Source: Sphaerolaimus hirsutus
Taxonomy: Eukaryota; Nematoda; Chromadorea; Monhysterida; Sphaerolaimidae
Reading direction: 5' to 3'
Length of the DNA: 64,000 nt
Assembly: GCA_964036195.1 (NCBI GenBank)
Contig: OZ038453.1
Span: forward strand, 17,521,206-17,585,205
Shown in pieces: positions 1-64,000 of this stretch. Numbering within the stretch: the stretch's first letter is position 1; each line of letters begins with the position of its first letter. The notes beneath the pieces were generated by a model. It ran no database searches, was not told the DNA's origin, and saw nothing but the letters and a program-made list of their open reading frames with translations. The translations under genes were made by a program, and so were the position numbers.

Positions 1-404
1 CTTTTTGGTCTCAAATGTCCAGAAAAAAATATATTAAAAATATAAATTTATTCAGGAACAAAAATTTGTATGAATTCTCATTTATATTTTCCAGAAAAAA
101 TGTGGAAAAAAATTTTTTTCTGCAGCAAGGGTGGTCTGAGGGGGGTGCCCCCTAGAGTATATATAGTAAATACTTGGGGGCACCCTCACACAAGATGAGA
201 GCCTAACAGGTTGCATGTGGGATTTGTAAAATACAATAAAGTGATTTTCTCATTTATATTTTCCACCAGTTTATGAGTGAGTATTTCGTTTAATGAAAAT
301 TTGTGATATCGGATTGTGGAATTGAATGGTATTCGATACACAGTTACGGCAGAATGCTGTGGTAGTTGCACCATCGACAAAAAAATGCGGGCCGTTTTGG
401 GACC
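1..404. other. AT-rich flank, nothing assigned
   Basis: AT-rich sequence with no convincing coding frame on either strand and no recognisable repeat ends. Confidence 0.4.
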
Positions 405-439
405 TTTGTAATTAGGGTTCAAACGGGATCCCGATCCCG

Positions 440-1286
440 GAGGCGCAGGACCAGTGCACAAGTAAACCCGGTGCACAAGTAACAATGTCCGGTTCCAATG
501 TAGACCTGGTGCTTAGGTACGGCCACCATAATTGAGCACTGGGTTTTCATGGGCACTGTAGAGTTTCAGTATGGGGGGTTTGAGGGGGGTTGGGTTACCC
601 CCCAAATGCTCCAGCTATCTACATATGTATCTAGCAATTTTTCTCCCTTTTTCCTTCTAAAGCTTGAAAAAACCCATATAATCAAGGACGTAGCCAGAGG
701 GGGGGGGCGGGGGGGCGGCCGCCCCCCCCCTTCCCGGGTCGGACAAGAAAATATACCCGAAATGGTGCTTCCGAAAAGCGATTTTGTCGCCAGTCCGGAA
801 AAATTTTGCGCGCAAGCGCGCATTTCGGCGCCGCACAGTATATTTTAGTTATACCTGTGGTTTACGACCAAAAAAGCACTGAAAATTCGCCCCCGTCGCT
901 TTATATGTATGTAAAATACATACAAGTACAGCACTATTTGGCGCCAATGCCAACGCCAATGGCGCCATGGCGTCGCGCCTACGAATGGCGCTGGCGCCAA
1001 GGCGCCATTCCTTTACCACAGGGGTCAAATTTGGGGGGGGGGGGCGCCGCCCCCCCCCGTTCGCCGAGCTCCGTATACAATCCGCCCCCCCCCCGCTCAA
1101 AAATCCTGGCTACGTCCCTGCATATAATGAACCCCTGAGACTCCCCCCTACAAAACGTCAAATATACACATGATTAGTGATGGAATGGCGCTATTTGAGG
1201 GCACCAAAGTAAGCCGCACCATGGTGCCCTTCGACTACTTTTGCTACTTGTGCACCGGGTTTACTTGTGCACCGACACACACCCAT
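440..1286. mobile_element. Foldback element with 17-bp end repeats, nested in the 413-1687 hAT
   Basis: The ends carry inverted copies of a 17-bp unit, GTGCACAAGTAAACCCG, following a 19-nt block ending TGCA on each side. It sits inside the GATCCC hexamer array, so its target duplication cannot be defined. It contains the 683-1120 element and, at 1174, a fragment starting TAGTGATGGAATGGCGC like the 52691 hAT. Confidence 0.65.
683..1120. mobile_element. hAT-like MITE, 438 bp, TSD CATATAAT
   Basis: Begins CAAGGACGTAGCCAG and ends CTGGCTACGTCCCTG, with perfect 8-bp direct repeats CATATAAT at 675-682 and 1121-1128. The ends carry long G and C runs. A truncated relative lies at 13282-13698. Confidence 0.9.
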
Positions 1287-1767
1287 CCCGGATCCCGTGA
1301 AATTCCGGGATTTAGCAGTCCCGATCCCGATCCCGAAACTTTTCAAATCCCGATCCCGATCCCGAGAAACTCCAAAGTCCGGGATCCCGATCCCGGAAAA
1401 ATTAGTGGTAATTATCAAACGTGAAAAAACGACGTTTTTGCATGCAAAAATGTGAACGCAAACCCCCAGCGTTCATTTTATGCCACGTTTCTGGCATCCA
1501 ACAGTGTTTTTAGACCTTTATGAACAACTGTGGATGCCAAAACATTGGCCAAAATCTCTATCCCAAGACCCCAATCCCGATCCCGTAAAAATGCCAATCC
1601 CGATCCCGTGACCCCAATCTTGATCCCGAAATCTCAAAAAACCAATCCCGATCCCGATCCCGAAAAGTCAATCCCGTTTGAACCCTATTTGTAATGCATT
1701 GTAATTTCAAGTGGAAAAAAGTCAGGGGCTTTACAGGCAGGTTTTACAGTGCGCTGAGCGCCAAAAA

Positions 1768-3005
1768 TCACGCAAATATTCTCAACACAAACTTTGCATT
1801 GTCCGCATTGCCAAGCTGCAGGGTGCCGCTTTTCACCAACAATTTAGCTTTTTCAGTAGCATCCATTTTGTCAGCGACTAGATCAATTGAATTGTCACTC
1901 GATTTAGAACCTTTTGCTTTTCTGCTGGATTTTGTCGATTTTTGATCACTTTTCTTTGATTTGGACTGCTCTTGTGTAGTTGACGAATGACGGCTGGCGC
2001 CGGTCGATGCTAAGTGAGGGTTTTTTAAAGGGGTAAGGCTTGATCAGAATACCGACAGATTTTCCAGGGTGTGGGATTGGCAGCGCCGTTTTACAAAAAA
2101 ATGCCAGGTTGAAAAACTTTATTTCAAATAACAACGGCCGAAATTGTTGAATTTAGTAAGTATTTTGCAATAGATTTGCACAAATTTACACACAACTTGA
2201 AACCTAAATTATCTACTTATCTTCACGAAACTTCGGTCGTTTTTCACGACCCTAGCGGGAGCACAACACTGAAACTGGCATTTTTATCGATACCGGGTTT
2301 CAACCGAACTCACATGTCCTACGATCGGCAGCCAATGAACCGGGCGTATTTGATTCTTTGCCATCGGAAGCTTGTAGATCGGCCAACTGGCGCCGCTGCG
2401 GCACAAGTTACACTCTAAAGTTTCATTGTGACACTTGACAGTTGTGACATTGTACACGGCTTCAAAAATTCCAATGTTTGAATTCAAAAAACAGGCCCAA
2501 CAAGAAGGTTTCAACTCAGAGTTGGCATCCTGCCAACTGCGGTTTCCGGTACAAAATCGCACTATCATTGGCCATAACGGTACAAATATCTGTTCAAACT
2601 GACTAATTGAAGTAGTTGGTCATAAATTCCCTTGAAACGTAACTCCTCCTTTGTCAGCTCCTTGGGAAACTGTGTTTGCAACATTTCAGCCGAAAAATGT
2701 AACTGCCAAACCAAATTGGAAATTTTTTTGGCACACATCCAATTTTCAATCACAACCACTCCAGATATAAATAAAGGGTGGGTTTCTACTACAAAATCGA
2801 CATTCCACTGAGTCACAAACAAATTCGGCTACAGGAATCAATATGGAACGGTTGTTTTCTACGTAGTAGGTTCATAACAGGTTCAGATAGGTATCCAGGA
2901 TGATTAGAAATCTTATCCAAATGTATTTTTTGCGAAAAAAAATAAAATAATGTTGCGAAATCGGTGCCATTGCGATTGGGAACCATGCCGTATGAGGACT
3001 TGCAG
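1768..3005 (-). CDS. Tentative multi-exon gene with very small introns, function unknown
   Basis: Possible exons in transcript order: 3005-2879, 2828 to about 2579, 2536-2314, 2268-2217, 2009-1768. The last three join in consistent phase (0, then 1) across a 45-bp and a 207-bp intron and end in TGA. The join between the second and third exons (about 42-47 bp) is unsure. The protein shows a CWAC pair, then CHNETLECNLC, then a Lys/Ser-rich tail and MDATEKAKLLVKSGTLQLG near the end. I recognise no family. The minus strand of this 1.2 kb looks protein-like in chained frames, while the plus strand does not. A hAT-like element begins 73 bp downstream, so the 3' UTR may be disrupted. It could also be a decayed transposon gene. 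Confidence 0.35.
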
Positions 3006-3075
3006 CTGTGCCAAAATTTCGGAATCCGAAATAATTATGAATTAAATAGGCTGACACCAGCTATATAACCATGTA

Positions 3076-3597
3076 AACACCTTCCCGGTCACGTCCGGCA
3101 CCCATTTTTTGATTTTACTTCTCACATCCTATACCCAGTTCTAGGGTGCCGCAGAGGCTGAAACTTGGGGGAGATATTGGCGCAACCCCCCTCTACCTCG
3201 CATGAATTAGGGGGGTCGCGGCGACCCCTCTCAGGGTGGGTCGCCCTAAGTGCAAAATTTTTTTGTGGCTTTTTTGGTGTCCCTAGTGTATAGTGTATAG
3301 TAGGGGAGTGGTGTTGGTAACACATCCCCAAAATTTTAGATGTATACCGCTCCCACAGCTCAAAAATCAGCGGGTGCCGGACCTGCTGTGGGACACCAAA
3401 AAAGCCACATAAAATATTTGCACTTAGGGCGACCCACCCTGACAGGGGTCGCCGCGACCCCCCTACTTCATGCGAGGTAGAGGGGGGTTGCGCCAATATC
3501 TCCCCCAAGTTTCAGCTTCTGGCGCGCCCTAGAACTGGAGATAGGGTGTCACAAGTACGATCAAAAATAGGGTGCCGGACGTGACCGGGAAGGTGTT
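3076..3597. mobile_element. Foldback MITE, 522 bp, TA target
   Basis: The two halves are near-complete inverted repeats: AACACCTTCCCGGTCACGTC at one end and its complement at the other, both bordered by TA. Internal words include GGGTGGGTCGCCCTA. The 1.45-kb element at 49693-51143 belongs to the same family. Confidence 0.8.
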
Positions 3598-3599
3598 TA

Positions 3600-4012
3600 T
3601 ATAAACAGAAATAGCGATTATTAAGGTGGGAATTGGCAAAGTGGAGCACATTTTAGCGATTTTGAGCTAACTTTAAGCTTTTACGCTCATTCGTATAATA
3701 CGCAAGTGGTAACTTTGGCTCATGAGCAAGTGAGGAGTTTGATTCCATAACCCGTTATCTGCACGTTTTTGGGATTTTTGAAAATCGCACTTAAAATTTT
3801 GACATTGGCCCGAGGCAGCATGGTTTGAGTGACAACGCTCGCTCAAAACTTTTCGAAAACGCCATGAATTTATCTACATTTTCCATATTTACAACCCTCT
3901 GGCTGGCAAATATGGTTAAAGTTATGGCCACTTGATTGACATCACATCAACATATGTACATGCAGATTTGTTCCTTAACGGGTTTCGAGTGCAAACTCCA
4001 TTTTTGTATGGT
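3600..4012. other. No gene; start of a 20-bp motif cluster
   Basis: No coding frame found. From 3749 the inverted motif TAACCCGTTATCTGCAC appears. The matching AACGGGTTTCGAGTGCAAAC and variants recur at 3978, 4192, 4227, 4268 and 4314, forming a small repeat cluster that the 4022-4164 element interrupts. Confidence 0.5.
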
Positions 4013-4021
4013 GATTTTGAC

Positions 4022-4164
4022 GGGCCAGGCCTATTTCGCACATACGCCCGTTTCGCACAGGCATCATTTTTGTGCGAAACGGGCGTTTGTGCGACACGGG
4101 CTTCATGCGTGTGCGAAACGGGCGTTTGTGCGAAACAGGCGTATGTGCGAAACAGTGCACACCC
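4022..4164. mobile_element. Short 17-bp-module element, 143 bp, 9-bp TSD
   Basis: Perfect 9-bp direct repeats GATTTTGAC flank it (4013-4021, 4165-4173). The left terminal block is GGGCCAGGCCTATTTCGCA and the right block, read inward, is GGGTGTGCACTGTTTCGCA, 19 nt each. The interior is almost only copies of a 17-bp unit, CGCACATACGCCCGTTT, in both orientations. Confidence 0.8.
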
Positions 4165-4173
4165 GATTTTGAC

Positions 4174-4950
4174 ACCTCTTGGTCAAATCCTTAATGGGTT
4201 TCGGATGCAAACTTTTTTATCTGCAGATAACGGGTTTCGGGTGCAAAAAATGATAGTTTTTTTTGTAGATAACGGGTTTCGAGTGCAAACTCGCCTATTT
4301 TTGGCTGTAGATAACGGGTTTCGGATGCAAAGTTGCATTTTTTTCAAAAATCGGTATCTCTGTATCTCGGGAATGGTATGAGATATTGAGGTAATTTTTT
4401 TTAATGAAAAAAATGAAAATATATATCAGACCCGCACTTAACTCATTTTTTTCGGTTAGGTATACTTATAGTCCTAGATAGCAGTGCGTCTGTTTGCAGC
4501 ACGCGCGCAGCGGTCATCAGATACTGCCCGAGAAACGGGAATAACTCGGCCCCTCTCTCGCGCAGCTAAATTGAGTATGCGTAACTGTATTTAGATATTT
4601 TTTAGACGTGTGCCGAATTACGTGCGTATTGTGCGGTCACTCTGATGTAACCAGCGTGCTAATCTGGGGGATTATGTCGGAGGAATTATGATGTCCGCCG
4701 ATGAAGAATATTGTGCACTCGCTTTCACTGTCATACTAAGTGTGATGTCCGCCGATATTTGTACTGTATTGAAAAAACAAGTGATTTGAGAAAATATAAT
4801 TAAACCATCAGCATTGATTGACAGACTCCTCGCTCCGGTAAACTCAAATGTGTTCAAAACAGATGGGTTCAATTGTGTTTCCCTATCAATTTTTACCAAA
4901 TTATAAATATTTTTCCAATTTTTCAAGATTTTGCCAATACTGACCCCGCG
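4174..4950. other. No gene; repeated motif then unique sequence
   Basis: The first part continues the AACGGGTTTCG motif cluster to about 4340. The rest shows a short direct repeat (TGATGTCCGCCGATG at 4689 and TGATGTCCGCCGATA at 4742) and no convincing coding frame. Confidence 0.4.
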
Positions 4951-5200
4951 CACACTAGTTGACATCGACAACAGATGTCAACTGGTTCCCATCCCAATTC
5001 AAAGCTTGCTAGCGAATAACAATACGCATCGTATACATATTACTTCATGCCGGCCGTATACATTGCACATACCGCAATAATTTTTCTGCGTTTTGCACAG
5101 ATCACAACACTTTCACTTGAACGTCGCTCGTCGGCTCGTGAGCAAGCTTTTAATTAGGGTGGGAACCAGTTGACATCTGCTGTCGATGTCAACTAGTGTG
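4951..5200. mobile_element. Inverted-repeat element, ends CACACTAGTTGACATC
   Basis: About 50 bp at each end are inverted copies, CACACTAGTTGACATCGACA inward. Single copies of this terminus also lie at 11540 and 13110 in SLC2A introns, next to a GGCCCACA. I could not define a target duplication. Confidence 0.65.
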
Positions 5201-5424
5201 TGTAGCAATTCATTAGTGCACTCCGTCACACTCGCCACACACTAGTCGGAGTCTGATCTAGTCGCAAATCGGCACCTTTGATGCTTACCGCTCTGACCCC
5301 TCAAACGTGCAAATGTAAATGGTGCGCGGCGTGTCAAAAAAATACGAAAAACAATCGATACTGACCCAAGCGACGCCAGGACTATAAGTATACTTTGCCT
5401 TTTTTTCACTTTTGCACTCTACAG

Positions 5425-5566
5425 GTTACGGAACCAAACGCCTCAAGTCCTTCTACGTGGTGCGATTCGATGCAGAAGTGTGGGGAAAGTGCGTGTCTTC
5501 CCGTATGCTCAACCCGTGCACAATTCCATGCAATTTCACCCGTCGGGCGCTTTATGTGCGCCTTAG
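5425..5566 (+). CDS. Candidate isolated coding exon
   Basis: Between TTTGCACTCTACAG and a GTTTCA, one frame reads GYGTKRLKSFYVVRFDAEVW and on to YVRLR without stops, phase 1 in and phase 2 out. The same frame continues to a TGA ending at 5639, with a hydrophobic FVVVLVPVP just where the palindromic repeat at 5613 begins. I do not recognise it. No partner exon was found, so it may be a gene remnant. Confidence 0.25.
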
Positions 5567-5612
5567 GTTTCAATTGGATCTAGCAGATGTGACGCAATTT
5601 GTAGTTGTACTG

Positions 5613-5788
5613 GTGCCAGTTCCGCAAGTGGAGAAGTGAAAGCTCAAATGGCAAGTAAAGTGACAAAAGCGAAGTAAAGTGAGAAGTGAAATGGCACATT
5701 TTTTCACTTGCCGTTCCATTTTAGTTTAGCCATTTCAATTCGCTTTTGCCGTTTGCGTTTCCTCTTCTCAACTTGCGGAACTGGCCCC
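5613..5788. repeat. Palindromic repeat, 176 bp
   Basis: GTGCCAGTTCCGCAAG at the left is matched by CTTGCGGAACTGGCCC at the right, with AAGTGAAA-type words in between on both arms. Related AAGTG-rich sequence occurs at 44145-44340. Confidence 0.55.
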
Positions 5789-5895
5789 TGAACTCTGAAC
5801 AAGGAACAAATTCTGAACAATTCTGTGTTATACTAAACACAAGGACAATCAGCTTGCACAGAAAAAATACGTTGGTTCTATTTTACTACTACATA

Positions 5896-6579
5896 TGAAG
5901 GGTGTGCTTCTAAAAGTACCGATCTACAAATTTTTCAAATTTGAGTTAGGACCATTTTTGGGGTCCCCATAAACATGCGCTTCAAAAAAATATATAATAT
6001 GTGGGGGGTGCGAAATTCAATTTTGAGATATGAGGGGTCGAAAAAAGCAAAAAAATCGCAAAATACGGTTTTTGAAATTTTAAAAGTACCGATCTACAAG
6101 CTTTTTCAGCTTTTGTGTCTTTAAAAGTACCGATCTACACACTTTTTTCAAAGTTGTTCTTTTAAATGTACCGATCTGCACATTATTTTTTGTGCTTCTC
6201 AATGTACCGATGTCAGATCGGCATCCGATTGAGCAAAAACTCATTTTGTGCTTTTTTATTATGGGTAAAAGTACCGATCTACAGCTGTCTGATTTTGTGC
6301 TTTAAAAAATACCGATCTACATGCTATTACCAATTTGTTCCTTTAAAATGTACTGTACTACAAAAATATAATTCACTAAATTTTATATAGCTAGTGTTAT
6401 GTGTATAATCAATGATTATACCCATGCATGTGGATACCCAACAATATGGCCGAAATACCCATACCCAAAATTCCCATACCCAATACCCATGTATGGGTAT
6501 TGCATACTCCAAACTTTCAATTGCAATTATCTCAAAATCGATTTTTTGTAGATCGGTACTTTTAGAAGCACACCCTTCA
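5896..6579. mobile_element. TIR element, 684 bp, TA target, AAGTACCGATCTAC repeats
   Basis: Starts TGAAGGGTGTGCTTCTAAAA and ends with its complement, bordered by TA on both sides. The motif AAAGTACCGATCTAC recurs at 5914, 6083, 6122 and 6268 and inverted at the right end. A run of TACCCA hexamers sits near 6460. Confidence 0.75.
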
Positions 6580-6843
6580 TATATTTAGAAATGTAACCAG
6601 TATTTTAATAATATTTTGACTTTTTTGTGAAGTGAAGTCATACTTAATGATAAAGACGGGGCAAGAGTAGTTTCCTTATCACACCCTGAAAGTTAATTGG
6701 CACATTGATTCTGCGAAAAGTTTCTTATGTTTAAATATCAATTTATTGACATTTGTTTATTTGTTTTTGACACTGCGAAGGCGCTTCTTAAAAACATTCT
6801 CATTCAATCTGAATTTGAATCAAATTTGAAAAATTCCCCAAAA

Positions 6844-6963
6844 ATGTCTATGGAAAACGGCGGCAGTGTGTCGATGACATGGCGATATTATGTCACCCTG
6901 TTTGTAACGGCCACTGGCGCCTCCTTTCAGTTTTATAGTTATGGAGTTTTGAATCCACCCCAG
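6844..6963 (+). CDS. SLC2A exon 1 (start codon, TM1)
   Basis: Encodes residues 1-40, ending VLNPPQ just before a GTGGGA donor (phase 0). The reading frame is open upstream to an ATG at 6727, but GLUT proteins usually begin shortly before TM1, and the ATG at 6844 has A at -3. A second ATG lies two codons later at 6850. Intron 1 (484 bp) shows low-complexity T-rich sequence and short repeats of a GGAAA-type motif around 7195-7320. Confidence 0.85.
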
Positions 6964-9900
6964 GTGGGATGCCGTATGATATTGGTTTTATTAGTGTTGA
7001 AACTACATTTTTTTGTGGTGATTTACAACTTTTTTTACATTTTTGCTGTTGTTTGTTTTTGTCATATTTTTTTTGTTTTTGTGGCATTTTCACATTTGGC
7101 ATTAATGATTAATGAAATGTGATAAATATTTAAGTGCACATGGGCCTACCCATAGTGCCCAAAAATTTTACAGAAAGCGTAAATGTACAAAAATTTTCGG
7201 CAGTCGGAAAGCGGAAAGGTAAAAATTTTTCAGCTGCCAGAAAATGGAAACGTATAATTTTTTCAGCATTTGGCAAACAGAAAACGGGAAGGCGAAATTT
7301 TGCTTCCGAAAAACGAAAAGTTGACACTATACCTGGGTATGGTTATAGGGAAAATCAGACGGTCGTTTATAAATTGAAATTATATAAAATTTAAAAAGTT
7401 TTAGAACACATTTTTCCGCACATAAGTTCATCACTTTCTACACGCAGGCGCTTATAGAGCGGTGGATAAATGAGACCTATGCAGAGCGATTTGACAATGG
7501 CGGTCTAGATAGACAAGGCTTGACCACTTTTTGGGGTTTCACTGCCTCGTCCATTTCTATTGGAGCCGTTTTAGGTTGCATACATTTTTGAAGATACCAT
7601 GTTTGCTTGAAAAATACCCCCTTGAATGGTTCACTCCTCTCGAATAAATCCCCCCCAGTAAGACGAGTGAAGAAAAAAATTACCCCCCCCCTTGCATAAT
7701 TTAAGCATCCTCCCTTAAGTGATTCGTACAATTTTTGTGCCTACTTTTAACAAAAATGGCACGTTTTTGTGTTAATAAAACATATCTCACGAAATCAGTT
7801 CATAGAAATATGCTTGAAAATCATGACGAAAAAGTCACATTTTTTGACCAACCACAGATTTAAAAAAGTCCCGTAAAATACGGGTATGTGCCTGTGCGCA
7901 TCTAAACTCGGTGCACATGTAAGCCAAATTTTCCGTATTTCTCCATCACGCTGATGTATATTAAATAAATAGGTCTTCGTACTTTCAATTCTCTACAAAA
8001 TACACCGAATGGCGTGCCCGTTGCTCGATATTTATGTCTTAAGTATATTTACATACATATCAGCGATAATTGGCGCCAACGCTATGACGCCATCCGTCAC
8101 CATGTAGGTAAAATTTGAGGCGGGGGGTTGAGCCAACCCCTCCCCCCCTTGACCGGGCTCAGTAAACAAACAAGCCCCCCGCTAAAAATACTGCATATGT
8201 CCCTAGCCCCCCGATCATCGGGTCTACATGTGCACCGGGTTTACATGCGCAGCGTGTTCTCGCCGTAAAATACTTCTGTCTTCGCAGGTTCACTAACTAC
8301 CAGACCATTATGCGAGCACATAGGCAGACGATCGGGTCTTATTTTCAATGGAATTGTCAATGTTATAGCGGGTATTTTCAGTATTTTGGCAAAGCCATTC
8401 AAGTCGCCAGAGCTGCTGATTTTTGGAAGGTTGGTTGAATGTCGATCAATTGGCATTGTGCCTAGCATTGAAAAAATCTGGGAGATTTAGATATTTTTTT
8501 TAACCGTTAAGTTGTAGTTTTAAGTTGTAAAAAATCTTGTGTTTACTTTCTCAAAGTTTTTCAAGGAGATTAAATTTACTATATTTTCTCTGCATTTTTC
8601 CAGAGAGATTTAATTTTTCTCTTTTTAACATATTTTCTGAGATTATATTGAATTGTATAGAAATAGATGAACAGCTACTGTAGAGTACGCTAGAGTACGC
8701 TGGAAGAGCCCGTGCCATCCGACATCTAAACCCATCCCACATCTAGACCGACCGCACATCTCAATTTGTGTCATCCGTGTCAACGGGGGGGGGGGCTGCT
8801 AACCCCACCCCAAACCGCCCACCGATCTATCTTTCCCTGAGGCAATTTTTTTGGCTACTTTCCCCTGAACCCCCCCCCCCCCCTCCCCGCTAATTGCCCG
8901 GCTATCTAGCTATCTGGAGCGCTTTTGAGCAATTTTACTCTAATTTGCACCCAAAATCTCTAATTTTCATACTTCTTATAGATTTTCACCTTCCAAATCA
9001 TTACGTCACGTGTTTTATTGCCTATTCTCAGCATGCCGGGTATAATTAAATGTGTTCCGTGTCAACATGTTCGGTGTCCCAGTCTAGATGTGGGATGGGT
9101 TTAGATGTCGGTTAAGCATGGCCCCACTGGAATACGGCATTTTTTCAGTATTCAGGACAATCCTATCGCAGACTGCTGTATGGCATGTGCATGGGCGTGA
9201 GCAGCGGCTTGTGCCCCATGTATCTCATGGAAATCACACCCGTGCAGAGACGCGGCGCCGCAGGTGGGAGGGGGGGGGGTATTTGGAAATTGTTTTATTG
9301 TTGAAATCGTACTTCCTGTCGTGAATTTGATTGCGGTTATTGGTAATCGTTTTGGATTCATGCTGGGGTCTTTTGGTGGTTTCTCAATTTAAGTGATGAC
9401 GATAAAAAAATTCACCACACGCTTGACCTTGACCAGTCGACATAAAACATATTTTTGACAGAAATAATCACTTTAAATGCTATCCCATGACACTACAGCC
9501 ATTCTATGGCTATATATAACATCACAAAGTACTGTCACCTGTCTGATCTACCTGTATATGTTGACTCATGGGCAAGGGCCCATTCCGCATCAAAAACCAT
9601 TCCGCACATGTGCCCATCCCGCAAATGATGTGACCCATCCCGCAAATGTGCATATCCCGCAACCAGGTGATGCAACTTGCGGGATGGGCCATGATGCGGA
9701 ATGGGCACAAATGCATGATGGGCATATGTGCGGGATGGGCTAGGTATCTCCCCCGCAGTCCGCACAAGTGTCATGTTACCAAGCACGGCCCGGGAGGCGA
9801 TATGTGCGGGATGGGCTAGGGATTAGCGGGATTCGCGACCCGCAGAGTGTGGGGGGGGGCGTACATGCGGAATGGGCCGCAGATTTTCATGAACGGCGCG

Positions 9901-12900
9901 GTGCGGCAAATCTCAAAGGGCACACAACAATAGAAGTGACACGCAACAATGTGTCGCCCTTTGTTCTGCTGCCAACTCACCATACTCGTTATAATCCAAC
10001 CCCCCCCCCCCCCAACAGACTGTCGCCGCGTGTTGCGCGTTTCATGGCATTTGGCACTTTTTGATGATATTTTTCATGACATTTTCATAACATTTTACAA
10101 GGAATTGTTCATCGCTTCACTCATGTAAACTTTTCTATTTTTGTTTTTTACCATTGTTCTTGGTCTTGTCTCACAAGGAATTGTCCATCAACCCAATGAA
10201 AAATACCGCGACAAATTCCGTGTAAAATGTCATCAAAAAGTGGCAATGCCATGAACAATTCCAAACGCTACATAGCTGTTTGATAGTTCCGCGCACTTTG
10301 TTATGGAACAATGGCCGAACAGCGAAGTAGCGTTGGGTTGAATGACCCGATATAGGGTTTCGGGTTATTCAACACAAAGCTAGTGAACATTCAGCTAGCG
10401 TTGTGTTGAAGAACCCGGAACTCAAAACCCGATATCGTGTCGATCAACCCAATGCTACTTCCCTGTTCCATTGTTCCATAACAATCTGGGCGGAACAATG
10501 GAACATCGAAGTAGCGTTGGGTTGATCGACCCGATATCGGGTTTCGAGTTCCGGGTTCATCAACACAACGCTAGCTGAATGTTCACTAGCGTTGTGTTGA
10601 ATAACCCAAAACCCGCAACCCGATATCGGGTCGTTCAACCCAACGCTACTTTGCTGTTCGGCCATTGTTCCATAACAAAGTGCGCGGAACAATCGAACAG
10701 CGAAGTAGCGTTTGGAATTGTTCATGGCATTGCCACTTTTTGATGACATTTTTCATGACATTTTACACGGAATTTGTCGCGGTATTTTTCATTGGGTTGA
10801 TGGACAGGTCCTTGTGAGACAAGACCAAGAACAATGGTAAAAACAGAAATAGAAAAGTTTACATGAGTGAAGCGATAAACAATTCCTTGTAAAATGTCAT
10901 GAAAATGTCATGAAAAATATCATCAAAAAGTGCCAAATGCCATGAAAAATGCCATATGATATACCTATGTAAAAACCCAAGAAATAATACCAAACCCAAA
11001 ACAAACCTCATCAATTGCTCTGGGGGCAGGGGGTGATTGAAAACACCGAATTTTTGTTGCGACAGTAAGCGGTAAGCGTGTGCTGCTTGCCCCCCCCCCC
11101 CCCGGGCTGCGCTTGGTAACATCACACTTGTGCGGACTGCGGGAGGGATACCTAGCCCATCCCGCACATATGCCCATCATGCATTTGTGCCCATTCCGCA
11201 TCATGGCCCATCCCGCAAGTTGCATCACCTGGTTGCGGGATGGGCACATTTGCGGGATGGGCAAAAATGCGGAATGGGCTTTTTTGCGGAATGCTACACT
11301 GTCGACTCATGAGTCATGACCATATCTGGGAGCTTTTGAAGAAGAAAAAAACAGTTTTATTTTAAAATAAAACCCTGTTTTCGAAAAAACGGTTGTTTTG
11401 TAAAAACCCTATCGTTGAAAATAAAACCTTTTCGGCCATCTTTAAACACAACAAAAAAATACAAATTTATTAGACGTTCTTAATTGGATTAATCGTCACA
11501 CAGACACGCATGAGGCCATAAATTGCCACAATTAGGCCCACACACTAGTTGACATCGCAACTAAATAATACAGGCACTAAATAATTCTCAGGCACGGTCC
11601 ACCAAATCCTGGTGGCATTTTCCGACTGGTTCAGTCTCCTGACAACTCTGCCAATTTTCCTAGGCTCTGAAACTTTGTGGCCATATGCAGTTGCCTTGCC
11701 AGCGGTGCCAGCTGCGGTTTTAGTTCTGGTCTTGCCGTTTATGCCAGAAAGTCCCAGGTTTTTGTTGATTACTAGGTTGGTTACCTAATGCGCTGATTAT
11801 GTAATAGGCAATGGAATTTTGAAACGAAGAGCCAAAAAAATTGAAAAGGGTAAAGTAAGATTAAAAAACAATTTCGCATAAAGTTTCAGAGGCGGCGTAA
11901 CAAGGCACCACCTTTTTCGTACCTGTTTTTAACATCAAAATGAAAATATTTTTCACCACAAAAATGTAATGTAAATTGAATCAAATACAACTAATATTGT
12001 GTGGCATCATGTTTCAGACGTCGTCGCATCGCAGCTAAAAAAGCCATAGCAAAACTGGTCAAGAACCACAAAGATCAGAAGCAAATTTACAATGAACTCG
12101 CCAGGGAGGCTTTCGCTACATTGGCCAGTGTCTGTTTAGTTTGTGGAATGTTGTGATTTTTGGTACCTTTGGTGAAGTGCATCAATTGCGGAAGTTGGTA
12201 GTTGTGTTGTTTCACACCACTAGGGTTGGCCGATGTTTTTTTAAAACGTTTTTTATTTAAAAAAACGTTGTTTTTTTAAAAAAAACAACATGACGTCCGA
12301 AATGTTTTTTTTTTTTTAAAACATCGACCAAAATTTTTAGTACTAAGCACTAGGTATTTTGCAAAATTTTCGCGCGCAAGCGCGCAATTTCACACACAAA
12401 TTGACATTGGTGGTTGTTTTCATTGGTTTTGTGGCATTTTTAGTATCAAAGTATCCATTTATGTATGCTACCATGGGTTAATAAGCCGTTATATGTTGCT
12501 GTAGTATATAATATTGAGGTAATGTGCTTCCATGTACCTCCACAGTGTGTAAATTCACTCCCAAAGTAACAACCTCGTTTAATAACCTTGTTTGATCACT
12601 ATTCCGTGCCAAACTTTACCTGAAGTCACGAACATTTGACTATAAGGCGATATACAAACGATATGTCGACGAAAAATAGATATTTTTGACACAAATCACC
12701 ACTTATAATGCTATCCCATGGCTCCACAGACATACTATGGTCATATATAACATCACAGAGTATTGCCACTGTCTGATATACCTATATATGTTGACACAAG
12801 GTTATCTTTGGTAGCTTTAAAAAAACATCGAGTTAAAAAAACGTTTTTTTTCCAACCCTACACACCACATTTGACAATTTATATTCGTTATGGCTGTTTG

Positions 12901-15900
12901 AACCTAAAAAGTTACTGAATCTGTCAAAATAAAGAAACAATCTTTTAAAATTGTCTTTCTATATTTATTTTTAATCTTAGTTTGATATCTGGTGTGGTGC
13001 CTTTCGGGAAGGGATTAATAGGTGGGAAGAATTGGTGAGCGCAGCAAAATTAAATTGCAGCTGTCTGTACATAATGTAAAATAATATTTTTGGCGCCAAA
13101 GGGCCCACACACTAGTTGACATCAAAATTAGTGTCAACTAAATTTTGATTAATTAAGTGATTTAAATATTCCTATGTGATAGTTTGTTTTGTATCGTGAC
13201 GCTTAATTTTCATTGTTTATGTTAAGTGTGATACTTCCAAAAATTCTTGTGTTATTTAGTTGACATTCAATTAACATTTGAGTGCGAGGGGGGGGCGGGG
13301 GGGGCGGCCGCCCCCCCTTCCCGGGTCGGACAAAAAAAATATGCCAGAAATGGCACTTCCGTAAAGCGATTTTGTTGGTAGCTCGGAAAAATTTTGCGCG
13401 CAAGCGCGCATTTCGTCGCCCTACAGTATATTTCATTAATACCTATAGTTTGAGACAAAAAAGCACCCAAAATCTGTCCCGGTTGCTGTATATGTATGTA
13501 AAATACATACATGTACAGCGGTATTTGGCGCCATTGCCAACGCCAATGGCGCCATACGCGGCGCCTACGAATGGCGCTGGCGCCATTCCTTAACCACAGG
13601 GGTCAAATTTTAGGGGGGGGGCGCCGCCCCCAGCCGTTCGCCGGGCTTCGTATACAATCCGCCCCCCCCCCCGCTCAAAAATTCTGGCTACGTCCCTGCC
13701 CCCCCCAACTCGACCCCCCCCCGCAGCTTACAGGCGGCCAGCCCGTGCCGCACATCACAGATCTATGGCGTAGAAAATCCCTCCGCACCGCCCTTTTTAT
13801 AGCTCTGACAGTCATGGTGGCGCAGCAGTTCACCGGCGTTGGCGCCATTTTCACCTATAGCACAAGTATTTTTGAGAGTGCCGGACTTGACTTGGAGATG
13901 GCACAGTATGCTACTATGGGCACTGGTGGGTTGGGTGGTTTGGATGTGGGTAGTTGGATGGATGGATGGAAGGCGAGGTTTTTGAGTGGCGATGTTGTCT
14001 TTAAATTTGATTTTTTTAAATTGTTAGTTGTATTCAGAATAAAGGAATTAATGCTGAATTAATTAGTGAAGAATTAATGAAGGAAGTCAATGGACTTGTC
14101 AATATTTACCGCATTTACTCTAATAATTACCGGGGACATTTTTTTCCTTATTTTTTTGAGGGGGAACTATTCGAGGGGGGAATTATTCAAGGGAGGACTT
14201 ATTTTTTAGGCAAAGATTCAGGCATGTTTCTATCAATTCATTTGATGAAATATGCTTAATATGTGACAAAATTATTCATCGATTGTTCTTAAAGATATGG
14301 GCAGTATTTTATCTTCCACCGGTGAGGGAGAGGGAATTATTAGAGGGGGTGGGTATTTTTTCCCCACTCGTCTAACAGGGGGGGGGGGTTATCCAAGAGG
14401 GGGAATTATTCGAGTAAATACGGTAGGCTTCAAAATACAACTGAACACAATGGGCTGTTTAATCTCAACGTCGCAGGGCCACCTGACAAATCCAATGTAA
14501 TCATTCCTCCCAGGTCTAGCCTACATGCTGTCCACCATCCCCTCCCCTTACTTGATCGAGCGCGTGGGCCGCAGGGGCCTGTCCCTGTTCCAATTGACCG
14601 GCGTTTTAGTGGCCCTTATCGCATTTGCCGCCAGCATGTTCGCTCAGGGAAGGGGTGCCGGTGAGTGTGGGTCAATGGGGGTGGCGAGTGCTTGGGATTG
14701 GGATTCGGGACCATGTGAATTTTGTTTTGGATTCGAAAAAACATTTGTAATTTCGCAGTTGATTAATTAGACCGCGTTCACACTGCATTTTTTTGACGAC
14801 GCCGACAACACTTGAAAAAGTTCCATAAGTCGAGTGAAAAGTTTCATATTCATGAGTGAATGTGGTAAAGTATACATACCACCTAGGTGTATATGAGTCA
14901 GTCTATGAGTCAATAGCCACTCCAGGAACAAAAGCTGGACACCGAAAAATAAATGAAAATTGTGAAAATGGTCCTAAGGTACTCCAATGGGTCCAGTAAG
15001 TTATGCAATACATGTAAAATTTTCATTCGTATATATCGCATATACTTGAAAGTGAATATTTCCAAAATTGGGCATTTCTGACATAATTTGCTATTTGGTG
15101 CCCAACTATCAAAACATAATAGCTATATTTTGTACCATTGGAAAGCTGAAATTGTGAACTTTCATTATCCACTGCTGACCAGTAGGTTCAATGTCGTAAG
15201 TTTATACATAAGGTTTCAAAATGTACTGCATGAACTAATCTGGGTCAATCAAATCGCATGTGAGGCCAAAACTAAGGAGACGTAACGGCTATATTTTATA
15301 CCGTTGCGAAGCTGAGAACCTCCTCTTTCAAAATCCACAGCCTCCCCAGAGGCTCGCGTTAGCATTTTTATACCTAAGATTTCAAAACGTGCTGCGCACA
15401 CTACTCTTGGGTGATCGCATCGCATGTGAGGCCGGAACTAAGGAGACGTAACAGCTATATTTGATACCGTTGCAAAGCTGAGAACCTCCTCTTTCAGAAT
15501 TCACAGCCTCCCCAGAAGCTCGCGTTAGGATTTTTATACCTAAGATTTCAAAACATGCTTTTTGCAGAAATCGAGGGTCGATTGTATCACATGTGGGGCC
15601 AAAACTAAGGAGACGTAACGGCTATATTTTATACCGTTGCGAAGCTGAGAACCTCCTCTTTCAGAATCCACAGCCTCCCCAGAGGCTCGCGTTAGCATTT
15701 TTATAGCTAAGATTTCAAAACGTGATGTGCACCCTAATCTAGGGTTGATTGTATTGCATGTGGGGCCGGAACCAGGAAAAACTAAATGCTGTGGTCTATA
15801 CCATTGGAAAGCTTAGAAAATTCTCTTTCAGAAACTGCCACTCTCCAGAAGGTTCATCGTCACGATTTTATACATAAGATTTGAAAACGTGGAATGCGCC

Positions 15901-18900
15901 CCAATCAAGGGTTGATTGTATTGCATGTGAGGCCGGAACCAGGAAAAACTAAATGCTGTGATTCATACCATTGGAAAGCTGAGATAATTCTCTTTCAGAT
16001 AGTACCACTCTCCAGAAGGTTCACCGTCACGATTTTATACCTAAGATTTCAAAACATGCAGTTTGCAGAAATCCAGGGTCGATCGTATCGCATGTGAGGC
16101 CGGAACTAAGGAGACGTAACGGCTATATTTGATACCGTTGCGAAGCTGAGAACATCCTCTTTCAGAATCCACAGCCTCCCCAGAGGCTCGCGTTAGGATT
16201 TTTATACCTAAGATTTCAAAACATGCTATGTGCAGAAATCGAGGGTCGATTGTATCACATGTGAGGCCAAAACTAAGGAGACGTAACGGCTATATTTGAT
16301 ACCGTTGTGAAGCTGAGAACCTCCTCTTTCAGAATCCACAGCCTCCCCAGAGGCTCGCGTTAGCATTTTTATACCTAAGATTTCAAAACGTGATGTGCGC
16401 CCTAATCTAGGGTTGATTGTATCGCATGTGGGGCCGGAACCAGGAAAAACTAAATGCTGTGGTCTATACCATTGGAAAGCTTAGAAAATTCTCTTTCAGA
16501 AACTGCCACTTTCCAGAAGGTTCACTGTCACGATTTTATACATAAGATTTGAAAACGTGGAATGCGCCCCAATCAAGGGTTGATTGTATTGCATGTGAGG
16601 CCGGAACCAGGAAAAACTAAATGCTGTGATTCATACCATTGGAAAGCTGAGATAATTCTCTTTCAGATAGTACCACTCTCCAGAAGGTTCACTGTCACGA
16701 TTTTATACCTAAGATTTCAAAACATGCGGTTTGCAGAAATACAGGGTCGATCGTATCGCATGTGAGGCCGGAACTAAGGAGACGTAACGGCTATATTTGA
16801 TACCGTTGCGAAGCTGAGAACATCCTCTTTCAGAATCCACAGCCTCCCCAGAGGCTCGCGTTAGCATTTTTATACCTAAGATTTCAAAACATGCTATGTG
16901 CAGAAATCGAGGGTCGATTGTATCACATGTGAGGCCAAAACTAAGGAGACGTAACAGCTATATTTGATACCGTTGTGAAGCTGAGAACCTCCTCTTTCAG
17001 AATCCACAGCCTCCCCAGAGGCTCGCGTTAGCATTTTTATACCTAAGATTTCAAAACGTGATGTGCGCCCTAATCTAGGGTTGATTGTATTGTATGTGGG
17101 GCCGGAACCAGGAAAAACTAAATGCTGTGGTCTATACCATTGGAAAGCTTAGAAAATTCTCTTTCAGAAACTGCCACTCTCCAGAAGGTTCACCGTCACG
17201 ATTTTATACATAAGATTTGAAAACGTGGAATGCGCCCCAATCAAGGGTTGATTGTATTGCATGTGAGGCCGGAACCAGGAAAAACTAAATGCTGTGATTC
17301 ATACCATTGGAAAGCTGAGATAATTCTCTTTCAGATAGTACCACTCTCCAGAAGGTTCACCGTCACGATTTTATACCTAAGATTTCAAAACATGCAGTTT
17401 GCAGAAATCCAGGGTCGATCGTATTGCATGTGAGGCCGGAACTAAGGAGACGTAACGGCTATATTTGATACTGTTGCGAAGCTGAGAACATCCTCTTTCA
17501 GAATTCACAGCCTCCCCAGAAGCTCGCGTTAGGATTTTTATACCTAAGGTTTCAAAACATGCTATGTGCAGAAATCGAGGGTCGATTGTATCACATGTGA
17601 GGCCAAAACTAAGGAGATGTAACGGCTATATTTGATACCGTTGTGAAGCTGAGAACCTCCTCTTTCAGAATCCACAGCCTCCCCAGAGGCTCGCGTTAGC
17701 ATTTTTATACCTAAGATTTCAAAACATGCTATGTGCAGAAATTGAGGGTCGATTGTATCACATGTGAGGCCAAAACTAAGGAGACGTAACAGCTATATTT
17801 GATACCGTTGTGAAGCTGAGAACCTCCTCTTTCAGAATCCACAGCCTCCCCAGAGGCTCGCGTTAGCATTTTTATACCTAAGATTTCAAAAACGTGATGT
17901 GTGCCCTAATCAAGGGTTGATTGTATCGCATGTGGGGCCGGAACCAGGAAAAACTAAATGCTGTGGTCTATACCATTGGAAAGCTTAGAAAATTCTCTTT
18001 CAGAAACTGCCACTCTCCAGAAGGTTCACCGTCACGATTTTATACATAAGATTTGAAAACGTGGAATGCGCCCCAATCAAGGGTTGATTGTATTGCATGT
18101 GAGGCCGGAACCAGGAAAAACTAAATGCTGTGATTTATACCATTGGAAAGCTGAGATAATTCTCTTTCAGATAGTACCACTCTCCAGGAGGTTCACCGTC
18201 ACGATTTTATACCTAAGATTTCAAAACATGCAGTTTGCAGAAATCCAGGGTCGATCGTATCGCATGTGAGGCCGGAACTAAGGAGACGTAACGGCTATAT
18301 TTGATACCGTTGCAAAGCTGAGAACATCCTCTTTCAGAATCCACAGCCTCCCCAGAGGCTCGCGTTAGGATTTTTATACCTAAGATTTCAAAACATGCTA
18401 TGTGCAGAAATCGAGGGTCGATTGTATCACATGTGAGGCCAAAACTAAGGAGACGTAACAGCTATATTTGATACCGTTGTGAAGCTGAGAACCTCCTTTT
18501 TCAGAATCCACAGCCTCCCCAGAGGTTCGCGTTAGCATTTTTATACCTAAGATTTCAAAACGTGATGTGCGCCCTAATCTAGGGTTGATTGTATCGCATG
18601 TGGGGCCGGAACCAGGAAAAACTAAATGCTGTGGTCTATACCATTGGAAAGCTTAGAAAATTCTCTTTCAGAAACTGCCACTCTCCAGAAGGTTCACCGT
18701 CACGATTTTATACATAAGATTTGAAAACGTGGAATGCGCCCCAATCAAGGGTTGATTGTATTGCATGTGAGGCCGGAACCAGGAAAAACTAAATGCTGTG
18801 ATTCATACCATTGGAAAGCTGAGATAATTCTCTTTCAGATAGTACCACTCTCCAGAAGGTTCACCGTCACGATTTTATACCTAAGATTTCAAAACGTGCT

Positions 18901-21900
18901 GCGCACACTACTCTTGGGTGATCGCATCGCATGTGAGGCCGGAACTAAGGAGACGTAATGGCTATATTTGATACCGTTGCAAAGCTGAGAACCTCCTCTT
19001 TCAGAATTCACAGCCTCCCCAGAAGCTCGCGTTAGGATTTTTATACCTAAGATTTCAAAACATGCTTTTTGCAGAAATCGAGGGTCGATTGTATCACATG
19101 TGGGGCCAAAACTAAGGAGACGTAACGGCTATATTTTATACCGTTGCGAAGCTGAGAACCTCCTCTTTCAGAATCCACAGCCTCCCCAGAGGCTCGCGTT
19201 AGCATTTTTATAGCTAAGATTTCAAAACGTGATGTGCACCCTAATCTAGGGTTGATTGTATTGCATGTGGGGCCGGAACCAGGAAAAACTAAATGCTGTG
19301 GTCTATACCATTGGAAAGCTTAGAAAATTCTCTTTCAGAAACTGCCACTCTCCAGAAGGTTCATCGTCACGATTTTATACATAAGATTTGAAAACGTGGA
19401 ATGCGCCCCAATCAAGGGTTGATTGTATTGCATGTGAGGCCGGAACCAGGAAAAACTAAATGCTGTGATTCATACCATTGGAAAGCTGAGATAATTCTCT
19501 TTCAGATAGTACCACTCTCCAGAAGGTTCACCGTCACGATTTTATACCTAAGATTTCAAAACATGCAGTTTGCAGAAATCCAGGGTCGATCGTATCGCAT
19601 GTGAGGCCGGAACTAAGGAGACGTAACGGCTATATTTGATACCGTTGCGAAGCTGAGAACATCCTCTTTCAGAATCCACAGCCTCCCCAGAGGCTCGCGT
19701 TAGGATTTTTATACCTAAGATTTCAAAACATGCTATGTGCAGAAATCGAGGGTCGATTGTATCACATGTGAGGCCAAAACTAAGGAGACGTAACGGCTAT
19801 ATTTGATACCGTTGTGAAGCTGAGAACCTCCTCTTTCAGAATCCACAGCCTCCCCAGAGGCTTGCGTTAGCATTTTTATACCTAAGATTTCAAAACGTGA
19901 TGTGCGCCCTAATCTAGGGTTGATTGTATTGTATGTGGGGCCGGAACCAGGAAAAACTAAATGCTGTGGTCTATACCATTGGAAAGCTTAGAAAATTCTC
20001 TTTCAGAAACTGCCACTCTCCAGAAGGTTCACCGTCACGATTTTATACATAAGATTTGAAAACGTGGAATGCGCCCCAATCAAGGGTTGATTGTATTGCA
20101 TGTGAGGCCGGAACCAGGAAAAACTAAATGCTGTGATTCATACCATTGGAAAGCTGAGATAATTCTCTTTCAGATAGTACCACTCTCCAGAAGGTTCACC
20201 GTCACGATTTTATACCTAAGATTTCAAAACATGCAGTTTGCAGAAATCCAGGGTCGATCGTATTGCATGTGAGGCCGGAACTAAGGAGACGTAACGGCTA
20301 TATTTGATACTGTTGCGAAGCTGAGAACATCCTCTTTCAGAATTCACAGCCTCCCCAGAAGCTCGCGTTAGGATTTTTATACCTAAGGTTTCAAAACATG
20401 CTATGTGCAGAAATCGAGGGTCGATTGTATCACATGTGAGGCCAAAACTAAGGAGATGTAACGGCTATATTTGATACCGTTGTGAAGCTGAGAACCTCCT
20501 CTTTCAGAATCCACAGCCTCCCCAGAGGCTCGCGTTAGCATTTTTATACCTAAGATTTCAAAACATGCTATGTGCAGAAATCGAGGGTCGATTGTATCAC
20601 ATGTGAGGCCAAAACTAAGGAGACGTAACAGCTATATTTGATACCGTTGTGAAGCTGAGAACCTCCTCTTTCAGAATCCACAGCCTCCCCAGAGGCTCGC
20701 GTTAGCATTTTTATACCTAAGATTTCAAAAACGTGATGTGCGCCCTAATCAAGGGTTGATTGTATCGCATGTGGGGCCGGAACCAGGAAAAACTAAATGC
20801 TGTGGTCTATACCATTGGAAAGCTTAGAAAATTCTCTTTCAGAAACTGCCACTCTCCAGAAGGTTCACCGTCACGATTTTATACATAAGATTTGAAAACG
20901 TGGAATGCGCCCCAATCAAGGGTTGATTGTATTGCATGTGAGGCCGGAACCAGGAAAAACTAAATGCTGTGATTTATACCATTGGAAAGCTGAGATAATT
21001 CTCTTTCAGATAGTACCACTCTCCAGAAGGTTCACCGTCACGATTTTATACCTAAGATTTCAAAACATGCAGTTTGCAGAAATCCAGGGTCGATCGTATC
21101 GCATGTGAGGCCGGAACTAAGGAGACGTAACGGCTATATTTGATACCGTTGCAAAGCTGAGAACATCCTCGTTCAGAATCCACAGCCTCCCCAGAGGCTC
21201 GCGTTAGGATTTTTATACCTAAGATTTCAAAACATGCTATGTGCAGAAATCGAGGGTCGATTGTATCACATGTGAGGCCAAAACTAAGGAGACGTAACAG
21301 CTATATTTGATACCGTTGTTAAGCTGAGAACCTCCTTTTTCAGAATCCACAGCCTCCCCAGAGGTTCGCGTTAGCATTTTTATACCTAAGATTTCAAAAC
21401 GTGATGTGCGCCCTAATCTAGGGTTGATTGTATCGCATGTGGGGCCGGAACCAGGAAAAACTAAATGCTGTGGTCTATACCATTGGAAAGCTTAGAAAAT
21501 TCTCTTTCAGAAACTGCCACTCTCCAGAAGGTTCACCGTCACGATTTTATACATAAGATTTGAAAACGTGGAATGCGCCCCAATCAAGGGTTGATTGTAT
21601 TGCATGTGAGGCCGGAACCAGGAAAAACTAAATGCTGTGATTCATACCATTGGAAAGCTGAGATAATTCTCTTTCAGATAGTACCACTCTCCAGAAGGTT
21701 CACCGTCACGATTTTATACCTAAGATTTCAAAACATGCAGTTTGCAGAAATCCAGGGTCGATCGTATCGCATGTGAGGCCGGAACTAAGTAGACGTAACG
21801 GCTATATTTGATACCGTTGCGAAGCTGAGAACATCCTCTTTCAGAATCCACAGCCTCCCCAGAGGCTCGCGTTAGGATTTTTATACCTAAGATTTCAAAA

Positions 21901-24900
21901 CATGCTATGTGCAGAAATCGAGGGTCGATTGTATCACATGTGAGGCCAAAACTAAGGAGACGTAACAGCTATATTTGATACCGTTGTGAAGCTGAGAACC
22001 TCCTTTTTCAGAATCCACAGCCTCCCCAGAGGTTCGCGTTAGCATTTTTATACCTAAGATTTCAAAACGTGATGTGCGCCCTAATCTAGGGTTGATTGTA
22101 TCGCATGTGGGGCCGGAACCAGGAAAAACTAAATGCTGTGGTCTATACCATTGGAAAGCTTAGAAAATTCTCTTTCAGAAACTGCCACTCTCCAGAAGGT
22201 TCACCGTCACGATTTTATACATAAGATTTGAAAACGTGGAATGCGCCCCAATCAAGGGTTGATTGTATTGCATGTGAGGCCGGAACCAGGAAAAACTAAA
22301 TGCTGTGATTCATACCATTGGAAAGCTGAGATAATTCTCTTTCAGATAGTACCACTCTCCAGAAGGTTCACCGTCACGATTTTATACCTAAGATTTCAAA
22401 ACATGCAGTTTGCAGAAATCCAGGGTCGATCGTATCGCATGTGAGGCCGGAACTAAGTAGACGTAACGGCTATATTTGATACCGTTGCGAAGCTGAGAAC
22501 ATCCTCTTTCAGAATCCACAGCCTCCCCAGAGGCTCGCGTTAGGATTTTTATACCTAAGATTTCAAAACATGCTATGTGCAGAAATCGAGGGTCGATTGT
22601 ATCACATGTGAGGCCAAAACTAAGGAGACGTAACAGCTATATTTGATACCGTTGTGAAGCTGAGAACCTCCTTTTTCAGAATCCAAGCATTTTTATACCT
22701 AAGATTTCAAAACGTGATGTGCGCCCTAATCTAGGGTTGATTGTATCGCATGTGGGGCCGGAACCAGGAAAAACTAAATGCTGTGGTCTATACCATTGGA
22801 AAGCTTAGAAAATTCTCTTTCAGAAACTGCCACTCTCCAGAAGGTTCACCGTCACGATTTTATACATAAGATTTGAAAACGTGGAATGCGCCCCAATCAA
22901 GGGTTGATTGTATTGCATGTGAGGCCGGAACCAGGAAAAACTAAATGCTGTGATTCATACCATTGGAAAGCTGAGATAATTCTCTTTCAGATAGTACCAC
23001 TCTCCAGAAGGTTCACCGTCACGATTTTATACCTAAGATTTCAAAACATGCAGTTTGCAGAAATCCAGGGTCGATCGTATTGCATGTGAGGCCGGAACTA
23101 AGGAGACGTAACGGCTATATTTGATACTGTTGCGAAGCTGAGAACATCCTCTTTCAGAATTCACAGCCTCCCCAGAAGCTCGCGTTAGGATTTTTATACC
23201 TAAGGTTTCAAAACATGCTATGTGCAGAAATCGAGGGTCGATTGTATCACATGTGAGGCCAAAACTAAGGAGATGTAACGGCTATATTTGATACCGTTGT
23301 GAAGCTGAGAACCTCCTCTTTCAGAATCCACAGCCTCCCCAGAGGCTCGCGTTAGCATTTTTATACCTAAGATTTCAAAACATGCTATGTGCAGAAATCG
23401 AGGGTCGATTGTATCACATGTGAGGCCAAAACTAAGGAGACGTAACAGCTATATTTGATACCGTTGTGAAGCTGAGAACCTCCTCTTTCAGAATCCACAG
23501 CCTCCCCAGAGGCTCGCGTTAGCATTTTTATACCTAAGATTTCAAAAACGTGATGTGTGCCCTAATCAAGGGTTGATTGTATCGCATGTGGGGCCGGAAC
23601 CAGGAAAAACTAAATGCTGTGGTCTATACCATTGGAAAGCTTAGAAAATTCTCTTTCAGAAACTGCCACTCTCCAGAAGGTTCACCGTCACGATTTTATA
23701 CATAAGATTTGAAAACGTGGAATGCGCCCCAATCAAGGGTTGATTGTATTGCATGTGAGGCCGGAACCAGGAAAAACTAAATGCTGTGATTTATACCATT
23801 GGAAAGCTGAGATAATTCTCTTTCAGATAGTACCACTCTCCAGGAGGTTCACCGTCACGATTTTATACCTAAGATTTCAAAACATGCAGTTTGCAGAAAT
23901 CCAGGGTCGATCGTATCGCATGTGAGGCCGGAACTAAGGAGACGTAACGGCTATATTTGATACCGTTGCAAAGCTGAGAACATCCTCTTTCAGAATCCAC
24001 AGCCTCCCCAGAGGCTCGCGTTAGGATTTTTATACCTAAGATTTCAAAACATGCTATGTGCAGAAATCGAGGGTCGATTGTATCACATGTGAGGCCAAAA
24101 CTAAGGAGACGTAACAGCTATATTTGATACCGTTGTGAAGCTGAGAACCTCCTTTTTCAGAATCCACAGCCTCCCCAGAGGTTCGCGTTAGCATTTTTAT
24201 ACCTAAGATTTCAAAACGTGATGTGCGCCCTAATCTAGGGTTGATTGTATCGCATGTGGGGCCGGAACCAGGAAAAACTAAATGCTGTGGTCTATACCAT
24301 TGGAAAGCTTAGAAAATTCTCTTTCAGAAACTGCCACTCTCCAGAAGGTTCACCGTCACGATTTTATACATAAGATTTGAAAACGTGGAATGCGCCCCAA
24401 TCAAGAGTTGATTGTATTGCATGTGAGGCCGGAACCAGGAAAAACTAAATGCTGTGATTCATACCATTGGAAAGCTGAGATAATTCTCTTTCAGATAGTA
24501 CCACTCTCCAGAAGGTTCACCGTCACGATTTTATACCTAAGATTTCAAAACGTGCTGCGCACACTACTCTTGGGTGATCGCATCGCATGTGAGGCCGGAA
24601 CTAAGGAGACGTAACGGCTATATTTGATACCGTTGCAAAGCTGAGAACCTCCTCTTTCAGAATTCACAGCCTCCCCAGAAGCTCGCGTTAGGATTTTTAT
24701 ACCTAAGATTTCAAAACATGCTTTTTGCAGAAATCGAGGGTCGATTGTATCACATGTGGGGCCAAAACTAAGGAGACGTAACGGCTATATTTTATACCGT
24801 TGCGAAGCTGAGAACCTCCTCTTTCAGAATCCACAGCCTCCCCAGAGGCTCGCGTTAGCATTTTTATAGCTAAGATTTCAAAACGTGATGTGCACCCTAA

Positions 24901-27900
24901 TCTAGGGTTGATTGTATTGCATGTGGGGCCGGAACCAGGAAAAACTAAATGCTGTGGTCTATACCATTGGAAAGCTTAGAAAATTCTCTTTCAGAAACTG
25001 CCACTCTCCAGAAGGTTCATCGTCACGATTTTATACATAAGATTTGAAAACGTGGAATGCGCCCCAATCAAGGGTTGATTGTATTGCATGTGAGGCCGGA
25101 ACCAGGAAAAACTAAATGCTGTGATTCATACCATTGGAAAGCTGAGATAATTCTCTTTCAGATAGTACCACTCTCCAGAAGGTTCACCGTCACGATTTTA
25201 TACCTAAGATTTCAAAACATGCAGTTTGCAGAAATCCAGGGTCGATCGTATCGCATGTGAGGCCGGAACTAAGGAGACGTAACGGCTATATTTGATACCG
25301 TTGCGAAGCTGAGAACATCCTCTTTCAGAATCCACAGCCTCCCCAGAGGCTCGCGTTAGGATTTTTATACCTAAGATTTCAAAACATGCTATGTGCAGAA
25401 ATCGAGGGTCGATTGTATCACATGTGAGGCCAAAACTAAGGAGACGTAACGGCTATATTTGATACCGTTGTGAAGCTGAGAACCTCCTCTTTCAGAATCC
25501 ACAGCCTCCCCAGAGGCTCGCGTTAGCATTTTTATACCTAAGATTTCAAAACGTGATGTGCGCCCTAATCTAGGGTTGATTGTATTGTATGTGGGGCCGG
25601 AACCAGGAAAAACTAAATGCTGTGGTCTATACCATTGGAAAGCTTAGAAAATTCTCTTTCAGAAACTGCCACTCTCCAGAAGGTTCACCGTCACGATTTT
25701 ATACATAAGATTTGAAAACGTGGAATGCGCCCCAATCAAGGGTTGATTGTATTGCATGTGAGGCCGGAACCAGGAAAAACTAAATGCTGTGATTCATACC
25801 ATTGGAAAGCTGAGATAATTCTCTTTCAGATAGTACCACTCTCCAGAAGGTTCACCGTCACGATTTTATACCTAAGATTTCAAAACATGCAGTTTGCAGA
25901 AATCCAGGGTCGATCGTATTGCATGTGAGGCCGGAACTAAGGAGACGTAACGGCTATATTTGATACTGTTGCGAAGCTGAGAACATCCTCTTTCAGAATT
26001 CACAGCCTCCCCAGAAGCTCGCGTTAGGATTTTTATACCTAAGGTTTCAAAACATGCTATGTGCAGAAATCGAGGGTCGATTGTATCACATGTGAGGCCA
26101 AAACTAAGGAGATGTAACGGCTATATTTGATACCGTTGTGAAGCTGAGAACCTCCTCTTTCAGAATCCACAGCCTCCCCAGAGGCTCGCGTTAGCATTTT
26201 TATACCTAAGATTTCAAAACATGCTATGTGCAGAAATCGAGGGTCGATTGTATCACATGTGAGGCCAAAACTAAGGAGACGTAACAGCTATATTTGATAC
26301 CGTTGTGAAGCTGAGAACCTCCTCTTTCAGAATCCACAGCCTCCCCAGAGGCTCGCGTTAGCATTTTTATACCTAAGATTTCAAAAACGTGATGTGCGCC
26401 CTAATCAAGGGTTGATTGTATCGCATGTGGGGCCGGAACCAGGAAAAACTAAATGCTGTGGTCTATACCATTGGAAAGCTTAGAAAATTCTCTTTCAGAA
26501 ACTGCCACTCTCCAGAAGGTTCACCGTCACGATTTTATACATAAGATTTGAAAACGTGGAATGCGCCCCAATCAAGGGTTGATTGTATTGCATGTGAGGC
26601 CGGAACCAGGAAAAACTAAATGCTGTGATTTATACCATTGGAAAGCTGAGATAATTCTCTTTCAGATAGTACCACTCTCCAGAAGGTTCACCGTCACGAT
26701 TTTATACCTAAGATTTCAAAACATGCAGTTTGCAGAAATCCAGGGTCGATCGTATCGCATGTGAGGCCGGAACTAAGGAGACGTAACGGCTATATTTGAT
26801 ACCGTTGCAAAGCTGAGAACATCCTCTTTCAGAATCCACAGCCTCCCCAGAGGCTCGCGTTAGGATTTTTATACCTAAGATTTCAAAACATGCTATGTGC
26901 AGAAATCGAGGGTCGATTGTATCACATGTGAGGCCAAAACTAAGGAGACGTCACAGCTATATTTGATACCGTTGTGAAGCTGAGAACCTCCTTTTTCAGA
27001 ATCCACAGCCTCCCCAGAGGTTCGCGTTAGCATTTTTATACCTAAGATTTCAAAACGTGATGTGCGCCCTAATCTAGGGTTGATTGTATCGCATGTGGGG
27101 CCGGAACCAGGAAAAACTAAATGCTGTGGTCTATACCATTGGAAAGCTTAGAAAATTCTCTTTCAGAAACTGCCACTCTCCAGAAGGTTCACCGTCACGA
27201 TTTTATACATAAGATTTGAAAACGTGGAATGCGCCCCAATCAAGGGTTGATTGTATTGCATGTGAGGCCGGAACCAGGAAAAACTAAATGCTGTGATTCA
27301 TACCATTGGAAAGCTGAGATAATTCTCTTTCAGATAGTACCACTCTCCAGAAGGTTCACCGTCACGATTTTATACCTAAGATTTCAAAACATGCAGTTTG
27401 CAGAAATACAGGGTCGATCGTATCGCATGTGAGGCCGGAACTAAGTAGACGTAACGGCTATATTTGATACCGTTGCGAAGCTGAGAACATCCTCTTTCAG
27501 AATCCACAGCCTCCCCAGAGGCTCGCGTTAGGATTTTTATACCTAAGATTTCAAAACATGCTATGTGCAGAAATCGAGGGTCGATTGTATCACATGTGAG
27601 GCCAAAACTAAGGAGACGTAACGGCTATATTTGATACCGTTGTGAAGCTGAGAACCTCCTCTTTCAGAATCCACAGCCTCCCCAGAGGCTCGCGTTAGCA
27701 TTTTTATACCTAAGATTTCAAAACGTGATGTGCGCCCTAATCTAGGGTTGATTGTATTGTATGTGGGGCCGGAACCAGGAAAAACTAAATGCTGTGGTCT
27801 ATACCATTGGAAAGCTTAGAAAATTCTCTTTCAGAAACTGCCACTCTCCAGAAGGTTCACCGTCACGATTTTATACATAAGATTTGAAAACGTGGAATGC

Positions 27901-30900
27901 GCCCCAATCAAGGGTTGATTGTATTGCATGTGAGGCCGGAACCAGGAAAAACTAAATGCTGTGATTCATACCATTGGAAAGCTGAGATAATTCTCTTTCA
28001 GATAGTACCACTCTCCAGAAGGTTCACCGTCACGATTTTATACCTAAGATTTTAAAACATGCAGTTTGCAGAAATCCAGGGTCGATCGTATCGCATGTGA
28101 GGCCGGAACTAAGGAGACGTAACGGCTATATTTGATACCGTTGCGAAGCTGAGAACATCCTCTTTCAGAATCCACAGCCTCCCCAGAGGCTCGCGTTAGG
28201 ATTTTTATACCTAAGATTTCAAAACATGCTATGTGCAGAAATCGAGGGTCGATTGTATCACATGTGAGGCCAAAACTAAGGAGACGTAACGGCTATATTT
28301 GATACCGTTGTGAAGCTGAGAACCTCCTCTTTCAGAATCTACAGCCTCCCCAGAGGCTCGCGTTAGCATTTTTATACCTAAGATTTCAAAACGTGATGTG
28401 CGCCCTAATCTAGGGTTGATTGTATTGTATGTGGGGCCGGAACCAGGAAAAACTAAATGCTGTGGTCTATACCATTGGAAAGCTTAGAAAATTCTCTTTC
28501 AGAAACTGCCACTCTCCAGAAGGTTCACCGTCACGATTTTATACATAAGATTTGAAAACGTGGAATGCGCCCCAATCAAGGGTTGATTGTATTGCATGTG
28601 AGGCCGGAACCAGGAAAAACTAAATGCTGTGATTCATACCATTGGAAAGCTGAGATAATTCTCTTTCAGATAGTACCACTCTCCAGAAGGTTCACCGTCA
28701 CGATTTTATACCTAAGATTTCAAAACATGCAGTTTGCAGAAATCCAGGGTCGATCGTATTGCATGTGAGGCCGGAACTAAGGAGACGTAACGGCTATATT
28801 TGATACTGTTGCGAAGCTGAGAACATCATCTTTCAGAATTCACAGCCTCCCCAGAAGCTCGCGTTAGGATTTTTATACCTAAGGTTTCAAAACATGCTAT
28901 GTGCAGAAATCGAGGGTCAATTGTATCACATGTGAGGCCAAAACTAAGGAGATGTAACGGCTATATTTGATACCGTTGTGAAGCTGAGAACCTCCTCTTT
29001 CAGAATCCACAGCCTCCCCAGAGGCTCGCGTTAGATTTCAAAACGTGATGTGCGCCCTAATCTAGGGTTGATTGTATTGCATGTGGGGCCGGAACCAGGA
29101 AAAACTAAATGCTGTGGTCTATACCATTGGAAAGCTTAGAAAATTCTCTTTCAGAAACTGCCACTTTCCAGAAGGTTCACCGTCACGATTTTATACATAA
29201 GATTTGAAAACGTGGAATGCGCCCCAATCAAGGGTTGATTGTATTGCATGTGAGGCCGGAACCAGGAAAAACTAAATGCTGTGATTCATACCATTGGAAA
29301 GCTGAGATAATTCTCTTTCAGATAGTACCACTCTCCAGAAGGTTCACCGTCACGATTTTATACCTAAGATTTCAAAACATGCAGTTTGCAGAAATCCAGG
29401 GTCGATCGTATCGCATGTGAGGCCGGAATCCACAGCCTCCCCAGAAGCTCGCGTTAGGATTTTTATACCTAAGGTTTCAAAACATGCTATGTGCAGAAAT
29501 CGAGGGTCGATTGTATCACATGTGAGGCCAAAACTAAGGAGATGTAACGGCTATATTTGATACCGTTGTGAAGCTGAGAACCTTTTCTTTCAGAATCCAC
29601 AGCCTCCCCAGAGGCTCGCGTTAGCATTTTTATACCTAAGATTTCAAAACATGCTATGTGCAGAAATCGAGGGTCGATTGTATCACAAATGAGGCCAAAA
29701 CTAAGGAGACGTAACAGCTATATTTGATACCGTTGTGAAGCTGAGAACCTCCTCTTTCAGAATCCACAGCCTCCCCAGAGGCTCGCGTTAGCATTTTTAT
29801 ACCTAAGATTTCAAAAACGTGATGTGCGCCCTAATCAAGGGTTGATTGTATCGCATGTGGGGCCGGAACCAGGAAAAACTAAATGCTGTGGTCTATACCA
29901 TTGGAAAGCTTAGAAAATTCTCTTTCAGAAACTGCCACTCTCCAGAAGGTTCACCGTCACGATTTTATACATAAGATTTGAAAACGTGGAATGCGCCCCA
30001 ATCAAGGGTTGATTGTATTGCATGTGAGGCCGGAACCAGGAAAAACTAAATGCTGTGATTTATACCATTGGAAAGCTGAGATAATTCTCTTTCAGATAGT
30101 ACCACTCTCCAGAAGGTTCACCGTCACGATTTTATACCTAAGATTTCAAAACATGCAGTTTGCAGATATCCAGGGTCGATCGTATCGCATGTGAGGCCGG
30201 AACTAAGGAGACGTAACGGCTATATTTGATACCGTTGCAAAGCTGAGAACATCCTCTTTCAGAATCCACAGCCTCCCCAGAGGCTCGCGTTAGGATTTTT
30301 ATACCTAAGATTTCAAAACATGCTATGTGCAGAAATCGAGGGTCGATTGTATCACATGTGAGGCCAAAACTAAGGAGACGTAACAGCTATATTTGATACC
30401 GTTGTGAAGCTGAGAACCTCCTTTTTCAGAATCCACAGCCTCCCCAGAGGTTCGCGTTAGCATTTTTATACCTAAGATTTCAAAACGTGATGTGCGCCCT
30501 AATCTAGGGTTGATTGTATCGCATGTGGGGCCGGAACCAGGAAAAACTAAATGCTGTGGTCTATACCATTGGAAAGCTTAGAAAATTCTCTTTCAGAAAC
30601 TGCCACTCTCCAGAAGGTTCACCGTCACGATTTTATACATAAGATATGAAAACGTGGAATGCGCCCCAATCAAGGGTTGATTGTATTGCATGTGAGGCCG
30701 GAACCAGGAAAAACTAAATGTTGTGATTCATACCATTGGAAAGCTGAGATAATTCTCTTTCTGTGGCTGTGGATTCTGAAATGGGATATTCTCAGGTTCG
30801 CAACAGTATAAAATATAGCCGTTACGTCTCCTTAGTTCCGGCCTCACATGAGATGCGATCACCCAAAAGTAGTGCATGCAGCACATTTTGAAATCTTACG

Positions 30901-33900
30901 TATAAAAATGCCAACGCGAGCCCCTGGGAAGGCTGTGGATTCTGAAAGAGGATGTTCTCAGCTTCGCAACGGTATAAAATATAGCCGTTACGTCTCCTTA
31001 GTTCCGGCCTCACATGAGATGCGATCACCCAAAAGTAGTGCATGCAGCACGTTTTGAAATCTTCGTATAAAATCGTGACAGTGAACCTTCTTGAGAGTGG
31101 TAGATTCTGAAAGAGAATTTTCTCAGCTTTCCAATGGTGTAGACCACGGCATTTAGCTTTTCCTGGTTCCAACCTCACATGCGTTGTGATCACCCAAGAG
31201 TAGTGCGCACAGCATGTTTTAAAATCTTAGGTATAAAAATGCTAACGCGAGCCTCTGGGGAGGCTGTGGATTCTGAAACGGGATGTTCTCAGCTTCGCAA
31301 TGGTATAAAATATAGCCGTTACGTCTCCTTAGTTCTGGCCTCACATGAGATGCGATCACCCAAGAGTAGTGCATTCAGCACATTTTGAAATCTTAGGTAT
31401 AAAATTGTGATGGTGAACCTTCTTGAGAGTGGTAGATTCTGAAAGAGAATTATCTCAGCTTTCCAATGGTGTAGACCACAGCATTTAGTTTTTCCTGGTT
31501 CCAACCTCACATGTGATGCAATCACCCAAGAGTAGTGCATGCAGCATGTTTTGAAATCTTAGTTATAAAATCGTGACGGTGAACCTCCTTGAGAGTGGTA
31601 GATTCTAAAAGAAAATTTTCTCAGTGTTCCAATGGTATAGACCACAGCATTTAGTTTTTCCTGGTTCCAACCTCACATGTGATGCAATCACCCAAGAGTA
31701 GTGCGCACAGCATGTTTTGAAATCTTAGGTATAAAAATGCTAATGCGAGCCTCTGGGAAGGCTGTGGATTCTGAAAGGGGATGTTCTCAGCTTCGCAACA
31801 GTATAAAATATAGCCGTTACGTCTCCTTAGTTCTGGCCTCACATGAGATGCGATCACCCAAGAGTAGTGCATGCAGCATGTTTTGAAATCTTAGGTATAA
31901 AAATGCTAACGCGAGCTTCTGGGGAGGCTGTGGATTCTGAAAGAGGATGTTCTCAGCTTCGCAACGGTATAAAATATAGCCGTTACGTCTCCTTAGTTCC
32001 GGCCTCACATGAGATGCGATCACCCAAGAGTAGTGCATTCAGCACATTTTGAAATCTTAGGTATAAAATTGTGATGGTGAACCTTCTTGAGAGTGGTAGA
32101 TTCTGAAAGAGAATTATCTCAGCTTTCCAATGGTGTAGACCACAGCATTTAGTTTTTCCTGGTTCCAACCTCACATGTGATGCAATCACCCAAGAGTAGT
32201 GCATGCAGCATGTTTTGAAATCTTAGTTATAAAATCGTGACGGTGAACCTCCTTGAGAGTGGTAGATTCTAAAAGAAAATTTTCTCAGTGTTCCAATGGT
32301 ATAGACCACAGCATTTAGTTTTTCCTGGTTCCAACCTCACATGTGATGCAATCACCCAAGAGTAGTGCGCACAGCATGTTTTGAAATCTTAGGTATAAAA
32401 ATGCTAATGCGAGCCTCTGGGAAGGCTGTGGATTCTGAAAGGGGATGTTCTCAGCTTCGCAACAGTATAAAATATAGCCGTTACGTCTCCTTAGTTCTGG
32501 CCTCACATGAGATGCGATCACCCAAGAGTAGTGCATGCAGCATGTTTTGAAATCTTAGGTATAAAAATGCTAACGCGAGCTTCTGGGGAGGCTGTGGATT
32601 CTGAAAGAGGATGTTCTCAGCTTCGCAACGGTATAAAATATAGCCGTTACGTCTCCTTAGTTCCGGCCTCACATGAGATGCGATCACCCAAAAGTAGTGC
32701 ATGCAGCACATTTTGAAATCTTACGTATAAAAATGCCAACGCGAGCCTCTGGGAAGGCTGTGGATTCTGAAAGAGGATGTTCTCAGCTTCGCAACGGTAT
32801 AAAATATAGCCGTTACGTCTCCTTAGTTCCGGCCTCACATGAGATGCGATCACCCAAAAGTAGTGCATGCAGCACGTTTTGAAATCTTCGTATAAAATCG
32901 TGACAGTGAACCTTCTTGAGAGTGGTAGATTCTGAAAGAGAATTTTCTCAGCTTTCCAATGGTGTAGACCACAGCATTGAGTTTTTCCTGGTTCCAACCT
33001 CACATGCGATGCGATCACCCAAGAGTAGTGCGCACAGCACGTTTTGAAATCTTAGGTATAAAAATGCTAACGCGAGCCTCTGGGAAGGCTGTGGATTCTG
33101 AAAGGGGATGTTCTCAGCTTCGCAATGGTATAAAATATAGCCGTTACGTCTCCTTAGTTCCGGCCTCACATGAGATGCGATCACCCAAAAGTAGTGCATG
33201 CAGCACATTTTGAAATCTTACGTATAAAAATGCCAACGCGAGCCTCTGGGAAGGCTGTGGATTCTGAAAGAGGATGTTCTCAGCTTCGCAACGGTATAAA
33301 ATATAGCTGTTACGTCTCCTTAGTTCCGGCCTCACATGAGATGCGATCACCCAAAAGTAGTGCATGCAGCACGTTTTGAAATCTTCGTATAAAATCGTGA
33401 CAGTGAACCTTCTTGAGAGTGGTAGATTCTGAAAGAGAATTTTCTCAGCTTTCCAATGGTGTAGACCACAGCATTGAGTTTTTCCTGGTTCCAACCTCAC
33501 ATGCGATGCGATCACCCAAGAGTAGTGCGCACAGCACGTTTTGAAATCTTAGGTATAAAAATGCTAACGCGAGCCTCTGGGAAGGCTGTGGATTCTGAAA
33601 GGGGATGTTCTCAGCTTCGCAATGGTATAAAATATAGCTGTTACGTCTCCTTAGTTCCGGCCTCACATGAGATGCGATCACCCAAAAGTAGTGCATGCAG
33701 CACATTTTGAAATCTTACGTATAAAAATGCCAACGCGAGCCTCTGGGAAGGCTGTGGATTCTGAAAGAGGATGTTCTCAGCTTCGCAACGGTATAAAATA
33801 TAGCTGTTACGTCTCCTTAGTTCCGGCCTCACATGAGATGCGATCACCCAAAAGTAGTGCATGCAGCACGTTTTGAAATCTTCGTATAAAATCGTGACAG

Positions 33901-36900
33901 TGAACCTTCTTGAGAGTGGTAGATTCTGAAAGAGAATTTTCTCAGCTTTCCAATGGTGTAGACCACAGCATTGAGTTTTTCCTGGTTCCAACCTCACATG
34001 CGATGCGATCACCCAAGAGTAGTGCGCACAGCACAATTTGAAATCTTAGGTATAAAAATGCTAACGCGAGCCTCTGGGAAGGCTGTGGATTCTGAAAGGG
34101 GATGTTCTCAGCTTCGCAATGGTATAAAATATAGCCGTTACGTCTCCTTAGTTCCGGCCTCACATGAGATGCGATCACCCAAGAGTAGTGCATTCAGCAC
34201 ATTTTGAAATCTTAGGTATAAAATTGTGATGGTGAACCTTCTTGAGAGTGGTAGATTCTTAAAGAGAATTATCTCAGCTTTCCAATGGTGTAGACCACAG
34301 CATTTAGTTTTTCCTGGTTCCAACCTCACATGTGATGCGATCACCCAAGAGTAGTGCATGCAGCACGTTTTGAAATCTTAGTTATAAAATCGTGATGGTG
34401 AACCTCCTTGAGAGTGGTAGATTCTGAAAGAAAATTTTCTCAGCGTTCCAATGGTATAGACCACAGCATTTAGTTTTTCCTGGTTCCAACCTCACATGTG
34501 ATGCAATCACCCAAAGGTAGTGCGCACAGCATGTTTTGAAATCTTAGGTATAAAAATGCTAATGCGAGCCTCTGGGAAGGCGGTGGATTCTGAAAGGGGA
34601 TGTTCTCAGCTTCGCAACAGTATAAAATATAGCCGTTACGTCTCCTTAGTTCCGGCCTCACATGAGATGCGATCACCCAAAAGTAGTGCATGCAGCACAT
34701 TTTGAAATCTTACGTATAAAAATGCCAACGCGAGCCTCTGGGAAGGCTGTGGATTCTGAAAGAGGATGTTCTCAGCTTTGCAACGGTATAAAATATAGCC
34801 GTTACGTCTCCTTAGTTCCGGCCTCACATGAGATGCGATCACCCAAAAGTAGTGCATGCAGCACGTTTTGAAATCTTCGTATAAAATCGTGACAGTGAAC
34901 CTTCTTGAGAGTGGTAGATTCTGAAAGAGAATTTTCTCAGCTTTCCAATGGTGTAGACCACAGCATTGAGTTTTTCCTGGTTCCAACCTCACATGCGATG
35001 CGATCACCCAAGAGTAGTGCGCACAGCACAATTTGAAATCTTAGGTATAAAAATGCTATCGCGAGCCTCTGGGAAGGCTGTGGATTCTGAAAGGGGATGT
35101 TCTCAGCTTCGCAATGGTATAAAATATAGCCGTTACGTCTCCTTAGTTCCGGCCTCACATGAGATGCGATCACCCAAGAGTAGTGCATTCAGCACATTTT
35201 GAAATCTTAGGTATAAAATTGTGATGGTGAACCTTCTTGAGAGTGGTAGATTCTGAAAGAGAATTATCTCAGCTTTCCAATGGTGTAGACCACAGCATTT
35301 AGTTTTTCCTGGTTCCAACCTCACATGTGATGCGATCACCCAAGAGTAGTGCATGCAGCACGTTTTGAAATCTTAGTTATAAAATCGTGATGGTGAACCT
35401 CCTTGAGAGTGGTAGATTCTGAAAGAAAATTTTCTCAGCGTTCCAATGGTATAGACCACAGCATTTAGTTTTTCCTGGTTCCAACCTCACATGTGATGCA
35501 ATCACCCAAAGGTAGTGCGCACAGCATGTTTTGAAATCTTAGGTATAAAAATGCTAATGCGAGCCTCTGGGAAGGCGGTGGATTCTGAAAGGGGATGTTC
35601 TCAGCTTCGCAACAGTATAAAATATAGCCGTTACGTCTCCTTAGTTCCGGCCTCACATGAGATGCGATCACCCAAAAGTAGTGCATGCAGCACATTTTGA
35701 AATCTTACGTATAAAAATGCCAACGCGAGCCTCTGGGAAGGCTGTGGATTCTGAAAGAGGATGTTCTCAGCTTCGCAACGGTATAAAATATAGCCGTTAC
35801 GTCTCCTTAGTTCCGGCCTCACATGAGATGCGATCACCCAAAAGTAGTGCATGCAGCACGTTTTGAAATCTTCGTATAAAATCGTGACAGTGAACCTTCT
35901 TGAGAGTGGTAGATTCTGAAAGAGAATTTTCTCAGCTTTCCAATGGTGTAGACCACAGCATTGAGTTTTTCCTGGTTCCAACCTCACATGCGATGCGATC
36001 ACCCAAGAGTAGTGCGCACAGCACGTTTTGAAATCTTAGGTATAAAAATGCTAACGCGAGCCTCTGGGAAGGCTGTGGATTCTGAAAGGGGATGTTCTCA
36101 GCTTTGCAATGGTATAAAATATAGCCGTTACGTCTCCTTAGTTCCGGCCTCACATGAGATGCGATCACCCAAAAGTAGTGCATGCAGCACATTTTGAAAT
36201 CTTACATATAAAAATGCCAACGCGAGCCTCTGGGAAGGCTGTGGATTCTGAAAGAGGATGTTCTCAGCTTTGCAACGGTATAAAATATAGCTGTTACGTC
36301 TCCTTAGTTCCGGCCTCACATGAGATGCGATCACCCAAAAGTAGTGCATGCAGCACGTTTTGAAATCTTCGTATAAAATCGTGACAGTGAACCTTCTTGA
36401 GAGTGGTAGATTCTGAAAGAGAATTTTCTCAGCTTTCCAATGGTGTAGACCACAGCATTGAGTTTTTCCTGGTTCCAACCTCACATGCGATGCGATCACC
36501 CAAGAGTAGTGCGCACAGCACAATTTGAAATCTTAGGTATAAAAATGCTAACGCGAGCCTCTGGGAAGGCTGTGGATTCTGAAAGGGGATGTTCTCAGCT
36601 TCGCAATGGTATAAAATATAGCCGTTACGTCTCCTTAGTTCCGGCCTCACATGAGATGCGATCACCCAAGAGTAGTGCATTCAGCACATTTTGAAATCTT
36701 AGGTATAAAATTGTGATGGTGAACCTTCTTGAGAGTGGTAGATTCTGAAAGAGAATTATCTCAGCTTTCCAATGGTGTAGACCACAGCATTTAGTTTTTC
36801 CTGGTTCCAACCTCACATGTGATGCGATCACCCAAGAGTAGTGCATGCAGCACGTTTTGAAATCTTAGTTATAAAATCGTGATGGTGAACCTCCTTGAGA

Positions 36901-39900
36901 GTGGTAGATTCTGAAAGAAAATTTTCTCAGCGTTCCAATGGTATAGACCACAGCATTTAGTTTTTCCTGGTTCCAACCTCACATGTGATGCAATCACCCA
37001 AAGGTAGTGCGCACAGCATGTTTTGAAATCTTAGGTATAAAAATGCTAATGCGAGCCTCTGGGAAGGCGGTGGATTCTGAAAGGGGATGTTCTCAGCTTC
37101 GCAACAGTATAAAATATAGCCGTTACGTCTCCTTAGTTCCGGCCTCACATGAGATGCGATCACCCAAAAGTAGTGCATGCAGCACATTTTGAAATCTTAC
37201 GTATAAAAATGCCAACGCGAGCCTCTGGGAAGGCTGTGGATTCTGAAAGAGGATGTTCTCAGCTTCGCAACGGTATAAAATATAGCCGTTACGTCTCCTT
37301 AGTTCCGGCCTCACATGAGATGCGATCACCCAAAAGTAGTGCATGCAGCACGTTTTGAAATCTTCGTATAAAATCGTGACAGTGAACCTTCTTGAGAGTG
37401 GTAGATTCTGAAAGAGAATTTTCTCAGCTTTCCAATGGTGTAGACCACAGCATTGAGTTTTTCCTGGTTCCAACCTCACATGCGATGCGATCACCCAAGA
37501 GTAGTGCGCACAGCACGTTTTGAAATCTTAGGTATAAAAATGCTAACGCGAGCCTCTGGGAAGGCTGTGGATTCTGAAAGGGGATGTTCTCAGCTTTGCA
37601 ATGGTATAAAATATAGCCGTTACGTCTCCTTAGTTCCGGCCTCACATGAGATGCGATCACCCAAAAGTAGTGCATGCAGCACATTTTGAAATCTTACATA
37701 TAAAAATGCCAACGCGAGCCTCTGGGAAGGCTGTGGATTCTGAAAGAGGATGTTCTCAGCTTCGCAACGGTATAAAATATAGCTGTTACGTCTCCTTAGT
37801 TCCGGCCTCACATGAGATGCGATCACCCAAAAGTAGTGCATGCAGCACGTTTTGAAATCTTCGTATAAAATCGTGACAGTGAACCTTCTTGAGAGTGGTA
37901 GATTCTGAAAGAGAATTTTCTCAGCTTTCCAATGGTGTAGACCACAGCATTGAGTTTTTCCTGGTTCCAACCTCACATGCGATGCGATCACCCAAGAGTA
38001 GTGCGCACAGCACAATTTGAAATCTTAGGTATAAAAATGCTAACGCGAGCCTCTGGGAAGGCTGTGGATTCTGAAAGGGGATGTTCTCAGCTTCGCAATG
38101 GTATAAAATATAGCCGTTACGTCTCCTTAGTTCCGGCCTCACATGAGATGCGATCACCCAAGAGTAGTGCATTCAGCACATTTTGAAATCTTACGTATAA
38201 AATTGTGATGGTGAACCTTCTTGAGAGTGGTAGATTCTGAAAGAGAATTATCTCAGCTTTCCAATGGTGTAGACCACAGCATTTAGTTTTTCCTGGTTCC
38301 AACCTCACATGTGATGCGATCACCCAAGAGTAGTGCATGCAGCACGTTTTGAAATCTTAGTTATAAAATCGTGATGGTGAACCTCCTTGAGAGTGGTAGA
38401 TTCTGAAAGAAAATTTTCTCAGCGTTCCAATGGTATAGACCACAGCATTTAGTTTTTCCTGGTTCCAACCTCACATGTGATGCAATCACCCAAAGGTAGT
38501 GCGCACAGCATGTTTTGAAATCTTAGGTATAAAAATGCTAATGCGAGCCTCTGGGAAGGCGGTGGATTCTGAAAGGGGATGTTCTCAGCTTCGCAACAGT
38601 ATAAAATATAGCCGTTACGTCTCCTTAGTTCCGGCCTCACATGAGATGCGATCACCCAAGAGTAGTGCATGCAGCATGTTTTGAAATCTTAGGTATAAAA
38701 ATGCTAACGCGAGCTTCTGGGGAGGCTGTGGATTCTGAAAGAGGATGTTCTCAGCTTCGCAACGGTATAAAATATAGCCGTTACGTCTCCTTAGTTCCGG
38801 CCTCACATGAGATGCGATCACCCAAAAGTAGTGCATGCAGCACGTTTTGAAATCTTAGGTATAAAATCGTGACGGTGAACCTTCTTGAGAGTGGTAGATT
38901 CTGAAAGAGAATTTTCTCAGCTTTCCAATGGTGTAGACTACAGCATTTAGTTTTTCCTGGTTCCAACCTCACATGCATTGTGATCACCCAAGAGTAGTGC
39001 GCACAGCATGTTTTAAAATCTTAGGTATAAAAATGCTAACGCGAGCCTCTGGGGAGGCTGTGGATTCTGAAACGGGATGTTCTCAGCTTCGCAATGGTAT
39101 AATCTATAGCCGTTACATCTCCTCAGATCCGGCCTCACATGAGATGTGATCAGCCAAGAGAAGTGCATGCAGCATGTTTTGAAATCTTAGGTATAAAATC
39201 GTGACGTTGAACCTTCTTGAGAGTGGTAGATTCTGAAAGAGAATTTTCGCAGCTTTCCAATGGTGTAGACCACAGCATTTAGTTTTTCCTGGTTCCAATC
39301 TCACATGCGATGCGATCACCCAAGAGTAGTGCGCACAGCACGTTTTGAAATCTTAGGTATAAAAATGCTAACGCGAGCCTCTGGGAAGGCTGTGGATTCT
39401 GAAAGGGGATGTTCTCAGCTTCGCAATGGTATAAAATATAGCCATTACGTCTCCTTAGTTCCAGCCTCACATGAGACGCGATCACCCAAAAGTAGTGCAT
39501 GCAGCACGTTTTGAAATCTTAGGTAGAAAAACGTGACGGTGAACCTTCTTGAGAGTGGTAGATTCTGAAAGAGAATTTTCTCAGCTTTCCAATGGTGTAG
39601 ACCAGAGCATTTAGTTTTTCCTGGTTCCAACCTCACATGCGTTGCGATCACCCAAGAGTAGTGAGCACAGCACGTTTTGAAATCTTAGGTATAAAAATGT
39701 TAACGCGAGCCTCTGGGAAGGCTGTGGATTCTGAAAGGGGATGTTCTCAGCTTCGCAATGGTATAAAATATAGCCATTACGTCTCCTTAGTTCCAGCCTC
39801 ACATGAGACGCGATCACCCAAAAGTAGTGCATGCAGCACGTTTTGAAATCTTAGGTATAAAATTGTGACGGTGAACCTTCTTGAGAGTGGTAGATTCTGA

Positions 39901-42900
39901 AAGAGAATTTTCTCAGCTTTCCAATGGTGTAGACCAGAGCATTTAGTTTTTCCTGGTTCCAACCTCACATGCGTTGCGATCACCCAAGAGTAGTGCGCAC
40001 AGCATGTTTTAAAATCTTAGGTATAAAAATGCTAACGCAGGCCTCTGGGGAGGCTGTGGATTCTGAAACGGGATGTTCTAAGCTTCGCAATATTATAAAA
40101 TATAGCCGTTACGTCTCCTCAGATCCGGCCTCACATGAGATGTGATCACCCAAGAGTAGTGCATGCAGCACGTTTTGAAATCTTAGGTATAAAATCGTGA
40201 TGGTGAACTTTCTTGAGAGTGGTAGATTCTGAAAGAGAATTTTCTCAGCTTTCCAATGGTGTAGACCACAGCATTGAGTTTTTCCTGGTTCCAACTTCAC
40301 ATGCGATGCGATCACCCAAGAGTAGTGCGCACAGCACGTTTTGAAATCTTAGGTATAAAAATGCTAACGCGAGCCTCTGGGAAGGCTGTGGATTCTGAAA
40401 GGGGATGTTCTCAGCTTCGCAATGGTATAAAATATAGCCGTTACGTCTCCTAAGTTCCGGCCTCACATGAGATGCAATCACCCAAGAGTAGTGCATTCAG
40501 CACATTTTGAAATCTTAGGTATAAAATCGTGATGGTGAACCTTCTTGAGAGTGGTAGATTCTGAAAGAAATTATCTCAGCTTTCCAATGGTGTAGACCAC
40601 AGCATTTAGTTTTTCCTGGTTCCGACCTCACATGCGATGCGATCACCCAAGAGTAGTGCATGCAGCACGTTTTGAAATCTTAGGTATAAAATCGTGACAG
40701 TGAACCTCCTTGAGAGTGGTAGATTCTGAAAGAAAATTTTCTCAGCGTTCCAATGGTATAGACTACAGCATTTAGTTTTTCCTGGTTCCAACCTCACATG
40801 CGATGCGATCACCCAAGAGTAGTGCGCACAGCACGTTTTGAAATCTTAGGTATAAAAATGCTAACGCGAGCCTCTGGGAAGGCTGTGGATTCTGAAAGGG
40901 GATGTTCTCAGGTTCGCAACAGTATAAAATATAGCCGTTATGTCTCCTTAGTTCCGGCCTCACATGAGATGCGATCACCCAAAAGTAGTGCATTCAGCAC
41001 ATTTTGAAATCTTAGGTATAAAATCGTGATGGTGAACCTTCTTGAGAGTGGTAGATTCTGAAAGAAATTATCTCAGCTTTCCAATGGTGTAGACCACAGC
41101 ATTTAGTTTTTCCTGGTTCTGACCTCACATGCGATGCGATCACCCAAGAGTAGTGCATGCAGCACGTTTTGAAATCTTAGGTATAAAATCGTGACAGTGA
41201 ACCTCCTTGAGAGTGGTAGATTCTGAAAGAAAATTTTCTCAGCGTTCCAATGGTATAGACTACAGCATTTAGTTTTTCCTGGTTCCAACCACACATGCAA
41301 TGCAATCACCCAAGAGTAGTGCGCACAGCACGTTTTGAAATCTTAGGTATAAAAATGCTAACGCGAGCCTCTGGGAAGGCTGTGGATTCTGAAAGGGGAT
41401 ATTCTCAGGTTCGCAACAGTATAAAATATAGCTGTTACGTCTCCTTAGTTCCGGCCTCACATGAGATGCGATCACCCAAAAGTAGTGCATGCAGCATGTT
41501 TTGAAATCTTAGGTATAAAATCATGACGGTGAACCTTCTTGAGAGTGGTAGATTCTGAAAGAGAATTTTCTCAGCTTTAAAATGGTGTAGACCACAGCAT
41601 TTAGTTTTTCCTGGTTCCAACCTCACATGTGATGCAATCACCCAAGAGTAGTGTGCACAGCACGTTTTGAAATCTTAGGTATAAAAATGCTAATGCGAGC
41701 CTCTGGGGAGGCTGTGGATTCTGAAAGGGGATGTTCTCAGCTTCGCAACGGTATAAAATATAGCCGTTACGTCTCCTTAGTTCCGGCCTCACATGAGATG
41801 CGATCACCCAAAAGTAGTGCATGCAGCACGTTTTGAAATCTTAGGTATAAAATTGTGACAGTGACCCTTCTTGAAAGTGGTAGATTCTGAAAGAGAATTT
41901 TCTCAGCGTTCCAATGGTATAGACCACAGCATTTAGTTTTTCCTGGTTCCGACCTCACATGTGATGCGATCACCCAAGAGTAGTGCGCACAGCACATTAT
42001 GAAATCTTAGCCATAAAAATGCTAACGCTAGCCTCTGGGAAGGCTGGGGATTCTGAAAGGGGATGTTCTCAGCTTCGCAACGGTATAAAATATAGCCGTT
42101 ACGTCTCCTTAGTTCCGGCCTCACATGAGATGCGATCACCCAAAAGTAGTGCATGCAGCACGTTTTGATCTCTTAGGTATAAAAATGCTAACGCAAGCCT
42201 CTGGGGAGGCTGTGGATTCTGAAAGAGGATGTTCTCAACTTCGCAACGGTATAAAATATAGCCATAACGTCTCCTTGGTTCTGGCCTCACATGAGATTTG
42301 ATCACCCAAGAGTAGTGTGCACAGCACATTTTGAAATCTTAGGTATAAAAATGCTTACGCGAGCCTCTGGGGAGGCTGTGGATTCTGAAAGAGGATGTTC
42401 TCAGCTTCTCAACGGTATAAAATATAGCCGTTACGTCTCCTTAGTTTTGGCCTCAGTCGTGATGCGATCACCTCATGTCACCATTCCATGCTAAAATGCT
42501 CAATTTTGCTATATATAAGAGGAAACAGAAAAAATGAAATATCATTTTTTTTTTTCAGTGTTATACAAGCAACACTTTAAGAAAATAAATTTTTTTTCGA
42601 TGTGTCCAACTTTTGGCTACTGACTTGTAGACTGACTCTTATGCATGTCAAATTTCAGATGAATCGTGTGTGTTGCTCAAAAGTTATACATGTTTATAGA
42701 AAAATTTGCCACTGTCGGAGCCAGACAGGTGCGCCGACAATTCAAAACAAAATTGGTCGTCACATTGCGCGAGTGAGACAACAAGTAAAATATTTGATCT
42801 AGTCGTCACAATGAGAATCGTTAAAAAGGGTCGTTACTTGTCGCCAATAACGAGGCCGACCAGTCGTCACACTCATGAAAATCTGCTAAAAAATAGATTT

Positions 42901-44740
42901 GTCATCACAAAACGGTCTGTGACGAGTAAGATCTATTGTCGTCACACAAGTGCAGTGTGAAAGAGGCCTTAATGGATTAATTTCCATTAACCACATAAAA
43001 TGGCACCCACAAATACCATAGGTCTACCCGCTTCTTACTGCTGTGTGGCATCTCTCACGGTCTACATGATAGTTTATGGATCCGGTTCCCCGGTGGCTTG
43101 GCTCATTGCCAGCGAATTGTTCAGTCTACAATATAGGGGCCACGCGGTCACTTTGAGCACGTTTTGTGCCTGGAGCGGCAGTTTTATAATTACACTGGCG
43201 TATCCACCGTTGAAGAGCGTAGGTTTTTGCTGGGGAAATTTGGTTGGGAATTTTGGGTGTGGTATGGTTTTATTTATCGCCAAATTCTGTCAGAAAATTG
43301 TGTGTGCTCGTGGTGTGTTTTTGATTGGAGCCTCGCACCTTGTAAAGTGTAAAGTCAAATGTCAAATGTCATGCAAAACTTCAATAAAATAAAAAATGAA
43401 AGATTTTAATACGGAACTTGATATTTTGCATGACCATTGACAAATTTGTATGATATTTGACAGTTTAACAACTTTAAATTTAAATTTGACAACTTTAAAC
43501 TTTACAGGGTGCTGGACTGGCACCCTGTCCGACTTGCCTAGGAGACGTTTAGCAACGCAAAGACTGATAGGTTCAAGGTACTTATGTGACATGTGTACCG
43601 AAATGTTACTTAGGAAACCTTGTTGTAAAAAGCTATTAAATATCTAAAAAGTAGTGTTGATTAATTGATCACAAATTTTTATCGCCACATTGCACTAGAC
43701 TTTACAACATGCAAATACGCAGGCAGTGGGCAGCGTTTTGAGCCTGGTGCCATTCATGGTCGTGCTATTAGTGACAATCATAATTCTCGCAATTCTTTTG
43801 CCAGGTGCGCTCTGTTACCCATTCGAAAATGGCGCCAAAAATCCCCCCCCCTCAAACCCCCCCCCCCCCCCACAGAGACCAAAAACCGTCCCGTAGAAGA
43901 CATAGTCCGCGAGTTCCGCCGCCGCTCAAAGTCCGTCTCGCACACGTTCGTCAACCTCCGCGTGGCCGGCACGCAGCTCGCCGGCGGTAAAACCGACTTG
44001 GATTTACTTTTGGAACAAGAGGGCGATGAGAATGATGAGGAAAGTGCTACTGAGAGCGAAGTGGATGAATTGGATTTGACTAGCAGTGGAAGCGTGAGGG
44101 TGGGTCCTAATGGGAATGCATTTGGTTGTGGGGTATTCTAAGGGCAAGTGGTAAAGTGACAGGAAAAGTGTTTGTTATGTATTTTTACGCTACTGGAAAT
44201 ACTTGTCACTTACTACTCTACTTGGCACTTTTCTTACCACTTATAAGTTTACTTGTAGCCTTGAAACTTGTACTTGTAATCACTCGATGTACAACTTTAC
44301 CACTTTCCTTGTCACTTCTCCACTTGTGGAGTTGGCTCAAGAACACTGGCGCCATTCCACCACTGGACCCAACATGAAGTACAAAATAGATATTTTCATA
44401 TACAACTTTTCTTGTACACAATAATTCTACTTACCGTATTCCCTCGAATTACCCCCAGGGGTTTATTTTTTTAGTTTGAGTTTTGAGGGTGTTAAAGGAG
44501 GTGAGGGTATTTCGAGGAAATACGGTAACATGCTTTAAAAACTTTTGCAACTTTAACTTTTACAACTTTAAACCCATCCAGACACGTCAAAGCAGCGGCG
44601 GGGACACCGGATACAACACTCATAAAACACACACATCTGCGCCGGTTGTTTTGGCTGGTGAAAGAGACAATTTGCAACAGGGAAAGAATAGCTGTGTTTT
44701 GCGCGATTATGGTGCTATACAGAAGGTCACTTTTGATTGA
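6844..44740 (+). CDS. SLC2A/GLUT-type facilitative sugar transporter, 12 exons, ~591 aa
   Basis: Major facilitator superfamily transporter of the sugar porter (SLC2A) family, expected in the plasma membrane. Proposed coding exons: 6844-6963, 7448-7574, 8288-8429, 9172-9263, 11592-11775, 12018-12127, 13734-13925, 14514-14660, 43022-43218, 43723-43804, 43876-44099, 44582-44740. All introns are GT-AG, phases agree at every junction, and the total is a multiple of three. Family hallmarks appear in order: TM1 near 15-40, glycosylation site NET (48-50) in the first outer loop, GRR at 95-97, PMYLMEITP around 145-153, HQ at 164-165, PESPR at 212-216, QQ at 289-290, RVGRR at 339-343, a tryptophan before SELFS at 398, LPETK at 463-467. 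Odd points: the Asn usual after QQxSGx is Gly295, and the TM8 Asn position looks like Ala325, so the substrate may not be glucose. Ordinary GLUTs are about 500 residues; the extra length is a long polar C-terminal tail. Family call is firm; substrate and the exact paralogue are not. Confidence 0.93.
7448..7574 (+). CDS. SLC2A exon 2 (first outer loop)
   Basis: Residues 41-83. It starts after CTACACGCAG and ends at a GTTGCA donor, phase 1. It carries the N-glycosylation motif NET in the long loop between TM1 and TM2, placed as in GLUT1, and the start of TM2. Intron 2 then holds a C-rich stretch (7610-7735) resembling the CCGTATTT MITEs, and the 7882-8264 element. Confidence 0.9.
7882..8264. 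mobile_element. 17-bp-module element in intron 2, 383 bp, 9-bp TSD
   Basis: Perfect 9-bp direct repeats GTAAAATAC (7873-7881, 8265-8273). The 19-nt ends are GGGTATGTGCCTGTGCGCA and, from the right, GGCGAGAACACGCTGCGCA. They are followed by 17-bp units such as TGCGCATCTAAACTCGG. The right duplication ends 14 bp before exon 3. The interior has GC-rich sequence related to the 683-1120 MITE. Confidence 0.85.
8288..8429 (+). CDS. SLC2A exon 3 (TM2-TM3, GRR motif)
   Basis: Residues 83-130. The acceptor is TTCTGTCTTCGCAG and the donor GGAAG|GTTGGT (phase 2). It contains HIGRRSG, the RxGRR-type signature of the TM2-TM3 loop, and ends in LLIFGR, matching the conserved GR at the start of TM4. The acceptor's pyrimidine tract begins directly after the right target duplication of the 7882-8264 element. 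Confidence 0.9.
8706..9124. mobile_element. 17-bp-module element in intron 3, 419 bp
   Basis: Inverted ends contain CGACATCTAAACCCATCC in 17-bp register. The 19-nt left block is GAGCCCGTGCCATCCGACA and the right, inward, GGGCCATGCTTAACCGACA. The flanks are CGCTGGAA and CACTGGAA, an 8-bp duplication with one mismatch. Exon 4 starts 47 bp downstream. Confidence 0.75.
9172..9263 (+). CDS. SLC2A exon 4 (TM4)
   Basis: Residues 130-161, with LLYGMCMGVSSGLCPMYL followed by MEITP and RRG, the family's conserved E..R motif after TM4. The acceptor CCTATCGCAG has a weak pyrimidine tract. The donor is GCAG|GTGGGA, phase 1. Both splice phases agree with exons 3 and 5. Confidence 0.9.
9420..9562. repeat. 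Copy of an internal part of the 12221-12860 hAT
   Basis: Matches 12660-12795 over about 140 bp (shared AATGCTATCCCATG, TATATAACATCACA, ATATGTTGAC). Similarity resumes after 11311, so the 1.73-kb element appears to have inserted into an older relative of that hAT. Confidence 0.6.
9571..11303. mobile_element. Large foldback 17-bp-module element in intron 4, 1.73 kb
   Basis: Flanked by GACTCATG (9563-9570, 11304-11311). The ends GGCAAGGGCCCATTCCGCA and, inward from the right, GACAGTGTAGCATTCCGCA lead into arrays of CCCATTCCGCACATGTG-type units. The inverted arms are each about 700 bp and surround a core (about 10240-10740) that is itself palindromic, with GTAGCGTTGGGTTGA words. No transposase found. 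Confidence 0.8.
11592..11775 (+). CDS. SLC2A exon 5 (TM5-TM6, PESPR)
   Basis: Residues 161-222. It starts GTVHQ, retaining the Gln that contacts sugar in TM5 of GLUT1, and ends PESPRFLLITR. An earlier GT right after the PESPR codons would also be open, but the donor at AG|GTTGGT (11776) keeps FLL after PESPR as in other GLUTs and has the same sequence as the exon 3 donor, so I prefer it. Confidence 0.88.
12018..12127 (+). CDS. SLC2A exon 6 (cytoplasmic loop)
   Basis: Residues 222-259, a basic and helical stretch (RRRRIAAKKA and onward) of the large TM6-TM7 loop. The acceptor is ATGTTTCAG. The 3' edge is uncertain: A|GTGTCT (phase 1) pairs with the exon 7 start at 13734, while AGT|GTCTGT (phase 0) would pair with 13727. 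Both keep the frame and differ by three residues. Confidence 0.8.
12221..12860. mobile_element. hAT-like element in intron 6, 640 bp, TSD CACACCAC
   Basis: Ends TAGGGTTGG and CCAACCCTA with perfect 8-bp direct repeats CACACCAC (12213-12220, 12861-12868). The subterminal zones are T- and A-rich with AAAACGTT words, the interior AT-rich. No coding capacity. Confidence 0.88.
13282..13698. mobile_element. Truncated relative of the 683-1120 hAT MITE
   Basis: Shares the G/C-run segments, TCCCGGGTCGGACAA, AATTTTGCGCGCAAGCGCGC, the GGCGCC-rich middle and the right end CTGGCTACGTCCCTG. The left terminal repeat is missing. It ends 28-35 bp before exon 7 in intron 6. Confidence 0.8.
13734..13925 (+). 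CDS. SLC2A exon 7 (TM7)
   Basis: Residues 259-323. It contains QQFTGVGAIFTYSTSIF, the TM7 sugar-site helix; GLUT1 has Asn where this protein has Gly (295). The acceptor is CTTACAG (13733) or, seven bases earlier, a GCAG after a long C run. Both sit just past a truncated transposon copy that ends at 13698. Confidence 0.9.
14109..14423. mobile_element. MITE of the CCGTATTT family in intron 7
   Basis: Inverted ends CCGCATTTACTC and GAGTAAATACGG are bordered by TA. The interior is GGGGGAATTATTC-type sequence on both arms. Other family members are listed below. Confidence 0.75.
14514..14660 (+). CDS. SLC2A exon 8 (TM8, second RxGRR)
   Basis: Residues 323-372. It begins GLAYMLSTIPSPYL and contains ERVGRRGL, the second RxGRR motif, then TM9. 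The acceptor is CATTCCTCCCAG and the donor CCG|GTGAGT (phase 1), a near-consensus site. The next exon is 28.4 kb away. Confidence 0.92.
15088..30761. repeat. Satellite array, left arm, ~167-bp monomers
   Basis: About 94 monomers of two classes. Class A carries AGGAGACGTAACGGCTATAT and CAGCCTCCCCAGAGGCTCG; class B carries ACTAAATGCTGTG and CCAGAAGGTTCACCGTCACG. They alternate as AABB, giving a 668-bp unit (sometimes 836). Longer periods of 2839 and 5656 bp are visible. The first monomer is the most divergent, as usual at satellite edges. Confidence 0.95.
30762..42470. repeat. Satellite array, right arm, inverted, ~166-bp monomers
   Basis: About 70 monomers of the same family on the opposite strand. 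The register differs: periods of 166, 497 (three monomers) and 1492 bp (nine monomers) dominate from 32.6 to 38.6 kb. Monomers from 39 kb outward are more diverged. Confidence 0.95.
43022..43218 (+). CDS. SLC2A exon 9 (TM10-TM11)
   Basis: Residues 372-437. It holds YCCVASL, then GSGSPVAWLIASELFS, which matches the GPGPIPW...AELFS motif of TM10. The tryptophans equivalent to GLUT1 W388 and W412 are both present (398, 422). The acceptor at 43021 lies only 50 bp after the TTA repeat that closes the intron 8 element. Donor AGC|GTAGGT, phase 0. Confidence 0.92.
43723..43804 (+). CDS. SLC2A exon 10 (TM12)
   Basis: A short exon encoding 27 residues that are almost wholly hydrophobic (VLSLVPFMVVLLVTIIIL), ending ILLP. 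It starts phase 0 after AATACGCAG and ends phase 1 at CCAG|GTGCGC. It joins to GAGACC to give LPETK, the family signature after TM12. Confidence 0.88.
43876..44099 (+). CDS. SLC2A exon 11 (PETK signature, acidic tail)
   Basis: Residues 465-539: ETKNRPVEDI, a basic stretch, then an acidic tail rich in Glu and Asp. The acceptor follows a run of more than ten C residues. It is read here to the AGG|GTGGGT donor (phase 0), joining exon 12. Without splicing the frame runs 13 more codons to a TAA ending at 44141, giving a shorter isoform. Confidence 0.82.
44434..44525. mobile_element. CCGTATTT MITE in SLC2A intron 11
   Basis: A 92-bp element bordered by TA, with inverted ends CCGTATTCCCTCGAATTACC and its near-complement. 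Confidence 0.75.
44582..44740 (+). CDS. SLC2A exon 12 (C-terminal tail, stop)
   Basis: Encodes 52 polar residues starting TRQSSGGDTGYNTHKTH and a TGA. The acceptor follows a pyrimidine-rich tract ending CCATCCAG, and phase 0 matches the exon 11 donor. The content resembles the tail of exon 11 (Ser/Thr rich, soluble). It is less certain than the membrane exons because no family motif lies here. Confidence 0.65.
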   Translation, partial: TRQSSGGDTGYNTHKTHTSAPVVLAGERDNLQQGKNSCVLRDYGAIQKVTFD

Positions 44741-44753
44741 ATTCTGTTTGCTG

Positions 44754-44891
44754 TACCGAAAATCCTCGAATAAGTACCCCTTGAACAACCCCCTCGTAGA
44801 ACCCCCTGAATTACTCCCCCTTGAAGAACCCCCCCCCCCCCTCAAAAACCGAGGAAAAAAACTCCCCTTATTCGAGTATTTAGGGTATTTA
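44754..44891. mobile_element. Degenerate CCGTATTT MITE in the SLC2A 3' UTR
   Basis: Left ACCGAAAATCCTCGAATAAG and right CTTATTCGAGTATTTAGGG are imperfect inverted ends around C-rich sequence. Confidence 0.5.
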
Positions 44892-44971
44892 TGGCTATAG
44901 ATATGTTTAGTAAGTGTAAGTGATTAAATGTAAACTTCTGATGTACTCAGATACCTAACTTGTTTTTATGC

Positions 44972-44977
44972 AATAAA
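44972..44977 (+). promoter_or_regulatory. Polyadenylation signal AATAAA for the SLC2A gene
   Basis: An AATAAA lies 232 bp after the exon 12 stop and is followed by T-rich sequence, as expected downstream of a cleavage site. The 3' UTR would include the MITE-like palindrome at about 44754-44891. Confidence 0.6.
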
Positions 44978-44988
44978 CAGTACTGGTA

Positions 44989-44994
44989 TTTATT
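44989..44994 (-). promoter_or_regulatory. Polyadenylation signal AATAAA for the minus-strand membrane gene
   Basis: On the minus strand AATAAA occurs about 150 bases past the proposed stop codon at 45147-45149. It faces the plus-strand signal at 44972-44977, so the two transcripts probably overlap by a few tens of bases at their 3' ends. Confidence 0.6.
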
Positions 44995-45069
44995 TTTTTA
45001 TTTTTCAAAGCTTCTGTATTCACAATACAAACAATTTGAGATCATACATTCTATCAATATCAATTTTTT

Positions 45070-45128
45070 CCTATTCGGCAAGAATTCGTCAGTGATTTGA
45101 ATCCAATTCACTCCACTGACGCTAAAAC
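45070..45128. repeat. 59-bp inverted duplicate, copy 1 (3' UTR)
   Basis: Contains AAGAATTCGTCAGTGATTTG. It is the reverse complement of 47546-47604 with about four differences. It lies just after the membrane gene's stop codon. Confidence 0.8.
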
Positions 45129-45146
45129 GAAGCGTAACCATTGACA

Positions 45147-45176
45147 TCAGCACATCTGCATATCTGTTGTGCCTGC
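45147..45176 (-). CDS. Membrane gene, terminal exon
   Basis: Nine codons (AGTTDMQMC) and TGA, entered through a strong pyrimidine tract CTTCTTTCTTTTCACAG in phase 0. The intron before it carries the 45419-45883 element. An AATAAA follows 150 bases later. Confidence 0.5.
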   Translation of the reverse strand, partial: AGTTDMQMC

Positions 45177-48100
45177 CTGTGAAAAGAAAGAAGTTTATTG
45201 GTAGGCACACTACAGTAGCCTACACCTACATGCGCGGTTCAACTTGGCAGAGTGCCAGCGTTAACTAATGCATGTGCCATTTTAAACAACGGAGCAATTC
45301 GTTGCTGTTAAAACGTTATATATATTTTTCTTGAACAACGACTAATTTCGTTATCACTTTACGAGAGTTTCATGCGTTTAGTTATCGTTGGCACACTGTC
45401 AACATAGGTAGAATCAACGGCGGTGCACTTGTACGCACAAATGCCTGGTACGCACAAATGCCCGGTACGCACAAAATTGTGCCCGCCACGCACATCTGCC
45501 CGGTACGAAATGACATGACATTACATTTTGACCGTGTTTTTCACATCACACTTGTGAGTGAAGTGAAAAAAGATTGAGCAATGACATAAGTTAACTTTTT
45601 GTCACTTTACACATATTTGAACATCACTTGAAAAAGTGTCAAGTGAAAAAAACGGTGGATAATGGCTGTTTTTGACCGTTTTTTTTCACTTGACACTTTC
45701 TCAAGTGATTTTCAGATATCAGTGAAGTGAAAAAAAGCTGTGCAATAACATTAGTGACCATCTGTCCGGTACGCAAAGATCATCAGCCATGTAAGTTACC
45801 GGGCAGATGTGTGTGGCGGGCACAATTTTGTGCGTACCGGGCGTTTGTGCGTACCAGGCATTTGTGCGTAGGAGGCCTGACCCGAATCAACACATATCAA
45901 TAACTGCGTTAGCATTAGTCTCAAATCTACGTTGTATACTTTGTTATTTTCTACCGATGTACATTTATTACTAAATTCGTGTTCATTTATTTCTATCGAG
46001 GGTGGATACCGGGTTCGGATCGGATCGTAGCTTTTTGCATGGAGGGCCTTACAAAATTTGTAACCATAACCTCACCGATCAACTCACATGTGACGTTTTG
46101 CCAAAACAGAGCACATTGGGCGTATTTGGCACGCTGCCAACAGTAGCCACATTACCAACTTCCCGCCTTTGCAGCAGGTCACTGATCACCATCTGTCTCT
46201 CTTCAAATTGCCCGTTTACATGGCCACTTCTGCTATTGTGCGTCTGTTGACAAGCGGTGCTAAGATTGTGTTGCACTAATTGGTGGTTTACGGTAGTTGT
46301 AGCTGTGGATTCGAGCAGTGATTGGTCGGTCGCGCTGGGGGCTACTGGCGGCTGCGTGGGAAGGGGGTTTGGGGGGTGAGTTGTATGTTGAATTTTTTTG
46401 TGGGGGGGGCTGTTTTCAGTTCTCACGTGCTCGGTGTGATTGGGTAGTCAGTCTCTGATAATTTGGGGTTCTCAAAATTGCATAACTGCCAAATGATCGA
46501 ATTTAAGTCATCGAAACGGATTGACAATCGGGTGTCAGAGCTCATTTATTTGATATATTTTTTGGGGGGGTCAGAAGTCTGATCCGTGATCCAAACCCTT
46601 GTTTGAACTAGTTCCCTGTTTGCAATTAGGCCACACTGCGGTAAATCAAATACCGTATTTACTCGAAAAATCCGAATCCATTGAAAAATCCCCCCCCCCT
46701 TTTAAGACATGATTTATTTGTGTAATCCAATTTGACAAAAATTGAATCGTGTCGTGTTTATAAAGCATATATCCTGTGGGATGAATTGATAGAAAATGCT
46801 TGAAAATTTTGACGAAATAATAATCCCTCCCCTTGAATAATCCCCCCTCTAAAGTTACCCCCGAATAGGGTGTGATGAAAAAATAATTCTCCAGGGTTTT
46901 TATTCAAGCAAATACGGTAACTCTCATCTAACCCTGCAAGGTTCCGTCGAGAAAGTAGCGCTCATTTCCTGCGCGTTCGCTCGTCGTTGGGAGCTGTTTT
47001 CGTGCGCGGCGGCGTGTAAATTCTGCAACGAACTCATGTCGCGCGGCAGATTTTGCCCGTTGGTTTGATTCTGCGACGCCGCATTTATGGCGTCTTTCCA
47101 CCTTTCGTAGTCCCATCTGAAGTTTTGTTGGTTGAGGAGATTTTTTTATTCATTGGTATTTGGTACGACCTTCTCGCTATTTGTGCGTTAAGTATTTACC
47201 GTATTTCCTCGAATTACCCCCGGGGGTTTATTGTTTCAGAGTGAAAATTTTGAGAGAAAAACTGTAAAAATGCAACAATAACCACCATTTATAAGTTTTT
47301 ACAGCCTTATATAACGATGTAGATGGTATAAAAGATGTTCTGACGTAACACAGTAAGTATTTTGAACGTCTGTTATGCATTTCCCGGACCACAAATTCAT
47401 AGTGCCCATTTTGAGGGGGGTATTTCGAGGAAATACGGTACAATCAGATGCTTTACACGTTCAAATTACATTGAAAGACGGGATATTTCACATTCCCTTC
47501 CCAATATTACAGTAGAATGGTACAACTAAGTTTGATTGGGACAATGTTTTGGCGTCAGAGGAGTGAATCGGATTCAAATCACTGACGAATTCTTGTCGAA
47601 TAGGATGCCGCGGCCTTTTGCGCATTTGGCTCGAACCCTTTGCACAGTATCCAAACTTTCCTCCCATCACCGTCAACAACAACTCGATCTCAACATCCCC
47701 CAAAAACCCATTACTTTCACACTCCGGCAATGCGAACCAACCTAGTACCAGCCACATAGCACACCCAATTATGGGCGCCGCAAATTAACAGCACCAACGC
47801 GCAGCCTACAAAAACCGCGGCCAAACACAGCGCAACGAGAACTTGAGCCGCCGGGCCGGACGGGTTGTGCGCGTCGGTGCCGGCCAGGCCGAGGTGCACG
47901 CCGGTGCGCATGTCCGATTGGTGGTTGTGCGGGTGCTGGTGGCTCGATGTTGGGTTGTAGGGATACACTTGCATGTCTGCGGGGGCGTGTTTTGTGTTAG
48001 TGACTCAACATTATTGACAAATTTTGCTCCAATTTTCACTCAAAGTCACTAATTTTCATAGCATTTTGCAAATTTTCATGTTCAAACTCACTATTTCGAG

Positions 48101-49368
48101 TGGATGTATTTTTGCCTATTTTCAGCTTTTTTGGCTTTATAAAGACCTAAAGGCTGTTTTTGTTTTTTTTGCCCATTTTTTTGGCTATTTTAGCTCTTTT
48201 CTCCCTTCCTTCACTCCTATGCCTTGAAAAACCTATAGAAAAGCCTATCTGAAATACGTTTTCTATACTCGAGTACTCTCAAAAAGTACAGGTAAAAGCG
48301 AGTAAAGGTACCCTTTCAGAAGAAACGTAAACACATTAAATCAGTAAACTTAAGTATACGTATTTATCGAGTGAACGTAAATACGTTTTAACAAATAAAT
48401 ATACCTCCAAACAACACCCCAAAACCCCCCTCACAAACCAGTGCACGCAATCCCTGTCTCATCACAACACGTCGGCATGCCCCTATCCAAAAAACAGTGC
48501 AATCTACTACCGGGCGCCATCTGCCTGGCATAGTGCGCGCCCGCGCTCAAACACAGGTTGTTCACGCACGGCACGAAGCTGTGCAGGTTGCCCGACAGGG
48601 CGCACTCGATTGTCGAGCCCGAACTGAAGCATCGGGCGCCTGCCGGGCAGGAGTGGGGGCCGCAGTAGATGGATACCTGCGAGGTGGGTGTTTTGAGGTG
48701 GGTTTTGGGGTTTCTTTATGGCAATGTGAATACGTGAAGTGCACTGAAGTAGTGTGAAGCAGCCCCCCTCCGTGATCACATTTCAGAGCCTGATCACGCC
48801 TGATCACGCATGCACCTCACACACGCACTTCACGAATGCTTAATACCGTATTTCCTGGAAATACCCCCAGGGGGGTTTATTTGTTCAGAGTGAGAATTTT
48901 GAGGGGGGTTAAAAGAGGGGGGTATTTCGAGGAAATACGGTAGTTTACATTGCAAAATGCTTGCAAATTCGTGAAGTGTGTTGGGGTGCCTGCGAATGTC
49001 TGCGTGAAGTCACTTCACCGTAGATCACAGCAGATCACCATCACTGTTTTTGCTGTGTACTTACTCAATTAATTCCCCTGCAGAATTTATTTTTCGTAAG
49101 ACAACACTCCATCATTACCGTAGTCTGAATACATGAAAACAAATATAAAGACCCACCTTTCTATCGAAAATGATTGTCCTGTCATTCTCTGGAAACTCCA
49201 TTGAAACTGTGCTAAATATTACACTCCTTCTGTAAAAAGCGTCCAAAAATCCGCCCTAAATAGCAATAATACCAGTGAATAAAATTGATAACAGAATTAA
49301 TCATACACTATCTAATCTAGTATATTTACCATGTTAGCCAGCCACAATTTTCCTTTGTGATCAAACAT
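45147..49368 (-). CDS. Unrecognised single-pass membrane protein with Cys-rich domain, 7 exons
   Basis: I do not recognise the family. Exons in transcript order: 49368-49330, 49255-49157, 48676-48439, 47976-47742, 47116-46933, 46351-46088, 45176-45147. All introns are GT-AG, all phases agree (0,0,1,2,0,0), and the sum is 363 codons (362 residues). Residues 47-125 hold ten cysteines in 79 positions; residues about 170-193 form one strong membrane helix (VLVALCLAAVFVGCALVLL); the rest is a soluble polar tail of about 160 residues rich in Asn, Gln and Ser. The layout fits a type I receptor-like protein with the Cys-rich part outside. The ATG used (49368) gives no signal peptide, and the frame stays open for only three codons upstream before a TGA, so 5' exons are probably missing. 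Transcription converges on the SLC2A gene. The exon chain is well supported; the function is unknown. Confidence 0.75.
45419..45883. mobile_element. 17-bp-module element in the membrane gene's last intron, 465 bp
   Basis: Flanked by GAATCAAC (45411-45418, 45884-45891). The ends are GGCGGTGCACTTGTACGCA and, inward from the right, GGGTCAGGCCTCCTACGCA, followed by 17-bp units CGCACAAATGCCCGGTA. The core has GTCAAGTGAAAAAA palindromic words. Its ends match those of 4022-4164 closely but in swapped order. Confidence 0.8.
46088..46351 (-). CDS. Membrane gene, penultimate exon
   Basis: Eighty-eight codons, Thr/Ser/Asn/Gln-rich, with HNSRSGHVNGQFEERQM and ISDLLQRREVGN. The acceptor is TTCCCACGCAG and the donor ACAT|GTGAGT is near consensus. 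Phase 0 at both ends. The MITE at 46653-46917 lies in the intron before it. Confidence 0.7.
46653..46917. mobile_element. CCGTATTT MITE, 265 bp
   Basis: Ends CCGTATTTACTCG and TTCAAGCAAATACGG bordered by TA, in an intron of the minus-strand membrane gene. Confidence 0.7.
46933..47116 (-). CDS. Membrane gene, cytoplasmic tail exon
   Basis: Begins WDYERWKDAINAAS after an AACTTCAG acceptor and ends TFSTEPCR at AGG|GTTAGA. The frame starting with an in-phase ATG here is a false frame; phase 2 from the previous exon selects the one given. The upstream intron holds the 47199-47438 MITE. Confidence 0.7.
47199..47438. mobile_element. CCGTATTT MITE, 240 bp
   Basis: Ends CCGTATTTCCTCGAATTACC and ATTTCGAGGAAATACGG, bordered by TA, in an intron of the membrane gene. 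Confidence 0.8.
47546..47604. repeat. 59-bp inverted duplicate, copy 2 (intron)
   Basis: Opposite-strand copy of 45070-45128, inside the intron after the membrane gene's transmembrane exon. Confidence 0.8.
47742..47976 (-). CDS. Membrane gene, transmembrane exon
   Basis: A His/Asn/Ser-rich linker followed by the only clear membrane helix, then NWVCYVAGT. The acceptor is GCCCCCGCAG and the donor CTAG|GTTGGT (phase 2). Codon use is GC-rich compared with the surrounding intron, which supports coding. Confidence 0.8.
48439..48676 (-). CDS. Membrane gene, Cys-rich exon
   Basis: Encodes the whole cysteine-rich module, from VSIYCGPHSCPAGARC to CCDETGIACT. Ten cysteines include one adjacent pair, suggesting a disulfide-bonded extracellular domain. 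The acceptor is CCACCTCGCAG and the donor ACTG|GTTTGT (phase 1). Confidence 0.78.
48846..48940. mobile_element. CCGTATTT MITE, 95 bp
   Basis: Ends CCGTATTTCCTGGAAATACC and TATTTCGAGGAAATACGG, bordered by TA. It is almost only the two arms. Confidence 0.82.
49157..49255 (-). CDS. Membrane gene, second exon
   Basis: Thirty-three codons, GGFLDAFYRRSVIF then TVSMEFPENDRTIIF. The acceptor is TTGCTATTTAG and the donor AAAG|GTGGGT. Phase 0 at both ends matches its neighbours. The next intron contains the 48846-48940 MITE. Confidence 0.65.
49330..49368 (-). CDS. Membrane gene, first visible coding exon
   Basis: Thirteen codons (MFDHKGKLWLANM) ending at a GTAAAT donor, phase 0. It may be an internal exon entered at an AG just upstream, since no signal sequence is encoded. 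A 74-bp intron separates it from the next exon. Confidence 0.5.
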
Positions 49369-49692
49369 ATTGGTCAACTTTCATTAGCAAATTGTCACAA
49401 GTGACGGGTGGGGGTTTGTCACGACATTCTGAATGCTGATGCATTAACGCTCAGCTGTCAGTGGAATAACTGCAATTTCCCTGAAAGTTTTTATTTGATA
49501 TTAGATTGGTAACTTGGATGTATGTGTAGCTGCAAGGTTCATATAAATACAAATATATACCTAATTGGGTAGATTATATTTATCGAGTCTCATAGAAATT
49601 TGAGCTTGCAGCTGTGAATGAATCACTCTCCTTCAATTTCATTTGTCTATACACAAATGCGCTAAAAGCCTCTCACATGGATCAAGTAAATA

Positions 49693-51143
49693 AACACCTT
49701 CCCGGACAAGTTCACCACCCATTTTCTTATCTCACTTCGAACGCAATATCGCCGTCCATGGGGGTGTTATAAGGCTAAAACTTTGTATATATAAAGTTGT
49801 ACGACCCCCTTACTCCCCAACAATGGGGGGAGGTGCGGCGACTCACTACAGGGTGGGTCGCCCTATATGCAACAATTTTTGTGGCGTTTTTGGTGTCCCA
49901 AGCAAGTTCACCACCCACTTGATTAGCTACACTTTGAAGGCTATATCTCCAGCTGTGAGGGCGGTAGAAAGCTGAATTTTGGGGAATGTCTTGCCAACAA
50001 CCCCCCTCACAATACACCAGTGGGGCGACTGCCGATGACCCACTAAAGCATGGGTCACTGAATATAAAGTTGATAATTTTTTTAAGAACAGCCCAAGTGT
50101 CAGAAACAAGTTCGCCACCCAACTGCATTACAAAAAAATGTTGTGAGAACATACCTGATATAAAATTGAATCAGATTTGAACCCTAGTTCTGCTCATAAA
50201 AATTTTTTCAGTGGGGCACCCACCCTGTCCCATAAACAGCGGACTGAAAATTTCACTTTAAACCAATGTTTTGTATCACACTTAAAAAGTTGGTTTACAA
50301 AGTTCACTAGGGGTGGGTCTAAGGTTCAAAGTTATGTAAACAACATAACCTCTAAAATGCTTCCATAAGGAAATTTATTTGGGGTGAATGAAAAAGTGAA
50401 AATTGTGTCAAATTTTGTTCCTGAAATGACATCATTTTGACATCATAGAATTCACCCCAAGTAAATTTCCTTATGGAGGCATTTTTGAGGTTATGTTGTT
50501 TACATAACTTTGAACCTTAGACCATTCTCTAGTGAACTTTGTAAACCAACGTTGTCAGTGTGAAACAAAAAAATGGTTTAAAGTGAAATTTTCATTCTAC
50601 CGTTTATGGGACAGGGTGGGTGCCCTACTAAAAAAAATTATTTTGGCTGAAATAGTGTTCCAACCCGATTCAGTTTTATATTAGGTATGTTGTTGTAACA
50701 TTTTTTCAACGCAGTTGGGTGATAAACTTGTTTTGGGACACTTGGGCTGTTTTTAGAAAATGGTCAACTTTATATGCAGTGACCCATTCTTTAGTGGGTC
50801 GTTGGCAGCCGCCCCACTGGTGTATTGCGAGGGGGGTTGTTGGCAAGACATCCCCCAAATTTCAGCTTTATACCGCCATCACAGCTGGAGATATGGGCCT
50901 CACAGTGTAGCCAATCAAGTGACTGGTGAACTTGTTTGGGACACCAAAAACGCCAAAAAAATTGTTGCATTTAGGGCGACCCACCCTGTAGTGAGTCGCC
51001 GTACCTCCCCCATTGTTTGGGAGTAGAGGGGTCTTACAACTTTATGTATACGAAGTTTCAGCTTTATAACACCCCCATGGACGGAGATATTGCATTCGAG
51101 GTGAAATAAAAAAATGGGTGGTGAACTTGTCTGGGAAGGTGTT
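49693..51143. mobile_element. Foldback element, 1.45 kb, TA target
   Basis: Starts AACACCTTCCCGGACAAG and ends with its complement, bordered by TA. Each arm is about 700 bp, and the arms mirror each other through to a centre near 50430. Shares end sequence and the GGGTGGGTCGCCCTA word with 3076-3597. Frames in it that look protein-like are mirrored on both arms. Confidence 0.85.
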
Positions 51144-52505
51144 TATGAAGCCCCATGAAAAATGCTCACTTTTCTCGGCACACTTGTTGCACCAGAAGTG
51201 CGGTCAAGTGTTAGCTACAAAACTTGATAAAGCTTTCACTTTCACTTCAGATAAGAGCAGGGGCCCCACTATTAGGTAACTGTAGTAGTAGTGAAAGTAC
51301 AGGGTGGTTCGGTGCAGACTACAATGTCTAAATGCTTGTATTTGCTTGAATAATTCCCCTTGAAAAATGCCCCATTCTGAGTGATCCGCTCCTGTAAGGC
51401 AACTTAGGAAAAAATAAGCCCCCCTTGGATAATCCGCCATTAAGGCATATGGCCAATTTGAACAAAAGTGTTACGCTGAAGTTTCATGAAGCATATACTG
51501 TGGGTGAGTTGTTAGAAACATGGTTGAAAATTTTGATGAAATAACAGTTCCTCCCCTTGAATAATTACCCCTCGAAAAGTCCCCCTCAAAAAAGTCTGAG
51601 GAAAAAATAATTCCCAGGGGAGTTATTCGAGCAAATACGGTATTTTTACGTAAATGCTTATGTTAAATTTTATATACCTAGTCCTAGTATGTATGGTATT
51701 TGATTTATTGTAAAAAATGCGCATTTCTTGAGTAGATTACTTCATTTATGCGCCACACTGTAAAACACACATAATACACTTGGGTATAAAATGCAGCACT
51801 TTCTTTCAAGATGGATTACCGCACATTTTGCTTATACCAACAAGCAAAGATGTAGCAGTAATAGAATTTATGACATAAATAGAATGCATTGTGTGTATCT
51901 ATATGCGAACATCATAAATTTTTTTGTTTTTACAGTGAGTCATGGAAGTCGGTTGCAAATTGCAACTTTAAGAACAATTGAAACCGTATTTGCTTCCCAT
52001 TACAATAAATAAAAACATGAAAGTAAATTTTGTGACAAAGCAAAATTTGTTGGCGTTTTCTGGCGTCTTACCCTTATGAGATACATTCACTAAATCTATG
52101 CTGACTATTAGAATCAGAAAAGGCGTTTTTGAAATCTCAGGAGATTTTTTACTATAAAAAATAATAAAATCTTATATTTTTCAATATTTTCTCCAGATTT
52201 TTTTCTGAAGAGATTGAATCATATTTATTTTGTTGAAATATAGGTACCAAAATATCTCATTTGTGATTATTTATATTTTCTTTGTGTGTTTTCAGAGAAA
52301 CACTGAATTAATTGACATCTAATCATATTTAATTTTTTTGCGAGATTTTCTGAGATTATATGTCATTATATTTTCCGAAAAACACCCATCGTTGTGATGC
52401 TAATCAGGATGAGGCGTCTTACGTATAAACCATAGTTTTTATAGCCAAACTGTCTATTATCATTAAGCATCAACAGGAAACATAGCATTACGAAAATGTA
52501 TGTAA
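51144..52505. other. No gene; one MITE remnant
   Basis: Contains a degenerate CCGTATTT-family copy (about 51335-51640, right end GAGCAAATACGG). Sequence from 52120 to 52390 with GAGATTTT/CTGAGATTATAT words resembles 8490-8660. No convincing exon seen. Confidence 0.45.
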
Positions 52506-54056
52506 CAGAGTTGCGAAAGCGTATTTACGCTTGCCCGAAATACCCGGGTAAATGGGTATTTATACTTACGCTTACGCTTTCATAAAATACCCGTACGCTT
52601 TATTACGCTTTCCCAGCTGAAATACCCCGATACCCCGCTTTTGAAAAAGTGTAAAACCACCCAAAAAAGTGACTGCGTGTGTGTAGTAATTAGTGATGGA
52701 ATGGCGCCATGGCGCTGGCGCCAAAGGGCGCCGCGCCATGGCGCCATTGGCGCTTGGCGCCCTTTTTCTGTGGCGCCCTTGGCGCCTGGCGCCCACATTC
52801 TGAAAGGCGCCATGGCGCCCTTGGCGCTTGGCGCCCTTTTTCCGTGGCGCCCTTGGCACCTGGCGCCCCGCTTTTAAAGGGCGCCAAAAAGGCGCCAGCA
52901 GGGTTTCAAGGTGAGTGCTGTATAAATGGAAAAAAAAGATGAAAAACGCATTCATGGATGATCTGAATTCGCCAGAAAAATGGATGAAGTGGTGTGAGTG
53001 GGTATAAATCTTTTGTGCAACGATTCATCAGATGTGTTTGACAGATCAGAAGACCAGAATGATGGAACGTTGAACTTGCAAAATCATAAATCAACGGATT
53101 CAAATCGTTGCAATTCCGTTTTTTTGGTCCATTTCGAGGAAACATGATTGGAAAAGTCAATTTGAAGTGAATGGATTGTTGTCAAATCACAATATCCATT
53201 GTGTTTGAATTGTCATATGACTTTTACTCGAATTTTTTTGTTGCTAGTAATGTCTTTGTTCATTACACCCTGGAGAACGCAAATTAAGTAGTGGATGCAT
53301 GTACTAGAGTGCTGTAGAAACACTTTTAGCACACGCAGGGTGTTGTATGCACTTATTTATCCTGGCGCCCTTGGCGCCTGGCGCCCTATTTTTCAAATGG
53401 CGCCATGGCGCCCTTGGCGCTTGGCGCCCTCTTTCTGTGGCGCCCTTGGCGCCTGGCGCCCGCTTTCCGAATGGTGCCATGGCGCCCTTGGCGCCTGGCG
53501 CCCTTTTTCTGTGGCGCCCTTGGCGTTTGGCGCCCACTTTCTGAATGGCGCCATGGCGCCATTGGCGCCTGGCACCCTTTTTTCTGGCGCTTTTCCATCA
53601 CTAGTAGTAATGCACTGGAAATAGCGGCACATCTATTTACAGATTGTGTCGCAATTTGAAAAATTGGTTAATACTGTGTGGGTTTAGATTAGAAATTTTG
53701 GGGCCAAAAATGGATTCCGTTCCGACAAAGATCTTGTCGTCCTCAACAGCACGAAGTCCGAGTTAGAAAATGAAGATGAACTAAGGTAGTGTTGCTGCCA
53801 TGAATTTCCAATGAATTGAATGAATCTAATGGCAGACGACGAAGTGGGCGTCAAAAAATTTCACTGTGAGCTTGACTTTGAACGAATTCACTTAGCAAAA
53901 ACCCTCTTAAAAAAATTTTTACGCTTACGCTTTTTTTACGCTTTCCTAGGTATTCTAAAAATACCTTACGCTTTGAGTATCCATACTCAAAATATGGAAA
54001 GTGTATTCACGCTTACGCTTACGCTTTCCAAAAATACCTGTATTTTAACAACTCTG
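52506..54056. mobile_element. hAT-like element, 1551 bp, TSD GTATGTAA
   Basis: Ends CAGAGTTG and CAACTCTG with perfect 8-bp direct repeats GTATGTAA (52498-52505, 54057-54064). Subterminal zones are tandem TTACGC hexamers on both sides. It is interrupted by another hAT-like element at 52691. Confidence 0.92.
52691..53603. mobile_element. hAT-like element nested in 52506-54056, 913 bp, TSD GTAGTAAT
   Basis: Begins TAGTGATGGAATGGCGCC and ends GGCGCTTTTCCATCACTA, with perfect 8-bp direct repeats GTAGTAAT (52683-52690, 53604-53611). Both subterminal zones are long runs of GGCGCC-type words. Confidence 0.92.
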
Positions 54057-54129
54057 GTATGTAAACAACGAATCGGGCTATCTAAAAACGTGTCGAGTAA
54101 ATTCAATTCCGTGTCGGCTGGTTATATTA

Positions 54130-54534
54130 CCGTATTACCTCGAATTATCCCTCCTTGAATTAAGCCACCCCCCCACTCAAAATGGGCTGGGGAAACAATA
54201 ACCCCCCCCCTCGAAATACCCCCCTCCGGAATGATGTACATCATGTATGCTTTGCACATTATGTATTTATTACTTATTTGCTTCGCAGCTACACTTAAAC
54301 GCTCATTTGTGTACAGATGTACTTCTATAGCACCAATATAACCTATTTTCTTACGTTTATTACCGTTTTTGTTTAAGAAAAAGTGTATTCTTTACCATGA
54401 ATTTCACGAAAATTTCTGACGAAATAATAACCCCCCCCCCACCCTCGAATAAACCCACCCCCTCGAATTAACCCCCCCTCAAATTTTGCTGGCGAAATAA
54501 TAAACCCCCATGGGGGTATTTCGAGGTAATACGG
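54130..54534. mobile_element. CCGTATTT MITE, 405 bp
   Basis: Ends CCGTATTACCTCGAATTATC and ATTTCGAGGTAATACGG, bordered by TA. Confidence 0.8.
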
Positions 54535-54699
54535 TATATGAATTCATTCGCTGCAAAGGTGATAAATATCATCACACCACATCTCATCATTCAGCACATG
54601 AGAACTGAGAAGCACCAAACGAAAATTCCATTAGCTTAGCATTTTGCTATTCATGATGCAAGCCATAGCTGAGTTATTAAATGTGCGGTTCTGGTGGAT

Positions 54700-54940
54700 T
54701 GGCGCCATGGCGCTGGCGTTTTTGAATGGCGCCAAAGGGCGCCAGTGCGGTTTCATGGCGCCATTGGCGCTTAGCTAGTGATGAAAAAAGCGCCAGCACT
54801 TTGGCACAAGCGCCTAGGCGCCATGGCGCTTTTTGTTTTGCCGCAAGTGTCAAAGCGCCAGGTATTTTGTTTCTGGCGCCAGTCAAAAATAGCGCCAAAC
54901 GCGCCATGGCGCTTTTCATGTGCATGGCGCCACAGCAAAA
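54700..54940. repeat. GGCGCC-word cluster, relative of the 52691 hAT
   Basis: Dense GGCGCCATGGCGC words, with a TAGTGATGAAAAAAGCGCC end-like sequence at 54776. Complete ends and duplications were not found, so it is a rearranged or partial copy. Confidence 0.55.
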
Positions 54941-55424
54941 TAGTATTTGACTTTTTTTGTGCTCTACCTCTACTGAACAAATTCGAAACTCAAAAAAAAA
55001 CATTAGGCAATTTCCTATTTTCCCAACGTTGTTCATGGGTGAACTTAATTAGAGGAAACCATTTCGTTACGCCAGAATTTTAACGCTAAAATGCCTCCGA
55101 ACTGAACCACTAGCGAAGTGTGTTTGCGAAATCACTCTGTAAATATTTAGTTGCCAACTGTCATAATTGTTAAATTCCCTGAATTCTGAGAGCCATAGTT
55201 TGAACACGAAATATTTATTTACGTGTTTCGAACAACAGAAAGTGCACATAAAGATGAAACCATCGTAGAGAAACTTATGTAAAAGCACCTGTGCTCAAAA
55301 ACTATTCTATGTTTTGTAACCTTTTTCTTTAAAAAGATGTCTTTTATGAAGATGGCTGTGTTTGCAGCGGAAATAGGCGCTGGTGGGGTGGGAACGTTGA
55401 TAACGCTTCTGGGGGCAATTCCAG
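54941..55424. other. No gene assigned
   Basis: AT-rich sequence. A short hydrophobic frame (MKMAVFAAEIGAGG, from about 55348) follows a pyrimidine tract but has no partner exon and runs into the repeat at 55425. Confidence 0.3.
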
Positions 55425-55650
55425 ACCTGTAAAATGTCAAGTGTCATGCAACGTGTCAAAAGTCATGTAAAATGCCCTGAAATATGCCAACACCCTGTAA
55501 TATGTCAAACGTCATGCAAAGTGTAAAAAGTCATGTACGATGCTATGCAAAATGCCAAACAGATTTGCCACTTTGCATGGCATTTTACATGTCTTTTGAC
55601 ACTTTGCATGACATTTGACATTTTACAGGCTCTGGAATTGGCACCTGTGA
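55425..55650. repeat. Palindromic repeat of the TGTAAAATGTCA family
   Basis: Left GCAATTCCAGACCTGTAAAA and right TTTTACAGGCTCTGGAATTG are inverted, with repeated GTCATGCAAAGTGT words inside. Relatives at 43310-43530, 59095-59270 and 61550-61835. Confidence 0.7.
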
Positions 55651-55732
55651 ACAGTGCACTGGTTGCAGCAAAATGTAGACAGCCGCATGCAAGCAGTGCG
55701 AACACTGCGCCAGCCAGACAAAGCCACGCTAT

Positions 55733-56105
55733 CACAGCAAAAAATGGGTGTTTGGATGCGCAGTGAAGCGTCGGGAAGTGTCTTCACGCCAGACACTTCC
55801 CGACGCTTCACCCAGCATGCCTGCGCTTCCACGCGCATCACAAAAATCTGCGTGGAGGCACTTCACGCCTCTCAATATGGCGTTCCCACACAAATGTGTG
55901 CATGGGAGAAGCGTGTGGAAGCGCTAGCGCGGTGAAGTGTCTTCCGCATTTTGGATGCGCGTGAAGCGCCCGGTGAAGTTAGGTGAAGCGTGTGGAAGAC
56001 ACTTCACCGAAATTTTCGTGATGTTGGTAGAAGCGTGTGGAAGCGCGCCGCTTCGCGCGCATCCAGCCCGCTTCCACACGCCTCACAGATCCATTTTTTT
56101 GCTGT
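55733..56105. mobile_element. Inverted-repeat element with GTGAAGTGTCTTC words
   Basis: Ends CACAGCAAAAAATGGG and CCATTTTTTTGCTGTG. The interior is repeated GAAGCGTGTGGAAGC and complement. A relative occupies 63300-63945. Confidence 0.65.
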
Positions 56106-56657
56106 GTATGAAGACTTTGTATTGTACAGTGGCGTTTGAGACGAGACTCCATGGAATTTCCATGATCACATTTGCATGCATATAGAGATGTTGGGCGAAT
56201 TCTATTTATAATAATTTTGACGGTTAGATAGACGTCTATTGTATATATTTATGAACAACATAACATTGGATCATTTCTGCTTTACGAGTAGACCCCCCTC
56301 GAATAACGTCCCATGTGAGACACAGGTGGCAATAGCGACACCTCTATATACATAAACCATGTAGAACACAAATATAGTTGTTTTACCCCTTGAATAACTA
56401 CCCTATCAAAACTGTTTGGTTTTGTTGAAAAATAACTTATTAATAATTTGTTCAAGAAAAACAATAAATACATACATAACCTTTATCAACTTCCGTTAAT
56501 GTATTTTATACATAAAACTGTAATAATAGACATAGGTAATCCTTGTAATTATTTCTCTTCTCCACTGAGCACTGACCACTGAAAAATTCTCTGAAAACCC
56601 CCCTGATAAAAACGATCAAAACCTAAATTTTCCACAATTTTCCGCCCCACATCACAG
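56106..56657. other. No gene; AT-rich with a MITE-like remnant
   Basis: A fragment around 56290-56410 has CCCCCCTCGAATAACG-type sequence resembling the CCGTATTT MITEs. Nothing else assignable. Confidence 0.35.
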
Positions 56658-56797
56658 CGTCCGTTCAGGCTACAACAAAATCAAATCAACAGCGCAGTGG
56701 GGAAAAGAAAGAATTTCAAAACAGATCCACCGCGCGGCGTGATTCCTCCATCCGCTTGACTGACACCCTTTTTGCACCTCACTTCATTCGAGTTTAG
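56658..56797 (+). CDS. Candidate terminal exon, unrecognised
   Basis: After CCCCACATCACAG a frame reads SVQATTKSNQQRSGEKKEF and on to a TAG. All three frames are fairly open here, which weakens the case. It is the only protein-like stretch in an otherwise repeat-filled 8 kb. Confidence 0.15.
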
Positions 56798-56909
56798 TAG
56801 ATCAAGATCTTGTTTCAGTCGTGTGCACTGCGCTGTATTTCAGATGGGGAAAGAGTGAATATAAAGTTGGGATGTGGAAAGAGTGAATATAATGTTGGGA
56901 TGGAAGGTA

Positions 56910-57115
56910 CCGTATTTCCTCGAAATACCCCCAGGGAGTTTATATTTTTAAGAGGGCACATTTTGAGATGGTGGGGATTAATCGAGGGAAGGGGTACTTC
57001 GAGGGGGTAATATTTTGCCAATTTTTAAAAAAATAACTCCCAATGGTTATTCGTTGTTTGTGACCTACGGAGGGGGGGGGGGGGGGTATTTACGTGGTGG
57101 TATTTCGAGGAGGGG
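56910..57115. mobile_element. CCGTATTT MITE, right end lost
   Basis: Left end CCGTATTTCCTCGAAATACC after TA. G-rich arm sequence near 57070-57115 ends TATTTCGAGGAGGGG without a closing ATACGGTA. Confidence 0.6.
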
Positions 57116-57161
57116 CTCATGTTTCATAAGCTCTTTCAGATCTGAGGGTATTTCAATACTA

Positions 57162-57553
57162 GCAGGATTCTCTCCGACCTTCGGTCGGGTTTTGTGGTTC
57201 TCTACAATTAATACCATTGGAGGAAATATGATAGTTTAGTTAAGTTTGCCCACATGCTAGGCATGTGTTTTGAAATGCGGTATGTAATGTACCAACAATA
57301 ACAAGACCAATACCAAAGATGCAATGTTTTGGAATGGATTTTTTGTAAACTTCTGTAAAATGGTTGGGCAGTGTGCAATTTGTGTGGTATAGGTTTTGTG
57401 ATATGATAGTGTGGTTTTTGCAAGGTGTCAAAATTTGTTCTTATCTTAAATTGGTTACATTTGTGCTTTGCTGTTCTTTTTGTGTTTGTAAATCCTTGTG
57501 GTATTAATTGTAGAGAACCACAAAACCCAACTGAAAGTTGGAGAGAATCCTGC
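57162..57553. mobile_element. TIR MITE, 392 bp, TA target
   Basis: GCAGGATTCTCTCCGAC at the left and its complement at the right extend to about 50-bp inverted repeats (with GGTTCTCTACAATTAAT), bordered by TA (57160-57161, 57554-57555). Confidence 0.8.
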
Positions 57554-57579
57554 TATAGGTACCCACTACTCAGAGGCTT

Positions 57580-58125
57580 GCAAAAACTGACACCCCAGTG
57601 GGGACCCCCCTCCAAATGGCATCACCCAGGGAACCCTCCAAAAGTGGCACCCCCTGGGAACCACCCAAAAATGGGACCCCCTAGGGCCCCACAAATATGG
57701 CACCCCCTGAGGACCACCAAAAAATGGCACCCCTTAGGGACCCCCCAAAAATAGCACCCCCTAGGGACCCCCCAAAAATGGCACCCCCTGGGGACCCCCC
57801 AAACATGGCACCCCCTAGGAACCGCCACAAAAATGGCACCCCCTGGGGACCCACCCAAAGTTGGCTCCCCCTGGGGACTCTCCAAAAATGGCACCCCCTG
57901 GGGACCTCCCCCCAAAATGGCACCCCCTATGGACCCCCCCCCCCACAAAAAAATATAGCACCCCCCTAAGGACCAACAAAAAACGGCACCGCTGGGGACC
58001 ACCCAAAAAATGGCATCCCATGGGGACCCCCTTGAAATGGCACCCCCATATGTGCCTCCAAAAAATGGCATCCCCTGGAGACCCCCCAAAAATGGCACCC
58101 CATGGGGACCCCCTCTAAATCCTGT
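57580..58125. repeat. Minisatellite, ~28-30 bp GGCACCCC unit
   Basis: About 18 imperfect copies of a unit like AAATGGCACCCCCTGGGGAC. Unit length varies by a few bases. The open frames across it on both strands reflect the repeat. Confidence 0.9.
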
Positions 58126-58260
58126 AAACACAGCCCCTAGTTTGGAAACTCCTGTAAACTCAGCCCCTAATTTGGAAACTCCCATAGACTCAGCCCCTAA
58201 TTTGGAAACTCCCATAAACTCAGTCCCTAATTTGGAAACTCCTGTAAACTCATTTTCAGG
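58126..58260. repeat. Tandem repeat, ~33 bp AAACTCAGCCCCTAAT unit
   Basis: Four copies of a unit containing AACTCAGCCCCTAATTTGGA. The same unit returns at 60515-60550 and 60910-61090. Confidence 0.85.
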
Positions 58261-60905
58261 TTTATGGTAATGTAGTGTCAAAATAGAATGAATATTTGAA
58301 ATAATCGCTAGCATCAATCCACAAATGCATCAATTCACAATCTTCAATTTTTTAGCCCCAGGGGTTAGACTTAAAGGTTATGGTTATGTAGAGTAGAAAT
58401 GGAGTGCACATCTCAAATCACTGCAATAAAAAACCCACAAATGCATCATTTCACAAATTGAAAGTTTTTGGGCCCAGGGGTTCATTATCAGGGTTTTAGT
58501 AATGTGGTGTAAAAATTGAGTGTATATTTGAAATCGCTACAATCAGAAACCCACAAACACATCATTTTATGATTTGAAAATTTTTAGCCCTGGGGGTTCA
58601 TTTTCAGGGTTATGGTAATGTAGTGTCAAAATGAAGTGCATATTTCAAATCAAGGCAATCAAAAAGCCAGAAATGCATCATTTCACAATTTCTAATTTAT
58701 TTTCAATTTTCAATTTAAGGCTTACAGTAATGTAGAGTTGAAATTGAGTCATTTCGAATCAGTGCAATTAGAAACCTGCAAAATGCATCATTTCACAATT
58801 TGAAATTTTTGGGTCTAGGGGTTCAATTTCAGGGTTTTAGTAATTTAGTGTCAAAATGGAGTGCATATTTGAAATTGCTACAATGAGAAACCAGAGTTGT
58901 GCAAATACTGGTATTTTTGGAAAACGTAAACGTAAATACCTTTTTCAAATCAAAAGTATCAATACTAAAATGTAAGGTATTTTTAAAATACCAAGGAATA
59001 CGTAAAATAAAACGTAAACGTAAAAAAAATTTTTACACACAGTATTTGCCATTGTGCTTTGGAAAATACCATTATTTTCACACGTCATGACTGGCGTCAC
59101 TCCCAGACCCTATAAAATGCCCTGTCAAATGTCATGCAAAGTGTCTAAAGTCATGCAAAATGCTCTGGCAGGTGGCAAATCTTTGCCATTTTGCTGGGCA
59201 TTTTACATGAGTTTTGACATTTGCATGAAATTTCACATTTTACAGGGCATCCTACAGAGTCTCGGATTGGCTGGAACCAGAGGTTGCACTCGCCCTGCCA
59301 GTTTCAAAATGTGTGCTACTCACAGTTGTTGCAACTGGCGTTGTCGGAATTCATCACAAAAAATTTATTAACGCAAGGCTCCACAAATAAACAAAAAGGT
59401 TTCTGTGTTCAGGATTTGAACACATTTATGATTATGTACCCAGTATTCCATGTGTAAGTGCAAGCGTGCAGTCACTTTTTCATATACAACTTTTTGTTTC
59501 TATGTATACATGTTACATTTATGCAAAGACATAAGAATATTGTTGGCTGCAGGTGGTGCAGCCCATTTGAACATGTGCACGTGTGAACGATCACAAGTTT
59601 TTTACGTTTTCCCTAGTACCCGGGTATTTTGGTCAGGAAAACGTAACAAAACGTAATGGTATTTTTGGAAAACGTAAACGTAAACGTAAGTATAAATACC
59701 CGAATAACCGGGTATTTCGGGTAAACGTAAATACGTTTTTCCAACTCTGTGAGAAACCCACAAATGCATCATTTTATGATTTGAAAGTTTTCAGCCCAGG
59801 GGGTTCATTTTTAGGGTTATGGTAATGTAGTGTCAAAATGAAATGCATATTTCAAATGAGTGCAATCAGAAACCCAAAAATGAATGATTTCACAAATTGA
59901 AAGTTTTTGGCTCCAGAGGTTCATTTTCAGGGTTATGGTTATGTAGTTTTCAGGCTTATGTAGTGTCAAAATGGAGTGCATATTTCAAATCAGTGTAATC
60001 AGAAACCCACATTGAATCATTTCACAATTTCTAATTTTTCAAGCCCTGGGCATATTTGAAATCGTTACACTCAGAAACCCACAAATCCATCATTTTATGA
60101 TTTGAAAGTTTTTGGCCCAGGGGGTTCATTTTTAGGGTTATGGTAATGTAGTGTCAAAATGAAGTGCATATTTTAAATTAGTGCTATCAGAAACCCGAAA
60201 ATGCATTATTTCTCAAATTGAAAGTATTTGGTTCCAGAGGTTCATTTTCAGGGTTATGGTCATGTAGTTTTCAGGGTTATGTAGTGTCAAAATGGAGTGC
60301 ATTATATATCAAATCAGTGCAATTAGAAACCCACAATGCATCATTTCACAATTTGAAAGTTGGCCCCAGGGATTCAATTTCAGGGTTATGGTAATGTACT
60401 GTCAGAATGGAGTGCATATTTCAAATCATTGTAATAAGTAACCCACAAATGCATCATATCACAATTTATATTTTTTAGCCCCGGGGGCCTCACTGAAGGA
60501 TTATGGTAATGTTATTGTTAACTCCCATAAACTCAGCCCCTAATTTGGCAAACACCCATCAACTCATCAGTGCAATCAGAAACCCAAGAATGAATGATTT
60601 CACAAATTGAAAGTTTTTGGTTCCAGAGGTTCATTTTCAGGGTTATGGTTATGTAGTTTTCAGGGTTATGTAGTGTCAAAATGGAGTGCATTATATATCA
60701 AATCAGTGCAATTAGAAACCCACAATGCATCATTTCACAATTTGAAAGTTTTGGCCCCAGGGATTCAATTTCAGGGTTATGGTAATGTACTGTCAGAATG
60801 GAGTGCATATTTCAAATCATTGTAATCAGTAACCCACAAATGCATCATATCACAATTTATATTTTTTAGCCCTGGGGGCCTCACTGAAGGATTATGGTAA
60901 TGTTA
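58261..60905. repeat. Diverged tandem array, ~118-bp unit, split by a hAT
   Basis: The unit contains GGGTTATGGTAATGTAGTGT, CAGTGCAATCAGAAACCCAC and TGCATCATTTCACAATTTGA. It runs 58261-58891 and 59750-60905, interrupted by the 58892-59749 element. A 389-bp block (from about 60190) is directly repeated (for example ATTATATATC at 60301 and 60690). Confidence 0.85.
58892..59749. mobile_element. hAT-like element, 858 bp, TSD TGAGAAAC
   Basis: Ends CAGAGTTG and CAACTCTG with perfect 8-bp direct repeats TGAGAAAC (58884-58891, 59750-59757). Subterminal zones are AAACGT/ACGTAA hexamer arrays. It contains the palindromic TGTAAAATGTCA-type repeat at 59095-59270. Confidence 0.93.
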
Positions 60906-61545
60906 TTGTTAACTCCCATAAACTCAGCCCCAAATTTGGCAAACACCCATCAACTCAACTCCCATAAACTCAGCCTCTAATTTGTAAACTTGTGTCAACA
61001 GCCCCTTATTTTTAAACTTCTGTCAACTCAACCCTAATTTATAAACACCCATCAACTCAACCCTGAGTTGAAAACTCAGCCCCTAAAAACTCAAGTTCAC
61101 CCCCTATACATGTGCAATTGCATTCTTGGGAAGCAACTTTGCCATCTACTAACCCTGTTTGTCAAGATTGTAACGTGTTTGTAAAGGGCATTTTGTACTA
61201 ATAAATAGTAACTGCATTGTGTGGAAAAACACACACGAATCAGGCAAAAAATGAGGCTGTGATTGTGCCCCTATCTTTTGCATTAGGCATCCTTTGCACG
61301 CAGTTCTCTCGAAAATATATAGGTGCAGATATACCATATTTCGACGAAATACGGTAAATATTTATGTATGGGTTCAGGTTGCATGTCCTTTGGGATCTAT
61401 TCAAGCTGTCGAATAAAATTAAAAAGTATGCATAATATTTACATACTTTACCTAAAAAGCTGAGAAGAAAAAGTTTTTATGAGAAGTTTTTCAATACAAA
61501 ACGTGTAGCTGTAGCTGTCACAATTAGATGTAACCCGCACAATGA
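60906..61545. other. No gene; end of the AAACTCAGCC array and a tiny MITE
   Basis: To 61095 it is the AACTCAGCCCC tandem repeat. After that the sequence is unique, except for a 21-bp palindrome at 61334-61354 (CCATATTTCGACGAAATACG plus G) between TA dinucleotides. Confidence 0.45.
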
Positions 61546-61549
61546 CCAG

Positions 61550-61835
61550 GGGGCAGTCCCAGATCTTGTAAAATTTCAAATGTCATGCAAAGCGTAAAAT
61601 GACATGCAAAATACCCTGGAAAATGACGAACATACTCTCACCATTTTCCAGGGCATTTTACATGATTTTTGAGAATTTGCATGACATTTGACATTTTCCA
61701 GGGCATTTACATGACTGTTGACAATTTGCATGACATTTGACATTTTTCAGGGCATTTTACATGACTTTTGACAATGTGCATGACATTTGGCATATTCCAG
61801 GGCATTTTACATGCTCCAGGATCGGCACCAGAGTG
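61550..61835. repeat. Palindromic repeat of the TGTAAAATGTCA family, expanded right arm
   Basis: The left arm CAGTCCCAGATCTTGTAAAA is answered by three consecutive right-arm copies of CAGGGCATTTTACATGA, showing arm-specific amplification. Confidence 0.7.
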
Positions 61836-61923
61836 TCAAACCGTGTGGTCCTAATGCGCCAAGTAAATTTCTAGCCTCATTCACTTAACACCGTCTCAAA
61901 GAGAAGCCTCTATAAGCCGTCAT

Positions 61924-62461
61924 TAGTGATGTAAAGGCACCGGGACACCGGACACACTATACTTATCTTACTTGTTTGTTCAAAATTTGTTGTCAGTTTA
62001 TGACAGAGATAGTTCCATTCTCTGTACAGCAACGACTCCGATCAGTAGACAATAGTGGCTATGGACATTGCAGTGAATTAAATATTTTATCTTTCATTTG
62101 TCATCATTGTAATTGCTTCATAAAAGTGATTGCCACATCATTCTGATCATTTTAGGTGCTCAACCATCAAAATCGGTTGAAAATTCATGGAAATATGCAC
62201 TTCCAAAGGTGAGACCACTGAGAAACTGCCCGATATTTACTTCAGAAATTCCAGCCCGGTGCGGTGCCTTTCGGTGCTAGCACCGGCAACCCGCCGGTGC
62301 CCTTCGGTGCCGGTGCCATTTTTTCCAAAAAGCACCGGTGCCGGTGCGGTGCGGTGCCATTTTCTGGCCGGTGCCCCAGGGTGCCAGGTGCCCTTTTCAT
62401 GCGTTGGCAAAGGTGCCGGTGCGGTGCGGTGCCATTTTTCCGGGTGCCTTTAACATCACAA
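61924..62461. mobile_element. hAT-like element, 538 bp, TSD GCCGTCAT
   Basis: Begins TAGTGATGTAAAGGCACC and ends GGTGCCTTTAACATCACAA, with perfect 8-bp direct repeats GCCGTCAT (61916-61923, 62462-62469). The right subterminal zone is a long GGTGCC/GCACCGGT array. Confidence 0.92.
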
Positions 62462-62752
62462 GCCGTCATAGGATCTCTAGTGCAGTGCACATGCTTAATC
62501 AATTATATTTACTTCATTGCACACGCAGTTCCCCGCAAGGCACCTGATGCACATGCGTTTGCGTGGCGTGTCTTGGGTTTGTGTTTCTCACTCGCGGTGT
62601 ATTTCTCCACTTGAGTTGACACCTAGAGCTACAGTTGTTGGGGTTGGAATAGAGACATACTTGATGGGGATCGATTGCGAAAGTTGTCAAGTGACAAGGA
62701 AAGTTATGAATCGTAAAGACTTGACCGCATGATTTATAATGGAATCAACTAC
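62462..62752. other. No gene assigned
   Basis: One frame after CACACGCAG (62531) reads PRKAPDAHAFAWRVLGLCFS and stops at 62616, but it lacks partner exons. I leave it unannotated. Confidence 0.25.
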
Positions 62753-62820
62753 CGTATTTCCTCGAAATACCCCCCGGGGGGTGATTGTTTCAGAGTGAGA
62801 ATTTTGAGGGGGGGGGGATT
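62753..62820. mobile_element. CCGTATTT MITE, left half only
   Basis: CCGTATTTCCTCGAAATACC after TA, followed by the usual GTTTCAGAGTGAGAATTTTG. The right arm is missing. Confidence 0.65.
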
Positions 62821-63299
62821 AAACGTTCACTGTTCTAACGTAACAATTCATTGTTTTTAACATTAAGAATTTAATTGTCACTTGACTCACCACTTGACCC
62901 ACTACTTACCACTTATTATACCTATTTCATGTCACTCGAGAACTCACGGTAGTAACATGTGTACTGCTGTATGAAATAAATATTCATGTGATACATTCGG
63001 AGTTGATTAAAAGCAATATTCACTGCCGACTTCACCAGAGGGACGTGTACAAAGCTTGCGAAGCAGGTGATTACCAAGTAGTCAATATTTTTGTCACAAT
63101 TGAATGATTATCAAAGCCTCAGTTTTGTAAAGTTCTCCACTAAATACTCATTTGTAAAAGTCGTTTTTCTGTAAACAGTCGATGTTGATGCTTTTTTGCA
63201 TTTGAGACTCGCATGGAATCGTGCCAGCCCTCAGCCAAGCAAACATATCCTGTCTGTTCCGAAATTACTGGGACAGTGCATTTTGGGTCAACAGTTACA
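62821..63299. other. No gene or repeat recognised
   Basis: AT-rich sequence with frequent stops in all frames. Confidence 0.4.
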
Positions 63300-63945
63300 C
63301 AGCAAAAATAGGTGTGTGAATAAGAGTGATGGGCAGTGAAGTGTCATGAAGTGTCTTCACACAGACATCCAGTGTCAGCAAAAAGACACTTCACTCACTG
63401 CAAAAAATATGTGATGCATCAGGATATGGGCTCGATGTGCATGAAGCAGTGCTCTTCCACACGCTTTCACAGGCATCACAACTTTTATAGTGAAGTGCCT
63501 TCCACACTCTTCACAAACACTTCACATGCTTCAAAAAATGTGGAAGAACTTAACATCCCTTGGTGCTTCCACACACTTAACTAACATATAGATTTGTGTG
63601 CAACACTAAATAAGCATGAAGTGTCTTCACACAGATTTTCGTGAAGCGTGTGGAAGCATTGGCATGCTTCATGAAGCATCAGGAACTGTTGGCATGACGA
63701 CACTTCACGACAGTTCACTGCACATCTACACACTTATTTTTTGCTGTGACTGCAACTGTGCAAGGTATGTAGCAATGGTTCGTCAAGTGGGCTCCATTTA
63801 TTTTGTTTGTTGTGCTGATGGTGAAGTGTGTGGAAGACACTTCACCTCACATTTCACTTCACTTCTTTGGGAAGCAAGTGGAAGTGTGTGAAAGTGTCTT
63901 CACAAAGACTGCTTCCACATGCTTCATGACACCATTTTTGCAGTG
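63300..63945. repeat. GTGAAGTGTCTTC-word element, relative of 55733-56105
   Basis: Left CACAGCAAAAATAGG, with TTTTTTGCTGTG at 63737. The interior is many inverted copies of GAAGTGTCTTCACA-type words. Boundaries are approximate. Confidence 0.5.
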
Positions 63946-64000
63946 ACAGCGATGGCAGTGACACCCAATATCACACATATGATGCCTCAAAGTGTGTTCA

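Follow-up and report, generated by a model that had tools for sequence, protein, structure and literature searches.

The locus analyzed here raises the question of how a satellite palindrome of 27.2 kb came to lie between transposon ends inside the intron of a gene. A preliminary description had taken the whole as a single PIF/Harbinger-like element, with long inverted arms that had turned into tandem arrays. The analysis makes a different history very probable, i.e., two insertions nested in the intron: a Harbinger-type MITE and, inside it, a non-autonomous, TA-targeting element of a foldback family, with satellite arms turning over after insertion. The window, by which the whole stretch of 64,000 nt analyzed is meant, contains no Ns.

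The Host Gene and Its Intron

The host of the nested insertions is an SLC2A/GLUT-like sugar transporter gene. Sequence from parts of three exons, joined by hand, matched GLUT3 (best E 1.7e-19), and the same joined pieces matched the Pfam domain Sugar_tr (PF00083, E 1.7e-27). The features of the gene are the following:

14661..43021, + strand: intron of the SLC2A/GLUT-like gene, 28,361 bp, with GT donor and AG acceptor present
about 14514-14660 and 43022-43219, + strand: exons flanking the intron, limits set by eye

Subtracting the insert and one TTA leaves an intron of 159 bp, in agreement with the ~160 bp, with one TTA, that had been anticipated. An empty allele was sought in the genome, where the intron flank was found in a single copy. 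Two nested insertions would have brought the intron a gain of 28 kb, its splice sites being kept in place.

The Outer Element Is a Harbinger-Type MITE

The satellite is framed by inverted repeats (14770-14800 and 42938-42968), whose score was reached by 0/2000 shuffles, and which are bordered by TTA, as had been described. They are the ends of a high-copy MITE of ~450 bp, with GACCGCG ends, which is divided into two parts:

14767..14769, no strand: left TTA target duplication of the MITE, read in the sequence, duplications compared across other copies
14770..14893, + strand: left part of the MITE, at least 94% in the best 40 scored of 320 candidates
42640..42968, + strand: right part of the MITE, which in other copies directly adjoins the left part
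42969..42971, no strand: right TTA target duplication of the MITE, read and compared in the same way

The left 100 bp of the MITE, used as query for the genome search, gave 320 candidate places; the best 20 other places of 40 scored were sampled, taking 10 kb at each. Satellite was present in 0/20 of these 10-kb stretches (best 20 of 40 scored); all 20 copies fetched share the left end but lack monomers, and are of the kind that the preliminary description had proposed to look for. In 16 of the 20 copies the left part, up to base ~126, directly abuts the right part, which starts near base 168 as counted in the window's right end; this intact, satellite-free junction speaks against the satellite being integral to the MITE. 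In the remaining four copies the junction is altered, by an insertion in L017 and by deletions in L032, L033, and L034. The right end lies within 2 kb of the left one in 18/20 other copies, and the 3-bp flanks of these two-ended copies are identical (TTA or TAA) in 14/18, the duplication failing in L020, L024, L025, and L029.

PIF/Harbinger MITEs are characterized by TWA duplications and short TIRs. The outer element resembles them in its TWA duplication, in its short TIRs, and in its 320 candidate places, and the TTA/TAA duplication is the hallmark of the Harbinger type; judged on its sequence, the outer element is a TWA-targeting, Harbinger-type MITE. Thus, a Harbinger-like element does frame the stretch, as proposed, but the arms are not its own: unlike the PIF/Harbinger owner that had been envisaged, the outer MITE only hosts the satellite element and is not the source of the satellite. 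As a separate observation, L032 and L033 (G000:C1), 25.7 kb apart, have identical flanks (CACTTA...TTAACT) and the same internal deletion, and therefore probably belong to one larger duplicated segment.

A Second Transposon Is Nested in the MITE

According to the preliminary description, the inverted similarity runs on continuously inside the outer ends; in fact it breaks off after ~31 bp. Nothing significant follows, until a further inverted block (14888-14919 versus 42614-42645) and then the satellite; this second block belongs to a nested element, with ends of ~26-bp inverted repeats, TGAGTCAGTCTAYGAGTCARTAGCCA. Its features are listed here:

14894..42639, + strand: inner foldback transposon, which carries the satellite and measures 27,746 bp, with its own TIRs, TA duplication, and dispersed family
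14892..14893, no strand: left TA target duplication, from the MITE empty site GGTGTA-TA-TGCATG
14894..14919, + strand: left TIR TGAGTCAGTCTATGAGTCAATAGCCA, inverted match to the right end, score reached by 0/2000 shuffles
14894..15252, + strand: left unique end, copies of 14889-15130 occurring elsewhere in the genome
42473..42639, + strand: right unique end, with copies elsewhere in the genome
42614..42639, - strand: right TIR, inverted match to the left end, score reached by 0/2000 shuffles
42640..42641, no strand: right TA target duplication, from the MITE empty site and the flanks of other copies

In the alignment, empty MITE copies read GGTGTATATGCATG and the window reads GGTGTATA-[TGAGTC...GACTCT]-TATGCATG; because the MITE copies run through the site uninterrupted, this is an insertion of 27,746 bp with duplication of TA, the target duplication of Tc1/mariner-type elements. 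The arrays are indeed the inverted arms of a TIR transposon, as had been proposed, with TIRs and TA duplication that belong to the inner element.

Long inverted tandem-repeat arms behind a short unique outer domain, which is the foldback architecture, were found in the window and in the copies L045, L060, and L061. A degenerate satellite monomer, with a likeness of about 67-76%, makes up the inner portion of the left unique end (~15111-15244). Among frames of at least 90 aa, the window copy has only frames up to 134 aa, within repeats, and in this it agrees with a foldback-type element that lacks coding capacity.

The satellite also occurs without the outer ends, an observation that had been named in advance as contrary to a single element. 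The MITE was matched in 0/32 other stretches of the inner element (several being cuts of one locus, and 14 being right-end stretches of ~284 bp, with ~60 bp of flank); other satellite loci start with the same TGAGTC end, and their flanks are unrelated.

The Inner Element Forms a Dispersed Family

The 26-bp TIR, with up to 2 mismatches, had 241 matches in the genome, and the reversed control had none. The left unique end (14889-15130) was 97-100% identical in the best 40 scored of 245 candidates, and the right unique end 93-100% in the best 40 scored of 192 candidates, the window being included in both cases. The places of the family, among the matches listed, are dispersed. Since relatives of the inner element lie across the genome, satellite DNA appears to travel inside a transposon: it would have spread over the chromosomes by forming the arms of a mobile element, whose ends (TGAGTCAGTC) and target duplication are still legible in a copy of ~28 kb.

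To these matches a pairing rule was applied. A total of 116 distinct ends were pooled from 98 exact TIR matches listed (of 241), 40 right ends, and 15 of 40 left ends, and facing neighbours within 60 kb were paired, with no requirement for left or right type. The rule gave 36 pairs among the 116 listed ends, and each of them (36/36) joined one left-type and one right-type end. The 44/116 ends left unpaired, among the matches listed, are explained at least partly by the fact that only part of all matches stands among those listed. The 36 pairs measure 1.7-32.3 kb (median 11.6 kb), the window copy being the third longest; these are end-to-end distances, and not all of the length is satellite.

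TA is found on both sides in 7/8 copies with both flanks, window included; the exception is L045, where it is absent on the left. TA also follows 14/14 other right ends fetched and abuts 15/16 left-end cuts (13/14 loci other than the window), a set that includes the window, one locus twice, and L061 by its right end; the true left flank of L061 is TA-terminated too. The complete small copies, of 1.7, 3.0, and 3.3 kb, all have opposed satellite arms with one turn (3/3), and an inverted monomer precedes the unique right end in 14/14 right ends fetched (of 40 scored; by eye). The unique end of L061 is 98.1% alike to that of the window, and those of other copies are 96-98% alike.

Two observations concern the interior of single copies. 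The C720 copy (L062, G000:C720), of 26.8 kb, starts with its left end and left arm, together ~3.2 kb, beyond which different sequence extends to the 10-kb limit read; at L062:3222-10000, after 16 left-arm monomers, there is an open frame of 1811 aa, a putative LTR-retrotransposon polyprotein. As this satellite element is interrupted by a retrotransposon-like stretch, some long copies may be swollen by nested insertions. In the 3.0-kb copy, 447 bp within the left arm (L060:1021-1468) have no satellite match.

Satellite Arms and Inversion Axis

The satellite palindrome reported in the preliminary description is real: TRF identified, over 27.2 kb, ~160 monomers of 166-167 bp in two opposed arms (15.5 kb the left, 11.7 kb the right). 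The long tandem arrays and the nucleosome-sized monomer of 166-167 bp are those of a satellite; no match to Rfam was obtained at the gathering threshold, and the satellite was therefore rejected as a known RNA family.

15253..30761, + strand: left satellite arm of A-type and B-type monomers, usually 167 bp long, with 94 monomer anchors
30765..42472, - strand: right satellite arm, 70 monomer anchors, 165-166 bp, with a 497-bp trimer and its own B type
30758..30795, no strand: inversion axis of the palindrome; the axis-covering pattern is axis-like at 6 genome places, window included

The 86 A-type monomers (49 of them in the left arm) are common to both arms, whereas the B types are arm-specific, with 43 monomers only in the left and 32 only in the right arm. 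Mean monomer divergence is 0.19 within the left arm and 0.17 within the right, versus 0.23 between arms. This distinction is maintained in other copies: at seven loci picked by the unique left end, 48/50 monomers were nearest to the window's left arm, and in all left-arm stretches 109/112, a set in which some stretches repeat a locus or were picked by a left-arm monomer; the one full right-arm monomer of L045 was nearest to the window's right arm (1/1). Because other copies keep the arm identity of their monomers, the two arms were probably distinct before the copies dispersed.

The axis pattern had 21 matches in the genome; eight of them correspond to the 6 axis-like places, two of which match on both strands, and the other 13 are variants of right-arm monomers. 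A hairpin of the A monomer (AGCCTC-CCCA-GAGGCT; z of the monomer hairpin fold, -4.2) coincides with the axis or adjoins it in the window and in L045, and likewise in the axis-like sequences of four more places, these four of the six being known from the matched letters alone. L060 and L061 turn at sites other than the hairpin, so that a fixed axis was rejected; for the same reason, an origin of the inversion by snap-back at the hairpin is only suggestive.

Probable Turnover of the Arrays

In the left arm, a module that mostly comprises 17 monomers recurs every 2839 bp; identity at this lag is 96.8% over 11.4 kb, and at twice the lag it is 97.1%. Comparison of the window with the C720 copy gave 97.5% for the unique end alone and 87.8% for the first 3.2 kb in register, unique end included; the order of the monomers differs. 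When the first 1.1 kb of array were compared with the window in register, eleven stretches, among them C720, had identities of 0.91-0.95, and the values for L045 and L060 were 0.87 and 0.83 (L061 was left out, and many of these alignments have hundreds of gap columns). Some copies over 1.1 kb thus resemble the window more closely than does C720 over 3.2 kb, which weighs against the contrast on which turnover is argued. The number of leading monomers also varies among copies.

The unique ends are 96-98% alike, yet the order and the length of the arrays differ, which suggests that the arrays were probably amplified and homogenized in place, after the copies separated. Since the unique ends lend themselves to comparison independently of the arrays, the family would provide a way to measure array growth and homogenization after insertion, which is hard in heterochromatin.

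Proposed Origin of the Locus and Alternative Explanations

The proposed history would start with the insertion of the ~450-bp Harbinger-type MITE into the transporter intron, at TTA. A non-autonomous element with ~26-bp inverted ends would then have inserted at a TA inside the MITE; it would belong to a family of dispersed, foldback-type elements, whose body consists of two opposed arms of the 166-167-bp satellite. The arm-specific monomers and the opposed arms of other copies support arms that would predate dispersal. The element may move by its terminal repeats, with a transposase supplied in trans, probably of the Tc1/mariner kind, as suggested by one feature, the TA duplication. The genome contains 23 DDE_3 and 4 Transposase_1 matches, none of which was seen by eye within ~40 kb of the 116 listed ends, a set covering less than half of the 241 TIR matches. 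After insertion, each array would separately lengthen, shorten, and homogenize, leading here to a copy of 27.7 kb.

A single PIF/Harbinger-like element, with its own long inverted arms converted into satellite, would account for the outer TIRs and the TTA duplication that frame the whole. It was rejected, and retains practically no probability, being contradicted by MITEs that are free of satellite (0/20 other copies fetched carry it), by satellite elements that occur without the MITE, and by the empty-site alignment, which shows inside the MITE a satellite element with TIRs and a TA duplication of its own. Assemblies are prone to errors in long tandem arrays, and the size of the array or its inversion could be an artefact; this is very unlikely, given the greater divergence between than within arms, the arm-specific B types, the same inversion in the copies of 1.7, 3.0, and 3.3 kb, and the agreement of the 14/14 right ends fetched. 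Because the two arms differ, the palindrome is not a folded duplicate, and an assembly fold-back was rejected on this divergence and on the opposed arms of the small copies. Spread of the satellite by circular DNA or recombination, with the terminal repeats as mere passengers, would recall the rolling-circle and stem-loop origins of tandem repeats that are proposed in other animals in the available part of a review (PMC12628747); TGAGTC ends with TA on both sides in 7/8 copies and a left/right pair of ends in 36/36 cases make this route highly improbable.

A further alternative concerns the size at which the inner element moved: it may have transposed near its present tens of kb, array included, perhaps aided by pairing of the arms, which would draw the ends together. 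Large copies are numerous (the median distance between paired ends is 11.6 kb in 36 pairs) and arm-specific monomers are conserved between copies, but array order and leading-monomer number vary among copies, the left-arm modules of the window (96.8%) are more alike than the array is to C720 in register (87.8%), and the pair length takes in other insertions in at least one copy, so that movement at full size is rather unlikely. A bolder extension, which is doubtful, would be a self-dispersing satellite, whose palindromic arrays of tens of kb move as single transposons and seed TA sites chromosome-wide, arm pairing replacing the size limit of TA transposons.

Comparison with Known Systems

Nested insertion followed by array turnover, the history preferred here, can be compared with elements in which satellite inside transposon arms is already known, i.e., Tetris, TCAST, miDNA4, and one 9-kb Galileo copy, all taken from the available parts of their descriptions. 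Tetris of Drosophila virilis is a non-autonomous, foldback-type element, whose terminal repeats have an outer unique domain and ~220-bp tandem repeats, the latter being found as satellite arrays too, with as many as 66 copies; repeat number varies among copies, and a 37-bp stretch is common to the repeat and the outer domain (PMC4079207). The inner element shares with Tetris the foldback type, the unique outer domain with tandem repeats that also build satellite arrays, and the variable repeat number, and the degenerate monomer of its left unique end resembles the stretch shared by the Tetris repeat and outer domain (PMC4079207). A 66-copy Tetris array would measure ~14.5 kb by our own arithmetic, near the length of one arm here; its authors considered that long arrays may have disrupted the element (PMC4079207). 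In contrast, the Tetris target duplication is 8-10 bp, for which Mutator was suggested, versus TA in the inner element; its terminal repeats reach 1,735 bp at most, versus arms here of 15.5 and 11.7 kb, which the ends still enclose; and three structurally complete copies compare with 36 end pairs here, among the matches listed (PMC4079207).

The TCAST transposon-like elements of Tribolium castaneum have satellite in both inverted ends, are dispersed near genes and within introns, and were suggested to be mariner/Tc1 (PMC3411249), all of which recalls the inner element, itself probably of the Tc1/mariner kind. They are, however, at most 1181 bp long, with about one monomer per arm versus up to ~94 monomers in an arm here, and they show an ACT duplication and 12.7% average divergence, versus TA and unique ends 96-98% alike (PMC3411249). 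The Xenopus miDNA4, a Tc1/mariner-type MITE, also carries satellite inside, as a monomer or as an array of variable copy number; opposed palindromic arms are not mentioned in the available parts of the two reviews (PMC12628747, PMC9659126). Galileo of D. willistoni is likewise foldback-like, and in one of its copies both extended TIRs contain tandem repeats; Galileo belongs to the P superfamily, with a 7-8-bp duplication versus TA in the inner element, and its longest copy is 9,021 bp, with repeat blocks of up to 9 units (PMC4168063). In the literature found, part of which was available as excerpts, no two-ended satellite foldback element of this size is described; compared by these descriptions, what appears new is the combination, within a family this numerous, of arms this long, both ends preserved, and an intact target duplication.

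Other Repeats in the Window

Further repeats were observed in the window. Positions 697-1121 and 13286-13699 are two copies of a single dispersed element; they share 85.7% identity over 427 bp, and their G-rich open frames are similar. Two nearby arrays, at 52733-52886 and 53363-53590, have a 74-bp unit of TGGCGCC words, and a 27-bp minisatellite (CAAAAATGGCACCCCCTGGGGACCCCC) is present at 57581-58113 in 13 + 5 copies, with long open frames on both strands. At 60180-60957 a 391-bp unit is found as a tandem duplicate (96%); this unit contains a repeat of ~115 bp, which resembles the 116-bp repeat at 58254-58875.
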